Assembly: GCA_037892935.1 (NCBI GenBank) | Contig: JAYXKI010000010.1 | Span: forward strand, 248,001-312,000 | Direction of reading: 5' to 3' | DNA from: Phlebopus portentosus | Lineage: Eukaryota; Basidiomycota; Agaricomycetes; Boletales; Boletinellaceae | Length of the DNA: 64,000 nucleotides | Shown here: positions 1-64,000 of the stretch, one piece after another | Layout of the letters: the number at the start of each line of letters is the position of its first letter | Numbering within the stretch: position 1 is the first letter of the stretch | Notes under the pieces: generated by a model | What the model saw: only the letters and a program-made list of their open reading frames with translations | The model's database searches: none | What the model was told of the DNA's origin: nothing | Made by a program: the position numbers and the translations under genes

Positions 1-122
1 TTTGTACCTTCGTCTCATTTCGGCCTAGTTTTCCTTCGCACAATGTCGGTTTCGAGATATCCGCAACAGGAAAAGGATCTCTGGTCTTGCGAGGTGAGTT
101 GCGGCGTCGAGCACCGACACTT

Positions 123-557
123 TCATGGTTTGGCAAGAGGGCAAATTGACCAAAGCGCCAAAGTCTGCACAAGATACTTCCGACTGAACGGCGGGTTTCG
201 TGCAAAAATGGTGCCTCGATGAAAAACATCTTGATTAAGAATGTACTTACAATTTGCAATGAAGCGACCAAAACCAAAGATGCACATGAAGATTAAATTT
301 AGGCCGGTGACAAGCATCCAAACATGATTTCGCAGGTCTCCAAAAGGTGGAGCGGAGCATTTGCCCAAACAACGAAGTCGGTGATAGTGCATTTTAAAGA
401 CGGGTTTAGTCTTAGCGTAAGTAGCTAGGTGGAGATACATGTGACATGCATTATGAATGCAGCTGAGTTGAGTGAGAGAACCGCAACAAATGTAATGAGG
501 ACCGGCTGTACGGTTCTGATCACCAGATAGTCGAACGACATGAACGATTCGAAGCAC
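123..557 (-). pseudogene. Remnant of an unrecognised gene, duplicated at about 31.5-31.85 kb
   Basis: An open frame of 144 codons with no ATG (it begins at GTG) and no recognisable domain. Its middle, read on the minus strand at about 330-440 (a stretch beginning TYAKTKPVFK), resembles the plus-strand sequence at 31,720-31,815 (TYAETKSILK, then a shared APP/APL..GD/ET segment). This fragment is therefore part of the inverted duplication rather than an isolated ORF. A hydrophobic stretch follows (LIFMCIFGFGRFIANC). The two copies have diverged and stop at different places, so I treat both as decayed exons of one unknown ancestral gene. Confidence 0.3.
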
Positions 558-1081
558 AGAGAAAGGCGCACCTTACATGTAAGTGGTCACGGAGAAACCC
601 AAATCATTAGCTGACACATGTAAGGCATAACTCTAGCCATCATTGAAAATTAACTGAACGAAATCGCGCGTAAGCAGCCGCACGTTCGAAGCGCTCGCTA
701 GCTTATCTGACCCTCGAAGAAAGGTTCGGCATCGAGTCAAAGGCTCTCAGAGCTCCAGAGCGATTTCTCTCAGCAAAGCGTCAACCACTTACTTTACCAA
801 GTTTCCCTACCGCTTATTGATACGGTTTGCACATTTCATACCAGACCTGGCGCACATCGTGCAGACTGGCCAGTAATCAGATTAGGACATGGTAGAACTT
901 CTGCTAGTGACTTTATGATTCAGTCATCACCGCGCGCAGAGATCGGGGACTTCTAGCCGTTTGATGGTAATGCTGCTATGCGAGATATCAGATATGCAAC
1001 AGATGCATAGCCCAGTTTTGCTGGGTCACACAGACATACTCACGGATATGATCGTCAACTCTTGATGCCTATGAGTGCATA

Positions 1082-1552
1082 ATGATCACTGTGGCTAGAG
1101 TCCTTTGCAGAAGCGCACACCGTTCCTGTGTCTACGATATTGTCCGTCCGTGGCCATGGTGGTTGAAGTTGGCATTCGTCGATCTCATTTCATTCGGAGA
1201 GCCAATTGGATGTGTCTATGGACTATTCGCTGGAATGTATACCTTCAAACATACTGACCCTTCTCACTAGATTAGTGCTACTTCCTGGGACAACATTTCT
1301 GTATGCTTCTAGGTAGAGTGCATAGCTTCGAAACTGGACGGAATCAAAAACTGGACGAATAATTTATGTCATAATGAAACGTGGGAAATTGCCTTTTACG
1401 CCACTCTGTGGCGTATTCCTTTGTACAAAGGATGATACTTCCTTTTCACAGAATCTACGCCCACCACGAACCTCTCGGATTAGATTCCGCATACATCTCG
1501 TCCATACTCATTCCCGATAGCTACCATCACTTCCCAAACCTTTTCTAACAAT
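1082..1552. other. Non-coding upstream region of AT-hook gene A, shared with the right arm
   Basis: No gene is supported. Positions 1,180-1,280 match the reverse complement of about 30,900-31,000, and 1,360-1,440 match the reverse complement of about 30,715-30,800, including a block rich in GCCACTCTGTGGCGT. The conservation marks it as upstream sequence carried with the duplicated cassette. The 62-codon open frame inside it is not kept intact in the right arm. Confidence 0.5.
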
Positions 1553-1782
1553 GTCTAACGGTCAGTTGATCTGCTCGCATTCAAGCCACAACCATCTAAC
1601 ATCCACAACCCGTCAATTATACAGTGCTTAAGCGAAGATGGCGAGAACTAAACGGCATAAGCGATCATTCCAGTCCCGCTTCTGCCTACATTGCGACTAG
1701 CCCCGGATCAGACTTGATAAACGGGCACACTCAAAATTTGGCCAACTGGCCACCAAAGCTTCGACGGAAGTTTGTTAAAGGC
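1552..1782 (+). other. Candidate 5' exons of AT-hook gene A
   Basis: An ATG at 1,552 (MSN) is followed by a possible intron and, after ACAG near 1,624, by an exon reading VLKRRWREL...NLANWPPKLRRKFVKG. The same exon occurs in the right arm (30,527-30,350, minus) and in copy B (about 9,120-9,300), so it probably belongs to the ancestral gene. In A and C the exon ends AAAG|GCAAGT, which would be a GC donor, while B has GTCAGT. Downstream, the frame that leads into the main ORF carries a TAA near 1,906, so how these exons join the main ORF is unresolved. Confidence 0.45.
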
Positions 1783-1973
1783 AAGTCTTGTCTTTCAGTA
1801 TAACTACAGTGTCAGTCACGCTATTCGGCGCGACCTCAACGTGGTTTCTCGAGAACACCTCCCCAAGATGGTTCTCAAACACTCAAGCCACAGCTAGACA
1901 AACTAAGTAAACCTCCGAGGCTGACAGTACTCCGACAGAGGACACAAAAGCAACCACGCCTAACGGATTTCCT

Positions 1974-3293
1974 ATGCCAATATCTTCGAGTGCTCTCCCA
2001 GAGACCGCGTCTGCAGTTGATCAGTCAACAAAGGTGGAGTCCACAATGATTTCCCCTGTCGACTCCTCATCTGGTTCCGACACGGACATCGAGTCGTCGC
2101 GTGCCACTCTCGTCACCGCTCTTGACTCATCATCGAGCCTTTTATCGTCTCTGGGTCCCTCCTCACCTTCGTCGTCATCATCTTCTACGGGTGCTTCATC
2201 GTACTCGGTCACTCAAAAAGAAGACCGACAAGCCTTGACGACCGACAAAGACCCGAGACGCAATACGAGTAAAAGGTGCCGACCTGCGACAAGTAGGCCT
2301 GATGCGCGAACTCTCAGACCACTCGGTCCGAAGCATCTCGAATTCGGGTATAAGGTTGCGAGAAAGAACCTCTCAGCTGCTGTCGCAACTGCAGTAAATG
2401 AATTGTTCGGTTTCTCCATTCCAGTACGGAACAAAGAAACCGAAGCTAAGCGGCCAGGAAAGGGATGCATCCCCTTATTGCGACAGCATCCGCTGGTACG
2501 CAAAGCAGCGGATGCAGTGGATGAGGCTGACCGGTTATTGGAGGAGGCTCTCGCACGTGGAGAGAACTGGAACACGAAGGTGCCAGACGAGTGGATGCAG
2601 CAGGACGACCAGACAGAATATGAGTGGGGTTGCGATAAACCGGAAGCCAAAAGTGAAAAGGAGACCAGAAGATTAAGGGCACGCATTGTACGTCCTAACA
2701 ATCTCGAGTCGAATTCTCGCAAGCGCCGGAATCCCGAAGTAAAGAAAAACGACGTCTCCGGCGAGAAAGAGATGAGCGCGTCAGGCTCAGGTGACGCCGT
2801 TGTACAACCTAAAGGAAAATCCATCGACATATCATCGTTCTCAACGACGACTGGCAGTCTCAATGAGCGCGAACGACGATCGCGTTCGCAATCACCTTCG
2901 GCTCCCAAGTTGGACCCTTCCTCCTCTCGCGCTGTGAGCGCAGAACCCGATGTGCCCCCTGCTCCCGCATTCGGGAAGCGCAGTCGTGGTCGGCCCACAA
3001 AGACTGCTTTTGAGACTGCGGGCAGCGTGATGGAAACAGAGACGTCCGCTGTGACAGCCCAGAGTCCAGTCCTGGGTTCCTCAATGATGAAGTTTCGCTT
3101 AGATCCGCCCGCAAAAAGTCAACCACCTGCCGCACCACGAGTACAGCGCAAGAGAGGAAGACCTCGAAAGTATCCTCTACCGCCTCCCGTTCCATCACTG
3201 GACCAATTGCCGAAGAACGCTGCTGCAGCAATGGCTGCGCAAGACTCGGAAAGGCGCTCTTCGAAGAGGCGAAAAATCATTTCTTCCAAATAA
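1974..3293 (+). CDS. Ser-rich AT-hook nuclear protein, copy A
   Basis: The main open frame gives 439 residues. The N-terminal ~85 residues are low-complexity Ser/Thr/Pro. The conserved core (about residues 110-235) contains LRPLGPKHLEF, ELFGF and DEADRLLEEALARGENW and is close to the copy at 28,816-30,072. The C-terminus carries basic hooks (RGRPTK; KRGRPRKYP, a classic AT-hook) and ends in a lysine/arginine-rich tail (SKRRKI) fit for nuclear import. AT-hooks bind the minor groove of AT-rich DNA, so a chromatin or transcription role is inferred; no catalytic domain is visible. The ATG at 1,974 is the first in this frame after a TAA near 1,906; upstream exons are possible. The core is far better kept than the flanks, which suggests selection. 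Function is otherwise unknown. Confidence 0.65.
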   Translation: MPISSSALPETASAVDQSTKVESTMISPVDSSSGSDTDIESSRATLVTALDSSSSLLSSLGPSSPSSSSSSTGASSYSVTQKEDRQALTTDKDPRRNTSKRCRPATSRPDARTLRPLGPKHLEFGYKVARKNLSAAVATAVNELFGFSIPVRNKETEAKRPGKGCIPLLRQHPLVRKAADAVDEADRLLEEALARGENWNTKVPDEWMQQDDQTEYEWGCDKPEAKSEKETRRLRARIVRPNNLESNSRKRRNPEVKKNDVSGEKEMSASGSGDAVVQPKGKSIDISSFSTTTGSLNERERRSRSQSPSAPKLDPSSSRAVSAEPDVPPAPAFGKRSRGRPTKTAFETAGSVMETETSAVTAQSPVLGSSMMKFRLDPPAKSQPPAAPRVQRKRGRPRKYPLPPPVPSLDQLPKNAAAAMAAQDSERRSSKRRKIISSK

Positions 3294-3720
3294 ATTGATC
3301 TTCCGATGGTAATCTCTCCACACGTGGAACGGTACATTTCTTTCATCTTCTTTCTCTCTCAGGGTCTTGGTCCGTAGCATGGTCACGCATTTCTTCTATC
3401 ATCCTATCAGTGTCGCCTTTTCATTCAGCATCTAGCACAGCATCAGAAGATGTACGCACACACAAGAGCATTGTACACTTTACTTTTTTTTTCTTTCTAT
3501 TCGCTTATAATGTACATCATCATACCAAACTCTCTGTGCATTCAGGATCCATAGACGGCCGACGATATTGAAGAAGTGATATCTGACATCATTTTGAGCA
3601 ATCAAAGCAAGAATTGGCGAGTGCAAAAGAACAGAGTTGACTTACATAAACAAATATGACCTGATCCTGAGCACCTCAAATCATTCCTTACAGCTTCACA
3701 ATGCTTCCGCTTACGATCAC
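3294..3720. other. 3' flank of AT-hook gene A
   Basis: No gene is supported. The stretch from the AT-hook stop to about 3,720 is conserved with the 3' flank of copy B (about 10,650-11,050), including a shared block reading GACATCATTTTGAGCAATCA. This shows that the whole transcription unit, not only the coding region, was duplicated. Only part of it is recognisable at the matching place in the right arm (28,565-28,815). Confidence 0.5.
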
Positions 3721-3723
3721 GCG

Positions 3724-4130
3724 TCAGCTCGACCTTTCACGAGCCCCATTGCGTCTCCTAAGGGGATGGGACCGCTGGTGCTGGTGACGTGGAGATAGTT
3801 GGAAGCTCATTCTCCAATTCGAGGTCAAGATTGCCGAGGATCGAAAACCCAACTTCGAAAAGAGGGCCCAAAAGTTGAACTTGTGAGAAGGAATAAACGT
3901 CGTCAGGTCTACAGTGATTATCACATAGAAGCGGCAACTCTGCTGAGCCTGCAAATTTCACTTTTTTCGTGAAATTTCTCAGATCTATCAGGAAAGTAGC
4001 TACGGTCTTCTTGATTGTTCTGTAGGCGTACGGCCTAGCTGCCGGTGACCGAGGACATCGAGTCTACGCGGCTATCGAGAGCCTTGACATTCTGAGGAAG
4101 AAAACCGAGCCTTAGTATGGCCGCAGATAA
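3724..4130 (-). pseudogene. Remnant of the convergent gene of the cassette, copy A
   Basis: On the minus strand a short open frame ends with a segment reading LGNLDLELENELPTI. Equivalent segments occur in copy B (SLDFELDEELPTI, about 11,275-11,235) and in arm C (NLDLELDEEIPTI, plus strand, about 28,087-28,125). A second shared patch lies at 4,030-4,130 (regulatory or exon sequence also seen at 12,380-12,480 and 26,700-26,800). The middle of the ancestral gene is missing here relative to arm C, so this copy is truncated. No domain is recognised. The gene faces the AT-hook gene tail-to-tail in all three copies. Confidence 0.4.
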
Positions 4131-4558
4131 TTTGAAGGTCGCATTGATATCACGTCTGCCAGTGAGTCGCTCGTCCTCGTCGAGGACTCGGGTAAGAAAG
4201 AATAGAAGTCATGCTTAGTTAGGGAAGCCGATCAGTGATCGACGATTGTAGTACCAGTACCTTCAAGTTTTGCAGTGTGCAGAATCGTGGTCGACTATAA
4301 CTCTGCTACGTACCATCATTACCGTATCGGCATATAAACGTTCTGCTTGGATTGGTATCCTATTTACTCTGGATTGAAACACCTGATCTGCGAATATGTG
4401 TAGAAATGTTGTTACTGGCAGCACTTCGAGCCAACTGGCCCGAGAATTCAGAATTCGACTGCATGTACCTAAAACGCGTCTCTTGTATTCACTCGACACA
4501 ACAAAACATTCGAGTGGCAGCAAGTCACGACCGCGTTTCATACTCCGACAGCCAGCAG

Positions 4559-4565
4559 TATAAAT
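4559..4565 (+). promoter_or_regulatory. TATA box of membrane-protein gene A
   Basis: TATAAAT lies 66 bp before the ATG at 4,631 and is followed by a pyrimidine-rich stretch (CTCTCCCCCCACTCTCCTCC). Box and tract are both conserved upstream of the inverted paralogue (26,222-26,228), which supports a real core promoter. Confidence 0.7.
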
Positions 4566-4630
4566 CTTGCCACTCTCCCCCCACTCTCCTCCTCATAACT
4601 TGATCTCCTTCTTTGTGCACGCGCGCAAAA

Positions 4631-7539
4631 ATGATCTGGTTTACGCATATACTTGTCTTTCTAGCTCAAGCATTAGTCTTAATCCACGCAGATGTCTGCC
4701 GTACCCTTGATATCATCAATACCCATACGTTTCCCTACCATCGCCACGCTTCCACCCACCTCTATGGCCTCCTTTGCTCCTCCACTTCTCAGGATTCCGA
4801 TTACGCTCCTTATACTCCTGAACCTGAAACCTGGTATCTTTCAACTCCTGAACCTATCGTCCTGTCTCTTCCTCCCCCCGAGCCTGTAGCTCCCATCGTA
4901 GTCCTCCCCTCGCCCACGCGTACGGTGGCACCCTTCATCGCTTCGGACACCTGCTCGCTTTCTTCTGACTACTCTTCCTATACGGACGGTCCGACTGCTC
5001 TATCGACGGAACCGACCGGGAACTCCGGTGATGTCGATGACCAGGATACAGCTGCACATTACCGAGTATCTCAGGCTCTAAGTAAGGATGCTTTCAAGGC
5101 AAAACGTCCACAACCGATCCATGTCGAAGTTTATATCGGTCTCGCTGTCTGTTGCATTTCCACATTACTCGGTGCTTTCATCGTTGTCTCTCGGACTGAG
5201 TCTGCACATGCAAAGGAAACATCCACCGTTCCCCGTAGAAGGTCAACGTCTCCTTATAAGGCAGAAACCGAGCCCGATGGCGAACACAATCATTCCTCCT
5301 TCGTATTTGCTCAGCCTGAGGTATGCTCCGTCTTCATCATTGGGGGTTCTGGTCCGGTGCTGACTGTGTACAGTCTCAATTTCCGTTCTCGGACATGGTT
5401 TACGAACAAGCAATTGCATCGACACTCGCTGAGCTGGCTTTCACTACTACCCAGGACTGCGACGGAACAACTCATGGCACTATCAATCTCGTAAGAATTG
5501 AGCTGTTTCCTCGTAGATGTTGAAGGTGATTATCTATTGTTGTTCAGGACATGGAACACAACTGCGGCAGCAACCTCGGATCCGGACGACAGGAAGAAGA
5601 CACTTTCGTAAATGTACGCTCAAAGTTTATTGCTAAAGATTTTCACCTAATGCTGTCCATGTATAGCCTCGATTTGACTCCTCGGACGGTGTTCAGCAGG
5701 ATCGGAAGACTTCTCTGCGAGGCTCGGGATTGCTCTGCATCGCCACCAGCACCACTAGAACCGTCTCCAATAAGAACGCCGTCGTGACTTACAACAAGCG
5801 CCGCATGAATAGGTCGGAAACAAGGTCCAATGTCGTCACAATGGTGAGACTGAATTTCACCGTCTCGCACCGTGCAAGTCTAATCATAGTGCCACTTGTT
5901 GGGTCTAGTCTAATGACGAAAGCCTCGCTTGTACCACGGCAAATGATATCACAGGTGCTACCGTCTCGACCTCTGAACTGACGCTCGTTGCGCTGCCTAG
6001 CCAGGAAGGTGAATTGAGCTCCAAGTCGGAAATTGTTTCGTTCTCGGGTCTCATTGAGAGCTCCGGGAGTTCTGATAGTTCCGCTTCCGTCTCCATTACT
6101 TTGAATGATGGCATGGGCAACTTTTTGGTATGTGAACCAAGCTAGTTCTTGCTGACAAAGCCTTATTCTTTTCGCTTTATCCGTCCACTATCAATCAGGA
6201 CAAAGCGAACGGTGTCAAGGAATTTTTATACGCGGAACAAGCCGACGATTTGGAAGCAGCTGCTTTAAATTGCTCGGCGCACGCTGTCGTTCCTTCCCGT
6301 GGCTCAGAAGAGGATGAGCGCGTCGTCATTCCTTTGGGACTGAGTACGAGTATCTGGGCGCATAATACGGAGGACTTGTCCGAACAGTCCTCAGAAAGCG
6401 CCAGTCCTGAGTCCGACGTAAGTCATGATTTTTGAAGCAATTCGCGATGCATTCTGACTTCTTCTTCGATACCGTACTAAAGCTCACCGAAGCCGCTTCG
6501 CGACACGGTAAGAATGCGTCCTTCGAGGTGTCGACTTTCAGCACCCTTGCAGTAAGTTCTCCCGATGACTTGAAGAACAGAGTTTAATCGTAACATGTTT
6601 GCAGTCAACGCAGAGTTCTCCGTCTGTCGGCTCTACTAGTGCAGGCGCACCGAGAAAGCACGCTGGATTTCTTCGCGCCCTTCATGCTGTCATCAAGGAA
6701 TCTGTGGAAGGAAGGCAGAAGGAAGGATTCTCGTTGAGTAAGTCTCCTGAATACGTTCAATGAAATACGATTCACTGGGGTTTATCTGGTTTTCTCTCGG
6801 TAGGGCCCAGTCTCTTGAGAAGCACCGTCACTCAAGACGCTACGAATGGTCGATTTCCACCCAACCAGGTTCCACGTATGCTTCCGATAGCTTCGATCGC
6901 AATGCAATATGAGCTGACTACTTTTCTCTTGGTAGCCGAAGCTATTCCCTCGCCTTCTCGGTGCATTCCGAGGAAAGTTGGCGAGTCCGCTCACTCACTT
7001 TCGCGTAAGTCCCCAGTTGGCGAAGATGCAATGCAAGAGAAGCTGACAGCCTTCACCTCGTCATCCAAAGCTATGCGGTCGCGACCCGAGAGTCTCTGCG
7101 CCTCAGGGGAAGACAATCATAGAAATGAACTACCAACTACGCGTATGTCCGTGATTTGTAAAGCAACCTGCGGAGATTGACTGCTCTTCTCTTCCTAGCC
7201 GAAGCTACTCCTTTGAAACGCGCTTCTCGCAGTTCGTCCGGGGGCGGCAACACGAATAATGAATCTGCTCGCAGTAAGTTTTCCGAATAGCTGAAAAGTC
7301 CTGCTGGAAGCTGAACCGCCTTGTCTCGGTAGAGAATAGCGCTCAAGGGAAATGCGATACTTCTCGCGGCTCTCCGGGAGACGCACATGACAATTCGCAA
7401 TCAAGACAGCGTATGTTCTCCGAATATGTCGAACATGCTGTGGTGTAAATTGACTGTTTTCGGCCTTACAGAAAACCTGCCTCGCTACAAGCCTGGTCGT
7501 GGTCCATCAGGTATGCCCTGGATACGAAGACCCATATAG
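4631..7539 (+). CDS. Secreted/single-pass membrane protein with mini-exon tail, copy A
   Basis: The first exon opens with a signal peptide (MIWFTHILVFLAQALVLIHA). A Pro/Glu/Ser-rich ectodomain with TPEP repeats follows, then one membrane segment (about residues 180-200, YIGLAVCCISTLLGAFIVV) and a basic patch (RRR). At least a dozen exons follow. From 6,606 on the frame can be traced through symmetric phase-1 mini-exons of 72, 69, 72, 75 and 78 nt to a stop at 7,537-7,539. The predicted cytoplasmic part is Ser-rich with no known fold. The start is the first ATG after a conserved TATA box; the ORF extends upstream only through a non-ATG codon. The inverted paralogue keeps the same exon pattern and stop context, so both copies look functional. 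Role unknown; a cell-surface sensor or anchor is the inference. Confidence 0.65.
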
Positions 7540-7585
7540 GCATGCAATTGCCGAGCTGTCGCGTCATCCCTTCGAGTACACCTAA

Positions 7586-7684
7586 ATCACCTATACACCA
7601 TGCTGAAACAGCCTGATTAGACCAGGGTCAAAGGGCCCATGACCAGGGTCTAATTGGACCGGTTCGGCATGGCGTATAGGTGAT
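7586..7684. repeat. 99-bp near-perfect palindrome (foldback element), arm A
   Basis: The sequence reads ATCACCTATAC..CCATGC at one end and GCATGG..GTATAGGTGAT at the other, with the centre at GGGCCC (7,633-7,638). The two halves match over nearly their whole length, so the strand can fold into a ~48-bp hairpin. A second copy with the same centre and ends lies at 23,105-23,203. It sits 46 bp past the stop codon of the membrane-protein gene. Confidence 0.85.
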
Positions 7685-7699
7685 CGCAATGGAATTAAT

Positions 7700-8650
7700 C
7701 TCCATTGCTTTTCCGATATTCTTATCCAAGTCGATCACTCTCTCTTTGGTTTACGCGTCTTCGTATCTCGGTTCTTGATTCGTGTCTGCCCATCTCTGTA
7801 TGTAGTTTCGTCTCTCTCTCTAGCTCATTTCTCTTCGTATTCGATCGTCTGCTTGGACTGTGTACCCTTTTCTTGTGTATTCTCTCCAAGCGACTGCTCG
7901 ACGCCTCTTCGATTCTCACACTTTATCCCAACTTCCCCGTATTTTATTTCCACATATCCGCGTCTCTTTTCTTGATTCCATCCTGCCCAACTCTGTATAT
8001 ACTTTGTCCCTCCGTATTCGGCTGTCTGCTTGGACAGTGATTCCTTTTTCTTTCCTAGAGCTTACCTGCTCGTCTTTCTCATGCTTCATTCCTACGCATT
8101 TTCTCTGATACAAGACGATATTTCAGTGCAAACCCTCCATCATTCTTCTACTATATATTTTGTCTAGTGTTCTTTTGTTTTCACATCCCCGTGTCTCTTT
8201 TCTTGGTTCCCTGCCCAGCTCTATATGTACTTTCGTCTTTCTCCGGCTTTTTCTCTTCGTATTCGGCTATTTGCTTGATCAGCGTTTCCTTTTTTTCTTA
8301 GCGCCTACCTGCCGCTTCTTCATCTCTCATACTTTATTCTATTTCACATATTTTCTCTGATACAAGCCGATATCTCAGCATGGTTCCGAACCTCCATCAC
8401 TCTTCTGCCATGATATTTTGTCTTTTGTTTCCACATCTTCGTGTCTCTTTTCTTGGTTTTGATTACCCATCTCCATTTGTCGTTTCGTCTCTCTCCGACG
8501 CATTTCTGTTTGTATTCAGCTGCCCGCTTGGACTGTGTTCCATTTTCTTGTGTAGTCTCCCAGCGGTCGTCTGCCGCCTCTTCTATTTCTCTCTATTTCT
8601 ACGTATTTCCTCTCGTACAAAACGATTTCTTAGTACAGAAATAATTTGCC
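7700..8650. repeat. Pyrimidine-rich tandem repeat, about four units of 205-250 bp (arm A)
   Basis: Units share the phrases CGTGTCTCTTTTCTTG, TCTTCGTATTCGGCTG and GCTTGGACTGTG. Anchors fall near 7,753, 7,961, 8,190 and 8,440. The top strand is strongly C/T-rich. Open frames through it encode repetitive hydrophobic peptides but no exon structure, so I read it as a minisatellite-like block. Three inverted units occur at the same place in the other arm (22,290-23,060). Confidence 0.75.
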
Positions 8651-9049
8651 TGTTTGTTTCTTATGTATAAGTGTGCCGATGTATTAGAAATATCTACGAC
8701 TTTTTGCGCGACTTCTAATTAGTCTCTGAAAGTCGCCGCACACACATCATGTGCCCAGCATTTTCAGTGAGACGAATGCGCTGTAAACTTTGGCAACGAA
8801 AGCGACTGTGAGCGACACATCCGTAGGATTGAACTAAAATGAAAAGCGGATGTAAATAGAGCATCGGTTGGCAGGTTATCGCGATCAACTCGATTCTTTG
8901 GTATGACAACACAACAAGCATGTGTTTCATCGTCTCATTTCGCCTTCTCTTTGCACCGAATCTGGTTCCGACCTCGGAGACAAGATACCATATCCGCAGC
9001 AGGAAAAGGAACAGTCCAGGTGTCCATCACTTCCTAATCTTTTCCTAAC

Positions 9050-10640
9050 CATGTGGTAAGCTGACCTGCTCTCCCTTCAAGCATTAAGCATCTACATCTC
9101 CTCGATATTAGTGCTTAGGGCTTAAGCACAGACTGAGAGAACCGGAAGGCATGAGGATTCAAGTATCAAACCGTAGCTTTGCGATGCATCCAGTTCCGCT
9201 GCTGTCTACATATCGACTGGCCCCGAGCCAGATTCGGTAAACGGGCACATTCGAGATGCAACCAACTGGCCACCAGAGCTTCGATGGAAGTTTATAAAAA
9301 GGTCAGTCGAGTTCTTTTGATGTAACTATTGTGTCAATCGCGCTGTTAGGCGCGACTTCTTGGGAATGCCTCTCCCAAACACTCAAGCCACAGTTAGACA
9401 AACCATCCGAGGCTAGCAGTGCTCCAGTCACAGAGATCACGAAGTCAACTAAAAATATTCCTCACGACGCCGCTGCTCCGAAACCTTCAATTGTTCTCTC
9501 AGGGACCGTGACAAAGGTGGAGATCATAATGCTTTTCCCTGTCGGCTCAGCATCTGGTTCCGACACGAATTGTAGCATGCCACTCCCGTCACCGCTCTTG
9601 ACTCATCATCAAGCTCTTCATCACCTCCGCTCCCCTCCTCATCCTCTACGGGTGCTTCATCGTACTCGGTCACTCAAAAGGAAGACCAACAAACCTCCAC
9701 GACCGACGATGTTCCAAGGCGCAACGCGCGCAGAGAACGCCAGCCTGCGACAAGTAGACTCGACGCAAGAACCCTTAGGCCACTCGGTCCGAAGCATCTT
9801 GAGTACTGGTTTAAGGTCGCGACGAAGAACCTCTCAGCTGTTGCGCAACTGCATGTTTGGTCTATCCATTTCAGTGAGAACTTAAGTACGAAGGTACCGG
9901 ACGAGTGGATGCAGCATGATGATCAGGCAGAATATGAGAGGGGCTACAAGAAACCGGAAGCTGAAAATGGAAGGGAAATCAGAAGGTTAAGGGCACGCAT
10001 TGTACGTCCTCACGCTTCTGAGTCGCGTAAGCGATCTCGCAAGCGCTGGACTCTCGAAGTGAAGATAAACGACGTCTCCAGAGAGAAAGAGACGAACTCG
10101 TCAGGCTCAGTTGATCGCACTGTAGAACTTAACGTAAAATGCACCGACGCATCCTTGTACTTCTCACCAACTGACAGTCTTGATAAGCGCGAACGATGAT
10201 CGCGTCCACGTTCAACTTCGGTTCTCAGGCCGGATCCTTCCTCCTCGCCCGCCGTGATCGCAGAGCTTGACGTGCCATCTGCCCCAGCGTCCCAGAAGCG
10301 TAGTTGTAGGCAGCCCAAAGAGCCCGCTCCTGAGACTTCGGCTAGCGTGATGGAAATAGACATGTCTGTCATGACACCTCAGAGTCCAGTCCCGGCTTCA
10401 TCGAGGATGAAGTTCAGGTTAGAGCGGAGAGCAGACCACCTCCCGTACCATCCGTGAATCGTAGAAGCGGACGACCTCGAAAGCACCCGATGGTGCCCCC
10501 TGTCCCGGCACTGGGACAATTACCGAAGAATGCCACTGCTGCGAAGCCCGCGACGGATGTGCAGGAGTCAAAAGGCGCTCTTCAAAGAGGTGAATTATCG
10601 TCTCTTCTTAAATTGTACTCAGATGACAACCCCGCAACGC
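9050..10640 (+). pseudogene. Broken AT-hook gene, copy B
   Basis: This is a third copy of the Ser-rich AT-hook gene in the same orientation as copy A. It retains the 5' exon (MKVYKK-like end near 9,290), the SGSDT motif near 9,555, a fragment of the core near 9,780-9,860 (HSVRSI frame, shifted), the RRLRARIVRP segment near 9,985 and the C-terminal GRPRKHP hook near 10,470. Frameshifts after about 9,570, a deletion of the DEADRLLEEALARG core between about 9,860 and 9,890, and a stop at 10,197-10,199 break the frame. Its 3' flank still matches that of copy A. It is useful as an outgroup for the other two copies. Confidence 0.7.
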
Positions 10641-11230
10641 GTTTAACGATCCGATCCCTTTATTGTCTTCCTCTTTCGTCTCTCTGTCTTTGTCCACAGC
10701 ATTGTCCCGTTTTTCTCCTATCATCATATCAGTGTCACCTTTATCTAGCACAATATCGGAAGGCTCACGCACAAAAGTATTGTACACTTCACAATATTCT
10801 TTCCCTTCTTATTCGTCTCTGGCGGATAGCATCATACCAAGCTCTCTATGCATGCAGGATCCGTAGACGGCCAATGATATAGCAGAAGTGAATCTGACAT
10901 CATTTTGAGCAATCACAGCAAGAATTGGTGGGTGCGAGAATTGGTGAGTGTGAAAGAACAGAGTTGGCGTACATAAGCAAATATGATTCCTAGTCCTCAA
11001 CACTTTCCAATGTCCGGACGCCCTTCACGGCTTCACGACGCTTCCGCTTCAAATTACGCGTCAGCCCGGGGGTCCCAGATTAAATATCAAGTGACGAGGT
11101 CAGAAGGGCGCGGGGAAAAGGTACATTTAGGATCAAAATATAACTGTAGCCTCGCGTATTAGGTGCGGTCCTGGTGGGTTGTAGGAGATCAGAATTGGAA
11201 CATAGTCAGACTGGTGGTGATGGCGCGGGA
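10641..11230. other. 3' flank of AT-hook copy B
   Basis: Conserved with 3,330-3,720 (for example GACATCATTTTGAGCAATCACAGCAAGAATTGG at about 10,898), but without a gene. It separates the broken AT-hook copy from the remnant of the convergent gene. Confidence 0.45.
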
Positions 11231-12560
11231 ATAGTTGGAAGCTCTTCGTCTAACTCGAAGTCGAGACTCCCGGGACTGAGAGCCAGCTACAAAATGAGCA
11301 TTCAGGAATGAGCGAAGGAAAACTTGTGACAAGAAATGACCATACCATCTCAGGTATGAGAGTTAACTGTCTTTAAGCTTTATTGTTTGGACCGGGGATA
11401 TCGGCTCAGTTTGAGTTACTTTGTTTCCAGCTCCTCTGTAAGCACGAGGATTGAGAGTACGTTCAGTCACAATGTTTGCCTTTCCATGTTTTTCGGTCGA
11501 CATCAAAGAGAGTGCGGACCGTTGACATCAGTGGCCAAGTCGCTCAACACCACCTTAGTCATCGTAGTTGCCAGATCTGTTTCTTGCTCCACCAGAACCG
11601 AAAAGGGAGTCGAGTAAGGCAAGAGAACGGGATTTTTCTTCAGCAAAGGTTATTACCACGTCGTGCTAATGCTCGACGTGATGGGGTTCGCCAGAAACGA
11701 TGCCAGCGCCAAGGTCAACAAGAAGTGATGTAGGACCGGGCAGAGGCGAAGGGAATGGAGAAAGACAATGTAGGTGATTGAATGCGACCTCCTTGGGATG
11801 CTTTTCGATTGACGGCAAATTTTCGTGCGTGTATGTAGTTCCTCACTTATCCGGAACGATATTCCTTCTCCTAGCTCGTACGAGGATTTAATTCCTCACA
11901 TTTTCTTCTTTCCGCGGTTCGCCGGTCGGCTTTTGCGAAACAGGAGACACAGAATCTGGCAGTGGTCGAGGAGGACGCAGCGGTTGGAGGCGACTGATCT
12001 GGCAAGAGGCGTAACACGGCAGCCAGGATGGAGAGACGTCGGAACGTAGAGAGACGACTCAGCAGTGTGCGCGCCTTGTGTGTTAGGTACTAGACGCCGT
12101 CGCTTGGTTGGTCGATTTTCAGAGTTACTACCACTTTCATTCCCTTGTTTGATTTTGTAGAGTTGTAGACATGAGCCAAAGGCCGACAGAAATTGAAGTC
12201 TGGAACAAAAAAAGTGATCAAATAAGAAAGGCTCACCGTTCTCGAAGATGAGGTTTTGCTTTGCCGATACGTAATACTTCCTTCAATGTCGTCCTCAAGA
12301 ATTCTGACCTTTTCTGAAACTGAAGCTTCTTAACGCGCAATTTCGCAAAGTGCGACTTCGTTGATTCAATGGTCACGTAAGCGTACGGGCCATAGTTGAC
12401 CAGGGGTATCGAGAGCCTTGTTCCCAACCGGGGAAGAAAACAGAGGCTCATGGTCGGCGGCAGATATTTGATGAGTACGCTCAATTAATTTGCTATCACC
12501 GGGACCTCTGAGCCGCTCAACGTCGAGAAGGACCCGCCTAACGCGCAATCCAGCATCAGC
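11230..12560 (-). pseudogene. Remnant of the convergent gene, copy B
   Basis: On the minus strand this region contains pieces alignable to arm C (plus strand 26,640-28,130): the patch at 12,380-12,480, an exon-like stretch near 12,230-12,260 followed by an intron-like border, a Ser/Pro-rich stretch at 11,940-12,050 and the SLDFELDEELPTI end near 11,260. No single open frame spans them and the reading frame differs from piece to piece. No domain is recognised. It runs tail-to-tail toward the broken AT-hook copy, as in the other two cassettes. Confidence 0.4.
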
Positions 12561-12759
12561 CAGTAGCGCGTGCGCGATAAAGACATACTGTAGCTAATAA
12601 CAGAGAACAACAAAGAACATGGCTGCTTCTGGCTGACCAACTCGGAGAATTCCGTGTTCTTTCTTCATGGCTCGAACACGTCACCCACACCTTCAACACG
12701 TTCCCAAGGTTCAAGTGCTCGCAAGAACTTGAACCCTGTACTTATCCTGCAGCGTTGCA

Positions 12760-13450
12760 CTCAGACTCATTCTGTCATTGTGAATACCCATCTCGTGCAT
12801 ATAGATTGGTGATCTGCAGCAAGGTGTACAGGTCACGGTTCCATTCAGGTTGGCAGGAACGAGGCGAAACCAATTCTGGACCAGTTCGTCAGATGATCCA
12901 GCGCTTGTTTGATGCTGTTATCCCTCTTTCCTGTACGTGAGCTCCAAGATCACGCGTTTTCCTGCTCTTGTAGCTTCCATGATGGATTCTTCGCTGGAGG
13001 TCTATTCGATTCCTTTACTAAAACTGAGCCACCGTAGGGTTCTACCGTTGTTGCACGCTCAGGATAAGTTGTTTAATCAGTGGTCTATCTTACTTCCCAG
13101 GCATCATGGATTCCGAATGATGTCAATCAGATAAGCATCAGCGAGTACGAATCGCCCCAGACAATGGTCTTCGGCGCACGAAGTGATCTCTTCGAACAAC
13201 TACTTATCCGACAGCGTCTGATAGCGCCCTAGCACCTTTACTTTTCAATGTGTCGAGTTTGAAGGAAGCGCTTCGGAACGAGTAATCCTCGTGTAATGTC
13301 TTTCGATGACCATAAAGAGGAATCGCCTGCTCCACTCGCGTTGTATCGATTTGCCAGTCGGATAAACTGGATACCAAGGATATGCGCTAGTAGTATATCG
13401 AGGTTGTCATTGAACCTTTTTGGCCTATCACGGTGCCTCAACTTGTTTCA
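12760..13450. repeat. Anonymous repeat block X, inverted copy at about 32.69-33.48 kb
   Basis: Several stretches match the reverse complement of 32,690-33,480. Examples are GAAACCAATTCTGGACCAGT near 12,866 against the GGCCCAGAAACTTAGTTTCGC region near 33,280, GAATGATGTCAATCAGATAAGCATCAGCG near 13,116 against about 33,010, and AGGTTGTCATTGAACCTTTTTGGCC near 13,400 against about 32,725. Neither copy has an open frame of note. Flanks differ, so it was duplicated separately from the large arms or was separated from them later. Confidence 0.6.
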
Positions 13451-13896
13451 ATTTCGGTTCACTTAACTTACTTTGGCCATTTGAACACCGGTCATATCCT
13501 TACGTTTCATGAAGACTCTTTTAGTTGTAATGGATTTAGGTACCTGGTTTCTAAATGTCTTGTTTGCGGAGGGTATTTTGTGAAACAGGAGGCTTCTAAT
13601 ACTGGTTCTCGCCATTCGCCGTGGATTAATTACTTGATCTCTGATGTCTTACCCGTCCAAATCACAGTTAGCTGGATTCTACACCGAGCTGGACGGAGAA
13701 TCATAATGCTAATCCGTAAGATAACTAGATGATTGTCGTGTTCGGACTTTGCCTTTCCGACTGTATTGTTAAATCTTCCAACTACGTATATCCGCTATTC
13801 TGTTCACGCCTCGAACATGCTGTTTTAATTCGCAATAGCCGTTCACGGAGCAGAAAATTTTCGAGTACGGATCTTGGGTGAAAAGACGGTCGGGCA

Positions 13897-13902
13897 TATA
13901 AA
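13897..13902 (+). promoter_or_regulatory. TATA box of DM9-like gene 1
   Basis: TATAAA lies 61 bp before the ATG at 13,963 and is followed by a C/T-rich stretch, matching the spacing at other genes in this window. Confidence 0.55.
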
Positions 13903-13962
13903 GTCAAGCTCTCTCCTCTCAAAGGCGCTTCTAGCACTTACAACAGCCGCACTCCCTAAACC

Positions 13963-15346
13963 ATGCTAGTTAACTTTGAAAATCTCTTGGATGCCGTCTC
14001 ATCTATCCCCCACATCGGGCAGATCCTAGCTGTCACGATCACCATCGGTGTAGCGATCTACAAGGAAGCCGAGGTGAGGCATTCTCCTCAGACTCAATAA
14101 TATAAACATGAGTACTGACACCGAATTACGTAGAATCTTGAGCCTACACTCAAGGCCGAACAGAAACTCGCAGAGGAAGCAGAGTACATCCTCAGAAGCA
14201 TTGGCTCGTGCAGCCAGAAGTTGATGGCTTGCGATCCAATCCATCTGAAAAAGCTAGAAGGAGTAATACGGGAACTGAACGAGTCGGTCTATCCGCCAGC
14301 GAGGTCCGAATATGAGCTTACCTTTAAACCTCTAGGGTCGCTGAGCAAGCCCGGCTTCGTATGTTTGAAACTGCTTGTGCACGAGACAGACACAGACGCA
14401 GATACGGGAAGACGGCCGCGGAAGTCTATGAATGCCTTGTAAAGCCATCCGACGTCTGGAGCCTGGAAATAAAATTAGATGAGGTCAGAGATAAATTCAT
14501 TGTACGTAGACTTATTGATAGCTCTGTCTTGGATTCATCGCGTGCTAATGGCTCACACAGAAAGCGCTCGAGTATATCAGTGTGCTAGGAGGTCACAATA
14601 TAGACACTTGTCCTCCACCATATCGTACAGACGAAAAGAAAGACTTATGCACAGAAAAGTACTCTGAACGAGTTAGATGGGTAAGCATCAGAGAAGTAGA
14701 AGGAGATCCAGACACATTTGCGAAACTGGTGCCTGTGTGCCGATTTGAGGACTCCGGAAACCACGAGATGTGGTACATTGCTCGGGTATTCTATTATGTA
14801 TGTATACTGCCTTTCAATCACTGTGATCTCAAAAAGCTCAATCCGGATCTCTCTCATCGATAGGGTAGTTTCCGTGAGTAATATTTGAAGATAGTTAAAG
14901 ATCGCAAATACTGACTCCATACCCAAAGAGCCAGGGAAGTACAAACCAGGGCATGGCGCATACTTCGGACATAGACGCGAAGCGCTGCAGGCGAATGACT
15001 TCCACTTCGACGTTCTTGTCGCCGAGCCTGGAAGCATTCGCTGGAAGCCTATGTCCGGCACGTTCACAGAAAGTCATTTCGAGCGACTTAATCCTGTGAA
15101 TGGATGCCGAGAAAACGATAAAACCAGACTTGCGGTTGTCTGGGCGTGGGCCAAGGAACACATGAAAATTGGTATTTTCGCTGACAAGGCCATCCAGCCT
15201 GGAAAGGCCGGTCCTAAGCTAGAGTGTGCATATGTCATTGCCGGGAAAGAGGAGAAGAAAATTGAGGTAGAGTCGACTGATGACCCTAGTTTGCTTCTTT
15301 TTCTGATCCTTGGCTACAGAAATATGACGTTCTCGTATATACGTAG
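13963..15346 (+). CDS. DM9-like (DUF3421-like) repeat protein 1
   Basis: Exon 1 (13,963-14,073) encodes a short hydrophobic helix (ILAVTITIGVAIY). Helical exons follow (EQKLAEEAEYIL; a phase shift after an intron leads into VAEQARLRMFETAC). The C-terminal half resembles two DM9 repeats: a first with WYIARVFY, then PGKYKPGHGAYFGHRREAL ending FDVLVAEPG, and a second with IQPGKAGPKLECAYVIAGKEEKK, intron, KYDVLVYT and stop (15,344-15,346). PGK plus a terminal Y-[DE]-V-L-V is the DM9 signature; in animals DM9 proteins are mannose-binding pattern-recognition lectins. A carbohydrate-binding role here is inferred from family. A diverged inverted paralogue lies at 37,934-39,426. Exact intron borders in the middle were not all resolved. 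Confidence 0.6.
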
Positions 15347-15857
15347 CTGGTCGGCGATGGCAGGTCTTTGGACCAGCTGATGAATAAGGATGTGACTGTA
15401 TGTATCTGGAAGCAAATCACGTAATTTATGTGCTAGCTCATCTTGTCCACCCGCCGATCAACTTCTAGTAGCGGCGTCTATCTAGCTTTCAAGCATGAAT
15501 TTTGTTTAGGTACCTCTTGACACGAGCTGTTGTGATGTCGTCAGTTTGCACTGAGTCCTCTTGAAGGACAATTCCGTCCCCTGAATAAATACTTGACTTT
15601 GAGCACTGACGAATGAGAGTCAAGCATCATTGGCCAAATTCACCCATCGGCACTGCACTTCAAACGATGACGCATATGTGAGAAATACGTTCTGGTGGTC
15701 TGTGAGAATAAATATATATACTATCTTTCTGGGACCTATGAGTATTGATTGAGGAGGGTGAGCGTGACATATTGTAATGACATAATACAATTATGAATAA
15801 TACTCTGCATTACATAATTTATATACTCCGATTTTTCTCGCTCATCTATCTTTATCC
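15347..15857. other. Intergenic region between DM9-like gene 1 and F-box gene 1
   Basis: No gene seen. It contains an AT-rich TATA-like stretch (AATATATATACTATC, about 15,711) about 145 bp before the F-box gene's first ATG. Confidence 0.5.
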
Positions 15858-17591
15858 ATGGCCTGCATAGCGACAGAGCCGCGGCCGTTTCATTCCTGCA
15901 GACAATACTCAGTACGCGAGCCACGTATGAAAAACATGGCGGTCGGGCCTCTCCTTGGAGTCCTTCGAACAAGACTCTTAGTCTTATTGTTTTTAGGAAA
16001 TATAAAGTCTCCTTTTCAGTTTCTACCCTTTATGACACCCGCAAAATATCTATCTGACCTGTCCACCGCTTCAAACGAACGCTTCCTTTCTGTCATCAAG
16101 ATGCGCGGGAAGGAGAATACCATCGTCTCAAATTGCTCGATTGTCAATACGATATCGGGAACACCAGTCAAACTCACGTTGAAGTGCGCCACGATGAATA
16201 CGACCTTTGAAGGACTGAATGTGTCTTGGGATGTGCTTGATTACATCTTCCGCCTATTTCTCTACGAGCGCGATATTCAGGGAAACCGTGTCGCTTTCAC
16301 TAGATACACACTGCAGCCAACGCTGCGTGCGGCATCCAACGTATGTCGATTCTGGTACGACGTCGCTACGAATCACCTGTACAGGGAGATCTACCTTTCA
16401 TCGAGGAACGCTGCAATACGCTTGACGAGATCCCTCGATGAAAACCCTCATCTTCGTCCCCTCGTACGCCAGTACTACTTATCCTTTCCGCTATCGCTGA
16501 GCTCCAGAGACGTGCACATCGACCGTCACTCCGTTCCCAAGGATTACTTCAACGAAGACACATTGTATAAACTATGCCCTCATCTTCTTTGTGTTCGTCA
16601 GCAAGTCGACAAGATATCATTACTCTCGCGTCTGGTCGAGCTGGATATCAGACACATAACTCATCTCGAGCTGGCGGGACGGGATATTGTAACGAAGGAA
16701 GGTTGGATATTTTTTCCGCCGTCCATTGAGTTGCCTTTACTTCAGTCCCTTACAATCTCCTCCAACAAGAACTGCCCTGTCTGGAACGAGAGATTCCGAT
16801 GGTTTGTTATGCCTCGATTGCGTCACCTGAGGTTGTCCGGACCCTCGCCGTTGGGGTGGAGGAGATTTACACTGCCAGAACACTCGCCTCTCATCAACAC
16901 CTTAGAATTCTTTGATGTGAGAACTCGTATCATCTGGGACTTGTTTGATACCTATCACAATCCGCTCAACCCCATCAAGAAGACGCTTGAAGTCCTGACA
17001 ATCACTTGCCTGGATCCTAAAGAATGGATCTGCGAACATGCATGCCGTTCTCTCCGGTTCCTTGAGAATCTGAAAGAACTTTGCATTTCTTTCCACCTCT
17101 TCGCTGTCGCGCCGCTCGACGTCGAGACTCTTCCGCCTCGCCTAACGAAGCTCGCCATCATAGGAGAAGAAGGATTCTCATACTGCATCGAGCTAAACCT
17201 GCTACCCGGACTTTTCAAACTATGCCGTGTCCTATGGTTACGACGAGAAAAGGCCTCCCTGAGGGATCTGAGGCACGTTGAATTGCAAGTAAAAGATGTG
17301 GAGAAGCATCAATTCCTATTCTACGACATTCCTGGGTTGGATCTCAGACTAGGATGCAACTGGCATTATGATAGTGATCGTGAGTGTTCAATACATATAT
17401 TTATATGCCGGGCAACCCAATATTTATTATCTTCCTTGCACAATAGAGAGAACGTGACAACACCCTTCTCAGGAAGCAGTCGACTTTCCACGGCGGAGAA
17501 AAGCGATAGGTTCAAGTACAATCTTGATATTCGAAATGGCTTCTTGCACACGGTCTTTTATGTTTCTGCCTGTCCTTACTTGAATAAATGA
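15858..17591 (+). CDS. F-box/LRR-like protein 1
   Basis: Open frame of 577 residues. The F-box-like helix lies near residues 118-180 (SWDVLDYIFRLFLYER ... CRFWYDVATNHLYREIYL), then a leucine-rich region of irregular repeats (HITHLEL, LPLLQSLTI, MPRLRHLRLS). F-box proteins bind Skp1 in SCF ubiquitin ligases, and the repeats would choose the substrate. Residues before Met113 (16,194) look unlike the family and the paralogue at 33,881-35,164 begins close to its F-box, so the true start may be 16,194 or an earlier exon. A GTGAGT near 17,380 and a CAATAG near 17,447 could remove an AT-rich intron close to the end, giving a different C-terminus. Shared phrases with the paralogue include LDEN, RPLV, LCP and HSPLI. 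Confidence 0.65.
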   Translation: MACIATEPRPFHSCRQYSVREPRMKNMAVGPLLGVLRTRLLVLLFLGNIKSPFQFLPFMTPAKYLSDLSTASNERFLSVIKMRGKENTIVSNCSIVNTISGTPVKLTLKCATMNTTFEGLNVSWDVLDYIFRLFLYERDIQGNRVAFTRYTLQPTLRAASNVCRFWYDVATNHLYREIYLSSRNAAIRLTRSLDENPHLRPLVRQYYLSFPLSLSSRDVHIDRHSVPKDYFNEDTLYKLCPHLLCVRQQVDKISLLSRLVELDIRHITHLELAGRDIVTKEGWIFFPPSIELPLLQSLTISSNKNCPVWNERFRWFVMPRLRHLRLSGPSPLGWRRFTLPEHSPLINTLEFFDVRTRIIWDLFDTYHNPLNPIKKTLEVLTITCLDPKEWICEHACRSLRFLENLKELCISFHLFAVAPLDVETLPPRLTKLAIIGEEGFSYCIELNLLPGLFKLCRVLWLRREKASLRDLRHVELQVKDVEKHQFLFYDIPGLDLRLGCNWHYDSDRECSIHIFICRATQYLLSSLHNRENVTTPFSGSSRLSTAEKSDRFKYNLDIRNGFLHTVFYVSACPYLNK

Positions 17592-17919
17592 TACCAGGAC
17601 AACAGGTATGAAATGATGAAGCCTTGAACGCAATCGAAAACACAATCAAAACTCGGAATAAAGTTAAATTCGTTTGGATAAATTCTACAATTACCGCCCC
17701 GCCCCAAAATGAAAAGAGAAAGACATGAAAGGAAAGTAGCGGAAAGCATTTATGGAAGCATTAGCAATAATCAGTGTATCAATCCAAGAAGCTGAAATTC
17801 CAATTACAAGAATGAATGAATGAAATAAGGGGATGATGATTACATTAGTTACAAACCAGTTCAAGGTTGTGTTCACACAACCGGACCACTTGGTCTTAGT
17901 TGCATACTCAGCTTCGGTT
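17592..17919. other. Short convergent intergenic region
   Basis: 3' flanks of the F-box gene (+) and the copper ATPase gene (-). AT-rich, no coding signal. Confidence 0.6.
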
Positions 17920-20900
17920 TCATACTGTCTGCGTCATCTCCACAGGTAGCTGGCTATACCCGGCTTTATCTCTCCTTGAGCTCACAAGCGAGCACACAGT
18001 ATTCCACGCATCTGCAATCGCTCTCCTGATACTCTCCAAGACCGTTTCCCCTGGTCGTTGTTCCCCGGGCATCAAGCTCTCCTCCGGCCTTCTCCACCAG
18101 CGCAACAGCAAGCTGCTCGTCACAACGCTCACGCTCGAGAACGCCATCATCGCGCCGGCCATCATAGGGTGGAGATGTAATCCGAAGGGCAAGAAAAGAC
18201 CCATGGCGAGCGGGATGCCAAAGATGTTGTAGATGCACGCCCAGACGAGGTTCCGGCGGATGACGCCGTAGATGGAGCGCGAGAGGTGCAGTGCGGCGAC
18301 GACGTCGAGGAGATCGGACCGCATGAGCACGATGTCGGCTGCCTCGATCGCGACGGATGTCCCGGAGGAGAGTGCAATCCCGACGTCGGCGGCGACGAGC
18401 GCGGGAGAGTCATTTATTCCATCGCCGACCTGGAAATGAAGTATGTAATTAGCATTGAACAAGTAAGAGAGAGAAAGGAAAAAGTACCATTGCGACACCA
18501 CCGCGATCCTTCTCCATCAACTCCGCAACAACTTTCGCTTTACCCTTCGGGCTCATCCGTGCCCAGACACCATTAGTACTAATCCCCACTTCCTTGGCGA
18601 TCGCCATAGCTGTCGTCCGTCCGTCTCCTGTCATCATGTTCACTTCGATACCCATAGCCCGCAGTGCTTTAATCGCACGCGCAGATGAAGGTTTAGGCAC
18701 ATCCGACAGGGAGATGGCTAGGATTGGCCGGACATGTGCGGACGATTTCTGGGATGCTGACGTGGAACTAGCGAGCGAGACGAAGATGACTGTTCGGCCT
18801 TGTTCTTCTTCCCGTTCCGCAAAAGACGACAACTCCGTGGGTAAATGCGCGTCATCATATTCCGACTGAGAGACGAATCGCGCCGTACCGACGTACAGCG
18901 TGTAACACAGACTCGAGGCTTCCAGCGTCATCGTCGATTTGACACCTGCGCCCGTAACACTCTCAAATGCATCAATATTCACTTCCGGGACATTGGACAT
19001 CGACTTGGCGAGCACGTCCTTCCCATACGTCGCAACGGCCTTAGCAAGCGGGTGTTCCGAGCGCGCTTCCGCAGCAGCAACCATCGCAAGGGCCGCAGCG
19101 CGCGAAGTCACTCCATCCGCACAGGGCGCCGAGAGTGGCTGCTCAATGAACTTGCCTACTTTCGGTGTCGGGTGCCATCTGCATGAGGATCGGCTTCAAG
19201 ACCGGATGGTACCCACGCCAGCCCGACGACTTGTAACTTCCCTTCTGTGACTGTACCAGTCTTGTCAAGTATGATTCGCCTGATGCTTTTGCTAGCTTCC
19301 AAAGCCCGTCCACCCTTGATCAGGATCCCGTTCTGCGCACCGACGCCAGTACCAACCATGATCGCCGTCGGAGTGCTCAGTCCAAGTGCACAGGGGCACG
19401 CAACAACCACAACAGATATGCACAACTTCAAACAGACCGCGAGCTTGCTCGTCCCATGCCCGTGGAATATCGTTGGGAGTTTCATATCAGGAACAATATG
19501 CGAGATGATCATCCATCCTACAAAGGTGATCACCGCCAGAGATATAACGGCTGGGACGAAGAACCCAGCAACGCGATCTGCGAAAGCCTGAATGGGAGCT
19601 TTGTTTGTCTGTGCGTCTTCAACGAGTTTTACGATCTGAGCGAGTGCGGTGTCCTTCCCTGCTCGTGTAACTTGCATGTCGAACGTCCCTAGACCATTGA
19701 CCGTCCCGCCGATAACGTTGTCTCCCACCCGCTTGATGACAGGTACAGGCTCGCCTGTCACTGCGCTTTCATCGACACTGGAAGAACCACGAATGACAGT
19801 CCCGTCTGCAGGGACTTTATCTCCCGGCACCAGCTTGATAATATCGCCAGGCTGAATGAGTTCCGTCGCGATCCTCTTTTCCTGTGTACACTCGGGTGCG
19901 TCAGTGTAAATTGTAGCCATACTCGGACTCAAAGCCATAAGATCCGTAAGTGCGGCGCTCGTCTTTCCCTTCGCCTTGTTCTCTAGGAATCGTCCAAGAG
20001 AGACGAACATGATAAGCATTGTGCTCGTGTCGAAGAACACGGATGGTCTGCATTCCCATGGCTCTTCCGGGCAGAAAGCGGCGTAGATCATTGCCAGTAA
20101 TGAATAAATATATGCAGCACTTGTGCCGATAGTAACAAGTACGTCCATAGTGGCAGAACCATGTTTCAGCGCTTTATACGAGTTCTTGTAGAACTTCTTC
20201 CCTAACCAGAATTGTACCGGTGTAGTCAGTGCGAGTGCTAGGACATCGCCGAGGAATACCCCATGGATAATCTTGTAGTTCACAATTGGCCTGAGGAAAG
20301 AAATATGCTGGCACACCATACTGATGAAGAACACAGGCATGGCGAACGAGAAGGCCGTCCAGAATCGCGCTCGCCATTCTTGGATGTCCTTCGATCGCGT
20401 AAGTGAACGTGACTGTGTCGCGTCTTCGTGGTCTGAAACGACAGCGTCGAAACCCATATCCTCTATTCGCTCAACCAACTCTCTCGGGCTGACGAGTACT
20501 CGGTCGAACTCAATTTGAGCTGTTTCTGTTGTGAGTGACACAGCGACTTTCGAGACACCGGGCGTGGATGATAGACCCGTCTCGATGGTGTTTGTGCATG
20601 CTGAACATGTCATGCCAAATATTCGTAACGTAATGGTATCGGTCCGACTTGGAGGAATGAGCGTCGCGTCAAACCCCATATCGCTAATTTCCTGTAATCA
20701 GAGATGTCAGAATGAATCATGAATTCCAAAGATCTCATCAGCATACATCAATGATCTTTTCGACCGTCCATAATGATGGGTCGTATTCGACAACACCACG
20801 CTCAGCGAGTAAGGCCACCTTCACCGAATGAATACCATCCTGACCTCTGAGCATCCCCTCTATTGACTAGACAGCATTTTTCAGCTTTCTAGTCATTGAG

Positions 20901-21109
20901 CCGCAACGACAGAAGCAACTCACCTCCACGCAAGCACCACACGTCATACCCTCTACTCGCAGATCGCATTTCTCAGCCTCCTTCCCACCCTTCTGCTCTG
21001 CAAGTAATGACTTGTCGTCCTCCATAGGAAGGTGCACGTTCGATCCAAAGGCCGCCGACAAGGGCGTCTTTGCCAGGATCGAGGTAAAAGCACTTGTGAA
21101 CGCAGACAT
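17920..21109 (-). CDS. ccc2: P1B-type copper-transporting ATPase (Ccc2/ATP7 family)
   Basis: Pumps Cu(I) into the late secretory pathway to load multicopper oxidases and laccases. Exons by frame: 21109-20924, 20866-20747, 20691-19217, 19178-18488, 18429-17920, giving 2,982 nt and 993 residues. Two N-terminal heavy-metal domains carry GMTCGAC and GMTCSAC. The actuator TGE lies in [10 protein letters not shown], the metal-site CPC in [10 protein letters not shown], the phosphorylation motif is DKTGT, the nucleotide-binding HP lies in SEHPLAKAV, and the hinge is [10 protein letters not shown]. Membrane helices flank them as in the family. The exon 3/4 join implies a 38-nt intron (19179-19216), very short for a fungus; a single missing base near 19,178 would equally restore the frame and keep the [14 protein letters not shown] segment. 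Gene and motifs are certain; only this join is open. Confidence 0.95.
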
Positions 21110-22214
21110 TGTGCGTCAGACAGATGTAAGCCTGATTTATGCTGTTTCGGATAGAGCGGAATCTGTAGAAGTACTAGGACGATAACAATACAGATATGCC
21201 AGCAGAGCAGAGCAGCGCGAGACAAAGGCAGAAATGAGGCACGTAGGCGGCCGGCGCTCGTGCGAGGGAGGCTTAAGAGTGTGAGAATGGCCTGACGGGC
21301 TTATTCAGACTGAGGGATCCGACACAAAAGCGGTGGTGGATGAAACAGAGAAAGATGTGGTCAGCGTGCGCCGGCGCAGGACGAGAGGGAAGGGCTGTCG
21401 CGACGGTTGTCGAAGTATTTGTACCGGCTCGTCGTTGCTGACGGCGACAAAGGCACACACCCGGCACGCTCACGCTTACTGGGCTCACGGTGGTCCGCTC
21501 TAATCTTATCGAGGTCTGTTTGGGTCGCTTTCTCCGTCGGGGAACAACTGACTAAGCGAACGACTTCCGAGCCTTTTTCGCGTCCTCCGAGACTTCGCAC
21601 AGCCACAACATTGCGTTTCTCGTGAGTGAAGCATCATCAACCACCTGCCAAAGCTGCCTCATTCAAACCCGTTCGAGGTGCCTTTGAAGACTCAAACATA
21701 CGTCATTTGTCTCAAAGACACTAGTACTGTTATCCATCGTGCAATCAGAAAGAGATACTCTTATCATTGTTCCCGCGGCAAAAAAACACTCGCTTCGTTG
21801 CAAAACGTGGGTGTGAGTGAGTGTACGTTCTCAATCGAAATATTCATGTTTTCCATCAAGGTACCATCTTTTGCATGAGAACTTCCCACTCAATCGGAAG
21901 TACCTTGCACGGACTTCGTCCACATCACTGTCAATTTACTCTCTCGCCAAGCCGTTAAAGCGTGGGTGCCCAAGATATCCACAAGTCACTTCACAGGATC
22001 AGAGATCAGAGCTCCTTTTCGTACTGCATCCGAGGTCGGTCGGGACTGCGATTGTGCAAAGGACCGGAGAAATGAGCCGAAGGAAAAAAAAAATGCATGT
22101 TGTGTTGCCATATCAAATAATTGATCGCAACGACTTTCTAACCGATACTCTAAGTATCTCCATTTGCTTTTATTTTCAGCCAACCCTTGTTTCGACGATT
22201 ATGTATGCGGCGAT
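21110..22214. other. Upstream region of the copper ATPase; single-copy spacer
   Basis: About 1.1 kb without a convincing gene. Short open frames on both strands lack domains and splice support. It does not match the other repeat blocks and separates the ATPase promoter from the inner edge of arm C. Copper-response elements of the Mac1 or Cuf1 type were not clearly seen. Confidence 0.5.
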
Positions 22215-22289
22215 TTCCAGTGGTGCAGAAAGTCATAGATATTTCTAATACATCACTACGCTTGTATATAGGTATCAAACAAACAAACA

Positions 22290-23060
22290 TGTTACTTCTG
22301 CGCTAGAAAATCGTCTTGTATAAGAGGAAATGCGCATAAATAGGGATGACATACGGGAAACGGAAGAAGGAAGAGGAGGCAGGCAAACGCTGAGAGAGAA
22401 AGCGGAAGAAAATGGAACACAATCCAAGCAGGCAACTGAATATGAAGAGAAATGGAGCCGGAGAGAAACAAAATGATAAACAGAGATGGGCAGTCGGGAA
22501 TCAAGAAAAGAGAACCGGAGAAGTAGAAGCAAGAAACACTAGATAAGATATCATAGCAGAATAAAAATGGAGGCCATGCACTGAGATACCATCCTGTGCG
22601 AGAGAAAATGTGTAGAAGTGAAGAACGAGAAATGGAAGAGGTGGCAAGCAGTCGCTAGAAAAGAAGGGTACACGGTCCAAGCAAACAACCGAGTGCGAAG
22701 AGAAATGAGCCAGAAGGAGACGAAGATACATACATGATGGGCAGGAAGGAGTCAAGAAAAGAGACATGGGAATGAGGAAACAAAAGAGACACTAGACAAA
22801 ATTCCAAAGCAGAAGAATGATGGAGGTTGTGAACTGAGGTACCGTGTTCTACAAGAAGAAATACGTAGAGGCAGAGACAAAGTGTATGAGAATTGGAAGA
22901 GGCGACAGATAATCGCTAGCAGAGAATACGCAAAAGAAGGGAACTCGATCCATGCAGGCAACCGAATACGAGAGAAAGAGTTGGACAGAGACGAGCAGAC
23001 GGGAATCAAGAATAGAGTCATGAAAGGGCGGAGACAAAAAAGAAAGTGATCAACTTCAAT
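22290..23060. repeat. Purine-rich (inverted) tandem repeat, about three 250-bp units, arm C
   Basis: Inverted counterpart of 7,700-8,650. Units are marked by GGGAATCAAGAAAAGAGA-type phrases near 22,495, 22,748 and 22,998 and by TCCAAGCAGGCAAC or similar near 22,425, 22,676 and 22,948. Unit number differs from arm A, consistent with slippage or unequal exchange after duplication. Confidence 0.75.
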
Positions 23061-23104
23061 CATAATGTCGGAAGAACAATGAAGATTACAGTAACTCCAC
23101 TGCG

Positions 23105-23203
23105 ATCACCTCCATGCCATGCTGAATCAGTCTAATTAGACCCTGGTCATGGGCCCTTTGACCCTGGTCTAATCAGACTGCTTCAGCATGGCGTGTAGGT
23201 GAT
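23105..23203. repeat. 99-bp near-perfect palindrome, arm C
   Basis: Same ends (ATCACC/GGTGAT), CCATGC arms and GGGCCC centre as 7,586-7,684. Base differences between the two copies are often matched on the other half of the hairpin (for example T/A changes in the GATTAGACC / GGTCTAATC arms), as expected if the fold, or intrastrand correction, keeps the halves alike. Confidence 0.85.
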
Positions 23204-23248
23204 TCAAACGCATCGAAGGAATAACGCGACAACTCGATAATTGCATGC

Positions 23249-26156
23249 CTATTCGGGTCTTCGTACCCAAGGCATACCGTATGGGCCACGACCAGGCTTA
23301 TAGTGAGACAGGCTTGCTGTAAGGCCAAAAACAGTCAGTTTGATCACAGCATATTCGACATATTCGGAGAACATACGCTGTCTTGATTGCGAATTCTCAT
23401 GTGCGTCTCCCGGAGAGCCGCGAGAAGTATCGCATTTCCCTTGAGCGCTGCTCTCTACCGAGACAAGGCGGTTCAGCTTGCAGCAGGATATTCCAGCTAT
23501 TCGGAAAACTTACTGCGAGCAGATTCATTATTTATGTTGCCGCCCCCGGATGAACTGCAAGAAGAAACACGTTTCAAGGGAGTAGCTCCGGCTAGGAAAA
23601 GAGCGGTCAATCTCCGCAGGTCGCTTTGAAATCACGGACTTACACGTACTTGGTAGTGCATTTCTATGATTGTCTTCCCCTGAGGCGCAGAGACTCTCGG
23701 ATCGCGACCGCATAGCTTTGGATGACGAGACGAAGGCTGTCAGCATGTCTCGCATTGCATCTTCGCCAACTGGAGACTTACGCGAAAGTGAGTGAGTGGA
23801 CTCGCCAACTTTCCTCGGAATGCACCGAGAAGGCGAGGGAATAGCTTCGGCTACCAAGAGAAAAGTAGTCAGCTCATATTGCATTGCAGTCGACTATCGG
23901 AAGCATACGTGGAACCTGGTTGGGCGGAAATTGACCATCTGTAGCATCTCGAGTGACGATGCTTCGCAAGAGACCGGGCTCTATCAAGAGAAAACCAGAT
24001 AAACCCCAATGAGTTGCATTTCATTCAATGTATCCAGGAGACTTACTCAGCGAGAATCCTTCCTTCTGCCTTCCTTCCACAGATTCCTTGATGGCAGCAT
24101 GAAAGGCGCGAAGAAATCCAGTGTGCTTTCTTGGTGCCCTTGCGCTAGTGGGGCCGAAAGACGGAGAACTCTGCATAGACCGCAAACACATTACGATTAA
24201 ACTCTGCTCTTCAAACCATCGGGAGAACTCACTGCAAGGGTACTAGAAGTCGACACCCCGAAGGACGCATTCTTGCCGGGTTGCGAAGCGACCCCGGTGA
24301 GCTTTATTGTGGTATCGAAAACGACGTCAGAATGCATCGCGAATTGCTTAAAAAATCATGACTTACGTCGGATTTAGAACTGACGCTTCCTGAGGATTGT
24401 TCGGACAGGTCCTCCATACCACGCGCCCAGATACTCGCACTCAGTCCCAAAGGAACGACGATGCGCTCATCCTCTTCTGAGCCACGGGAAGGAACGACAG
24501 CGTGCGCCGAGAAATTCAAAACAGCTGCTCTCAAACCGTCGGCTTGTTTCGCGTATAAAAAATCCTTGTCACCATTTGCTTTGTCCTGATAGCGGACGGA
24601 CAAAACGGAAAGAATAAGGCTTTGTCGGCGAGAACTAGCTTAATTCACATACCAAAAGGTCATTCATCCGATCCTTCAACGTGGTCGAGACGGACGCAGA
24701 ACCGTTAGAATTCCCGGAGCTCTCAATGAGGCCCGGGAACAAAACAATTTCTGACTTGGAGCCCAATTCATCTTTTTGGCTAGGCAGCGCAACGAGCGTT
24801 AGTTCAGAGGCCGAGACGGTAACATCTGTGATATCATTTGACGTAGTACAAGCGAGACCCTCGTCGTTAGACTAGACCCAACAGATGGCATTATGATCAG
24901 AATTTCACGGTACGAGTTGGCAAGTAAACAACTCAGTCTCACCGTTGTGTCGACATTGGACCTTGTTTCTGACTCATTCAAGCAGCGCTTGTTGTACATC
25001 GCGACCGTGTCCTTTTGAAGACGGTTCTAGTGGTGCTGGTGGCGATGCAGAGCAATCCCGAGTCTCGAACAGAAGTCTTCTGATCCTGCTGGAAACCGTC
25101 CGACGAGTCAAAGCGAGGCTATACATGTACAGGATCAGGCAGGAATCCTCAGCAACAACCATTAATCGTACACTTACGGTGTTTTCTTCCTGTTGTCCGG
25201 ATCCGATGTTGCCGCCAATGTGGTTTTCCATCTTCTGAACAACGATGGATAGTCAACTTCAACATCTAAGTACGAGGAAACAGCTCGATTCATTACGAGA
25301 TTGATAGTGCCATGAGTTGTTCCGTCGCAGTCCTGGGTAGTAGTGAAGGCCAGCTCAGCGAGTGTTGATGCAATTGCCTGTTCGTAAACCATGTCCGAGA
25401 ATGGGAACTGAGACTGTACACGATCAGCTCCAGGAAAGCATCCCCAATGACGAAGACGGAACATACCTCGGGCTGAGAAAATACAAAGGAGGAATGATTG
25501 TGTCCGCCATCGAGCTCGGTTTCTGTCTTATAAGGAGATCTTGACCTTCTACGGGGAATGTTGGATGTTTGCCTTTCATGTACAGACTCAATCTGAGAGA
25601 CAACTATGAGAGCACCGACTAGTATAGAAATACAGCAGACGGCGAGGCCAATATAAACTTCGACATGGATCGGTTGTGGACGTTCTGCCTTGAAAGCATC
25701 CTTTCTCAGAGCCTGAGATACTCGGTAATGTGCAGCCGTATCCTTGTTATAGACATCACTGGAGTTCCCGGTCGGTTCCGTCGATAGAGCAGTTGCAGCG
25801 TCCGTATAGGGAGAGTAGTCAGAAGAAAGTGAGCAGGTGTCCGAAGCGATGAAGGGTGCCACCGTACGCGTGGACGAGGGGAGGACTACGACGGGAGCTA
25901 CAGGCTCAGGGGCAGGGAGGGACAGGACGACAGGTTCAGGAATTGAAAGATACCAGGTTTCAGGTTCAGGAGCATAGGGAGCGTGATCGGAGTCCTGAGA
26001 AGTGGAGGAGCAGAGGAGGCCATAGAGGTGGGTGGAAGCGTGGCGATGGTAGGGAAACGTATGGGTATTGATAACATCAAGGGTACGGCAGACATCGGCG
26101 TGGATTAAGACTAATGCTTGAGCTAGAAAGACAAGTATCGGCGTAAACCAGATCAT
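23249..26156 (-). CDS. Secreted/single-pass membrane protein with mini-exon tail, copy C
   Basis: Inverted paralogue of the gene at 4,631-7,539. It has the signal peptide (MIWFTPILVFLAQALVLIHA), a Pro/Glu-rich ectodomain with PEPETWYL and PEPVAPVVV, and one membrane helix (YIGLAVCCISILVGALIVV). The frame runs through the same exon order, including the symmetric mini-exons (one begins PEAIPSPSRCIPRKVGES in both copies), to a stop at 23,251-23,249 in the matching context (MPW.RRP.stop). Substitutions cluster in the ectodomain and the juxtamembrane stretch, and the mini-exons are very similar. The ATG at 26,156 follows a conserved TATA box. Membrane topology is inferred from hydrophobicity; no ligand or enzymatic domain is visible. 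Whether both copies are expressed cannot be told from sequence. Confidence 0.65.
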
Positions 26157-26221
26157 TTTTGCGCGCGTGCACAAAGAAGGAGATCAAGTTATGAGGAGGA
26201 GAGTGGGGGGAGAGTGGCAAG

Positions 26222-26228
26222 ATTTATA
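26222..26228 (-). promoter_or_regulatory. TATA box of membrane-protein gene C
   Basis: TATAAAT on the minus strand, 66 bp before the ATG, followed by the same pyrimidine-rich tract as at 4,566-4,610. Confidence 0.7.
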
Positions 26229-26639
26229 CTGCTGGCTGTCGGAGTATGAAACGCGGTCGTGACTTGCTGCCACTCGAATGTTTTGTTGTGTCGAGTGAAT
26301 ACGACAGACGCGTTTTAGGTACATGCAGTCGAATTCTGAATTCTCGGGCCAGTTGGCTCGAAGAGCTGCCAGTAACAATATTTTTACACATATTCAGAGA
26401 TCAGCGGGCTTAATCCAGTGATTGTAAGACACCAATCCAAGCAGAGCGCTTATATACCGATATGGTGCAGGATCAGATGATAGTACGTAGCAGAGTGGAA
26501 GTCGATCGAGGAAATCTGCGTCTCTGCAAGAAGGGCAGTGCACTGCCACTACAATCGTCGATCACTTCCTTAAAGTGATCATCCTGACTATGCTATGTAT
26601 GCATGCCTTCCTTCTATTCTATTCTTTCTTAACGAGTCT

Positions 26640-28386
26640 TCACTCACTGCTCAGTGCTCAGGCGTGCGTGCTATCGTCGATCTCGATTTATCTGCCGCCG
26701 ATACTGAGGCTCGGTTTTCTTCCTCCGCCGTTGTCAGGGCTCTCGATAGCCGCGTAGATTCGATGCCCTTGCCCTTGGTCACTGGCAGCTAGGCCGCCGG
26801 TCCGTACGCCTACATAGCAATATTCAAGAAAACGAGGTCGCAGCTTCTGAAAATGTAGGCTTCGAAAAGCCTTCATTTTTTACACTTATGATCTGACATT
26901 TTCTTGAAAAGTATGAACTTTTGAGCAGAATAGCATGAAAGGGTGCCAAGCTATATATCGGCGAAGCAAAACCTGGTTTTCGAGAACGGTGAGTTTGCTT
27001 GTTTGAACAACTTTTTTTTCTGTTTCAGACTCCGCCTTCTGGCAGCCTCTGTCTCATGTCTACAACTCGGCAAAATCAAGCGAGAGAACGAGAATAATTC
27101 TGACAATTGACCAACTTAGCGACGGCGACTCCTACGCGACGTACAGCGCGTGCAAGCTGCCCACATGTCTCTTGCCTCTATTCCATCATTTCGCCCTCGT
27201 TGGCGCGTTGTGCCTCTCGGCCGACTACTCTCCCTATGCTCATGTCTTCTTCGACCACTACGCGCACTAGCTTCGTCCGTTGCGCAAAAGCAAATGGGTA
27301 TTGCGAAAAGAAGAAAGGCGAAGATTAAAACAATGGTACGGGCTAGGAGAAGGAAAATTCGACGAGAAGAGCGGTGGTAGATTCACGATCGGAATCATGC
27401 TTAAAAGTGGAAGTGGGATTACTCTACCTGATAAGAGCACGACAAAGGCCCTCGACAGTCAGTCGCAATCGAGCAGCATCTCAAGGAGGTCGTTGATAAT
27501 TACGTACATTTTCCTTCCTCGTCCCTTTCGCCTCTCCTGGGTCCTTCAACTGTCCTTCATCACTTCTTGTTGACCTTGACGCTGACATCGTTGCTGGTGA
27601 ACTTCATCACGTCGAGCGCCAGCATGAGGTGGCCATAAACCTTGCTGAAGAGATATCCCGCTCTCTCAACTTACTTGACTTCCACCTCGGTTCCGGCGGT
27701 GGAAGAGACAAACCTTGCAACTATGATGATGTTGAGAGTCTCTGCGGCTTGGTATTGATGTCGAACGGTCTGCAGCTTGCTTGATTGCAACCGAGATACC
27801 CAGTGTCGAGGGTGATGAGACCGAATTTATTCCACGTTCGCCATAAGTCGAGTCTATGACCGAGACGGAGGAGCAAATGCTGTGACTGAGAATACTTCAA
27901 GTCCTCGTGTCTACAGAGGAGCTGTAAGCAAAGTAGCTCAAACTGAGACGATATCCTCGGTCCAAGCAACACGCTCAAAGACATGTTCGCTCCCAAACTT
28001 GAGGACGTTATGTTTGTTTCATGTCACAAGGTTTTCGTCTCTCACTTCTGAACGCTCCTTTTGTAGGCAGTTTTTCAGTCGTCGGCAATCTTGATCTCGA
28101 GTTGGACGAAGAGATTCCTACTATCTGCGCGCCGCTACCAGTCCGACTATCTTCCGATTCTGATCTACAACCAACTAAAAGGCACACCTAGTTTCCTCCC
28201 TCGCCAGTCTGTGATTATGTTTAATCCCAATGGTCCTTTTTCTTCCCCCCATTCCCTTCTTCCGAACTCCTCATTGTATATCAAGTCCGGAGATCCTCGA
28301 GACATCTTTTCGGGGGAAATAAACTTCTTTCGCATGAAGGATGAGGAAGAGATACGTGCACGCTGGGAGTCGCGGAAGGTCTAACT
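26640..28386 (+). pseudogene. Convergent gene of the cassette, longest copy (C), probably decayed
   Basis: The fullest version of the gene that faces the AT-hook gene tail-to-tail. Coding-like pieces are SVDLDLSAADTEARFSSS-type sequence near 26,665, an exon-intron border near 26,985 (AACG|GTGAGT, then TTTCAG near 27,035), a basic stretch near 27,290-27,380 (AKRRKAKIKTM), an acidic/helical stretch at 27,580-27,780 (HHVERQHEVAINLAEEISRS, then YDDVESLCGLVLMSNG) and the end segment NLDLELDEEIPTICAP near 28,087. The pieces are in different frames with stops between them, so it is either a many-exon gene I could not join or a pseudogene. No family recognised. The shorter relatives in A and B favour decay. 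Confidence 0.4.
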
Positions 28387-28815
28387 GACGCGTGTTTGCA
28401 GGCTCAGACATCGTGAAGCTGTGAAGAACGCTCAGAGACAAGGAGGTGTTCAGGATTAAGGATCAGGATTCGTATCCGTATCTGTACGTCGACGCTGTTC
28501 TTTTACTCTCGCCTACTCTTGCCGTGATTGCTCAAGAGTATGTCAGATATTGCTTCTCCTATATGGTTGACTGTCTACGGATCAAATGTACAGAAAGCCC
28601 GGTATGATGATGTACATTATAGGCAAATAAGAAAGAAATACGAGGATACTGTGGGATGTACAATGCTTCTGTGCGTGGTCCTCCGATGCTGTGCTAGATG
28701 CTAAATGAAAAGATGAGGGCATTAATAGGATGATAGGAGAAATGCGTGTCAATGCTGTGGGCAAAGATCCTGAGAGAGGAAGGCAATAAAAGAGATGGAC
28801 CGTTAAAGGTATCGT
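28387..28815. other. Spacer between convergent gene C and AT-hook gene C
   Basis: Tail-to-tail spacer. Some stretches match the 3' flank of AT-hook gene A in inverse orientation (GTGCGTGG.., CAATGCTTCTGTGC), but no gene is seen. Confidence 0.45.
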
Positions 28816-30072
28816 TTAATTGGAAATAACGATCTTCCGCCTCTTTGAAGGGCGCCTTTCTGATTCTTGCGCAGCCATCGCTGCAGCGGCGTTCTTCGGT
28901 AATTGGTCCAGCGTTGGGACCGGAGGCGGCAGAGGATGCTTTCGAGGTCTTCCTCTCTTGCGCTTTACGGGCGGCACAGGTGGCGGTTTGCTTTCCGTGG
29001 GCGGATCTAGCCTGAACCTCATCATAGATGAGCCCAGGATTGGAATCTGGATCATTACGGCAGTGGTCTCCATTTCCATCACACTGCCAGAGGTATCAGG
29101 AATAGCCCTTTGGGGCCTACCACGATTGCGCTTCTCGGACACGGGAGCAAGAGGCACGTTAGCTTCTGCGATCACAGCGGGCGCGAAGGAAGGATCCGAT
29201 TCGGGAACTGAAACTGAACGTGATCGCGATCGTCGTTCGCGCTCACCGAGGCCGCCAATTGTGGTATCCAAAGACAGATCAGTGGATTTTGCTCTAATTT
29301 GTGGAGTATCGTCAACTGGGCCCGACGGATTCGCCTCTTTGTTGTCGGATGCTTCGTCTTCCTCCACTTCGGGAGTCTGACGCTTTCGAGTTCGTTCACG
29401 AGGTTTAAAGGTTTTTGGGAGGTCAATGCGAGCTTTTATCCTCCTCGCTTTCTTTTCGGTTTCAGCTTCTGGTTCATTATAAGCCCATTCATAATCTGGG
29501 TGTTTTTCGTTCCATTCCAATTCCTTTGGAATTGCCGAGGCCCAGTTTTCTCCGCGGGCGAGTGCCTCCTCCAATAAACGATCGGCCTCATCGACGGCAC
29601 TCGCTGCTCTGCGTACCAGTGGGTGCTGTCGCAACAGAGGTATACACTCCTTCCCTGGTCGCTTAGCTTCGGTCTCCTCATTTCTCACTGGAACGGAGAA
29701 ACCGAATAATTCGTTTACCGCAATTGCTACAGCGGCTGACAGTTTTTTCCTCGCGACCTTATAATCGTGCTCGAGATGTCTCGGGCCGAGCGGTCTGAGT
29801 GAGTTGTTTGATCCCGCGTCAGGTCTATTTATAGCAGCTTGGCGCCTGTTTCCCGTGTTACGCCTGGGAGCATCGTCTGAGCAGATTCGTTGGTCTTCCT
29901 CCTGAGTGACCGAGTACGATGAAGCATCCGTGGAGGACGAGGGCGACGAAGAAGAGGAGGGGGCCGGAGATGATGCAGAGCTTGATGGTGGCGACTCAAG
30001 AGCAGTGACAGGAGTGGCACGCGACGAGCCGATGTCCGTGTCGGGACCAGATGTTGAGTCAACGCAGACCAT
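28816..30072 (-). CDS. Ser-rich AT-hook nuclear protein, copy C
   Basis: Open frame of 418 residues, paralogue of 1,974-3,293. The Ser/Pro-rich N-terminus is shorter. The core (LRPLGPRHLEH, ELFGFSVPVRN, DEADRLLEEALARGENW) is nearly identical to copy A. Two basic hooks follow (KRNRGRPQR; KRKRGRPRKHP, a classic AT-hook), with the same SKRRKI tail. Between core and hooks the copies differ by many substitutions and small indels. In this frame sequence continues upstream of the first ATG (SAELT, STTPSKTAS) to a TAA near 30,207, as in copy A, so the same unresolved 5' joining problem applies. Candidate 5' exons lie at 30,598-30,350, including LKRRWRELKG and NLANWPPKLRRKFVKG. Predicted nuclear DNA-binding protein; target and role unknown. 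Confidence 0.65.
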   Translation of the reverse strand: MVCVDSTSGPDTDIGSSRATPVTALESPPSSSASSPAPSSSSSPSSSTDASSYSVTQEEDQRICSDDAPRRNTGNRRQAAINRPDAGSNNSLRPLGPRHLEHDYKVARKKLSAAVAIAVNELFGFSVPVRNEETEAKRPGKECIPLLRQHPLVRRAASAVDEADRLLEEALARGENWASAIPKELEWNEKHPDYEWAYNEPEAETEKKARRIKARIDLPKTFKPRERTRKRQTPEVEEDEASDNKEANPSGPVDDTPQIRAKSTDLSLDTTIGGLGERERRSRSRSVSVPESDPSFAPAVIAEANVPLAPVSEKRNRGRPQRAIPDTSGSVMEMETTAVMIQIPILGSSMMRFRLDPPTESKPPPVPPVKRKRGRPRKHPLPPPVPTLDQLPKNAAAAMAAQESERRPSKRRKIVISN

Positions 30073-30349
30073 TGTGAGCTCCGCACTTGTCGACTGATCG
30101 GTCGCAGACGCGGTTTTCGAGGGAGTAGTCGAAGGAGTTGGTACAGAAATGCCGTGAGGGATAGTCGTTTTTGTGTTCTCTGAAGTTGGGGTACTGTCAG
30201 CCTCGGAAGTTTACTTAGTTTGTCCAGCTGTGGCTTGAGTGTTTGAGAACCACCTTGGGGAGGTGTTCCCGAGAAGCCGCGTTGAAGTCGCGCCAAATAG
30301 CGTGATTGACGCTGTAGTTATACTAAAAGACGAGACTTGCCTTTAACAA

Positions 30350-30598
30350 ACTTCCGTCGAAGCTTTGGTGGCCAGTTAGCCAAATTTTGAACGTGCCCGC
30401 TTACCAAATCTGGTCCGGGGCTAGTCATAATGTAGACAGAACTGGTACTGGAACGATCGCAAAGCTGAAAGTGCTTTCCATCTCGATCGCACATGCCCTT
30501 AAGTTCTCGCCATCTTCGCTTAAGCACTGTATAATTGACGGGGTGGACGTTAGATGGTTGTGGCTTGAAGGCAAGCAGATCAACTGACCGTTAGACAT
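30350..30598 (-). other. Candidate 5' exons of AT-hook gene C
   Basis: ATG at 30,598 (MSN), intron, then an exon containing LKRRWRELKGM and NLANWPPKLRRKFVKG, ending AAAG|GCAAGT (possible GC donor). It holds an insertion of about 11 codons (around DRDGKHFQLCDR) absent from copy A. Confidence 0.45.
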
Positions 30599-31406
30599 TG
30601 CCGGAAAAGGATTGGGAAGTGATGGCAGCTATTGTGAGTGAGTATGGACGAGATGTATACGGAATCTAAGCCGAATCGTTCGTGGTGGATGCGGGTTCTG
30701 TGCAAAGGTGTACGATCCTTTGTACTGCACCTACAAAGGAATACGCACGCCACTCTGTGGCGTAAAAGGCAATTTCCCACGACTCATTATGACAAATTAT
30801 TTAATCAGCTTTTGAGTCCTCTCTGTCACGTTCAAATTTCGAACCCATTGCACTCTGCCTAGAAGCATACGGAAACTCTGTACCTGGACATAGCAAGCAT
30901 TAAGCTGGTAATGAGTTTTACTATGTGTTTGAAGGTATACTTTCAGCGCAATCCCTAGTCACAATCAATTGGATCTCCAAATGAAATAAGATCGATCAAG
31001 CTCCTCACTGCGTTCTGACTCACGACAATATCGGAACCACCTATATATCCGCAGTGATCGTTATATAATTATAGACGCAGATGCTTACGTCCATGAGTGT
31101 GATTCTCAGTAATCCTGTGACGGTGCGTTTGGTGATATTTCACAGGGCATCATCATTTAGTACCAGTCAAATGGTTAGAAGTTGCCAATTGATACGTGGT
31201 GGAGTGGACATGGTTGGAACGTAGAGCGCCTAGCGTAATCTCGACTCTGCCCGACACAGATCACTGCCTAGTCTTGTTAATCTGCGTTGGGTCTGGTGTG
31301 AACTGTGATACAATGCGCAAGCTATTTTATGAATATGCGAAGGAAACTTAGTAGATGCGGTGGGGTGGATGATGCCGAAATATGATCGCCTTGAAGTTTT
31401 GACTCC

Positions 31407-31831
31407 ATGCCGGAGTTTCTTCGCAGGTCAGATAAGTTTCGAGAGCTTAGAAAATGCGACAGCTTCAAAAAAAAAAAAGAAAAGGGCGCAATTTCGTTCA
31501 ATTTACTTTCAGTAATGGCTTTGGCTAGTAAAGCATGCCTCATATGCTTGACTGGTCCGAGCCCGCGATTAGTTTTCTGGGACATCTTGAGGTACGTCTT
31601 TCTCTGCACTTCAAGTCGTGCTCCAGATCTAGAACGAAGGACTTCTCTGGCACATCTCGCTCAAGTCAGTTCAGAAAGCTGCCTTTTACGATGCATCACA
31701 TTTTCATCCATCCAGCTACTTACGCAGAGACTAAGTCCATCCTTAAATACACTATGAGCAACTTCATTATTTGGGTAAATGCTCCGCTCCTCCTTTCAGA
31801 GACCTGTGACACCATGCTTGTATGCGTGTGA
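31407..31831 (+). pseudogene. Remnant of an unrecognised gene (mirror of 123-557)
   Basis: The plus-strand frame around 31,715-31,830 (TYAETKSILKY, NAPLLLSETCDTML) aligns to the minus-strand frame at about 330-440. The upstream part has no match there. No domain, no clear start. It marks the outer limit of the inverted duplication. Confidence 0.3.
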
Positions 31832-31964
31832 TTGCAGTGCGTACTTAGTTTTGGTCAGACGCCACACTAACATCTCGTTTCCAGCCGATTTTCGAAATTA
31901 GAAGGCATGGTTTGGGGAATGTAACCGTTGAAAGTCCTAGACGCACTTTTGAGAAGGGAGGATT

Positions 31965-32272
31965 ACTAGGTGGTTCCATTATATTATAATGGAAGTCCTA
32001 GTACTGCAGACGTGTACTAGTGTAATATCTCTGATGTTAAAGTCTGCGTTCAATTCAGGGGCGGGGAATAGTTAGATCATTGTAAAATTTGTCCTTTCAT
32101 TTTATAAAGTGAAATTACCACGAAAAAAGTAATACAACAATAAGACACGACCGTAAAGTAATACAACAATAAGACATGACCGTAAAGTATTACAATAGTA
32201 TAATAACCGTCTACTTGTTCACACGCGTCTGCGATCCTAGGACTGCCATTATAATATAATGGGAACAACGCT
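31965..32272. repeat. MITE-like element with ~50-bp terminal inverted repeats
   Basis: The left end (31,973-32,015) reads GGTTCCATTATATTATAATGG-AGTCCTAG..GCAGACG. The right end (32,226-32,272), reverse-complemented, reads the same with a few changes. The interior has no coding capacity. Target-site duplications were not clearly identified. Size and ends fit a non-autonomous DNA transposon. Confidence 0.6.
32105..32200. repeat. Short direct repeat inside the MITE-like element
   Basis: A unit of about 35 bp beginning AAGTAATACAACAATAAGAC and ending GACCGT occurs twice in a row (about 32,128-32,155 and 32,156-32,190), with a partial third beginning AAGTATTACAATAG. Confidence 0.6.
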
Positions 32273-32689
32273 GCCCCGAGAGAGGGATTAACAAGTTTTC
32301 TCCCCGGGAAGCATGTTGGAGAAATTGCGGCTGCATAATCGGCTATTTCGAGTGAAAACAGTGTACTCGTGGCATTTACAGAGTAGTGGATACGACATAG
32401 ATGGAGATTCCCATAATTCATTGTAGGAGCGAGATCCAGAAACAGCACGAAAATCGACCAGTCAAATCATGCCGAGTACCAAGCAACACGTTGAAGTCAA
32501 TCTGGAATACGTCCACCGTAAGACAAAAAAAGACTCGAGGATCCAGGCAGGTGAGTCGACACGGACCATTCTTTGATAAGTAACTTAATAAGTGAAGGAA
32601 GAGGTGATTGACGAGATCCAGGAACAGAAACGTCTCTAATTATTACCTCTTCACAAAGTGAAAATTTGGAATTGTGTGTTCTGAAAGTT

Positions 32690-33480
32690 TTCGTTGCATG
32701 CCAGATCTAGGTTATGGTGATGGGCCAAAAGGTTCAATGACTCACTTGATACGTTACTAGCACTTATCGTTGGTGTCCAGTTTATCCGACTGGTGTAAAT
32801 GCAGACTGATGCAATGCGAGTGGAGCAGGAGATTCCCTTTGGTGGGCATCAAAGACCACTACATGAGGATTCCTCGTTTCAAAGCGCTCCCTTCAAACTC
32901 AATCCATTTGAAATTTAGAGGTGTTAGAGCGTTGTCTGATAGTGAAGCTACTCGACTAGCTCCTTTCTTGTTCCAGAAACCATAGTGTGGGGCGAATCAA
33001 GCCCGCTGATGCTTGTCTGACTGGTATCATCCGGATTCCATGAGGATTACGAAGTCAGATAGATCATTAACTAATCGAGCAATATGGAATGCGCAACAAT
33101 AGTGAGAACCTAGTTCAGCTTTACTCAATTTGAAAGGAGTCAAGTCGACTTTCACCGAAAGACTTCATTGTATAAGTCCTGAGAGTAGAAAACGCGTGAA
33201 CTTGGAGCTCACGTACAGAAAACATAGAATAAGTGCTGGATCGTCCGAGTCCTGAGGATGACAGGTACTTAGTAGGACTGGCCCAGAAACTTAGTTTCGC
33301 CTCGTTCCTTGCAACCTGAGGAAGGGAACCTAGTACGTCTTACTGAAATGCACCAATCTAAAGTATTGGGAACGTGTGCGTGACGCGTTTGGGCCATAAA
33401 GAACACGAAATTCTTCGAGTTGATCAGCCAGCTGGCCATGTCCTTGTTGACCGCCATGTTGGCCCGTTTGTTTTGTTTCG
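32690..33480. repeat. Anonymous repeat block X', inverted relative to 12,760-13,450
   Basis: Mirror of block X (see 12,760-13,450 for matching points). No coding capacity seen. It lies between the outer end of arm C and F-box gene 2. Confidence 0.6.
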
Positions 33481-33880
33481 TATGTCTCCTTTCACCCCGT
33501 CATTGTGAACAGAGTGGCCAAGCCACGGCATGGCAACAACACAGAAACCGGAAATGTCCAGCCTGAGATTGGGATCGCGTCTTTTACAATTCACACAACA
33601 ACTTTAGGATCGCGTCGATCATATTTGATCTTACCTTTTGCTGATCGTCGATGTCTTCGGGAATCCGACACATGCAACAAAAGTTCTATTCAGAGAAACT
33701 TAACAGGATAGTAGCCTGTCTCCTGCTCGTATGGAGACAGACCAGTACTGAAGGATAGGATGGGCAGGCGAGTACATACATACAACTATATATACCTCCA
33801 ACTTAGCACCAGAGATCACCGATTCTGTAGAGTTCTTAATCATCCTTCCAGTCTCCTAGCTCCTCCAGCTGCAAGAGCCA

Positions 33881-35164
33881 TCAAAGCACACAAATCTTCT
33901 GTTGAAAATGAGTGAAGTTCTCCGAGTGATCCGCGCACGGACGAAAAGAAAAGTTAGACATACCGATTTCGTCAGGTCTTTGGACTCCAAGTTCTAGATG
34001 AAGTTCTTTCTTAGGATCGTCGATAAATAAAGCATACTCGGCATCCTGCACCCGTACGTGCACGCGCTTCAGCATGCGGAGCTTCTCCTTTCGCGAGTTA
34101 AGGGCTCTTTTCAGTGCGAAACAACCCTTCCACAAATCAGTTCTGTCTTCTTTGAATGACTTCCGAATGCTCCCGACCGCAGCAAGGTCGGCGAGATTGG
34201 GAGGATAATCTCTTATGTTCACATTTGCGAAGAAGATAAAGGGAAGGCAGAGCACTTTCAAGCCTTCCAGGAATCCTAACGACCAATTATCGAACCGTCC
34301 GAAATAGGTCCCGATTATCGTTAAACGTGTTAGCGTCTTTGCGTATGGAAGCAGGGGACTCTCATAGGGATCGAAAAAATCGTAGAATATACCGTAGCTG
34401 CTCGACAGTAGTTCAATGGTGTCGATAAGTGGCGAGTGTTTCGGGAGCTCGAAGGGATGGGTACCCATGAGATTGAGACTCGAGACCGATAGACGGCGCA
34501 ACTGTGGCATTCGGAACCATTGGATCCTTCCTTTGGTATGGATAAAGGTTGTAAACCCCACGCTTAGCGACTGAAGAGCAGGGAGCTCAACAGACGTGGG
34601 CGGTATCTCCCAGCACTCAGAGAACATAAGCCTCGGACCGAATAACTCAAGGTGAGTTAGATGTGCCACTCCGAAATCACATTCTGTCGTTTCCAACGAT
34701 GAGCTCCAGGGGATCTGTTTATGGTTAAGATTCGGACAAAGCTCGTAGACCTTCTTTTCATCCGGGAAGGAATCTTCTGTGTCGTGGAAATCGGCATTAT
34801 GAGAAACAAATGCCGGAAAGTCGAAGCAAAACTGATGCACAAGAGGGCGTATTTGCGTATTCTCGTCCAGGGTAGCAACCAATTTGCGCAGGGCACTTGT
34901 CGATGAGAGATGTATTACCCTGTAGAGATACTTCGTCCCAATCTCGTGCCAAGTCCAGCATGTGCGGTTAGCATTGTATAGCGACAGCTGTACTAAGTCG
35001 CTGTTTTTGGGATCATTCCGCAACTCGAGCAATGAGTGAAAGATGAGCTCCAATATGTCCTCGGGAAGGCCATAATCCCATCCGACGTTTAATGTCTGAC
35101 GAGGGCCCCTTCGAATTCGGGAATGGAGCTTGTTCAGAAGCCGACGTGTTGAAGGTAGTTTCAT
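33881..35164 (-). CDS. F-box/LRR-like protein 2
   Basis: Open frame of 427 residues starting MKLPSTRRLL. The F-box-like helix (LPEDILELIFHSLLEL) falls near residues 32-50, followed by TWHEIGTKYLYRVIHLSS and leucine-rich stretches (HLTHLELFG, LPALQSLSV, MPQLRRLSVS). Length and start fit the family better than the paralogue at 15,858-17,591, which lies in opposite orientation. A GGTATGTC near 33,959 and an AACAG near 33,900 could splice out a stretch near the end, leaving KICVL and the same stop. Expected role: substrate receptor of an SCF ubiquitin ligase; substrate unknown. A TATAAAC lies roughly 100 bp upstream. Confidence 0.7.
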   Translation of the reverse strand: MKLPSTRRLLNKLHSRIRRGPRQTLNVGWDYGLPEDILELIFHSLLELRNDPKNSDLVQLSLYNANRTCWTWHEIGTKYLYRVIHLSSTSALRKLVATLDENTQIRPLVHQFCFDFPAFVSHNADFHDTEDSFPDEKKVYELCPNLNHKQIPWSSSLETTECDFGVAHLTHLELFGPRLMFSECWEIPPTSVELPALQSLSVGFTTFIHTKGRIQWFRMPQLRRLSVSSLNLMGTHPFELPKHSPLIDTIELLSSSYGIFYDFFDPYESPLLPYAKTLTRLTIIGTYFGRFDNWSLGFLEGLKVLCLPFIFFANVNIRDYPPNLADLAAVGSIRKSFKEDRTDLWKGCFALKRALNSRKEKLRMLKRVHVRVQDAEYALFIDDPKKELHLELGVQRPDEIGMSNFSFRPCADHSENFTHFQQKICVL

Positions 35165-35530
35165 TGATCAAGAAGGCGCTAGACTTGTACGGAATAAAGA
35201 GGTGAGAATATATGTCTGGACTCTGGAGCAGTGGGTGTGCGTTTGAGATGCCCACAGTGACGGTCGTTTATAAGCCTTGGAGGATCAAAAAGTGCCGATA
35301 GAAGATAAGAGTGCCAAGCGCTGTGCTTCTGTTCAAGAGGCCTTCATGGCCTATCTTGTCTTCTTCATTCATGCTTGTGGCCGGAGCGGCCATGTCGATG
35401 TGGCCATGTCGATGGTCGAACAAGCGAAGGCCTGTGGTCTAAGGCTCAGCCTCTTCTGGCACCTTACGTAATACATTACTCAACTTGAAAATCCATTGCT
35501 GAGGAACGACCTTCGACGACACTAAACATC

Positions 35531-36959
35531 ATGCTATCACAAGCCAGTCAAACCGCCATCGGCCATTCTGAGGACAAAGCGACTTGTGGAATGTAGTTGG
35601 TCACCCATGTACTCTTTTCAATCTGATCCATCATGCTCAGTTCATTTTCAGATGTCATAGACAAGTCTCTCGTTACACTTGTCCATCCTGCAATGTCGCT
35701 TATTGCTCTCTTTCATGTTTTCGCTCAAATGAACATTCACAATGTTCGGAAGCGTTCTACAAACATCAGCTTGAATCCGAGATTCGCACGCAGCCATCAG
35801 CGAGTACGGAGGAGAGGAGAAGAATGCTGGAGATGCTGAAGCAGTTCGAGCAAGAAGGTGTGGACGAAGATCTGCTTGAGGGTGAAGAGGAGAATGGGGA
35901 CGATGATCTTGCAGAGAGACTTGGTGGCATCGACTTAGGTATGGTTCCAATGCTGTCAGCGCCCAAAGGATTCTGATTATTTCTCTTAGAGTCTGCTTCC
36001 GCTTCCGATATATGGAACGCTTTGACCTCAGAGGAACGTGCAACCTTTCTCAGAAAGATTCAAGACCCCGCGTCCTCATCCACACGAGAATTGCTTCGTA
36101 ACGCTGGCAACGAGTTGAAGATAGTCCTTCCATGGTGGGAAGCTCCGGAGGCACCTCCGCCACATTCTTCCGCATCTATTGACATTGCGAAGAACTATGG
36201 TAGTCGGCCGGCGATGGAAGAAATCCCAAAGACTCTTTTGTCACGACAGGCAGGACCGGAAACGGGCCCTCCGCTATTATACAATATTTGTGCTGTCTTG
36301 TACGTACCTTCATGCTCTTTGACCTTTTTGTCTCGCTCAAGTGAACAATTAGTATTGCATATGCCTATGTCACCCGACACCTCGGGATCTCACCCCTTTC
36401 GCAGTCAAGGGATGGCGATGACCTCAGTTCAGCTCGCCAGCTTCTACGAACGCTACTTCCTTTCCTTGCTGAGAAGCGATCCACCATTCTTTTTGGTTCC
36501 ATGGACGACTTAATCACCGACATGTGGTCACGGCTAGTCCAGACCAAGAAGACTGATCGCACGTCTTTTGTACTGTTACTACGAGATGCATTGCTTCTCT
36601 TGACCCCACGACGGATAGCCATCGTTGATACCTCAGACTCAGGCGGTGCCAGTTCCGAACAGTATCCTCAGCAAGGTGCATTGCTAGCACTCTCTGATCT
36701 CATCGGACTGTTCAAGTCTCGAAATCAAAGCGGAACGAAGGATACACCAGCATCGCATAAGCTGCGTTTCTATGCTGCCCATATTGCGACGCTGCCTTCT
36801 CAGTTGCTTGCTGCTTTTAGCGCAGAAGTCGGAGCCCGTGCGCGTTCCATCGAGATAGAGGATGCACCTGTCTCAAATGAGGCGGCTAATTCTGAGGCCA
36901 GAACCGGATCTGCACTCGATGGTCAGGAAAGGAAACCACCTGAAATCAAAGAAATATGA
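35531..36959 (+). CDS. HIT zinc-finger protein, ZNHIT2-like
   Basis: Exons 35531-35592, 35652-35938, 35990-36299 and 36353-36959 sum to 1,266 nt (421 residues) with every join in frame. The zinc finger is split by intron 1: CGIC|H then YTCPSCNVAYCSLSC ending HSQC, the C4-type zf-HIT arrangement. Next come a helical stretch (EERRRMLEML), an acidic patch (EGEEENGDDD), SEERATFLRKIQDP and LPWWEAPE, which fit the ZNHIT2 family rather than BCD1 or Hit1. The C-terminal half is a helical domain (VTRHLG, LPSQLLAAF). ZNHIT2 acts with the R2TP/RUVBL chaperone in assembly of the U5 snRNP. This conserved single-copy gene sits within the duplicated block but is not itself duplicated. Confidence 0.85.
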
Positions 36960-36989
36960 GGTACGGTAAAGACGTTTAGTTGCTCAGAT

Positions 36990-37930
36990 TATGTATTCCA
37001 TATTGATGCCATTCTGTCCGTTCCGCTAAGTATTCTTTGCTCTTCTATTCGCCGCTTTTGTTTCTACAGACAAGACCAGTACATTTGCCTGATCGCGCGT
37101 ATACGAGAACTTCATGATCTGCGCGGAAAGTTAGATGAGGTTGATCACATCTCGTTACCGCGATTTTCATCTCCATTTTGCCGGCGATGATATATGGGCA
37201 ATCGAGGTTCGGACTTGCCTTCCGGTCTGAATCGTCATTCGATCTTCGAGTCCAAAGTTTACTGCCCTTTGTGCTTTAGCACGTGCATTTACGAATTCTG
37301 TGTCGTCATTATGGAGGCATCCACTTTGCGAGGCTAAATTCGTGGACTTCCTGGTCGATAGCGGGTATTACGTCGCATCTGTGCCCGAATAGAGTCCGAG
37401 TACTTTACCGGCTCCATGAATAGTTTCATTAGTGTTATCATTAACCATGATACTTCACTCACGGAAGCCATTTTGTCAACACCAACGGCATAGATTGAGC
37501 GATGTACAGTACAAAAGCTTATTGGTTCAGCTTACAGTTATGAAGAACGGTACTCGTGCGATGCACCGCGGCGTCGCATACTCAATTTGTTCTGTTGGAC
37601 AGTGGCATCATCATATTGAGAATGCCAGGATTGGTGAGTAACTCTTTTTCGTTAGCCCATTCAATTCGCTCGGACGTTCCGTCAACTTTTTCATTTCTAT
37701 CTTTACTCGTGTTGCGGAAGTATGCGGTGGATGATCTCAGTTCGCGCTGCCGCGAAAGGCTCAGCAAGCGGACGATTGGTTTTACGGCGTCTATATTAGG
37801 CGTTCTTCATCTGAGACGTGAAGAAGTTGTTGAGAGCGCGGTCATTTTTTCGCATCTCAACAGCGACCTTCTTGATACAGGAATTCCTGCAATCGATGGA
37901 CTGATTGTAAAGCATAATATATACGGGTCA
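36990..37930 (-). pseudogene. Decayed DM9-like gene, third copy
   Basis: Pieces resemble the downstream neighbour gene on the same strand: 37,640-37,690 matches about 38,640-38,690 (GGATTGG.GAGTAACTCTTTTTCGTTAGCCCATTC against the ATCTCTTTCTCATCAACCCATC region), and a CGAGAACTTCATGAT phrase near 37,102 matches CGAGAACTTCATAAT near 38,032. No continuous frame joins them. Probably a tandem duplicate of the 37,934-39,426 gene that lost function. Confidence 0.4.
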
Positions 37931-37933
37931 TCC

Positions 37934-39426
37934 TTAAATTCTTAGGGGCTCTATGATACTGATTCTATTTTCATTTACCATCATCCATTCCTCCGATGTT
38001 CCATCTGCGTCAAGGAATCGGTTCGCGTGCACGAGAACTTCATAATTCTGGGTGCAATGTTCATATGAAAAGCAAGTGCAGTGATATAGCGTCAGCTTAC
38101 CTTGACCTTCTTTTCCTCTCTTCCTGCGATAACGTATGCACACTCGAGTTTCGGACCGGCCTTTCCTGGTTGGATGGTCTTCTCAGTGAAGAATTTCATG
38201 TGTTCCCTCGTCCAACCTCGGGCAATCACGAGCTCCGTGCCGTCGTTTTCACAGCATCCTTTCACCGCACCAATTTGGTTGGATTTGTCTTCTGTGAACC
38301 TGCCGTATACGGACACCCAGCGCACGCTGCCGGGCTCTGCGATCAGGACCTCGATGTCTCGATCGATTGCGCGTAGCGCTTCCCGTCTGTGGCCAAATAC
38401 CGCACCATAGTCTGGCTTATACTTCCCCGGCTCTATCGCATAAGCTGGATCAGTGAATTTAGTCGGTCTCGATACGGTTGCATGCTTACGACGACCACCC
38501 TACGAACGCGGCACACCTTGGGTGAGCGACGCGGAGAAGCATTCAAAAGCACGACGCTTACAAAATACGACACTCGCGCAATGTAACATGACGTCCCATC
38601 CTCAGAATCCTCAGGACGACAAACGGGGACCATCATTTTAGAAGACCGGGATTGGCAGTTATCTCTTTCTCATCAACCCATCTGACTGGGCCGCTCATTG
38701 TTGTCACCCTTTCTCGAGATCCGCCTTCCTTTGAAATGGGACCATACGGAGGTGGAGCAGGCGTTGCGCTGGAACCCTCCATCATACGAATCCATTGAAA
38801 TTCCTCCTATCTGCTATGAGCAGCTCAATATCAGGCACCAAGGTATTGTTTAGGCGTACTAGGAGTTTTGTTTTCGCGTCGTGCAATTGCGATTGAAGAG
38901 TGAAGGCAGTGGATGTCTCAATGACGCAGTCGTACACGTTGGATAGAGCCGGGCCGAATTTACGTATATGTCGTTTCCGTGTACAAGCCGTTTCTAGAAT
39001 ATGTATCCTAATTTTTTCGGCAACGCTACGAGCAAACTGAGTAAGTGACAAACTTGCGATGTTTAGCTGGCTAATTCTACTGACTCTTTTAGCTCCTGTA
39101 TGTGTTCTTCCAATCTTTGTAGATGTTCCGGATCGCTGGCTGTCAAGTTCTGACTATGTCTGGCGATGCTCCGAATGATGTATTCCGCCTCCTTCCCGAG
39201 TTTCTTCTCAGCCGCGAACCTAGGCTCGAGATTCTGATGGTATCATATGAGTTACTGGCTCGCACTTTGTTGATGCAGACGAGTGTATGGGAGGAGGAAT
39301 GCGTCTCACCTTGACTTCTTCGTAGATGCCGACACCAATGGTAATCGTGACTGCTAAGATTGCTCCGATGTGAGGTATCGAGGAGACGGCTTTCACTAAG
39401 GTTTTGATATCCACGGTTCGCTGCAT
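37934..39426 (-). CDS. DM9-like (DUF3421-like) repeat protein 2
   Basis: Inverted paralogue of 13,963-15,346. The N-terminal helix (VSSIPHIGAILAVTITIGVGIY) is nearly the same. A middle helical exon has SVAEKIRIHILETAC. The first DM9-like repeat has CYIARVSY, then EPGKYKPDYGAVFGHRREAL and EVLIAEPGS; the second has ARGWTREHMKFF, IQPGKAGPKLECAYVIAGREE, an intron, then NYEVLVHANRF. Unlike gene 1, translation continues about 30 residues past the last repeat to a stop at 37,934. The most likely start is the ATG at 39,426; an upstream in-frame extension looks like 5' UTR with a TATAAAG near 39,480. Mannose or glycan binding is inferred from the family, and no secretion signal is evident. Confidence 0.55.
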
Positions 39427-40638
39427 GAATGGAAAGGACGCACGAGCAAATGCGAAGCTGGATGAGCAGAATGCTTCTTTATAGGAATAATCGTAGATTG
39501 CCCTATTCCCCGCTGCCTCGAGGGCGAGGTATTCTATGAACCTCCTATTCCAGGAATAGAGCATCTGTCATGGTACCAATATGGGACTCCATACGACATG
39601 TGAGAAACATGTTATGCAAGCTCCGAAGAGGTAGGAGGTGACCTTCCATTTAGATTGTGTATCTTTATCTTTCCAACTCGGGGCCTAAACTGTGGCATTT
39701 CATAAACTCGCCGATAAAGAGAAGAATTCTATTAAATTATCGACCTCGCGCAAGTGTTGTCCTGTCTCCGATATGGATTATACCCCAAATAAGTATGTTG
39801 GACAGAGTGCGTACTTTGCAGGTGGTCGTCGCGTATGCACTATGTAGATGCTGTTGTGCCATGTTACACATCATGAACCAGATGTGTACGACATACCGAC
39901 CGAAAAACATGGGTGGTATGAGTAAGTCTGAATAAATAAATGTCTTCCGTTATAGGCTAGATCGTGCCGCCCGGTGCAAGGGATGACGAGTGCCAGTGAC
40001 TAACAGTCCCGATTCCCTCTTATCTGATTGAAGGTCCTCCACCTCACGCAAAACATGAAGGCTTGAGGCGATTGTTTTATATGGTGATAGATGAAGACTT
40101 GATACACGACTATGCTTGCTACACGTCTGTCATCTTAAGAATAAAGTTTTCCGTAGAAGGCGGTTTTTTTAGGTGCGAAAAGACTGCCATCAACCCTAGC
40201 ACAAGGAACTGCTTCACTAATGTTTCAGGTAATACATTTGAGTAAAACTAAAAGTGAAACGTAACTTTGGGACTATTAGAGTAGAAGATGTAAGGCCTTA
40301 GCCTTGTAAGAAAGACAATTAGAACTGGCGGTATAACAAATCGAATCGGCCCTCAGTTCCGATTACATTGACCCTCGGCAACTGTTCCGATTCAGAGTGA
40401 GCGTCAATCACCTTTGAGCTTCATTTTCTAAGTCTCAGAAATTAGCAAAAGAGCATCACCCAACCGATGTCAACGTAGTGAACGTAAGCCAAGATCGGCG
40501 TCAGAAAATCTGCGACTCCCGTATAAGGACCGCGTCGATCATAATGCCGAGTTCCAATTTTGATTTGAACAGCCCATTAGCGTTGTCGAACACCTTGATA
40601 TATATGTAATAGCGCTCGTGTTTTCGCTTCCAACCACC
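39427..40638. other. Divergent intergenic region
   Basis: About 1.2 kb between the DM9-like gene 2 (-) and the Smr gene (+). Open frames of up to 92 codons lack any domain. An AT-rich TATATATGTAAT stretch near 40,600 lies just upstream of the Smr start codon. Nothing else recognised. Confidence 0.5.
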
Positions 40639-42040
40639 ATGTCCAGGTTCTCTGTAGATACTGCAGATAGGCTTTCGATCACGCTTACGGTTCTGGTTGG
40701 CGCATCGCTCGTAGTAGCTGGGTCATGGAAGGCCCTGAGCTGGATTGGACATGGCCATTTACCTGGAAAAGATCTGAATTCTGGGCCTCGGGTAGCCGAT
40801 GACGCCGTTGGCCAATCTCACGATGCCGGTGAGCAATCCAAATGTGCTGTGAATGTGGAGAATCGCCATTCTTCAGAGCACCATGAACATCATCATCGTC
40901 ATCACTCTCACCACCATCACCATCACCACCATCACAAACACGCCCAATCATTGAGCTCGAATAATCACGAAAAGCAGACACCCCACGGAGAAGAGGCAGG
41001 TCAGCTCTTTCAATCGAGGTCTCGGACGGAGCCATATTTTCCTAGCACCAATCGAACTTACGACCATGCGGAGGGTGTAAAGTCCTCTTCCCAAATTCTA
41101 CCTTTTCAAGGTGAGTCCCCAGACTTCTGCATTGGAACTAGCTTTATCTCCTATATCGTCTTAGATACACATGATGAACCTTCACAAATGTCGCACTCAG
41201 ACGGGCACTTTGAAGAAACAGATGCAAAGCAAAAGAAGCACAAAAGTTCTGGTCTCTCCGGTATGCGGAATGACAGTCATTCAGCTTGGCGTCAAGGTAG
41301 CTATGCACCTTTCAGCACGATCAAAAGGTTGTGACGTAACGTGCTTACGTTCTGCCTAAGGATCCTCTCCTTCCCTTGATCCTAGTAACGGAGCGAGCGT
41401 TTCCGCGGATGAGCTCTCCAGAATACTCCAAAGGAACATAAATGATTATTTCGAGAAACACGCACCTGAACTCGAACCTGAGAAATCACCGACTTTACCG
41501 GAAACAGTTCCTGGACTTGAACCTCCCGGGAGGCGACTTCGTTCTTTGGCCCAAGAAGAAGCGCGACTACGCAAACTAGCTTTTGAGGCCTCGAAAAGAG
41601 CTTATAAGTCGAACCAAAAAGCTGAGGCTAAGCGAGTGAGTTGAAACGGTTCAGTACCCCTTTTTTCTCTCTGACTCACTTTTGATTAGCTTAGCGATCA
41701 GGGTAAACTTCATGACGAAAATGCAAGGAGATACAATGCTCTTGCCGCCGAAGAGGTTTTCAATTCCAATAATTCGCGGCGACAATCATCACGCTGCGAT
41801 TTGCACGGTCTCCATGTCGATGAAGCTTTGCAATATGCTAGAAACCACCTCGTCACTTGTCGCGCCTCTGGTACTGACAAAACTATGCTGATCGTTGGAA
41901 GGGGTTCACACAGCCATCAAGGTTCGGCGAGAATTAAGCCTGCTATCATGGCTATGCTGTCAGAGACGGGTGGCATAGTGGCCGATGTCCATGAGAAGAA
42001 CGAAGGCTGCATCGTTGTAGAATTCGCAGTCAGACGTTGA
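40639..42040 (+). CDS. DUF1771-Smr domain protein with membrane segment and His tract
   Basis: Exons 40639-41110, 41165-41260, 41361-41635 and 41690-42040 total 1,194 nt, 397 residues, all joins in frame. A hydrophobic segment near residues 13-32 (LTVLVGASLVVAGSW) may anchor the N-terminus. Residues 74-100 are a His-rich tract with runs of up to nine histidines. Residues about 240-310 match DUF1771 (LAQEEARLRKLAFEASKRAY ... ALAAEEVF), and the C-terminus is an Smr domain (DLHGLHVDEAL ... IVGRGSHS ... RIKPAIMAML). DLHGLH and the GxGxHS turn are the Smr hallmarks; such domains nick or bind nucleic acid, as in Cue2/N4BP2-type no-go decay endonucleases. The membrane segment and histidines are unusual additions. 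Start is the first ATG of the frame. Confidence 0.85.
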
Positions 42041-43872
42041 TCTGATTGGGATTGGCTCTTGTCCTCTCCATTTTTACATGTAAATTCAGATTTTACTATG
42101 TTGTTACTAATCGGACGTTCACCTTTCTTGATTCACTTGAACTCGCTATTTGGTGGACCGTCGTTCGGAGCATTACGTTTATCTATGTAGTCCGTTCTTC
42201 ATTTGGCACTTTGGAAAGTTCGTTTCATCTCATCGGTACGTACCAATCAAACTCGTTTGTATAAAGCCCAAATGATCTAGTGATTCGGTTATTTAGATTA
42301 CCCATCACAAGCTACCATGCGCTTTGCATGATGCTGCGTTTTGATTCTTAGTTCCTTACAGTAAACGGTCGACCATCTTCGCTTATTTCAACTCATTCCT
42401 GACCCTTACATCTTGCTATAGAGCGTATTTTCCGATCACTTCTTCACCTCAACGAATGAAGGTTCCGTGTTCTTCCCAAAGGAGCCATTGACGGCCCGAC
42501 ACTGCAAATATGCGATGTTTCACACTTGGTCGGATGATGTCTTCGCCTTGTACAGTCTGTTGTTTCCATTTTGCTTCCTTTACCTTACCTTCGACGCGAG
42601 GAGTAGGCTGCTGAGCCGGGCCAGTTCGGCCAGCGATTGGCTTATTCTGAACCGGAAGATGAGCGAGAACAAGTCTTCCTTGCAGCAAATTTACTCTTAG
42701 TGAGCAGGAAGAGCATCTACCAATTCACTGAAAATGCGCTAAGTACCGATCGTCCATTCCTCCGGTGCAGATTATACGTTTGTAAATTGATGGGCCAATT
42801 ATGAAAGTCATTTCTTCTCTTATCATGGCTAGTGATATTTACACTTCGTCAGGTCGTATTCAACCAGTGTTGACGACCGGCATCCAAAGCTGAATTGCGT
42901 AGAGGGTTCCGATAATGACGTTCAAATTCTCAGTCTCCGGAGCTCACGAACTTCTATGATCATCTTGGGAGAACTCCATGTGCTCGACCTGAAGGCGATG
43001 CTGAACGTCCGGTAGATCGCAAAAATCTCTTGCTTATTCGGCTGAAAAGGTCTTGGACCTCATGACTCCAACACTTCCTCTGAGTTTTCTATCGATTCAC
43101 TGAGGATCAAGGAAGATCAAGGAGCAGTACAATTTATGATGCGAGAATCTAATATATCATCAACGGTTATCAAGCAAAGTAGATCGCTCGTGGCATATAT
43201 CCACAAAAGGTAAGGCATTTAGCTCATTGCCGAACGCAAAATATTCAGCAGCAGTGGTTTTCTTTGTCCATTCAAGTTTAGTCTAGCAGATGCGCTAGTT
43301 CGATAGACGCGACTGAATAAAAATGTTGGCTCCGGCATCTGTCCTCAGCTCGAGCAGACTGGTCCGGAAACAATTCATGCGTCAAGCATGGTAGACCGTG
43401 AAACATGAGCGGGAACTGTGTTTATCGCGAAACTTGCATCGAAGGAAAAGATGCTTTAATCAATCACTCATGTCTTTTCCACCAAAGTTGCCGCTGTCAT
43501 ACACACACGGGGATGATCCATTCAAAATGCAAGGTTGGGATACACTGACCTGAGATACACATACGTATCTGCCGTCGCACATAAATCTCGCCGAAGAAAC
43601 ACGTCTTTCTGCCCCAAACTTCCTGGAAGAGGCGAACAATAGGTGTCCCGTTCATTGACCTTCCAGACAATGAATACTTACTCGCTGCGACGCGAATACT
43701 GTTGTCAGACTCGGTCGCAGGCAGAAACTCTGAACATTGGAGCAGGTATTCATGAATTCGGAGAGCAATTACCGGGACGATGCATCTTTGGTAATATGAT
43801 CTGAAAGCCGGGATTTCGTCACTGACTGTACAGTACATTCCCTTACAGTTAACGATCAGTGGCGATTAGCAT
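42041..43872. other. 1.8-kb convergent intergenic region, no clear gene
   Basis: Lies between the 3' ends of the Smr gene (+) and Trm82 (-). The longest frames (113 codons minus at 43,497-43,838; 79 codons minus at 42,449-42,688) lack domains or splice support. An unrecognised small gene cannot be excluded. Confidence 0.45.
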
Positions 43873-45936
43873 TCACTCGACTTCCGCAGCAGATTCGCTT
43901 TTCTGTCTCTTTAGTGACCGATCAACGTCAGGGGATTCGATTTGTTCGCGTTTGCCTGTTTGACCCCCCTGCAACGCAAGAACTGCCTTTTTCGTCTTCA
44001 GGCGTCCCAACTCCTTTCCGCTAAGCTTTTGAACTGTGGCTTCTGAGAGAAGCGCCTCATCATCCATGGCATTGCGTTCAGCATCGACGTTCTTTGGAAG
44101 AACGACAAGAGCGGAGTAAAGGTCGATATCCTTGAGTGAATCTTGTGACACTATCAACATCACGTTAAAAGGTAATCCAGACGAGCTGCGATGGAGGTGG
44201 CGTACCTTCAATTCTACTTGTTGAATTTAGGGAATTTGATAAACTTTGGTGTGTACTGACATCACTCAAGACGAGCTTCCAATCAATATATTAACGGCAG
44301 CCTTTCCATGAGCCAGGAGAAACTTTAAGCTTGACCTTACCTCGCCATTGCAGACTTTGACCACTTTAACAAGCTCCGCATTATGTTGAGATGAAGGATG
44401 AGCTTTCGGCCAGTTGCCGTCTATTGATACCCAAATTTCTTTTTCACTTGTCCATATGACAAAGTCTAGAATGGGCTTCTCCAAAGAAATGCTTCGCACT
44501 TCTATTGGAGAGGAATTCGTGAAGTCTGGAAACTTGCAGTAGAATAGTGCAGAGGCACTACACAACGAGAGTTAGCCCGTGAAGCGGAGTGACAACAACG
44601 AAGTCATTCCCGTACCCGTGAGTAGAGAAGATAATGAATCTATGAGGACTTGACTCGAATGTCTCTATTTTTTGAACGGCGAGAAGTGGAGACGGTTCGG
44701 AGGGTTCTTGTTTTGTTCTTGATCCGGGTATGCCATTGCTCGCTGACGCTTGTGCTGCATCCCGTTCGTCTACCTGCATTTCATCCGCATTTCCTTCGTT
44801 ACCAATTTCTTCACCCGAGTCTGCATCAAGCTCAACCTCTTCTTTCCCTTTTCGTTTCTTCCTGCCTCGTCTTCTCCCTCCAGAAGCGGCCCTTGAAGCA
44901 CCTTCTCGTCCTTCCACGTCACTCCCATCCTCACTGCGACCAGACTTTTTGCGAACCACTTTCACAAACGGCATGGCAGCCTCGTATATTGGGATCTCGT
45001 GGAGCAGTTTCCCTTCCATCCACTTCCAGATTTTCAGATCTGGGTCTCCACCTCCAGATACGAGCACGGAATGGTCCCATGAAGGTCTATGAAGGGCAGA
45101 AACAAATCTGTGAAGAGGCTAAGTCTCAAGGTATCACATCGTTTTTGGCCAGATGCACTGACTTTCGATGCCCGAGGCAATAACTTTCGATCGTATACGC
45201 TTCGGGATACCAGCTGACGCGAATGTGTTCATCCCTATCCGCTGTAATGATGTATTTCTCATCTTCCGATAATATCAACGTGGTTAATAGCGATACATGT
45301 CCCAATAAGAGCGTTTCATCTGAAAGACGGGTTTTAGCTGCCTTGAAATCTGAGCTCCCGGTATGTCCAGAGTGTCCTTGTGCATCGCTTGTTTGAGAGT
45401 CCCGCAAAGGGTATCTGGAGGCATCTCAGGTCAGCAAAACTGCGCACTGAAATAAAGCCAACATACGAGCCTGTGCACGTCTCCAAATTTATCCGAAACT
45501 AAAATTGTTTGCCCGTCACTCGTTAAGCAAACGCCCGTTGGCTTTTTCGGTGCTTCCCTTCAAATGACCGGTAAGTCATGATACGCCGAAACTGCAGCAG
45601 ACAAGCGCTACCTTTCGCTCACAATAGATAGTTCTACGATGTCCCATACCCTTATGATCTTGTTTGAAGTCGCCGTTACAAGATACTTGAATTCGCCGTC
45701 GACAGCTGCGGCAACAACTTCGCCAGATTTTTGGACATTCTCATTCAGGTCTGCGCTCTTGGCCGTTGAGTGGACAAGTTCGCCTGTTCTGTAGTTCTCG
45801 TTAGGCATCACGGAGACATGAAAACACCGCGTGCTTACGATGAATCAAGAACTTGAATATGCCCATTCGCAGCAAGGGCAACTGAATGCCCTTCCCTCAG
45901 GAAGAGCTTCGTGTACGGTATGTATACAAGCATCAT
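43873..45936 (-). CDS. trm82: Trm82/WDR4, non-catalytic subunit of tRNA (guanine-N7) methyltransferase
   Basis: Partner of Trm8 in forming m7G46 in the tRNA variable loop. WD-repeat pieces across at least six exons: [49 protein letters not shown], then the diagnostic [21 protein letters not shown] followed by YCLGH, and a further repeat ([14 protein letters not shown]). A family-unlike basic/acidic insert of about 70 residues ([13 protein letters not shown], then Glu/Asp-rich) lies after that repeat. The C-terminus is basic ([14 protein letters not shown]), ending at 43,873. I place the start at 45,933-45,936 ([11 protein letters not shown], like the family's N-terminus). The frame remains open to an ATG at 46,101, which would overlap the Coq6 start codon and is less likely. 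Divergent promoter shared with Coq6. Confidence 0.85.
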
Positions 45937-46099
45937 TTGATTCCAGACTCTCGCTTTGTTCATTCGCTTTTTGACATGAGTAACACCAACGAGAATAAGA
46001 ATTGTAGGTGTAGTAGCAATTGGAAGATCGACCTGAAGTGGACTAAAGTGTATAGTATATTTGTAAAAGACGCGACGCGACTTCGCTTTCTGCCATGAC

Positions 46100-48111
46100 A
46101 TGCGGCCTCTACTTTCAACCAGACTCTCATATTTAAAGGCAGCCAGAAGTATCCATTGCCAGATAAAATACCAGAATAGGTACTATGCTGCCATTTCGGG
46201 CTCGAAAAATGATGTACAAGATTGCGACATAGTCATCATTGGGGGTGGTCCTGCAGGATTGGCGTTCGCAAATGCTTTAGGTATTTTATCTGGTAACTGG
46301 CAACGATACCTTCAGCTAAGCTCGTTTTAGTCTCTCATCAGCCTATAAGAGAATCCCTGCGTATCGCTTTGATTGAAGCGGGAGATTTGGAACGTGTTCG
46401 ACAATGGAGTATGCCGCAGGACGCGTTCTCCAACCGTGTCAGTTCCCTTACAAACGCGTCGAGGAAATTTCTTTCCGGTAAGCGTGCTAGTAACACTCGT
46501 AAGCTTCGAAATAAATTTTCTAGCATTCATGTATAGATATTGGAGCATGGAGCAGAGTGGATGAATCTCGAGTGGCGCGTATCGAAGAGATGCAGGTCGC
46601 CTGACTTTCCTTAATGGTTAATCAAGCTCTGTTAATTATCGTTCTATAGGTATGGGATGGCGTTTCTGACGCTTCCATCACATTCAACGCAAACGAAGCA
46701 GGGATATCGATGAAAGACGGTCATGCAGCATACATGACGACCATGACCGAGAATCTGAATCTACAGCGGGCGCTTATTCGTACGCTAGACAGTACCAGCG
46801 GAGTCAATATAATCGACAATACGAAAGTCAGTAGTATAGTGAAAGACACTGAAAATGGCGGATGGCCTATCGTTCATACATCAAGCGGCGGAACTTTTCG
46901 CGCCAGACTACTTGTGAGCGATGTGAAATTCCAGGTCTTCTTTTCGTAACTGGGTTTTACACCTGTAGGTCGGAGCTGATGGACCAAACTCGCCCGTACG
47001 AAAGTTTGCGGGAATAGAGTCCTATGGCTGGGCTTATGATACACGAGCAATTGTCGCGACTCTTTATCATGCTCCACGTGTAGAGGGTCTTCAGAATCCG
47101 AATACAACAGCCTATCAACGTTTTCTTCCGACAGGACCCATAGCTTTCCTTCCGTTGTCATCAACAGCATCCTCTTTCGTCTGGTCAACAAAGCCTGCCA
47201 TTGCTGCCGCACTCACAAATGTGGATGGACAAATTCTAGCGCACATGATTAATGCCGCCTTCCGACTTCCTGAAGTATCCATGAGACATCTCTATCGGGT
47301 CATCATGGAGGAACAAGAAAACCTCACTCCGGAGATGATTTTGGAAGAGATCCGGTGGCGCGAACGATCGCATAGCATCGATCAGTTTTCCGCGTACTCG
47401 TCCTATGCAACTGAAGCTCTCGGGGTGCCCGCAGACGATGCAGACCTCGTTCCTCCTGTCGTTAAGTCTGTCCAGGAGGGGACTGTTGCATCTTTTCCGT
47501 TACGACTAAGTCACGCGGATAGCTATATAGGAGAGGATGGACGTGGAGCTCGCACTGCGTTGCTTGGAGACGCTGCACATACCACCCATCCTCTGGCCGG
47601 TCAGGGACTGAACATGGGCCTCGGCGATGCTCAGGCACTGGCTGATGCTATTAATGATGCAGTTCTTGTTGGCGGGGATATAGGTCGGTTTAGGCGGTCT
47701 GTTCAATTGCAAATATATGTTGACAAAGGGTTTTCAGGTTCGCGAACGGCTCTGTTACCTTATATACGTTCGCGCTACTTCGAGAACCACAAGCTGTTAT
47801 CCGTGGTGGACAAGCTTCACAAGTTATACGGCTCAACACTACCGCCTGTGGTCTGGGCGCGTTCAGTTGGGCTCGAGGTCGTAAATGAGCTTGATGTACT
47901 CAAGGCGGCAATAATGATATCCGCAGGAAGCAACCTAGGGTCGCTCAAGGAACGAGTTGGAAGACAAGGTGTATCTCCTTGGTCTGTCGCGGCGACTGGA
48001 GTAGAAATTGCTGGTGGCCTTGTGGATGCCGTAAACCTAGTCGGGCGGACGTTTCAGGGAACTGTCTCTGCGGGCCTAAGGAGCGTCGCAGAGTCGATGG
48101 AAAGACGATGA
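46100..48111 (+). CDS. coq6: Coq6, FAD-dependent ubiquinone biosynthesis monooxygenase
   Basis: Performs the C5 ring hydroxylation in coenzyme Q synthesis on the matrix face of the mitochondrial inner membrane. The N-terminus is basic and hydroxylated (RPLLSTRLSYLKAARS), a probable mitochondrial presequence. The FAD dinucleotide motif is DIVIIGGGPAGLAFANAL; intron 1 follows and exon 2 resumes with VSHQPIRESLRIALIEAGD. Then come IGAWSRVDESRV, LLVGADGPNSPVRK (DG motif, split by an intron) and GDAAHTTHPLAGQGLNMGL, the second FAD motif. A 54-nt stretch near 47,682-47,736 (GTCGGT to TTTCAG) has no stop and a length divisible by three; removing it restores family-like sequence, so it is probably an intron. 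The tail ends in amphipathic sequence at 48,109-48,111. Confidence 0.9.
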
Positions 48112-49265
48112 CGCCCATTATCTCCTTGTTTGTTCTGATTCTTACAAGAATTAATGAATCACCACCCAGTTTCTCGACAACTTCTCAATCGTAGTCACAA
48201 ATAAGAAAAAATCAATGAACCTGTCGACGGAGCAAAGCTTTGTATAAGGGCCCGAACTGCGACTTCATGATTCGTGGGTCACGCCGTCTCTTACGACATC
48301 AGACTTGCTCGCAGTGTGCTGTGACGGCCACCCTTGTTCTTTTCTCTGGAAATCCGCCTTCCTTCAAAAGCCCACTGATTCTATTCAAGCTGGAATTCTT
48401 GAATTCTAAGATCCCAATCTATTTCCTCTCAGATTACCGCACCCTTTGGCTCTACCATGCAATTACGTGCATAACGGAGGTTTCGCGTGCCCACGATATT
48501 TTACGCTATTTGGAGAATCGGGTGAAGTTGGGAACAAAGGGACCCCGATTTAGTGCCTTGGCAAGGGCCTGGCATTTCCTGGGAAAAAACGGGCAAAACG
48601 CGTCGCGTAACGTGTAGCCTCACAGCAGCAACGTACGCTTGCCAACAGCCAATTAGCCATCGATTATAGCCAGGAACATGACCAGCCATGGTTACATGCA
48701 AATTTGAATTTGAAAATCGCTTAAGCCAAACCTCTCCGCTACCACGCTGGAAAACTGAAGCAATAGTGATCTTTGCGGCAAATACAGTCGGACTTTCGAG
48801 AAAGACAGTCGAAAATCTATATTTTGTTGAATATCTCTTGTCCCCTTTGACTACTGTGATGGGATATGTGGGTCCATGTTTTATTTGACATCGAATATCC
48901 GGCATCAAGTCTAAACGTCCGCGATTATTCTGACTGCCCGATTCGGTCTGACTACTCCCTATAAGGCAATTATTGTCTTCATCACTTGCTGACTTTTCAG
49001 AAAGGGAAGTGCCGAGGTTCGGCGGCCTTGTCTTCAATACACGATTTGCAGACCATCGACTCGACAATCAGACAGTTTGTTCAACTTATTCGACTTATAT
49101 TTAAATCGACGGAGGACAGTTCAACTATGCTTCCTTTCCCTCGTCCTGGTATCTTTCGTTCTGGTTATTCTCCTTTTTCCCTTTCCAAGCAGCAACGCAG
49201 CGCTGCGCGTCAGCTCTACCACTTTCATTTAGACTTCGCGTCTTGCATACACGTGCAAGACCGCG
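48112..49265. other. Intergenic region, no gene seen
   Basis: About 1.15 kb between Coq6 and the next gene. Two overlapping open frames (125 and 188 codons, opposite strands) show no domain or splice signals. A TATATTTAAATC stretch near 49,095 is a possible promoter of the following gene. Confidence 0.5.
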
Positions 49266-51006
49266 ATGCCTCGAGACATTGCTCGTGTGGCCCTGGTGGC
49301 CTTGGTTATTCTGGCTTTTACGGAGATGGATTTCGTTAGCGGCCAGAGTAAAACCAGTGTCGCAAACTCGGATCCTCAAATAAATTACTCGCCTGAAGTT
49401 TGCCCAGGTGCTGCCGTGACGAAATGCCTTGGAGCGTGGTATGTCACTTACCATATTTTGTGAAGTTGTGATTGATCTATCCTCTTTGCAGGTGGGACAC
49501 GGCCATGGCTGACGGCTCTGTAATCAAAACAACGGCTGGCCCAAGTTCTGGATATAATAACGCTCAGTAAGTATGGCAGTTGTTGATGATATGATATTCA
49601 AGTAACAAAGAAATAGGACGACTATGTCGTACTCGTTCTACGGCTCGAGCCTAGAGATCCATGGTCTTGCCGATACTGACGGCGCTAATATGATCGTCCA
49701 GATTGACAACTTTCTGATTATCGTAAATACTTCGACGGGCATTGGTGGCGCTTCGCTGGAGCCACGGATGGTTTATAACCATACGCAACTTGATCCCGAA
49801 ATCGCCCACACATTATCTGTAGGGTGGTCGGCCAATATGAATCCGAACACAGAAGCGGGTGGTTACAAACCTCTCTCATACGCGTATTTTGACCATTTAG
49901 TCGTCGGCGACTTCCGAGCTGTGTAAGTGAGTAGAACATTATCTACGTTCTTCTGTCTCATTCCCTCTTTTTAAGTCTAACCTCTAGCGCCGCTCCTTCC
50001 GGTACTTCCGACTTCAACGACGCCGGAACAAACCTCCTCTACAGTAGCGGCGTCCTCCTCCTCCCAGGCATTGTCATCAATAGTGAAGCCTGGAGCCGTA
50101 GCGGGTATTGTCATTGCTGCCCTATTGTTTCTTCTATTACTGGGTGCTCTGGTATACTACATTTTGCGCCGTCGTCGCCAATTCAGTGCCTTCCGACGGC
50201 GTCCGCCTTCTCCGCACGTAAAGGTTGTGATTGAATCACAGGAAACTCGTTATGCCGAGAGCATTGGTACTCCTGCGCAGAGAGAGAGCTGGAAAGCTTG
50301 GCCTCACTTATCTCTGCCTCCCGTCTATGGACACGGCACAGATTCTGGAATGGAGAAGACGGGGTATACTGATGAGAACGGTGTTAGTTACTTAGACCTT
50401 GAGTCCGCAAATAGGAAGAGCGTCGCCTCATCGTCTTCGTCCTCCGGAAATGTGTCCAACGGACACAAGAACCGGCAGAGCGACATTCCTCTCCATCCAA
50501 GCGCACCTTCACCGAGTAGCTCTTACCCTTCGCAGGCCAACCTTCGAATCAACACACGCAAGTCCCTGTTTTCTCCTCGGCACCAACCTTCCGCTAAAGA
50601 CTCGACTGCCGTTGACCAAGACACTCCTCCGGTCACTCCTTTCACTCCATACTGTGTCGGTACTGCGACGGTTGCCCGACCACAGAACGCTCAGCTTGTT
50701 CCGAAGTCGAGTCTGAGCAGCGGCGAATTCTCCTCTGCGCCCTTTATTTCCACGGTTCCACTGCCACCGTTACCGCCTTTACCGCCTATTCCAAGTCAGA
50801 AAGAGGAGAAGCGCCGATTCACGAAACGTCTTTCAAGTTTCCGACGTTCTCGTAAGTCCTCTCGCGCGGGACAGAATGAAGCGGGTCCGAGTGCATTAGA
50901 AGTCGAACTCAATGTAATAGGATCCTCGAGACCTTCGTTCGACACAATGAGCGTCATGACCCGCAGCATACCTCCACCGTACACTCTTCACGAGAATGAG
51001 GCCTGA
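49266..51006 (+). CDS. Secreted/single-pass membrane protein with long cytoplasmic tail
   Basis: Signal peptide (MPRDIARVALVALVILAFTE), then an ectodomain over three exons (about 49,266-49,922) with CPGAAVTKCLGAW, FYGSSLEIHGL and YFDHLVVGDF, resembling the beta-sandwich ectodomains common in agaricomycete surface proteins. A Ser/Thr-rich stalk leads to one membrane helix (AGIVIAALLFLLLLGALVYYI) and an RRRR stop-transfer. The tail of about 280 residues has Ser-, Pro- and Lys/Arg-rich stretches (PLPPLPPLPPIP). The join near 49,920-50,068 is awkward: the usual GTAAGT donor and TCTAG acceptor leave the stalk out of frame by one base. Either the acceptor at 50,067 is used, skipping most of the stalk, or one base is wrong near 50,010. 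A wall sensor role is inferred only from architecture. Confidence 0.7.
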
Positions 51007-51505
51007 GAAAGGGAACATCCTACTCACTTACTATGGCACTGCTCAGCATTTCGCTCTTTCACAATCACCAGCTTTTGCGTCTTCTTGTTTCCAAATATGA
51101 TCTGTTTCGTACATATGCATTTCTCTGTAGTTTCGCTTTCTACACGCATTACTCTGATGTAGCCGACCTTACATGTCCCCAATTCACGTTCCTTACTTTT
51201 TCTTGCATGACCTTCTGCATACGCCGTACTCTTGTGTATACCATGTACTTTAGACTCGTTCATCAGTTAGGATTTTGTATCGGTAGTGTTTATACTGCAG
51301 TAATACTAATTGTCATATGCTGTTCTAGCGCTAGTGTTCATTTGAGATGACCTTGACTTGTAACTTGCTTGACCTTCATTGCCTGATCCAACATCGTAAT
51401 GTATATTTGGAAGCAGTATCGCGGTCGAGTACCGTGTTGGTAGGCTAACCACTACAGTGTCTCGATTGAACGAAAAAATACCTTGCAAGCTGAGGAAGAT
51501 AATAC
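51007..51505. other. Convergent intergenic region
   Basis: 3' flanks of the membrane protein (+) and the P-loop gene (-). No coding signal beyond chance open frames. Confidence 0.55.
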
Positions 51506-52389
51506 TTAGGAGCTGTCTGTAGTCAAGTCGCCTCCAGAATTGTCAGGTTTGACCATCACACCAACAGCCCGTTTCCACTCCTCTAGCTCGCGGCCCAATC
51601 CACCGATCCTCCTCATCTTACCGCCAACATGCACACCATCAACCTTAAAGAGCTCGGCCTGTCTCCGTTGAACAGGTCTATGCTGCGTTATCGCCCACCA
51701 GAGAATACTTTCTCTCGAAAGAGAGCTTCGGAAATACGCTCGTCGCATCCCGGTGCGCAAGGTTCGCGTCGTCTAAAGAGACGGAGGAACGTGCGCTTGA
51801 GGAGGCGAGAGAAGTAGAGGAGGAATGGTGGATCTAGCCCTATTCGTTAAGGAAAAAAGTAAATATGCACCGCAATCCTTAAAGCCTTGGGCAAGAATGG
51901 GAACTGTACGTACAGATGATGTCCGTTGCATCGTCCAGCTGGCCATTGAGCCTTTTGTTGTAATTTCCATCAACAACCCATCCGCATGCACACTCATCCG
52001 ACGAAAGTGCTGCGGTCACTCTAGCTTGAAATTCGGGTGAGGGAGTCTCGACCCAGCCAGGGTTCCAAAAGAGACGATCAAAGTGAATGACGGGGACACC
52101 GAGGATTGTACCGAGCTCGTCGGCAAGCGTGGACTGCATGCAGATAATTGCAACACAAATCCTTCCCTCAAAAAATGCACAAAGTATGATTACTTGCCTT
52201 GCCAGAACCTTATGTATTTCACGATATGAAGTGTACAATGTCAGTCTGAGCCTTTCTGACTCCAAACTGAATTGCCCCACCGCTATTGCCGACGATATGC
52301 ACTCTGTAGACTCCTGAACCATCGCCTTTCAGCGGGGGGAGCGAGTCCATCCGTACGGCATCATGCGCAGAAGTCGTGTGCGACGACAT
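51506..52389 (-). CDS. Adenylate-kinase-like P-loop NTPase with 11-nt microexon
   Basis: Exons 52389-52281, 52208-52198 (11 nt), 52133-51914 and 51839-51506. Splicing through the microexon builds the Walker A loop GNSGSGKST; without it the loop lacks its lysine. Intron 2 then starts with GC (GCAAGT), a GC-AG intron. Downstream come VPVIHFDRLFWNPGW, CGWVVDGNYNKRL, DIIWLDPPF and FLRLFRRREPCAPGCDERISE, which match the small P-loop kinases related to FlaR/topology-modulation proteins that are common in fungi. After SEALF the frame shifts by one base near 51,727 into SRESILWW...VGGKMRRIGG, which is still family-like. So there is a one-base deletion, real or from assembly. Substrate unknown, probably a nucleotide. 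Confidence 0.75.
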
Positions 52390-52749
52390 GGTCGGGATAG
52401 CAAGTGGGTCACCACATTGCGTTGCTGATGAGAAAAAGTAGCTCGGCACCGAAGTCTAATGACTCGGCACACGGTCTCAGTCACACTGGTCTACTGTATA
52501 GTTCTTGATTACGTAAGAATCAAGTACTTTACAACAAGCCGAATGATACTACAGTAAGTATCATGAACATGAACATCTTCATTATTAGCTTTGGCACACT
52601 ACTGTATTGCGGCGGTTTTGCTTGCTGACTTACTGCCGCAATCACTACTCTCATCCGACCGCCTGCGCGCATGCTCTTACTAACTGCATTATATTGCCTT
52701 CTCTCAATCGTCCATGCACACCTTCAAAAAGGCCAGGTCTAATTGATTT
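52390..52749. other. Intergenic region upstream of the P-loop gene
   Basis: Contains palindromic short stretches such as AAGTACTT but no gene. No TATA box recognised. Confidence 0.45.
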
Positions 52750-53320
52750 TTAGTAGCTCTCTCTTTGATAACCTGGATATCCTTCTCCGATCCTTCGTCT
52801 ACATATGTGCTCCTTAAAGGCGCAAAGGAAGTAGAAGTACTCAACGTCTTCCGATGGTTCATGCCAGTCCCATACTGGACCAATACCGAAACGCCTGCTG
52901 GACATACTCAAAAAATATGAAGTTCTTCGCTCGGATAAAAACAAACCATTGACAGCCCAGTACAGCAAGACATCACAAGATGGAGGATGCCCTTTGTTTG
53001 TACAAGGCCGTAAATAAATACGACGGTCTTGAAGACCAAGTGCATTTCTCTGACTCTGAATCCCCAGGGCGGAAGAGGCGCATTGGCGGCATTTAGTCTC
53101 CACACTCGTCTCGTTCCTATTTACCGTAGAAAGTCCCAAGATGGAGACCGGGAAGCTGTGCGGAATGGAAAGCTTTCATGTTTACTCCAGACCCTCGTAA
53201 CGCATACTCGAGAGCTTCAGATCCGTCTTCAGGGAATCCGAAGGAAATAACAGGATTTGCCTTCCCCATTAATAGTGGTACTGAGCTTCTCGGATCGACT
53301 GTCCTGTTCTTCACTATTTA
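52750..53320 (-). pseudogene. Fragment of the unknown gene at 54.5-56.3 kb
   Basis: Minus-strand pieces match the larger neighbour: CRQCASSALGIQSQRNALGL against CRQSAFYALGIQSQRKVLGL (55,340 region), KGHPP..VLLYWAVNGL against NGILHLVISYWTADSL, and EDVEYFYFLCAFKEHI against QLVECFYFLCALKEQI. The frame shifts between pieces, and the N-terminal and Gly/Asp-rich parts are missing. A truncated, decayed duplicate. Confidence 0.65.
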
Positions 53321-54471
53321 CATTGTGCATTTACGTCAGCTTCTTAATTCAATCTACTCACCAAACGGTGTGGTTGATACGGTCCGATGTCCCCTCGAAA
53401 AACATTAATCACAGCATGGATTCAATCGAAGCTCGACGCTACAATACACGCCCGTTTATCTCCAGTGCGCTCCGTGCTGCCAACCAATAACTTTTCCAAA
53501 TACGGTTCTGGTCAGCGCGAGCCTAGTCAATTATTTTTGAACGAAGAAGTCCTCTAAATTGACTTCCGCAGTTTCAATGGGCTGGCGAAGATGAATTTAT
53601 GAGCAGCGGTATCGTGTCAAAGAATGAGTGATACTTTACTGTAAGTAGCGTACTGTTGAATCGCGAAATCGGCTAGGATATTTCACTGTGAGGAGAATGC
53701 TTTGAACTACTTTCCAACCAAGATCGTCTTCTCGAGGAACAACTGCCCGAGGATAGTCGACGATACCAGAGATTGACCGGAGAACCGACTTCTGCCAAGT
53801 CAATCACTCAGCTTTCTCACACGCACTTGCGCATAGTGTGTAATAGAATATCAGAGTAACTGCGAGGATCTGCCATGAGCATTGATGCTTCAGACTTGTC
53901 AGTCGAAATTCTTGACGCGAGACTGTACAAGTATACAGTACGTGGTAAATGGATGAGAACAAGTTTCAAGAGTCGAAGGCTCATGCATACCGAAGTAACC
54001 GAACTGTAAGATCTGCGACCGTCATGACACCGAGGAGATTGTAATATGTAAGAAAACACCAGCTAGCGAGGGATTCGAAGTGACATACTCTTCAATCGCA
54101 TTGTTATCGATTACTCGCTTAGATATTCAGTATATAGCGATGACAGATAGGGCCGATTGGATGAATGTCTGAATGGCCCCTTTGATCCACAACCATTGGA
54201 TTGCATCGCATGTGATCCATGGTTGTTCGTGATGCTTCACTAAGTACTGAAGTGCAAGCGTTTATACATTACATTATAAAAGTTAACCGACAAAAAGGAT
54301 GAGTTTCTCCTCCTCGACCCTTTCCTCGATAATACTAAACTTACGCAAAATAGTAATTTGTTACACAAATATTGTCAAAAGTTCCGGAGCACATAGATGC
54401 TGCTAGTCTAGGCGAGAAATATACAAGCAACTGTGTAATTTAAGCCGACACTTCAGATCACACTTCAGACC
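53321..54471. other. Intergenic region, no gene seen
   Basis: About 1.15 kb of low coding potential between the fragment and its full-length relative; no repeat or RNA gene recognised. Confidence 0.5.
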
Positions 54472-56334
54472 TCATCTCCAGAATGCCGCTCCGAGTCTCC
54501 AGCTATTTATGCAGCGGACCTTCTCATTGACTTCTTTTCTTGTTAAGCATTTCCCGCCTGACAGGGAATCATCACTTTGGCCATCGTCAGATTGAAGGTA
54601 AGTTTCAGACGCCACATTTATTGTCGAGGTAGACCAAGAGGCGTTTTCGACAGCATCATCATTCGGTGCACTCATGTCAACATCGTGGGTGGGTGGTTCT
54701 TCACGGTGACCACTGTCTCTACCACCCCTCGTACTGCCGTCATCACGGCGATAGTCCGAGGTGCCGCCAGGCCCACCTGAATGACCACCGGCTGGACCAC
54801 CACTTCCACTAGCGCCGGGGTGATTATCACCGTCGTTATCATCGTCACGTTTCTGCAAATTTCTCTTCTTCGATTCGCTACCGGCTTTGCTACCGGCTTT
54901 GCTCCCTTCTCTATTCGATTTTTGGGCAGATGTTCGCGATTTGCTCGCCCTCTCCCAATTGTCATAACGCGCCCCGAGAGAAGCAAGGTCAATAATCCCA
55001 TTGCTGACTTTATCTTTGATATCTTGCACGTCTTGCTCAAAACCTTTGTCTATCTGTTCCTTCAGAGCACAAAGGAAATAGAAGCATTCAACGAGTTGCG
55101 ATGGTCTGCGTATATCCCATGTCAGATCCGTTAGATAACGCGTCATCTGCAACGAACGGTTAAGTCATGTAAAATATCTCGTTGGAAACGAGACACACCA
55201 GTGAGTCTGCAGTCCAATATGAAATCACAAGGTGAAGAATTCCATTTACTAACACCAGACCGTACGCTCGACGGTTCGAAAGGCCGAGCACTTTTCTCTG
55301 ACTCTGAATGCCAAGAGCATAGAAGGCGCTTTGACGGCACGCGATCTCCACTCCTTCTCCTCGTTTCCACTCACCGAAAAATGTCCCGAGATGAAGAGAT
55401 AGTCGGTCTACGCACTTCAGAGCTTTGATAGGCACGGTGGTTGGTGCTATTGCTTCACCGAGAGCATCGGATACCTCAATCGGAAGCTGTCTTGTGATAA
55501 ACGAATTTGCCCTCGCTTGTATGATCTGAACCGAAGCATTTGGGTTCACGGGAAGAAGAACGTCCTGCTCCTCACTACCACGTAGAGGATCAACGCCAGC
55601 AGCAAAAGTTGATTTGATATACTTACCACACAGTATGTTTGAGCTGGTCTGATGTCCTCTCGGAGAAGACCCATCGTAACATTGTGTCGACCAATGTACG
55701 CTGCATGATCTCGTACGCTTTGTTCTCCAGCGCCCTTCGAGTCGTCAGCCAAGGAGCAAACAAATTAAGAACGACAGCGGGCATATCATCATCCCACGCA
55801 TCGGACTGCACGCCACGAGACCAATCAATTATATCTTGAATGAAATAGTCCTGTTGTTCTATTTCAGGATATGCAGGGGCCTGACAATAGACGTCAGAAG
55901 CGGTACTATGGTACATAAAAGGAACGAGTCACGTACTTCCAGCCTTCGAAGTTTCCCCGGATACTTCATTGTCATGAGAATCGCCTGAATCTCTTTCCAA
56001 TCGAAATTACTTGGGGAAGCACGCAATTCCAGCGGATCGGCCACAACAGGGGAAGTATGGACGTCTCTAAGCTTGAGGACAGACGTCCTCCAAGAATTCC
56101 ATTTACTTTGCTCACTCGCGATACTTTCGTGTGCAGAAAGTGAGCTGATGGATATACAACGCAATATAACTTGGGGGCATACATGGATGCCGAAGAGAAG
56201 TCAATCAAGATAGTTGGTAGAAATTCAGCGAGCCTGTATGTGTCAAATGGATGAGAGCAAGCCACGATGAGTTGTCGAAACAAACAGACCTTATTATATA
56301 CTCTTCGACCGCGCTTGTTTAACCGCATATGCAT
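54472..56334 (-). CDS. Unrecognised multi-exon protein with Gly/Asp-rich tail
   Basis: Four or more exons are supported by sequence character and by the fragment at 52,750-53,320. An N-terminal exon near 55,870-55,640 has DDDMPAVVLNLFAPWL and ERTSDQLKHT. The next, at 55,549-55,200, has VQIIQARANSFITRQLPIEV, CRQSAFYALGIQSQRKVLGL and NGILHLVISYWTADS. The last, from about 55,140, has PSQLVECFYFLCALKEQI, a helical stretch, repeated GSKAGSK, and a low-complexity tail rich in Gly, Asp and Ser (GGPGGTSDYRRDDGS) to the stop at 54,472. I know no family for it. Upstream frames to 56,334 may add exons. The repeated loss of its 5' part in the second copy suggests a locally expanding family. Confidence 0.45.
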
Positions 56335-56621
56335 GAGAACAGCTGTGTTTCGCCCATAAGCTGAGAAATATTAGGGCAACGTACTCTACGGAACCGGATC
56401 CACTGGTATCAATGAGTCTGTCGATTAACATTAAGTATTCGGAGACATTAGCATGAGAACGGAGACAGACTTCTGCATAGCATTCTTTACTCGTGTCTCG
56501 TCAATGACGCTCATCGTTGGGTAGCTGCGAGGTGATGGTCTGATGGATACGAGGAGGAAGGACTCGATTGCGATGAACTAAGAGAAGTTACGTAAGTACG
56601 ATACCGAAAAAGGTACCTCGC
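56335..56621. other. Short intergenic region
   Basis: No gene or signal recognised; left flank of the MITE-like element. Confidence 0.45.
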
Positions 56622-57104
56622 TTACTGCTGTTTGCATAATTCCTTAGAATGGCAATCATCACGTGTTTTTTCGCCGCGTCGTGTTCAACTTCAGCAAAAA
56701 CTGATTGAAATGGGGTTTTCTCTGTCAATATTCAGCTGTTTCGTCCAGTTAAGCAACGTAAAATTAGAGAAATCAATTATAGATACATTTACTACAAAAA
56801 ATTCTGTATATTTTACTCATATGAATTAGGAGCACAAGTTTAAAATAGGCTACTTAGTTTTTTTACTGGATTCCAAGGATTGTAAATTTTTGCAAGCATG
56901 CAGTGGCAAAGCAAAGTATACAGATTCTTTTTTGCCCTTATATATTAATCATTAACTTCTCTAATTTTATGTTGTTAATCGGACAATATAGTTGAATATT
57001 GATGGAGAAAACCCCATTTCAATCAACTTTTGTTGAAGTTGAACACGAGGCGGCGAAAAAACATGTGATGATTGCCATTCTAAGGAATTATGCAAACAGC
57101 AGTA
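56622..57104. repeat. MITE-like element with ~150-bp terminal inverted repeats
   Basis: The left arm (56,622-56,773) and right arm (56,960-57,104) are reverse complements with few mismatches, starting TTACTGCTGTTTGCATAATT and ending AATTATGCAAACAGCAGTAA. The ends are flanked by TA, which would fit a Tc1/mariner-type two-base target duplication, though TA also lies inside the palindrome. The interior is AT-rich and non-coding. A 65-codon frame within it is a shadow. Confidence 0.8.
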
Positions 57105-57540
57105 ATTCTGTACAACTATGCACTTGTTCTTGTTTTACCTGATTGTTCTGGATATGTAGAGTGGAACTTCATGATGAAATCAATGTTTCAGCCTCCTATC
57201 ATATGATATACGACTGTTTCATGAAGGTAGAAGATTGATCTAGACTGGCCTGCTTGGTGTTCAATTGAGATGCCAGTGATGCATTTCCTCCAGCCCTTCA
57301 TTACATATTTTGACTGGATTCATCTCGTGAGCTTTCATGCATTAACGATAGTATAACCTAAAAGGAATAGATACGTCATTTCAGGACTATAATATGTGTG
57401 ACAAGATGTGGTAGCAATTGAACAATGTGCATACAAACATACAAACCATTTTGGCGTCATGTGGGGAAGAATGGAAGGCCCATAAAAGGCAATGATAACC
57501 AGTTGAGGGCCGGCTCGAAGTTGATACACAGCAGGCAAAT
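57105..57540. other. Spacer between two foldback elements
   Basis: No gene recognised. A minus-strand frame across 57,335-57,586 extends into the next element and resembles (MSSS.EFIPGLNNCL) the plus-strand frame at 57,806, but only because both read the same inverted repeat. Confidence 0.6.
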
Positions 57541-57853
57541 ACAAACAGTTATTTAGACCCGGAATAAATTCGTAACTAGATGACAAACGAAATTTGAAAT
57601 GTAATAATGCATTTAGTCATAATATATTTGATGTCTTTTCCTTAGCTAAATGCTAAACTATATTTGAAATAACAAAAGAAAGTATAATTATTTCTTTGTC
57701 TACCAAATCCAAATCTAAATCCTCTTTGTTATTTCAGATATAGCTTAGCATTTAGCTAAGGAAAAGACATCATGACTAAATGCATTATTACATTTCAAAT
57801 TTCGTTTGTCATCTAGTTTCGAATTTATTCCGGGTCTAAATAACTGTTTGACC
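57541..57853. repeat. Foldback element upstream of the Rho GEF gene
   Basis: Inverted repeats at 57,546-57,675 and 57,728-57,853 share CAAACAGTTATTTAGACCC at the tips and TTTTCCTTAGCTAAATGCTA inside. The right copy lacks an ~8-bp AATATATT stretch present in the left. AT-rich, no coding capacity. It ends 130 bp before the ATG at 57,983, so it lies in the promoter or 5' UTR. Confidence 0.8.
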
Positions 57854-57982
57854 GCTGTGAGTGTCACCGAAAAGTCTAGACATGACTCGTGGTCGTGGGA
57901 ATCCCAAGGTCCAAGGCCGCGCCGTACTCTGGCAACGACAACAGCACGTTCCCTGACGTTCCTGCCGTCGGCGTACTCAACT

Positions 57983-60900
57983 ATGGACCGCGCGTATGGA
58001 GCGCGCACGGACAAGAGCAGCGCAGCCTTTGAGTCCATCTTCGGTCGTCCAAGTGCTGCTCATCATCAATATCCCAGACCGCCACCATCGGTCTCATCCA
58101 ACTATGGCCAAGGTTACCACCGTCCTCCAGAGTATGCCGCTCAAAACTACTACTACCAGCAACAGTCATATGATTCTCGCTACGACGCCCAGCCCGCAGG
58201 TTATGCTCAGTCCGTGCAGCAGCAGTACAGCCAGCATGCATATGCACCTTCATCTTATCGACAGCAACCATACCACGTTCTACAGCAGCAAGCCCAAACG
58301 CATGTGCAGTATCAGCAGCAGCAGGCACAGTATCCGGCGTACAACCAGGCATACTATCAACGTCCTATGCAGCCAGGTCAATATGCGCAATCACTCGCAA
58401 GCTCGTCCCACTCAACGGGTGTCATAGTACCTCAACCTGCACCACAGGAGACATCCGATCCGAATATTGAGGCAATGGTCCGTTCTGGGATGACTCCTGC
58501 TCAGGCATACCAGGCGCAAGTCTATTCTAATACCCCTGTGACACGTGGCTCGCCTGGTTTGGCTCCTGGAAAGCCAGTGTCGCCCACACCGTCAGAGAGC
58601 AGGCCTCACCATGCACAAAATCTACCAGTAGCAGCCAGTTCTAAGCAGATACCTGTATTGGGATTCGAATCCCCAGATACTCACTTGGAACTTGATTTTT
58701 TGAATGAGAAGAACAATGAAGGGAGGAAGGACACTAGTACTTCTGAGGAGGGTAGTAGCGGACGTAGCATTGGGTTATCAGGTACTTTCTTACTTCCTTT
58801 TGATAGACCTTTCATAAACAAGGTGTCTGAATGAACACACAGAGTCACCCCGAAGCTTCCAGGACAATCGTTTTGCCGATCGATCTCCAGAATACCAAGG
58901 AGTTGCAGGACCGTCGTCCCGACCATACCCTTTACAACTCGACACTGCAATGCCTTCAAGAATTTCTCATGTTGAGAGCCATTCTCCTGCTTCTTCAACC
59001 TACGTGGACCATAGCTCTCCTACTCCATCTTCTCCGAGACTATCGTCCGAGTCCACACGTACGTTGCCTCTTCAAATTGCCCGGCGCGAACGCACAGTAC
59101 AGGACCGATCACGGTCCATGTCCGCCACTTCTTCCCAGGCTCGTAGCATACTTGGAGAGCTTAAACAGGGGTCAAGACCATCTTTGCCTGCTTTTAACAC
59201 CGGCAGTAAGGGTGAACGACACTCTCCATCACCACATACCAGTCAGTCTCGCCGAACACCGATCGTGTACCCCGCCTTGTTATCGCGTGTGGCAGAAGCC
59301 TTCCGAGAACGCATAAATTTATCGGAACGCGCGAAAGATGGGTTGGCCTACAAGGACGCTTTTGATGGGCGTGAAGCAGTTGACAAGATTGCCTACATTA
59401 TTAAGACGACCGATCGTAATCTCGCCTTGCTCCTTGGACGAGCTTTGGATGCACAGAAGTTTTTCCACGACGTTACATACGACCATCGACTGAGAGATAG
59501 CCCGTACGAATTGTATCAATTCCGGACCGCCTTGCCTGGACCTTACGTGAGCGGCGACGTTTCAACCGTACATGGTGACCTTGACGGTCGAATCCGGGGC
59601 AAACCGAGAGACGGGGTCACGTCAAATGATGGCAGTGTCCCGTCTGGTGATGATACGCAGACGGATGACACGTCAGGATCGCAAATTCCTGTGACAAATG
59701 AAAGTTCGATGTCCGCTGATGAAGTTCCATTACCGTCCGGTGTCTTCACGCTACTCACGGACTGTTATTCTCCAACCTGTTCACGTGACCAGTTGTGTTA
59801 TAGTATCGCTTGTCCAAGGCGATTAGAACAGCAAGCGCGACTGAATTTGAAACCGCAACCCGGTCTCAAGCGGACTATAAGCAAAGAATCATTAGGTGAC
59901 TTGGTGGTAAGCCGATCATCGAACTTTTCCGTTCGCCTGAATTGCTGACCGTGCAATTAAGGAGCCGGGGACATTATGGATACACTCTGTGCCGAAAGAA
60001 ATTGCGGATAGCGTATCAGATACGGAGAAAAAACGACAAGAAGCGATCAACGAAGTGATCTACACTGAACGTGATTTTGTCCGAGATATGGAATATCTCC
60101 GAGACGTACGTACTGCTCCAGACTCTGAGAGATACATTGACTGATGTCTCTGATCTAGGTTTGGATTGCTCCACTGAAAAAGTCGGATATAATTCCTGAG
60201 CATCGCCGCCTGGATTTCCTTGAACAAGTATTCTGGAATGTACACGATATCATTGCTGTCAACAGCAAGCTTCGTGATGCTTTCAATAAACGCCAGAAGT
60301 CGTTTGCTCTCGTAGAACGTATCGGAGATATTCTATTGGATATCGTCCCGCAGTTTGCGCCGTTCGTGTCCTACGGTGCTCACCAACTGTATGGGAAATA
60401 TGAATTCGAGAAGGAGAAGAGCAGCAACCCGGCCTTCCAGAAGTTTGTCGATGTAAGCAGGATATTTTGATTCGAGACGTTCAGACATTTATTTCAATCT
60501 TCATAGGAAACGGAGCGACTTCCCGAGTCACGGAAGCTTGAGCTTAACGGATATCTTACTAAGCCAACAACGCGTCTTGCCCGATATCCTCTTCTTCTCG
60601 GAGTTGTATTGAAGTATACTCCTGATGGCAATTCTGACAAGGACGACTTGCCTCGAGTCATAGACATGGTCAAGCAGTTCTTGGATAGAGTAAACATTGA
60701 GAGTGGTAAGACCGAGAATCGCTTCAGCCTTCTGCAGCTCGACCAACAGCTCATATTCCGTCCCGGAGAGGAGGTCGTAAGTTGTGTACTGATTACTCAT
60801 GTTCCGTCTTGTTCAATTGGATTTCGTATAGGATCTTCGCTTGAGAGAAGAAGGTCGTGAGCTAATATACAAGGGTACTTTGAAAAGACGTGGTGGACAA

Positions 60901-62844
60901 GGAGACAGCGGAGACCTTCAGATATTCCTTTTCGATCACGCACTCCTCATGGTCAAGCAGAAGGACAAAAATAAACATGAAATGCACAAAGTGTATCGAC
61001 GGGTACGGACTGTTCTACACCTGAAGCATTCGTGTTTGACTAACAAGTTTGGATATAAAGCCGATACCACTTGAGCTATTGCTGATTGCATGTCCTGACG
61101 AACAAGGTAACACGTTCCGGCAGCAAGGAAAGGCTCCGAGCAAGACATTGACGAAGCGCAACTCGTTCAACAAGAATTTACCCCCTCCGCCTCCTACCAT
61201 CGTTCCGGTGAAATCAGGCAAAGACGGGTTTTCAATTACCTTGTACATCTCGGTCGAAAATATTACCAGCTCACGCTCTGGGCACAATCACAAGTGAATC
61301 GGAAGAAATGGCTTGATATGATACATAAGCAGCAGGAGGTGATGCGGGAGCGTAGTCTGGTCTTTGACACAGTCACGCTTTCTGAAGGATTCTTTACGGG
61401 TCCAAATAGAGTGAACTGTGCTGCACCTTTTGGTGAGTCATAAAAAGTCCTCGTCAATTTAATTATACTGACAACAAAATCGCTCAAGACTTTGGTAGAA
61501 AAGTTGCGTACGGGACCAACGACGGAGTTTATTTCTCGGACCTTCGGAGTCCCGACCGCCATCCTGTACGGGTCCTTGGAATACCGGATGTCACTCAGAT
61601 TGATGTCCTTGAAGAATACCAGTTGCTCATCGTCCTTTCTGGTCTGTATCTATTATTTCATTGCCCTCGGTTTAGCTCAGCGAACAACTCCACAGAGCAC
61701 TCCGTCATTACGTTCCCTCTTGAGGCACTCAATGGGCATGACCCCTCGGTTGGTCTCCGTCAGGCGAAGCGTATCTCATCGCATACTTCGTTCTTCAAGG
61801 CAGGCATGTGCCTCGGAAAGACTTTGGTTTGTGTCGTCAAGGCCAGCCAATTGTCTAGCACCATCAAGGCACTAGAGCCCATTGAATATGCCGTGCGTGG
61901 CAAGAGCAAGCCTACGTTTAGGAAACTCATGACTGGTGGAAACGATACACTTCGTTTGTTCCGAGTATGTCCATTCTTTACTATCGTTAAAAGACTTGTA
62001 TCTAAACTATCATAGGAATTCTACATTCCAGTCGAGTCGAGCTCCATACATTATCTGAAGACGAAGATATGTGTCGGGTGCACTAAAGGATTCGAGATCG
62101 TTGATCTCGAAACTCTGGATACACAGGCGCTGCTTGATCCATCCGACTCATCTCTGGACTTCGTTCAGAAGCGTGAGGATGTACGCCCGATGGCGATATA
62201 TCGTATCGAGCATGACTTCCTTTTATGTTATGATGGTAGGTCACTCTTATTACGAATAGACAGTGAGCTAATTTTTCCCTGTCATTATTCAAGAATTCGC
62301 GTTCTATGTTAATAAGAATGGTTGGCGATCTCGCAATCACTTCATAGTCTATTGGGAGGGACACCCTCGGTCATTTGGTAGGTTTATTGTGTTCCAGGTC
62401 GCTAATCAGTTAACTCACCAGTGAGATATAGCGCTTCACTATCCTTACGTGCTTGCTTTTGAACCGACATTTGTTGAGGTTCGACACGTCGAGACTGGTG
62501 CTTTGACTCAGATTATTCAAGGCAATAACCTCCGGCTGCTTTTCGCAGAGGCTCCGCCGTCCACTACGCATTCAAAGGCGAATTTATATCGACCTCCAGC
62601 TCCGAATGGGTATTTAGCAGGCGCTTATGGCTATCGTCCTCGCCAGGGTGCGTACAATGATCGGTCATCTATGTATTCGACATACAGCAGCTTAACGCTG
62701 GATCATGGACAACAAGGCTATGGTTCTCCAATGGTACCTGGCACGTATCCCCCACGAGCCGCGCCATCACTCGGGCGGCGCGAGATCATTATGGTCTCAG
62801 ATGATCGTATTATGTCGGTGCAGTTGGCTCGTCCTGCAGCTTAA
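57983..62844 (+). CDS. rom2: Rho1 guanine nucleotide exchange factor, ROM2 type (DEP-RhoGEF-PH-CNH)
   Basis: About 1,400 residues in a dozen exons; the first joins are 57983-58781, 58843-59906 and 59962 onward, all in frame. The N-terminus is Gln/Tyr/Pro-rich. A DEP domain begins at LLSRVAEAFRERI; RhoGEF runs from INEVIYTERDFVRDMEYL through TRLARYPLLLGVVLKYT; PH-like sequence has LIYKGTLKRRGG and IFLFDHALLMVK; CNH begins DFGRKVAYGTNDGVYF and runs to LAFEPTFVEVRHVETG. This order is diagnostic of ROM2/Rgf exchange factors that activate Rho1 in the cell-wall integrity pathway. Frame changes by one base near 61,243 (SIT|VHLGRKYYQLTLWA), with no intron possible. I chose ATG 57,983 because upstream frame sequence comes from the foldback element. 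Confidence 0.93.
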
Positions 62845-63337
62845 TGTCGCGTTTCAGCGTTTTTTTTAATTCCGTTCCTGTGCACGTGCCCATCTGGATG
62901 TGAGAGTAATTCCTTGTTTCTATTTTACCTGTTTCATCGGTTCATCTTTCTTGTATTTCATTAATCACTATTATTTCCATGTTTCTGGCGCCTCCACTTC
63001 GGTTTCTGTAAGTTACCTTCACTCGCAATCTGTCTGTTTCGCGTACGCAATTGGCGGTGACATTGTATTTAGCTTAACACTTTTCCTTGTACTCATAGTA
63101 CTGCCACTTCTAGAGCAGCAATAAATGGAGTGGATGCGGTATCAATCTTCCCCGAATGTTCTGATGTAGGTGCTTGTTGCGAGGAGAGTATCTGAGTTTA
63201 AAATTTGTCGCACATACGTGGAGGAAGCACGTGACGCTTGTCAGTCCAAGTCCTGCAGTGCAAGTGCAGAGTCAGGTAACCCCCAACTCAGATCCATCGC
63301 AGCGACAGTCCAGCGGAGCGTCTACGGTCTCAGTAGG
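62845..63337. other. Tandem intergenic region (3' of Rho GEF, 5' of TOR)
   Basis: Poly-pyrimidine stretches and a frame continuing upstream of the chosen TOR start (VTLVSPSPAV..) that may be a further N-terminal exon. No separate gene seen. Confidence 0.5.
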
Positions 63338-64000
63338 CATGTCATCAGCTGACGCTCCTGCTCAAGTCGATCCTCTCGATCGATTTTTCGGGGGTTTGAA
63401 GAGCAAAAATCCGGAAGCACGACTTCAGAGTGCGCTGGAGCTACGCAAGCATGTGCGTTCCATGCTAATTTGTTTCACGCATTATTCTTACCTGAAACAA
63501 CTAGGTACAAAATGTCGTTGTCGAAATGTCTTCGGATGCGGCAGCGAAGCTTTGGGAGGAGTTGACGAACAAGCGTCTTATTCATTTAGCGCACGGTGCA
63601 ACCTCCGCAGAGAAATTAGGAGCTATCGTTGCTATTGGTGCGCATTCTTTTTATTGTCCGTTCAGACACTATGGCTTAGAAATCGTTATGTAGAGCATCT
63701 ATTGGACTTGGAGAAGGAGGAAACGATTGAAACGAAACGAAATTGTTTCCGATTTTACAACTATGTCAAATTCGCGCTTCCATCTCCGGATTATAATGTC
63801 ATGCAAACTGCAGCCGAGGCGCTAGGGAAGATCGTGCAGGTCGGAGGTGCAGTATTCGATGATCGCTTCACAGAATATGAGGTGCAAGCTGCTATCGAGC
63901 TCATACAGTCCGATCGTCAAGAACCTGCGCGTTATGCAGGCGTGCTGATATTGAAGGAATTGGCTATACACAATCCGACGTGTTTCTACCAACATATCTC
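63338..64000 (+). CDS. tor: TOR kinase, N-terminal HEAT region (runs off the window)
   Basis: Exons read FFGGLKSKNPEARLQSALELRKH, intron, VQNVVVEMSS and KRLIHLAHGATSAEKLGAIVAI, intron, EHLLDLEKEE, FRFYNYVKFALPSPDYNVM, AAEALGKIVQVGGAVFDDRF, IELIQSDRQEPARYAGVLILKEL. These are the first HEAT repeats of Target of Rapamycin, and the phrases NYVK, DRQE and GVLILKELA are strongly conserved in TOR. TOR is the phosphatidylinositol-kinase-like Ser/Thr kinase at the core of TORC1 and TORC2 that couples nutrients to growth; the catalytic domain lies outside the window. Start taken at the ATG at 63,338 (MSSADAPAQ), but open frame continues upstream and an earlier exon is possible. Same strand as the Rho1 GEF. 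Confidence 0.9.

Follow-up and report, generated by a model that had tools for sequence, protein, structure and literature searches.

Does a pair of long mirror-image arms flanking a copper ATPase gene record one inverted duplication, and have the arms recombined with one another? These questions are raised by a 64,000-nucleotide stretch of contig C10 (C10:248001-312000, hereafter the window) in a 38.4-Mb genome of 23 contigs. The first-pass annotation had described two similar arms carrying a three-gene cassette, had suggested that both copies are used, and had proposed that the arms could recombine so as to invert the ATPase segment or change copy number. Our analysis indicates that the mirror-image arms are real, that they are not a single clean duplication, and that the locus is a genuine though patchy inverted cluster of paralogues, whose arms have exchanged sequence in the past according to evidence that is good but indirect.

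The window is free of Ns, and four copies of the telomere repeat TTAGGG found no match in the genome. It also holds ordinary-looking genes at 46969-48111, 58818-59948 and 61437-62015, with FAD_binding_3, DEP and CNH domain matches, and a short direct repeat (52762-53147 and 55013-55397, spaced by about 2.25 kb and 71-72% identical) amid unassigned open reading frames. Two AT-rich inverted repeats (56622-57105 and 57542-57850; GC 0.34 and 0.30) pair with themselves along nearly their whole length, at -262 and -198 kcal/mol when folded as RNA, and in our reading look like foldback or MITE-type elements.

Self-comparison of the window places arm A at about 1.2-8.7 kb on the plus strand and arm B at about 22.2-31.0 kb on the minus strand. 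The arms are joined by three minus-strand matches, which pair 1179-3748 with 28364-30995 (74% identity, E = 0), 4005-7944 with 22859-26833 (85%, E = 0) and 7964-8713 with 22219-23017 (70%, E about 1e-90); a short match of 310-451 to 31691-31829 marks their outer end. The mirror symmetry therefore stands, but the antidiagonal is broken, identity along it is uneven, and positions 451 to 1179 align at only about 0.55-0.71. At the interruption, arm B has some 1.2-1.5 kb (26.9-28.3 kb) that is mostly missing from arm A, where an 83-bp match (3793-3875) is the remnant. Common to both arms are an AT-hook gene (H), a spliced gene for a one-pass membrane protein (M), a hairpin-forming palindrome and a degenerate tandem repeat:

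1911..3293, plus strand: H_A, the AT-hook gene of arm A, an open frame with a Pfam AT_hook match (17.8 bits) and codon signal, in the A clade of the tree below
28816..30210, minus strand: H_B, the AT-hook gene of arm B, an open frame 60-64% identical to H_A
4631..5320, plus strand: M_A exon 1, 690 nt, open with codon signal, followed by a 53-nt intron
25467..26156, minus strand: M_B exon 1, 690 nt, open, with a 53-nt intron after it
7586..7684: palindrome (hairpin) of arm A, from self-comparison and folding
23105..23203: palindrome (hairpin) of arm B, from self-comparison and folding
7741..8640: degenerate tandem repeat of arm A, from self-comparison
22370..22994: degenerate tandem repeat of arm B, from self-comparison

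The palindrome was correctly placed in both arms. The tandem repeat is present in both as degenerate copies at offsets of roughly 230-270 bp in the self-comparison, but Tandem Repeats Finder reported only a single short 25-bp array there. Two of the three cassette genes, H and M, are likewise found in each arm, whereas the third, a 'convergent gene' assigned to both, is DNA without coding signal. The stretch is mostly absent from arm A and so is not shared by both arms, and it is rejected as a gene because the codon scan, whose power was limited by gaps, gave no codon-level signal in the part common to arm B and to a third copy, C. Nor is the two-arm picture complete, since further copies of H and M exist. 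The stretch in question and the third H lie at:

26956..28175: stretch in arm B, mostly missing from arm A, that probably gave rise to the 'convergent gene' call; also in C at 11174-12269
9024..11068, plus strand: H_C, a degenerate third H with stops and with most of the conserved core lost

The idea of one duplication around the copper ATPase fails on the geometry of the locus. Matched pairs are mirrored about at least four distinct centres (about 15.4, 19.7, 23.1 and 26.7 kb, computed from the self-comparison), so that several events are needed. The spacer does contain the ATPase, F-box and DM9-like genes proposed for it, but the last two have inverted paralogues that sit outside arm B:

12500..13600, plus strand: element X, with an inverted partner at about 32.7-33.45 kb
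13900..15380, plus strand: DM9-like gene, several coding stretches, with a Pfam DM9 match and codon signal
15801..17591, plus strand: F-box-like gene, an open reading frame whose Pfam match is below the cut-off
17920..20697, minus strand: copper-type P-ATPase exons (HMA, E1-E2 ATPase and hydrolase parts); the mapped exons exclude the 5' end
33881..35167, minus strand: inverted paralogue whose protein is 37% identical to that of the F-box-like gene
38017..39600, minus strand: inverted paralogue of the DM9-like gene, with a stop inside the six-frame match

Genome copy searches, which score the best candidates only, gave nine other matches for the F-box protein (the best being the inverted neighbour at 33.9-35.2 kb), two for the DM9 protein (the better being the inverted neighbour at about 38 kb) and one for element X, inverted and in two pieces. 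Element X is not accepted as a gene, having no codon signal in a scan of gap-limited power. The DM9 protein search returned three unnamed proteins and no Sanghuangporus locus tags among its 17 candidates. The copper ATPase is the only spacer gene examined that lacks a nearby copy, and it is the sole match on C10 among the 23 E1-E2 ATPase matches listed genome-wide.

The history of the arms is best approached through H. The window H proteins match proteins of Sanghuangporus (Hymenochaetaceae, Basidiomycota), with 96-97% identity to those of S. sanghuang, which suggests a close relative or strain of that species as the source of the window; H_B is 96% identical to S. sanghuang ACEPAF_1003 and, despite having no Pfam match of its own, carries the same KRKRGRPRK stretch as H_A. 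A tree of nine proteins (the two window H proteins and seven of the eight database matches, P0008 being omitted) separates an A clade of H_A with S. sanghuang 1010, S. vaninii 3321 and S. weigelae 3571 (support 100/99) from a B clade of H_B with S. sanghuang 1003, S. vaninii 3326 and S. baumii 4267 (support 87/93, short of the starred level). The tree is rooted on a single long row of deviant composition (P0007), which makes the rooting weak. Both paralogues are found in only two named species, S. sanghuang and S. vaninii; in each of these the pair is recorded on a contig of one and the same length, with locus tags seven and five apart. Since H_A and H_B fall in separate clades that each contain both species, the duplication of H predates the split between S. 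sanghuang and S. vaninii, and because each copy groups with its orthologues, concerted evolution is not seen for H. The synonymous divergence between H_A and H_B is 0.743 with a dN/dS of 0.31. The confidently predicted part of the H structure is a helical core only (mean pLDDT 48.5), and the codon scan is a rough guide that also signalled on the opposite strand within H (2363-2603). Beyond A, B and C, H has two weaker genome matches, both on contig C4 and one with eight stops. One locus on that contig (C4:1967807-1968355) is a 34% relative of H in a 573-aa open frame, and may be a better conserved representative of that family.

M tells a different story. From its sequence we read the M_A protein as having a predicted signal-type start, a Ser/Thr/Pro-rich part and one hydrophobic segment. 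Further copies lie on the same contig at C10:243.3 kb, to the left of the window (M0), and at C10:149.8 kb (P150), with a weak match at 140.5 kb. Exon 1 is open in all four copies (690 nt in A and B, 666 in M0 and 726 in P150), which disposes of P150 as a pseudogene despite three TGA codons in the search listing, and a 53-nt intron follows in each; the GGTATG start and CTGA(C/T) branch-like motif of this intron were imposed by the script, the equal length was not. With dN/dS of 0.37-0.47 among the copies, and 0.47 between A and B, M is in all likelihood a genuine gene. When its unspliced reading frame served as the query of a protein search, none of the 1785 candidates reached E <= 1e-3, so in deposited relatives M is unannotated, absent or missed. 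The frames of H and M are open in both arms, as had been reported, and the dN/dS values point to purifying selection on both pairs, which fits the proposal that both copies are used; all four genes look functional on these sequence criteria.

In exon 1 of M the synonymous divergence between the arms is only 0.149, as against 0.666 and 0.655 to M0 and 0.88-0.93 to P150. The values of about 0.66 mean that synonymous change in M is not inherently slow, and the contrast with H (0.743 versus 0.149) is strong (Fisher p about 7e-15, with sites taken as independent). The identity profile shows the same step, with 0.66-0.82 over the H reading frame, 0.86-0.97 over that of M and 0.83-0.93 over the non-coding DNA that follows (5.6-7.6 kb), for which identity to M0 is 0.49-0.70; the codon scan gave one borderline window there (5923-6097, z 3.0). 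The intervals concerned are:

4370..7700, plus strand: young tract on the arm A side; 3315 positions align with arm B, at 89.5% identity
23087..26415, minus strand: young tract on the arm B side, from the identity profile, with approximate limits
1336..1910, plus strand: smaller high-identity patch upstream of H_A, without codon signal

In the smaller patch the arms are identical at 0.881, compared with 0.695 and 0.682 to C. Homology between the arms does not stop where the main tract does but extends, at lower identity, past either end. A young tract with older homologous flanks on both sides points to conversion inside old inverted repeats, and it is probable that non-allelic gene conversion replaced the M block of one arm, some 3.3 kb (4.37-7.7 kb), with the version from the other. 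The suggestion that the arms can recombine is thereby supported by a signature of past exchange, in both the identity profile and the synonymous divergence; from this signature we infer conversion as the process, as well as any direction or date for it. The sequence of events would be that lineage-restricted genes were repeatedly duplicated to form a cluster in which the H-M unit was also present in inverted orientation, that the arms diverged after a duplication of H older than the separation of S. sanghuang from S. vaninii, and that replacement of the M block in one arm by the other arm's copy later reset its divergence. The patch upstream of H may share this conversion history. In the middle of the H reading frame A is closer to C than to B, so that histories are mixed; A and C may have exchanged sequence or may be a later tandem pair.

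The hairpin may have contributed to this process. A palindrome that folds to a long hairpin is present in each of the four M blocks, and it was found nowhere else in genome searches that skip very common words. In the arms its position is the 3' border of the main young tract, and because palindromes are described as break-prone sites (PMC7999016), it may have helped to start the breaks that led to exchange. A structured RNA was considered and rejected: no Rfam family reaches its gathering score in the window, and although six of 30 pairs are changed on both sides with pairing kept among the four sequences, G-U and A-C cells are near equal (six and four, by our own count), which means that neither strand is favoured and that correction at the DNA level explains the pairing changes equally well.

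An alternative is that an inverted copy of the M block alone was inserted later beside an older H_B. Such an event would account for M_A and M_B being much younger than the two H genes, and at C10:149.8 kb M occurs with no H detected beside it. It would leave unexplained the lower-identity homology past both ends of the young tract and the gene order common to the two arms, with H upstream of M in each. We therefore consider a later copy unlikely, with the caveat that a tree from this genome alone does not separate it from conversion.

A second possibility is a flip/flop region, in which frequent recombination between the arms would maintain the ATPase segment in both orientations. The precedent, and the nearest described system that we found, is on Saccharomyces chromosome XIV, where 4.2-kb repeats that are 97.6% identical in S288C flank a segment found in both orientations; the repeats are homogenised, and the authors propose that inversion is a side effect of gene conversion (Salzberg et al. 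2022, PMC9731477). As in yeast, inverted repeats of lineage-restricted, fast-evolving genes here flank a multi-gene segment and bear signs of homogenisation by conversion, and the segment has unique content (together with genes that have paralogues outside arm B). What is absent is near-identity along the whole repeat. The similarity attributed to the arms does not hold along their length: H is about 74% identical, the young tract 89.5%, most of the arm length 66-90%, and the longest exact runs of 162 bp and 90 bp would be short for frequent crossing-over. The locus is thus more diverged and only partly homogenised compared with the yeast repeats, and is read here in one orientation. It resembles that system in part without being counted as a member, and frequent flipping seems improbable. 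Nothing in the data points to the proposed inversion or copy-number change of the ATPase segment.

A single old duplication of even age, with M more constrained than H, fares worse still. The 250 bp before M (window 4390-4640) are 97-98% identical in A, B and M0 and 82% in P150, far more conserved than the rest of M0, which could reflect strong promoter constraint or three-way conversion. Conservation of this stretch in three copies is what constraint would predict, but the synonymous divergence of M between the arms is 0.15 against 0.66 to M0 and the non-coding DNA has the same step, which makes an even age very hard to sustain. An assembly artefact is scarcely credible, given arms that are about 10-30% different and the proximity of both H paralogues in S. 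sanghuang and S. vaninii.

Fungal segments between inverted copies are also known from Hansenula polymorpha, where inversion is reported to switch mating type (PMC4238957). A mating-type locus is rejected here, since C10 has no STE3 or Homeobox_KN match in six-frame genome searches (STE3 matches are on C9 and C6, Homeobox_KN matches on C14 and C1). Literature searches found nothing on gene conversion in Sanghuangporus, no title on such arms for segmental duplication in Hymenochaetales, and none among the matches listed for basidiomycete gene conversion with inverted repeats.

A more far-reaching version of the conversion reading is that the arms still exchange sequence while selection keeps the two AT-hook proteins distinct, and that the ATPase segment is now and then flipped as a side effect. 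The young patches (1336-1910 and 4370-7700) flank an H that has remained distinct as H_A and H_B in at least two further species. We regard this reading as unlikely; were it true, the arms would share one version of the membrane protein and keep two versions of the DNA-binding protein. The copying of patches between inverted gene blocks is a known kind of genome event, patchy in the present case. Should gene conversion not be the explanation, the locus would be an ordinary cluster of duplicated genes. If it is, a mushroom genome would carry inverted paralogues that predate a species split and have been patch-copied since, which would bear on whether homogenised inverted repeats of the Saccharomyces type occur in basidiomycetes.
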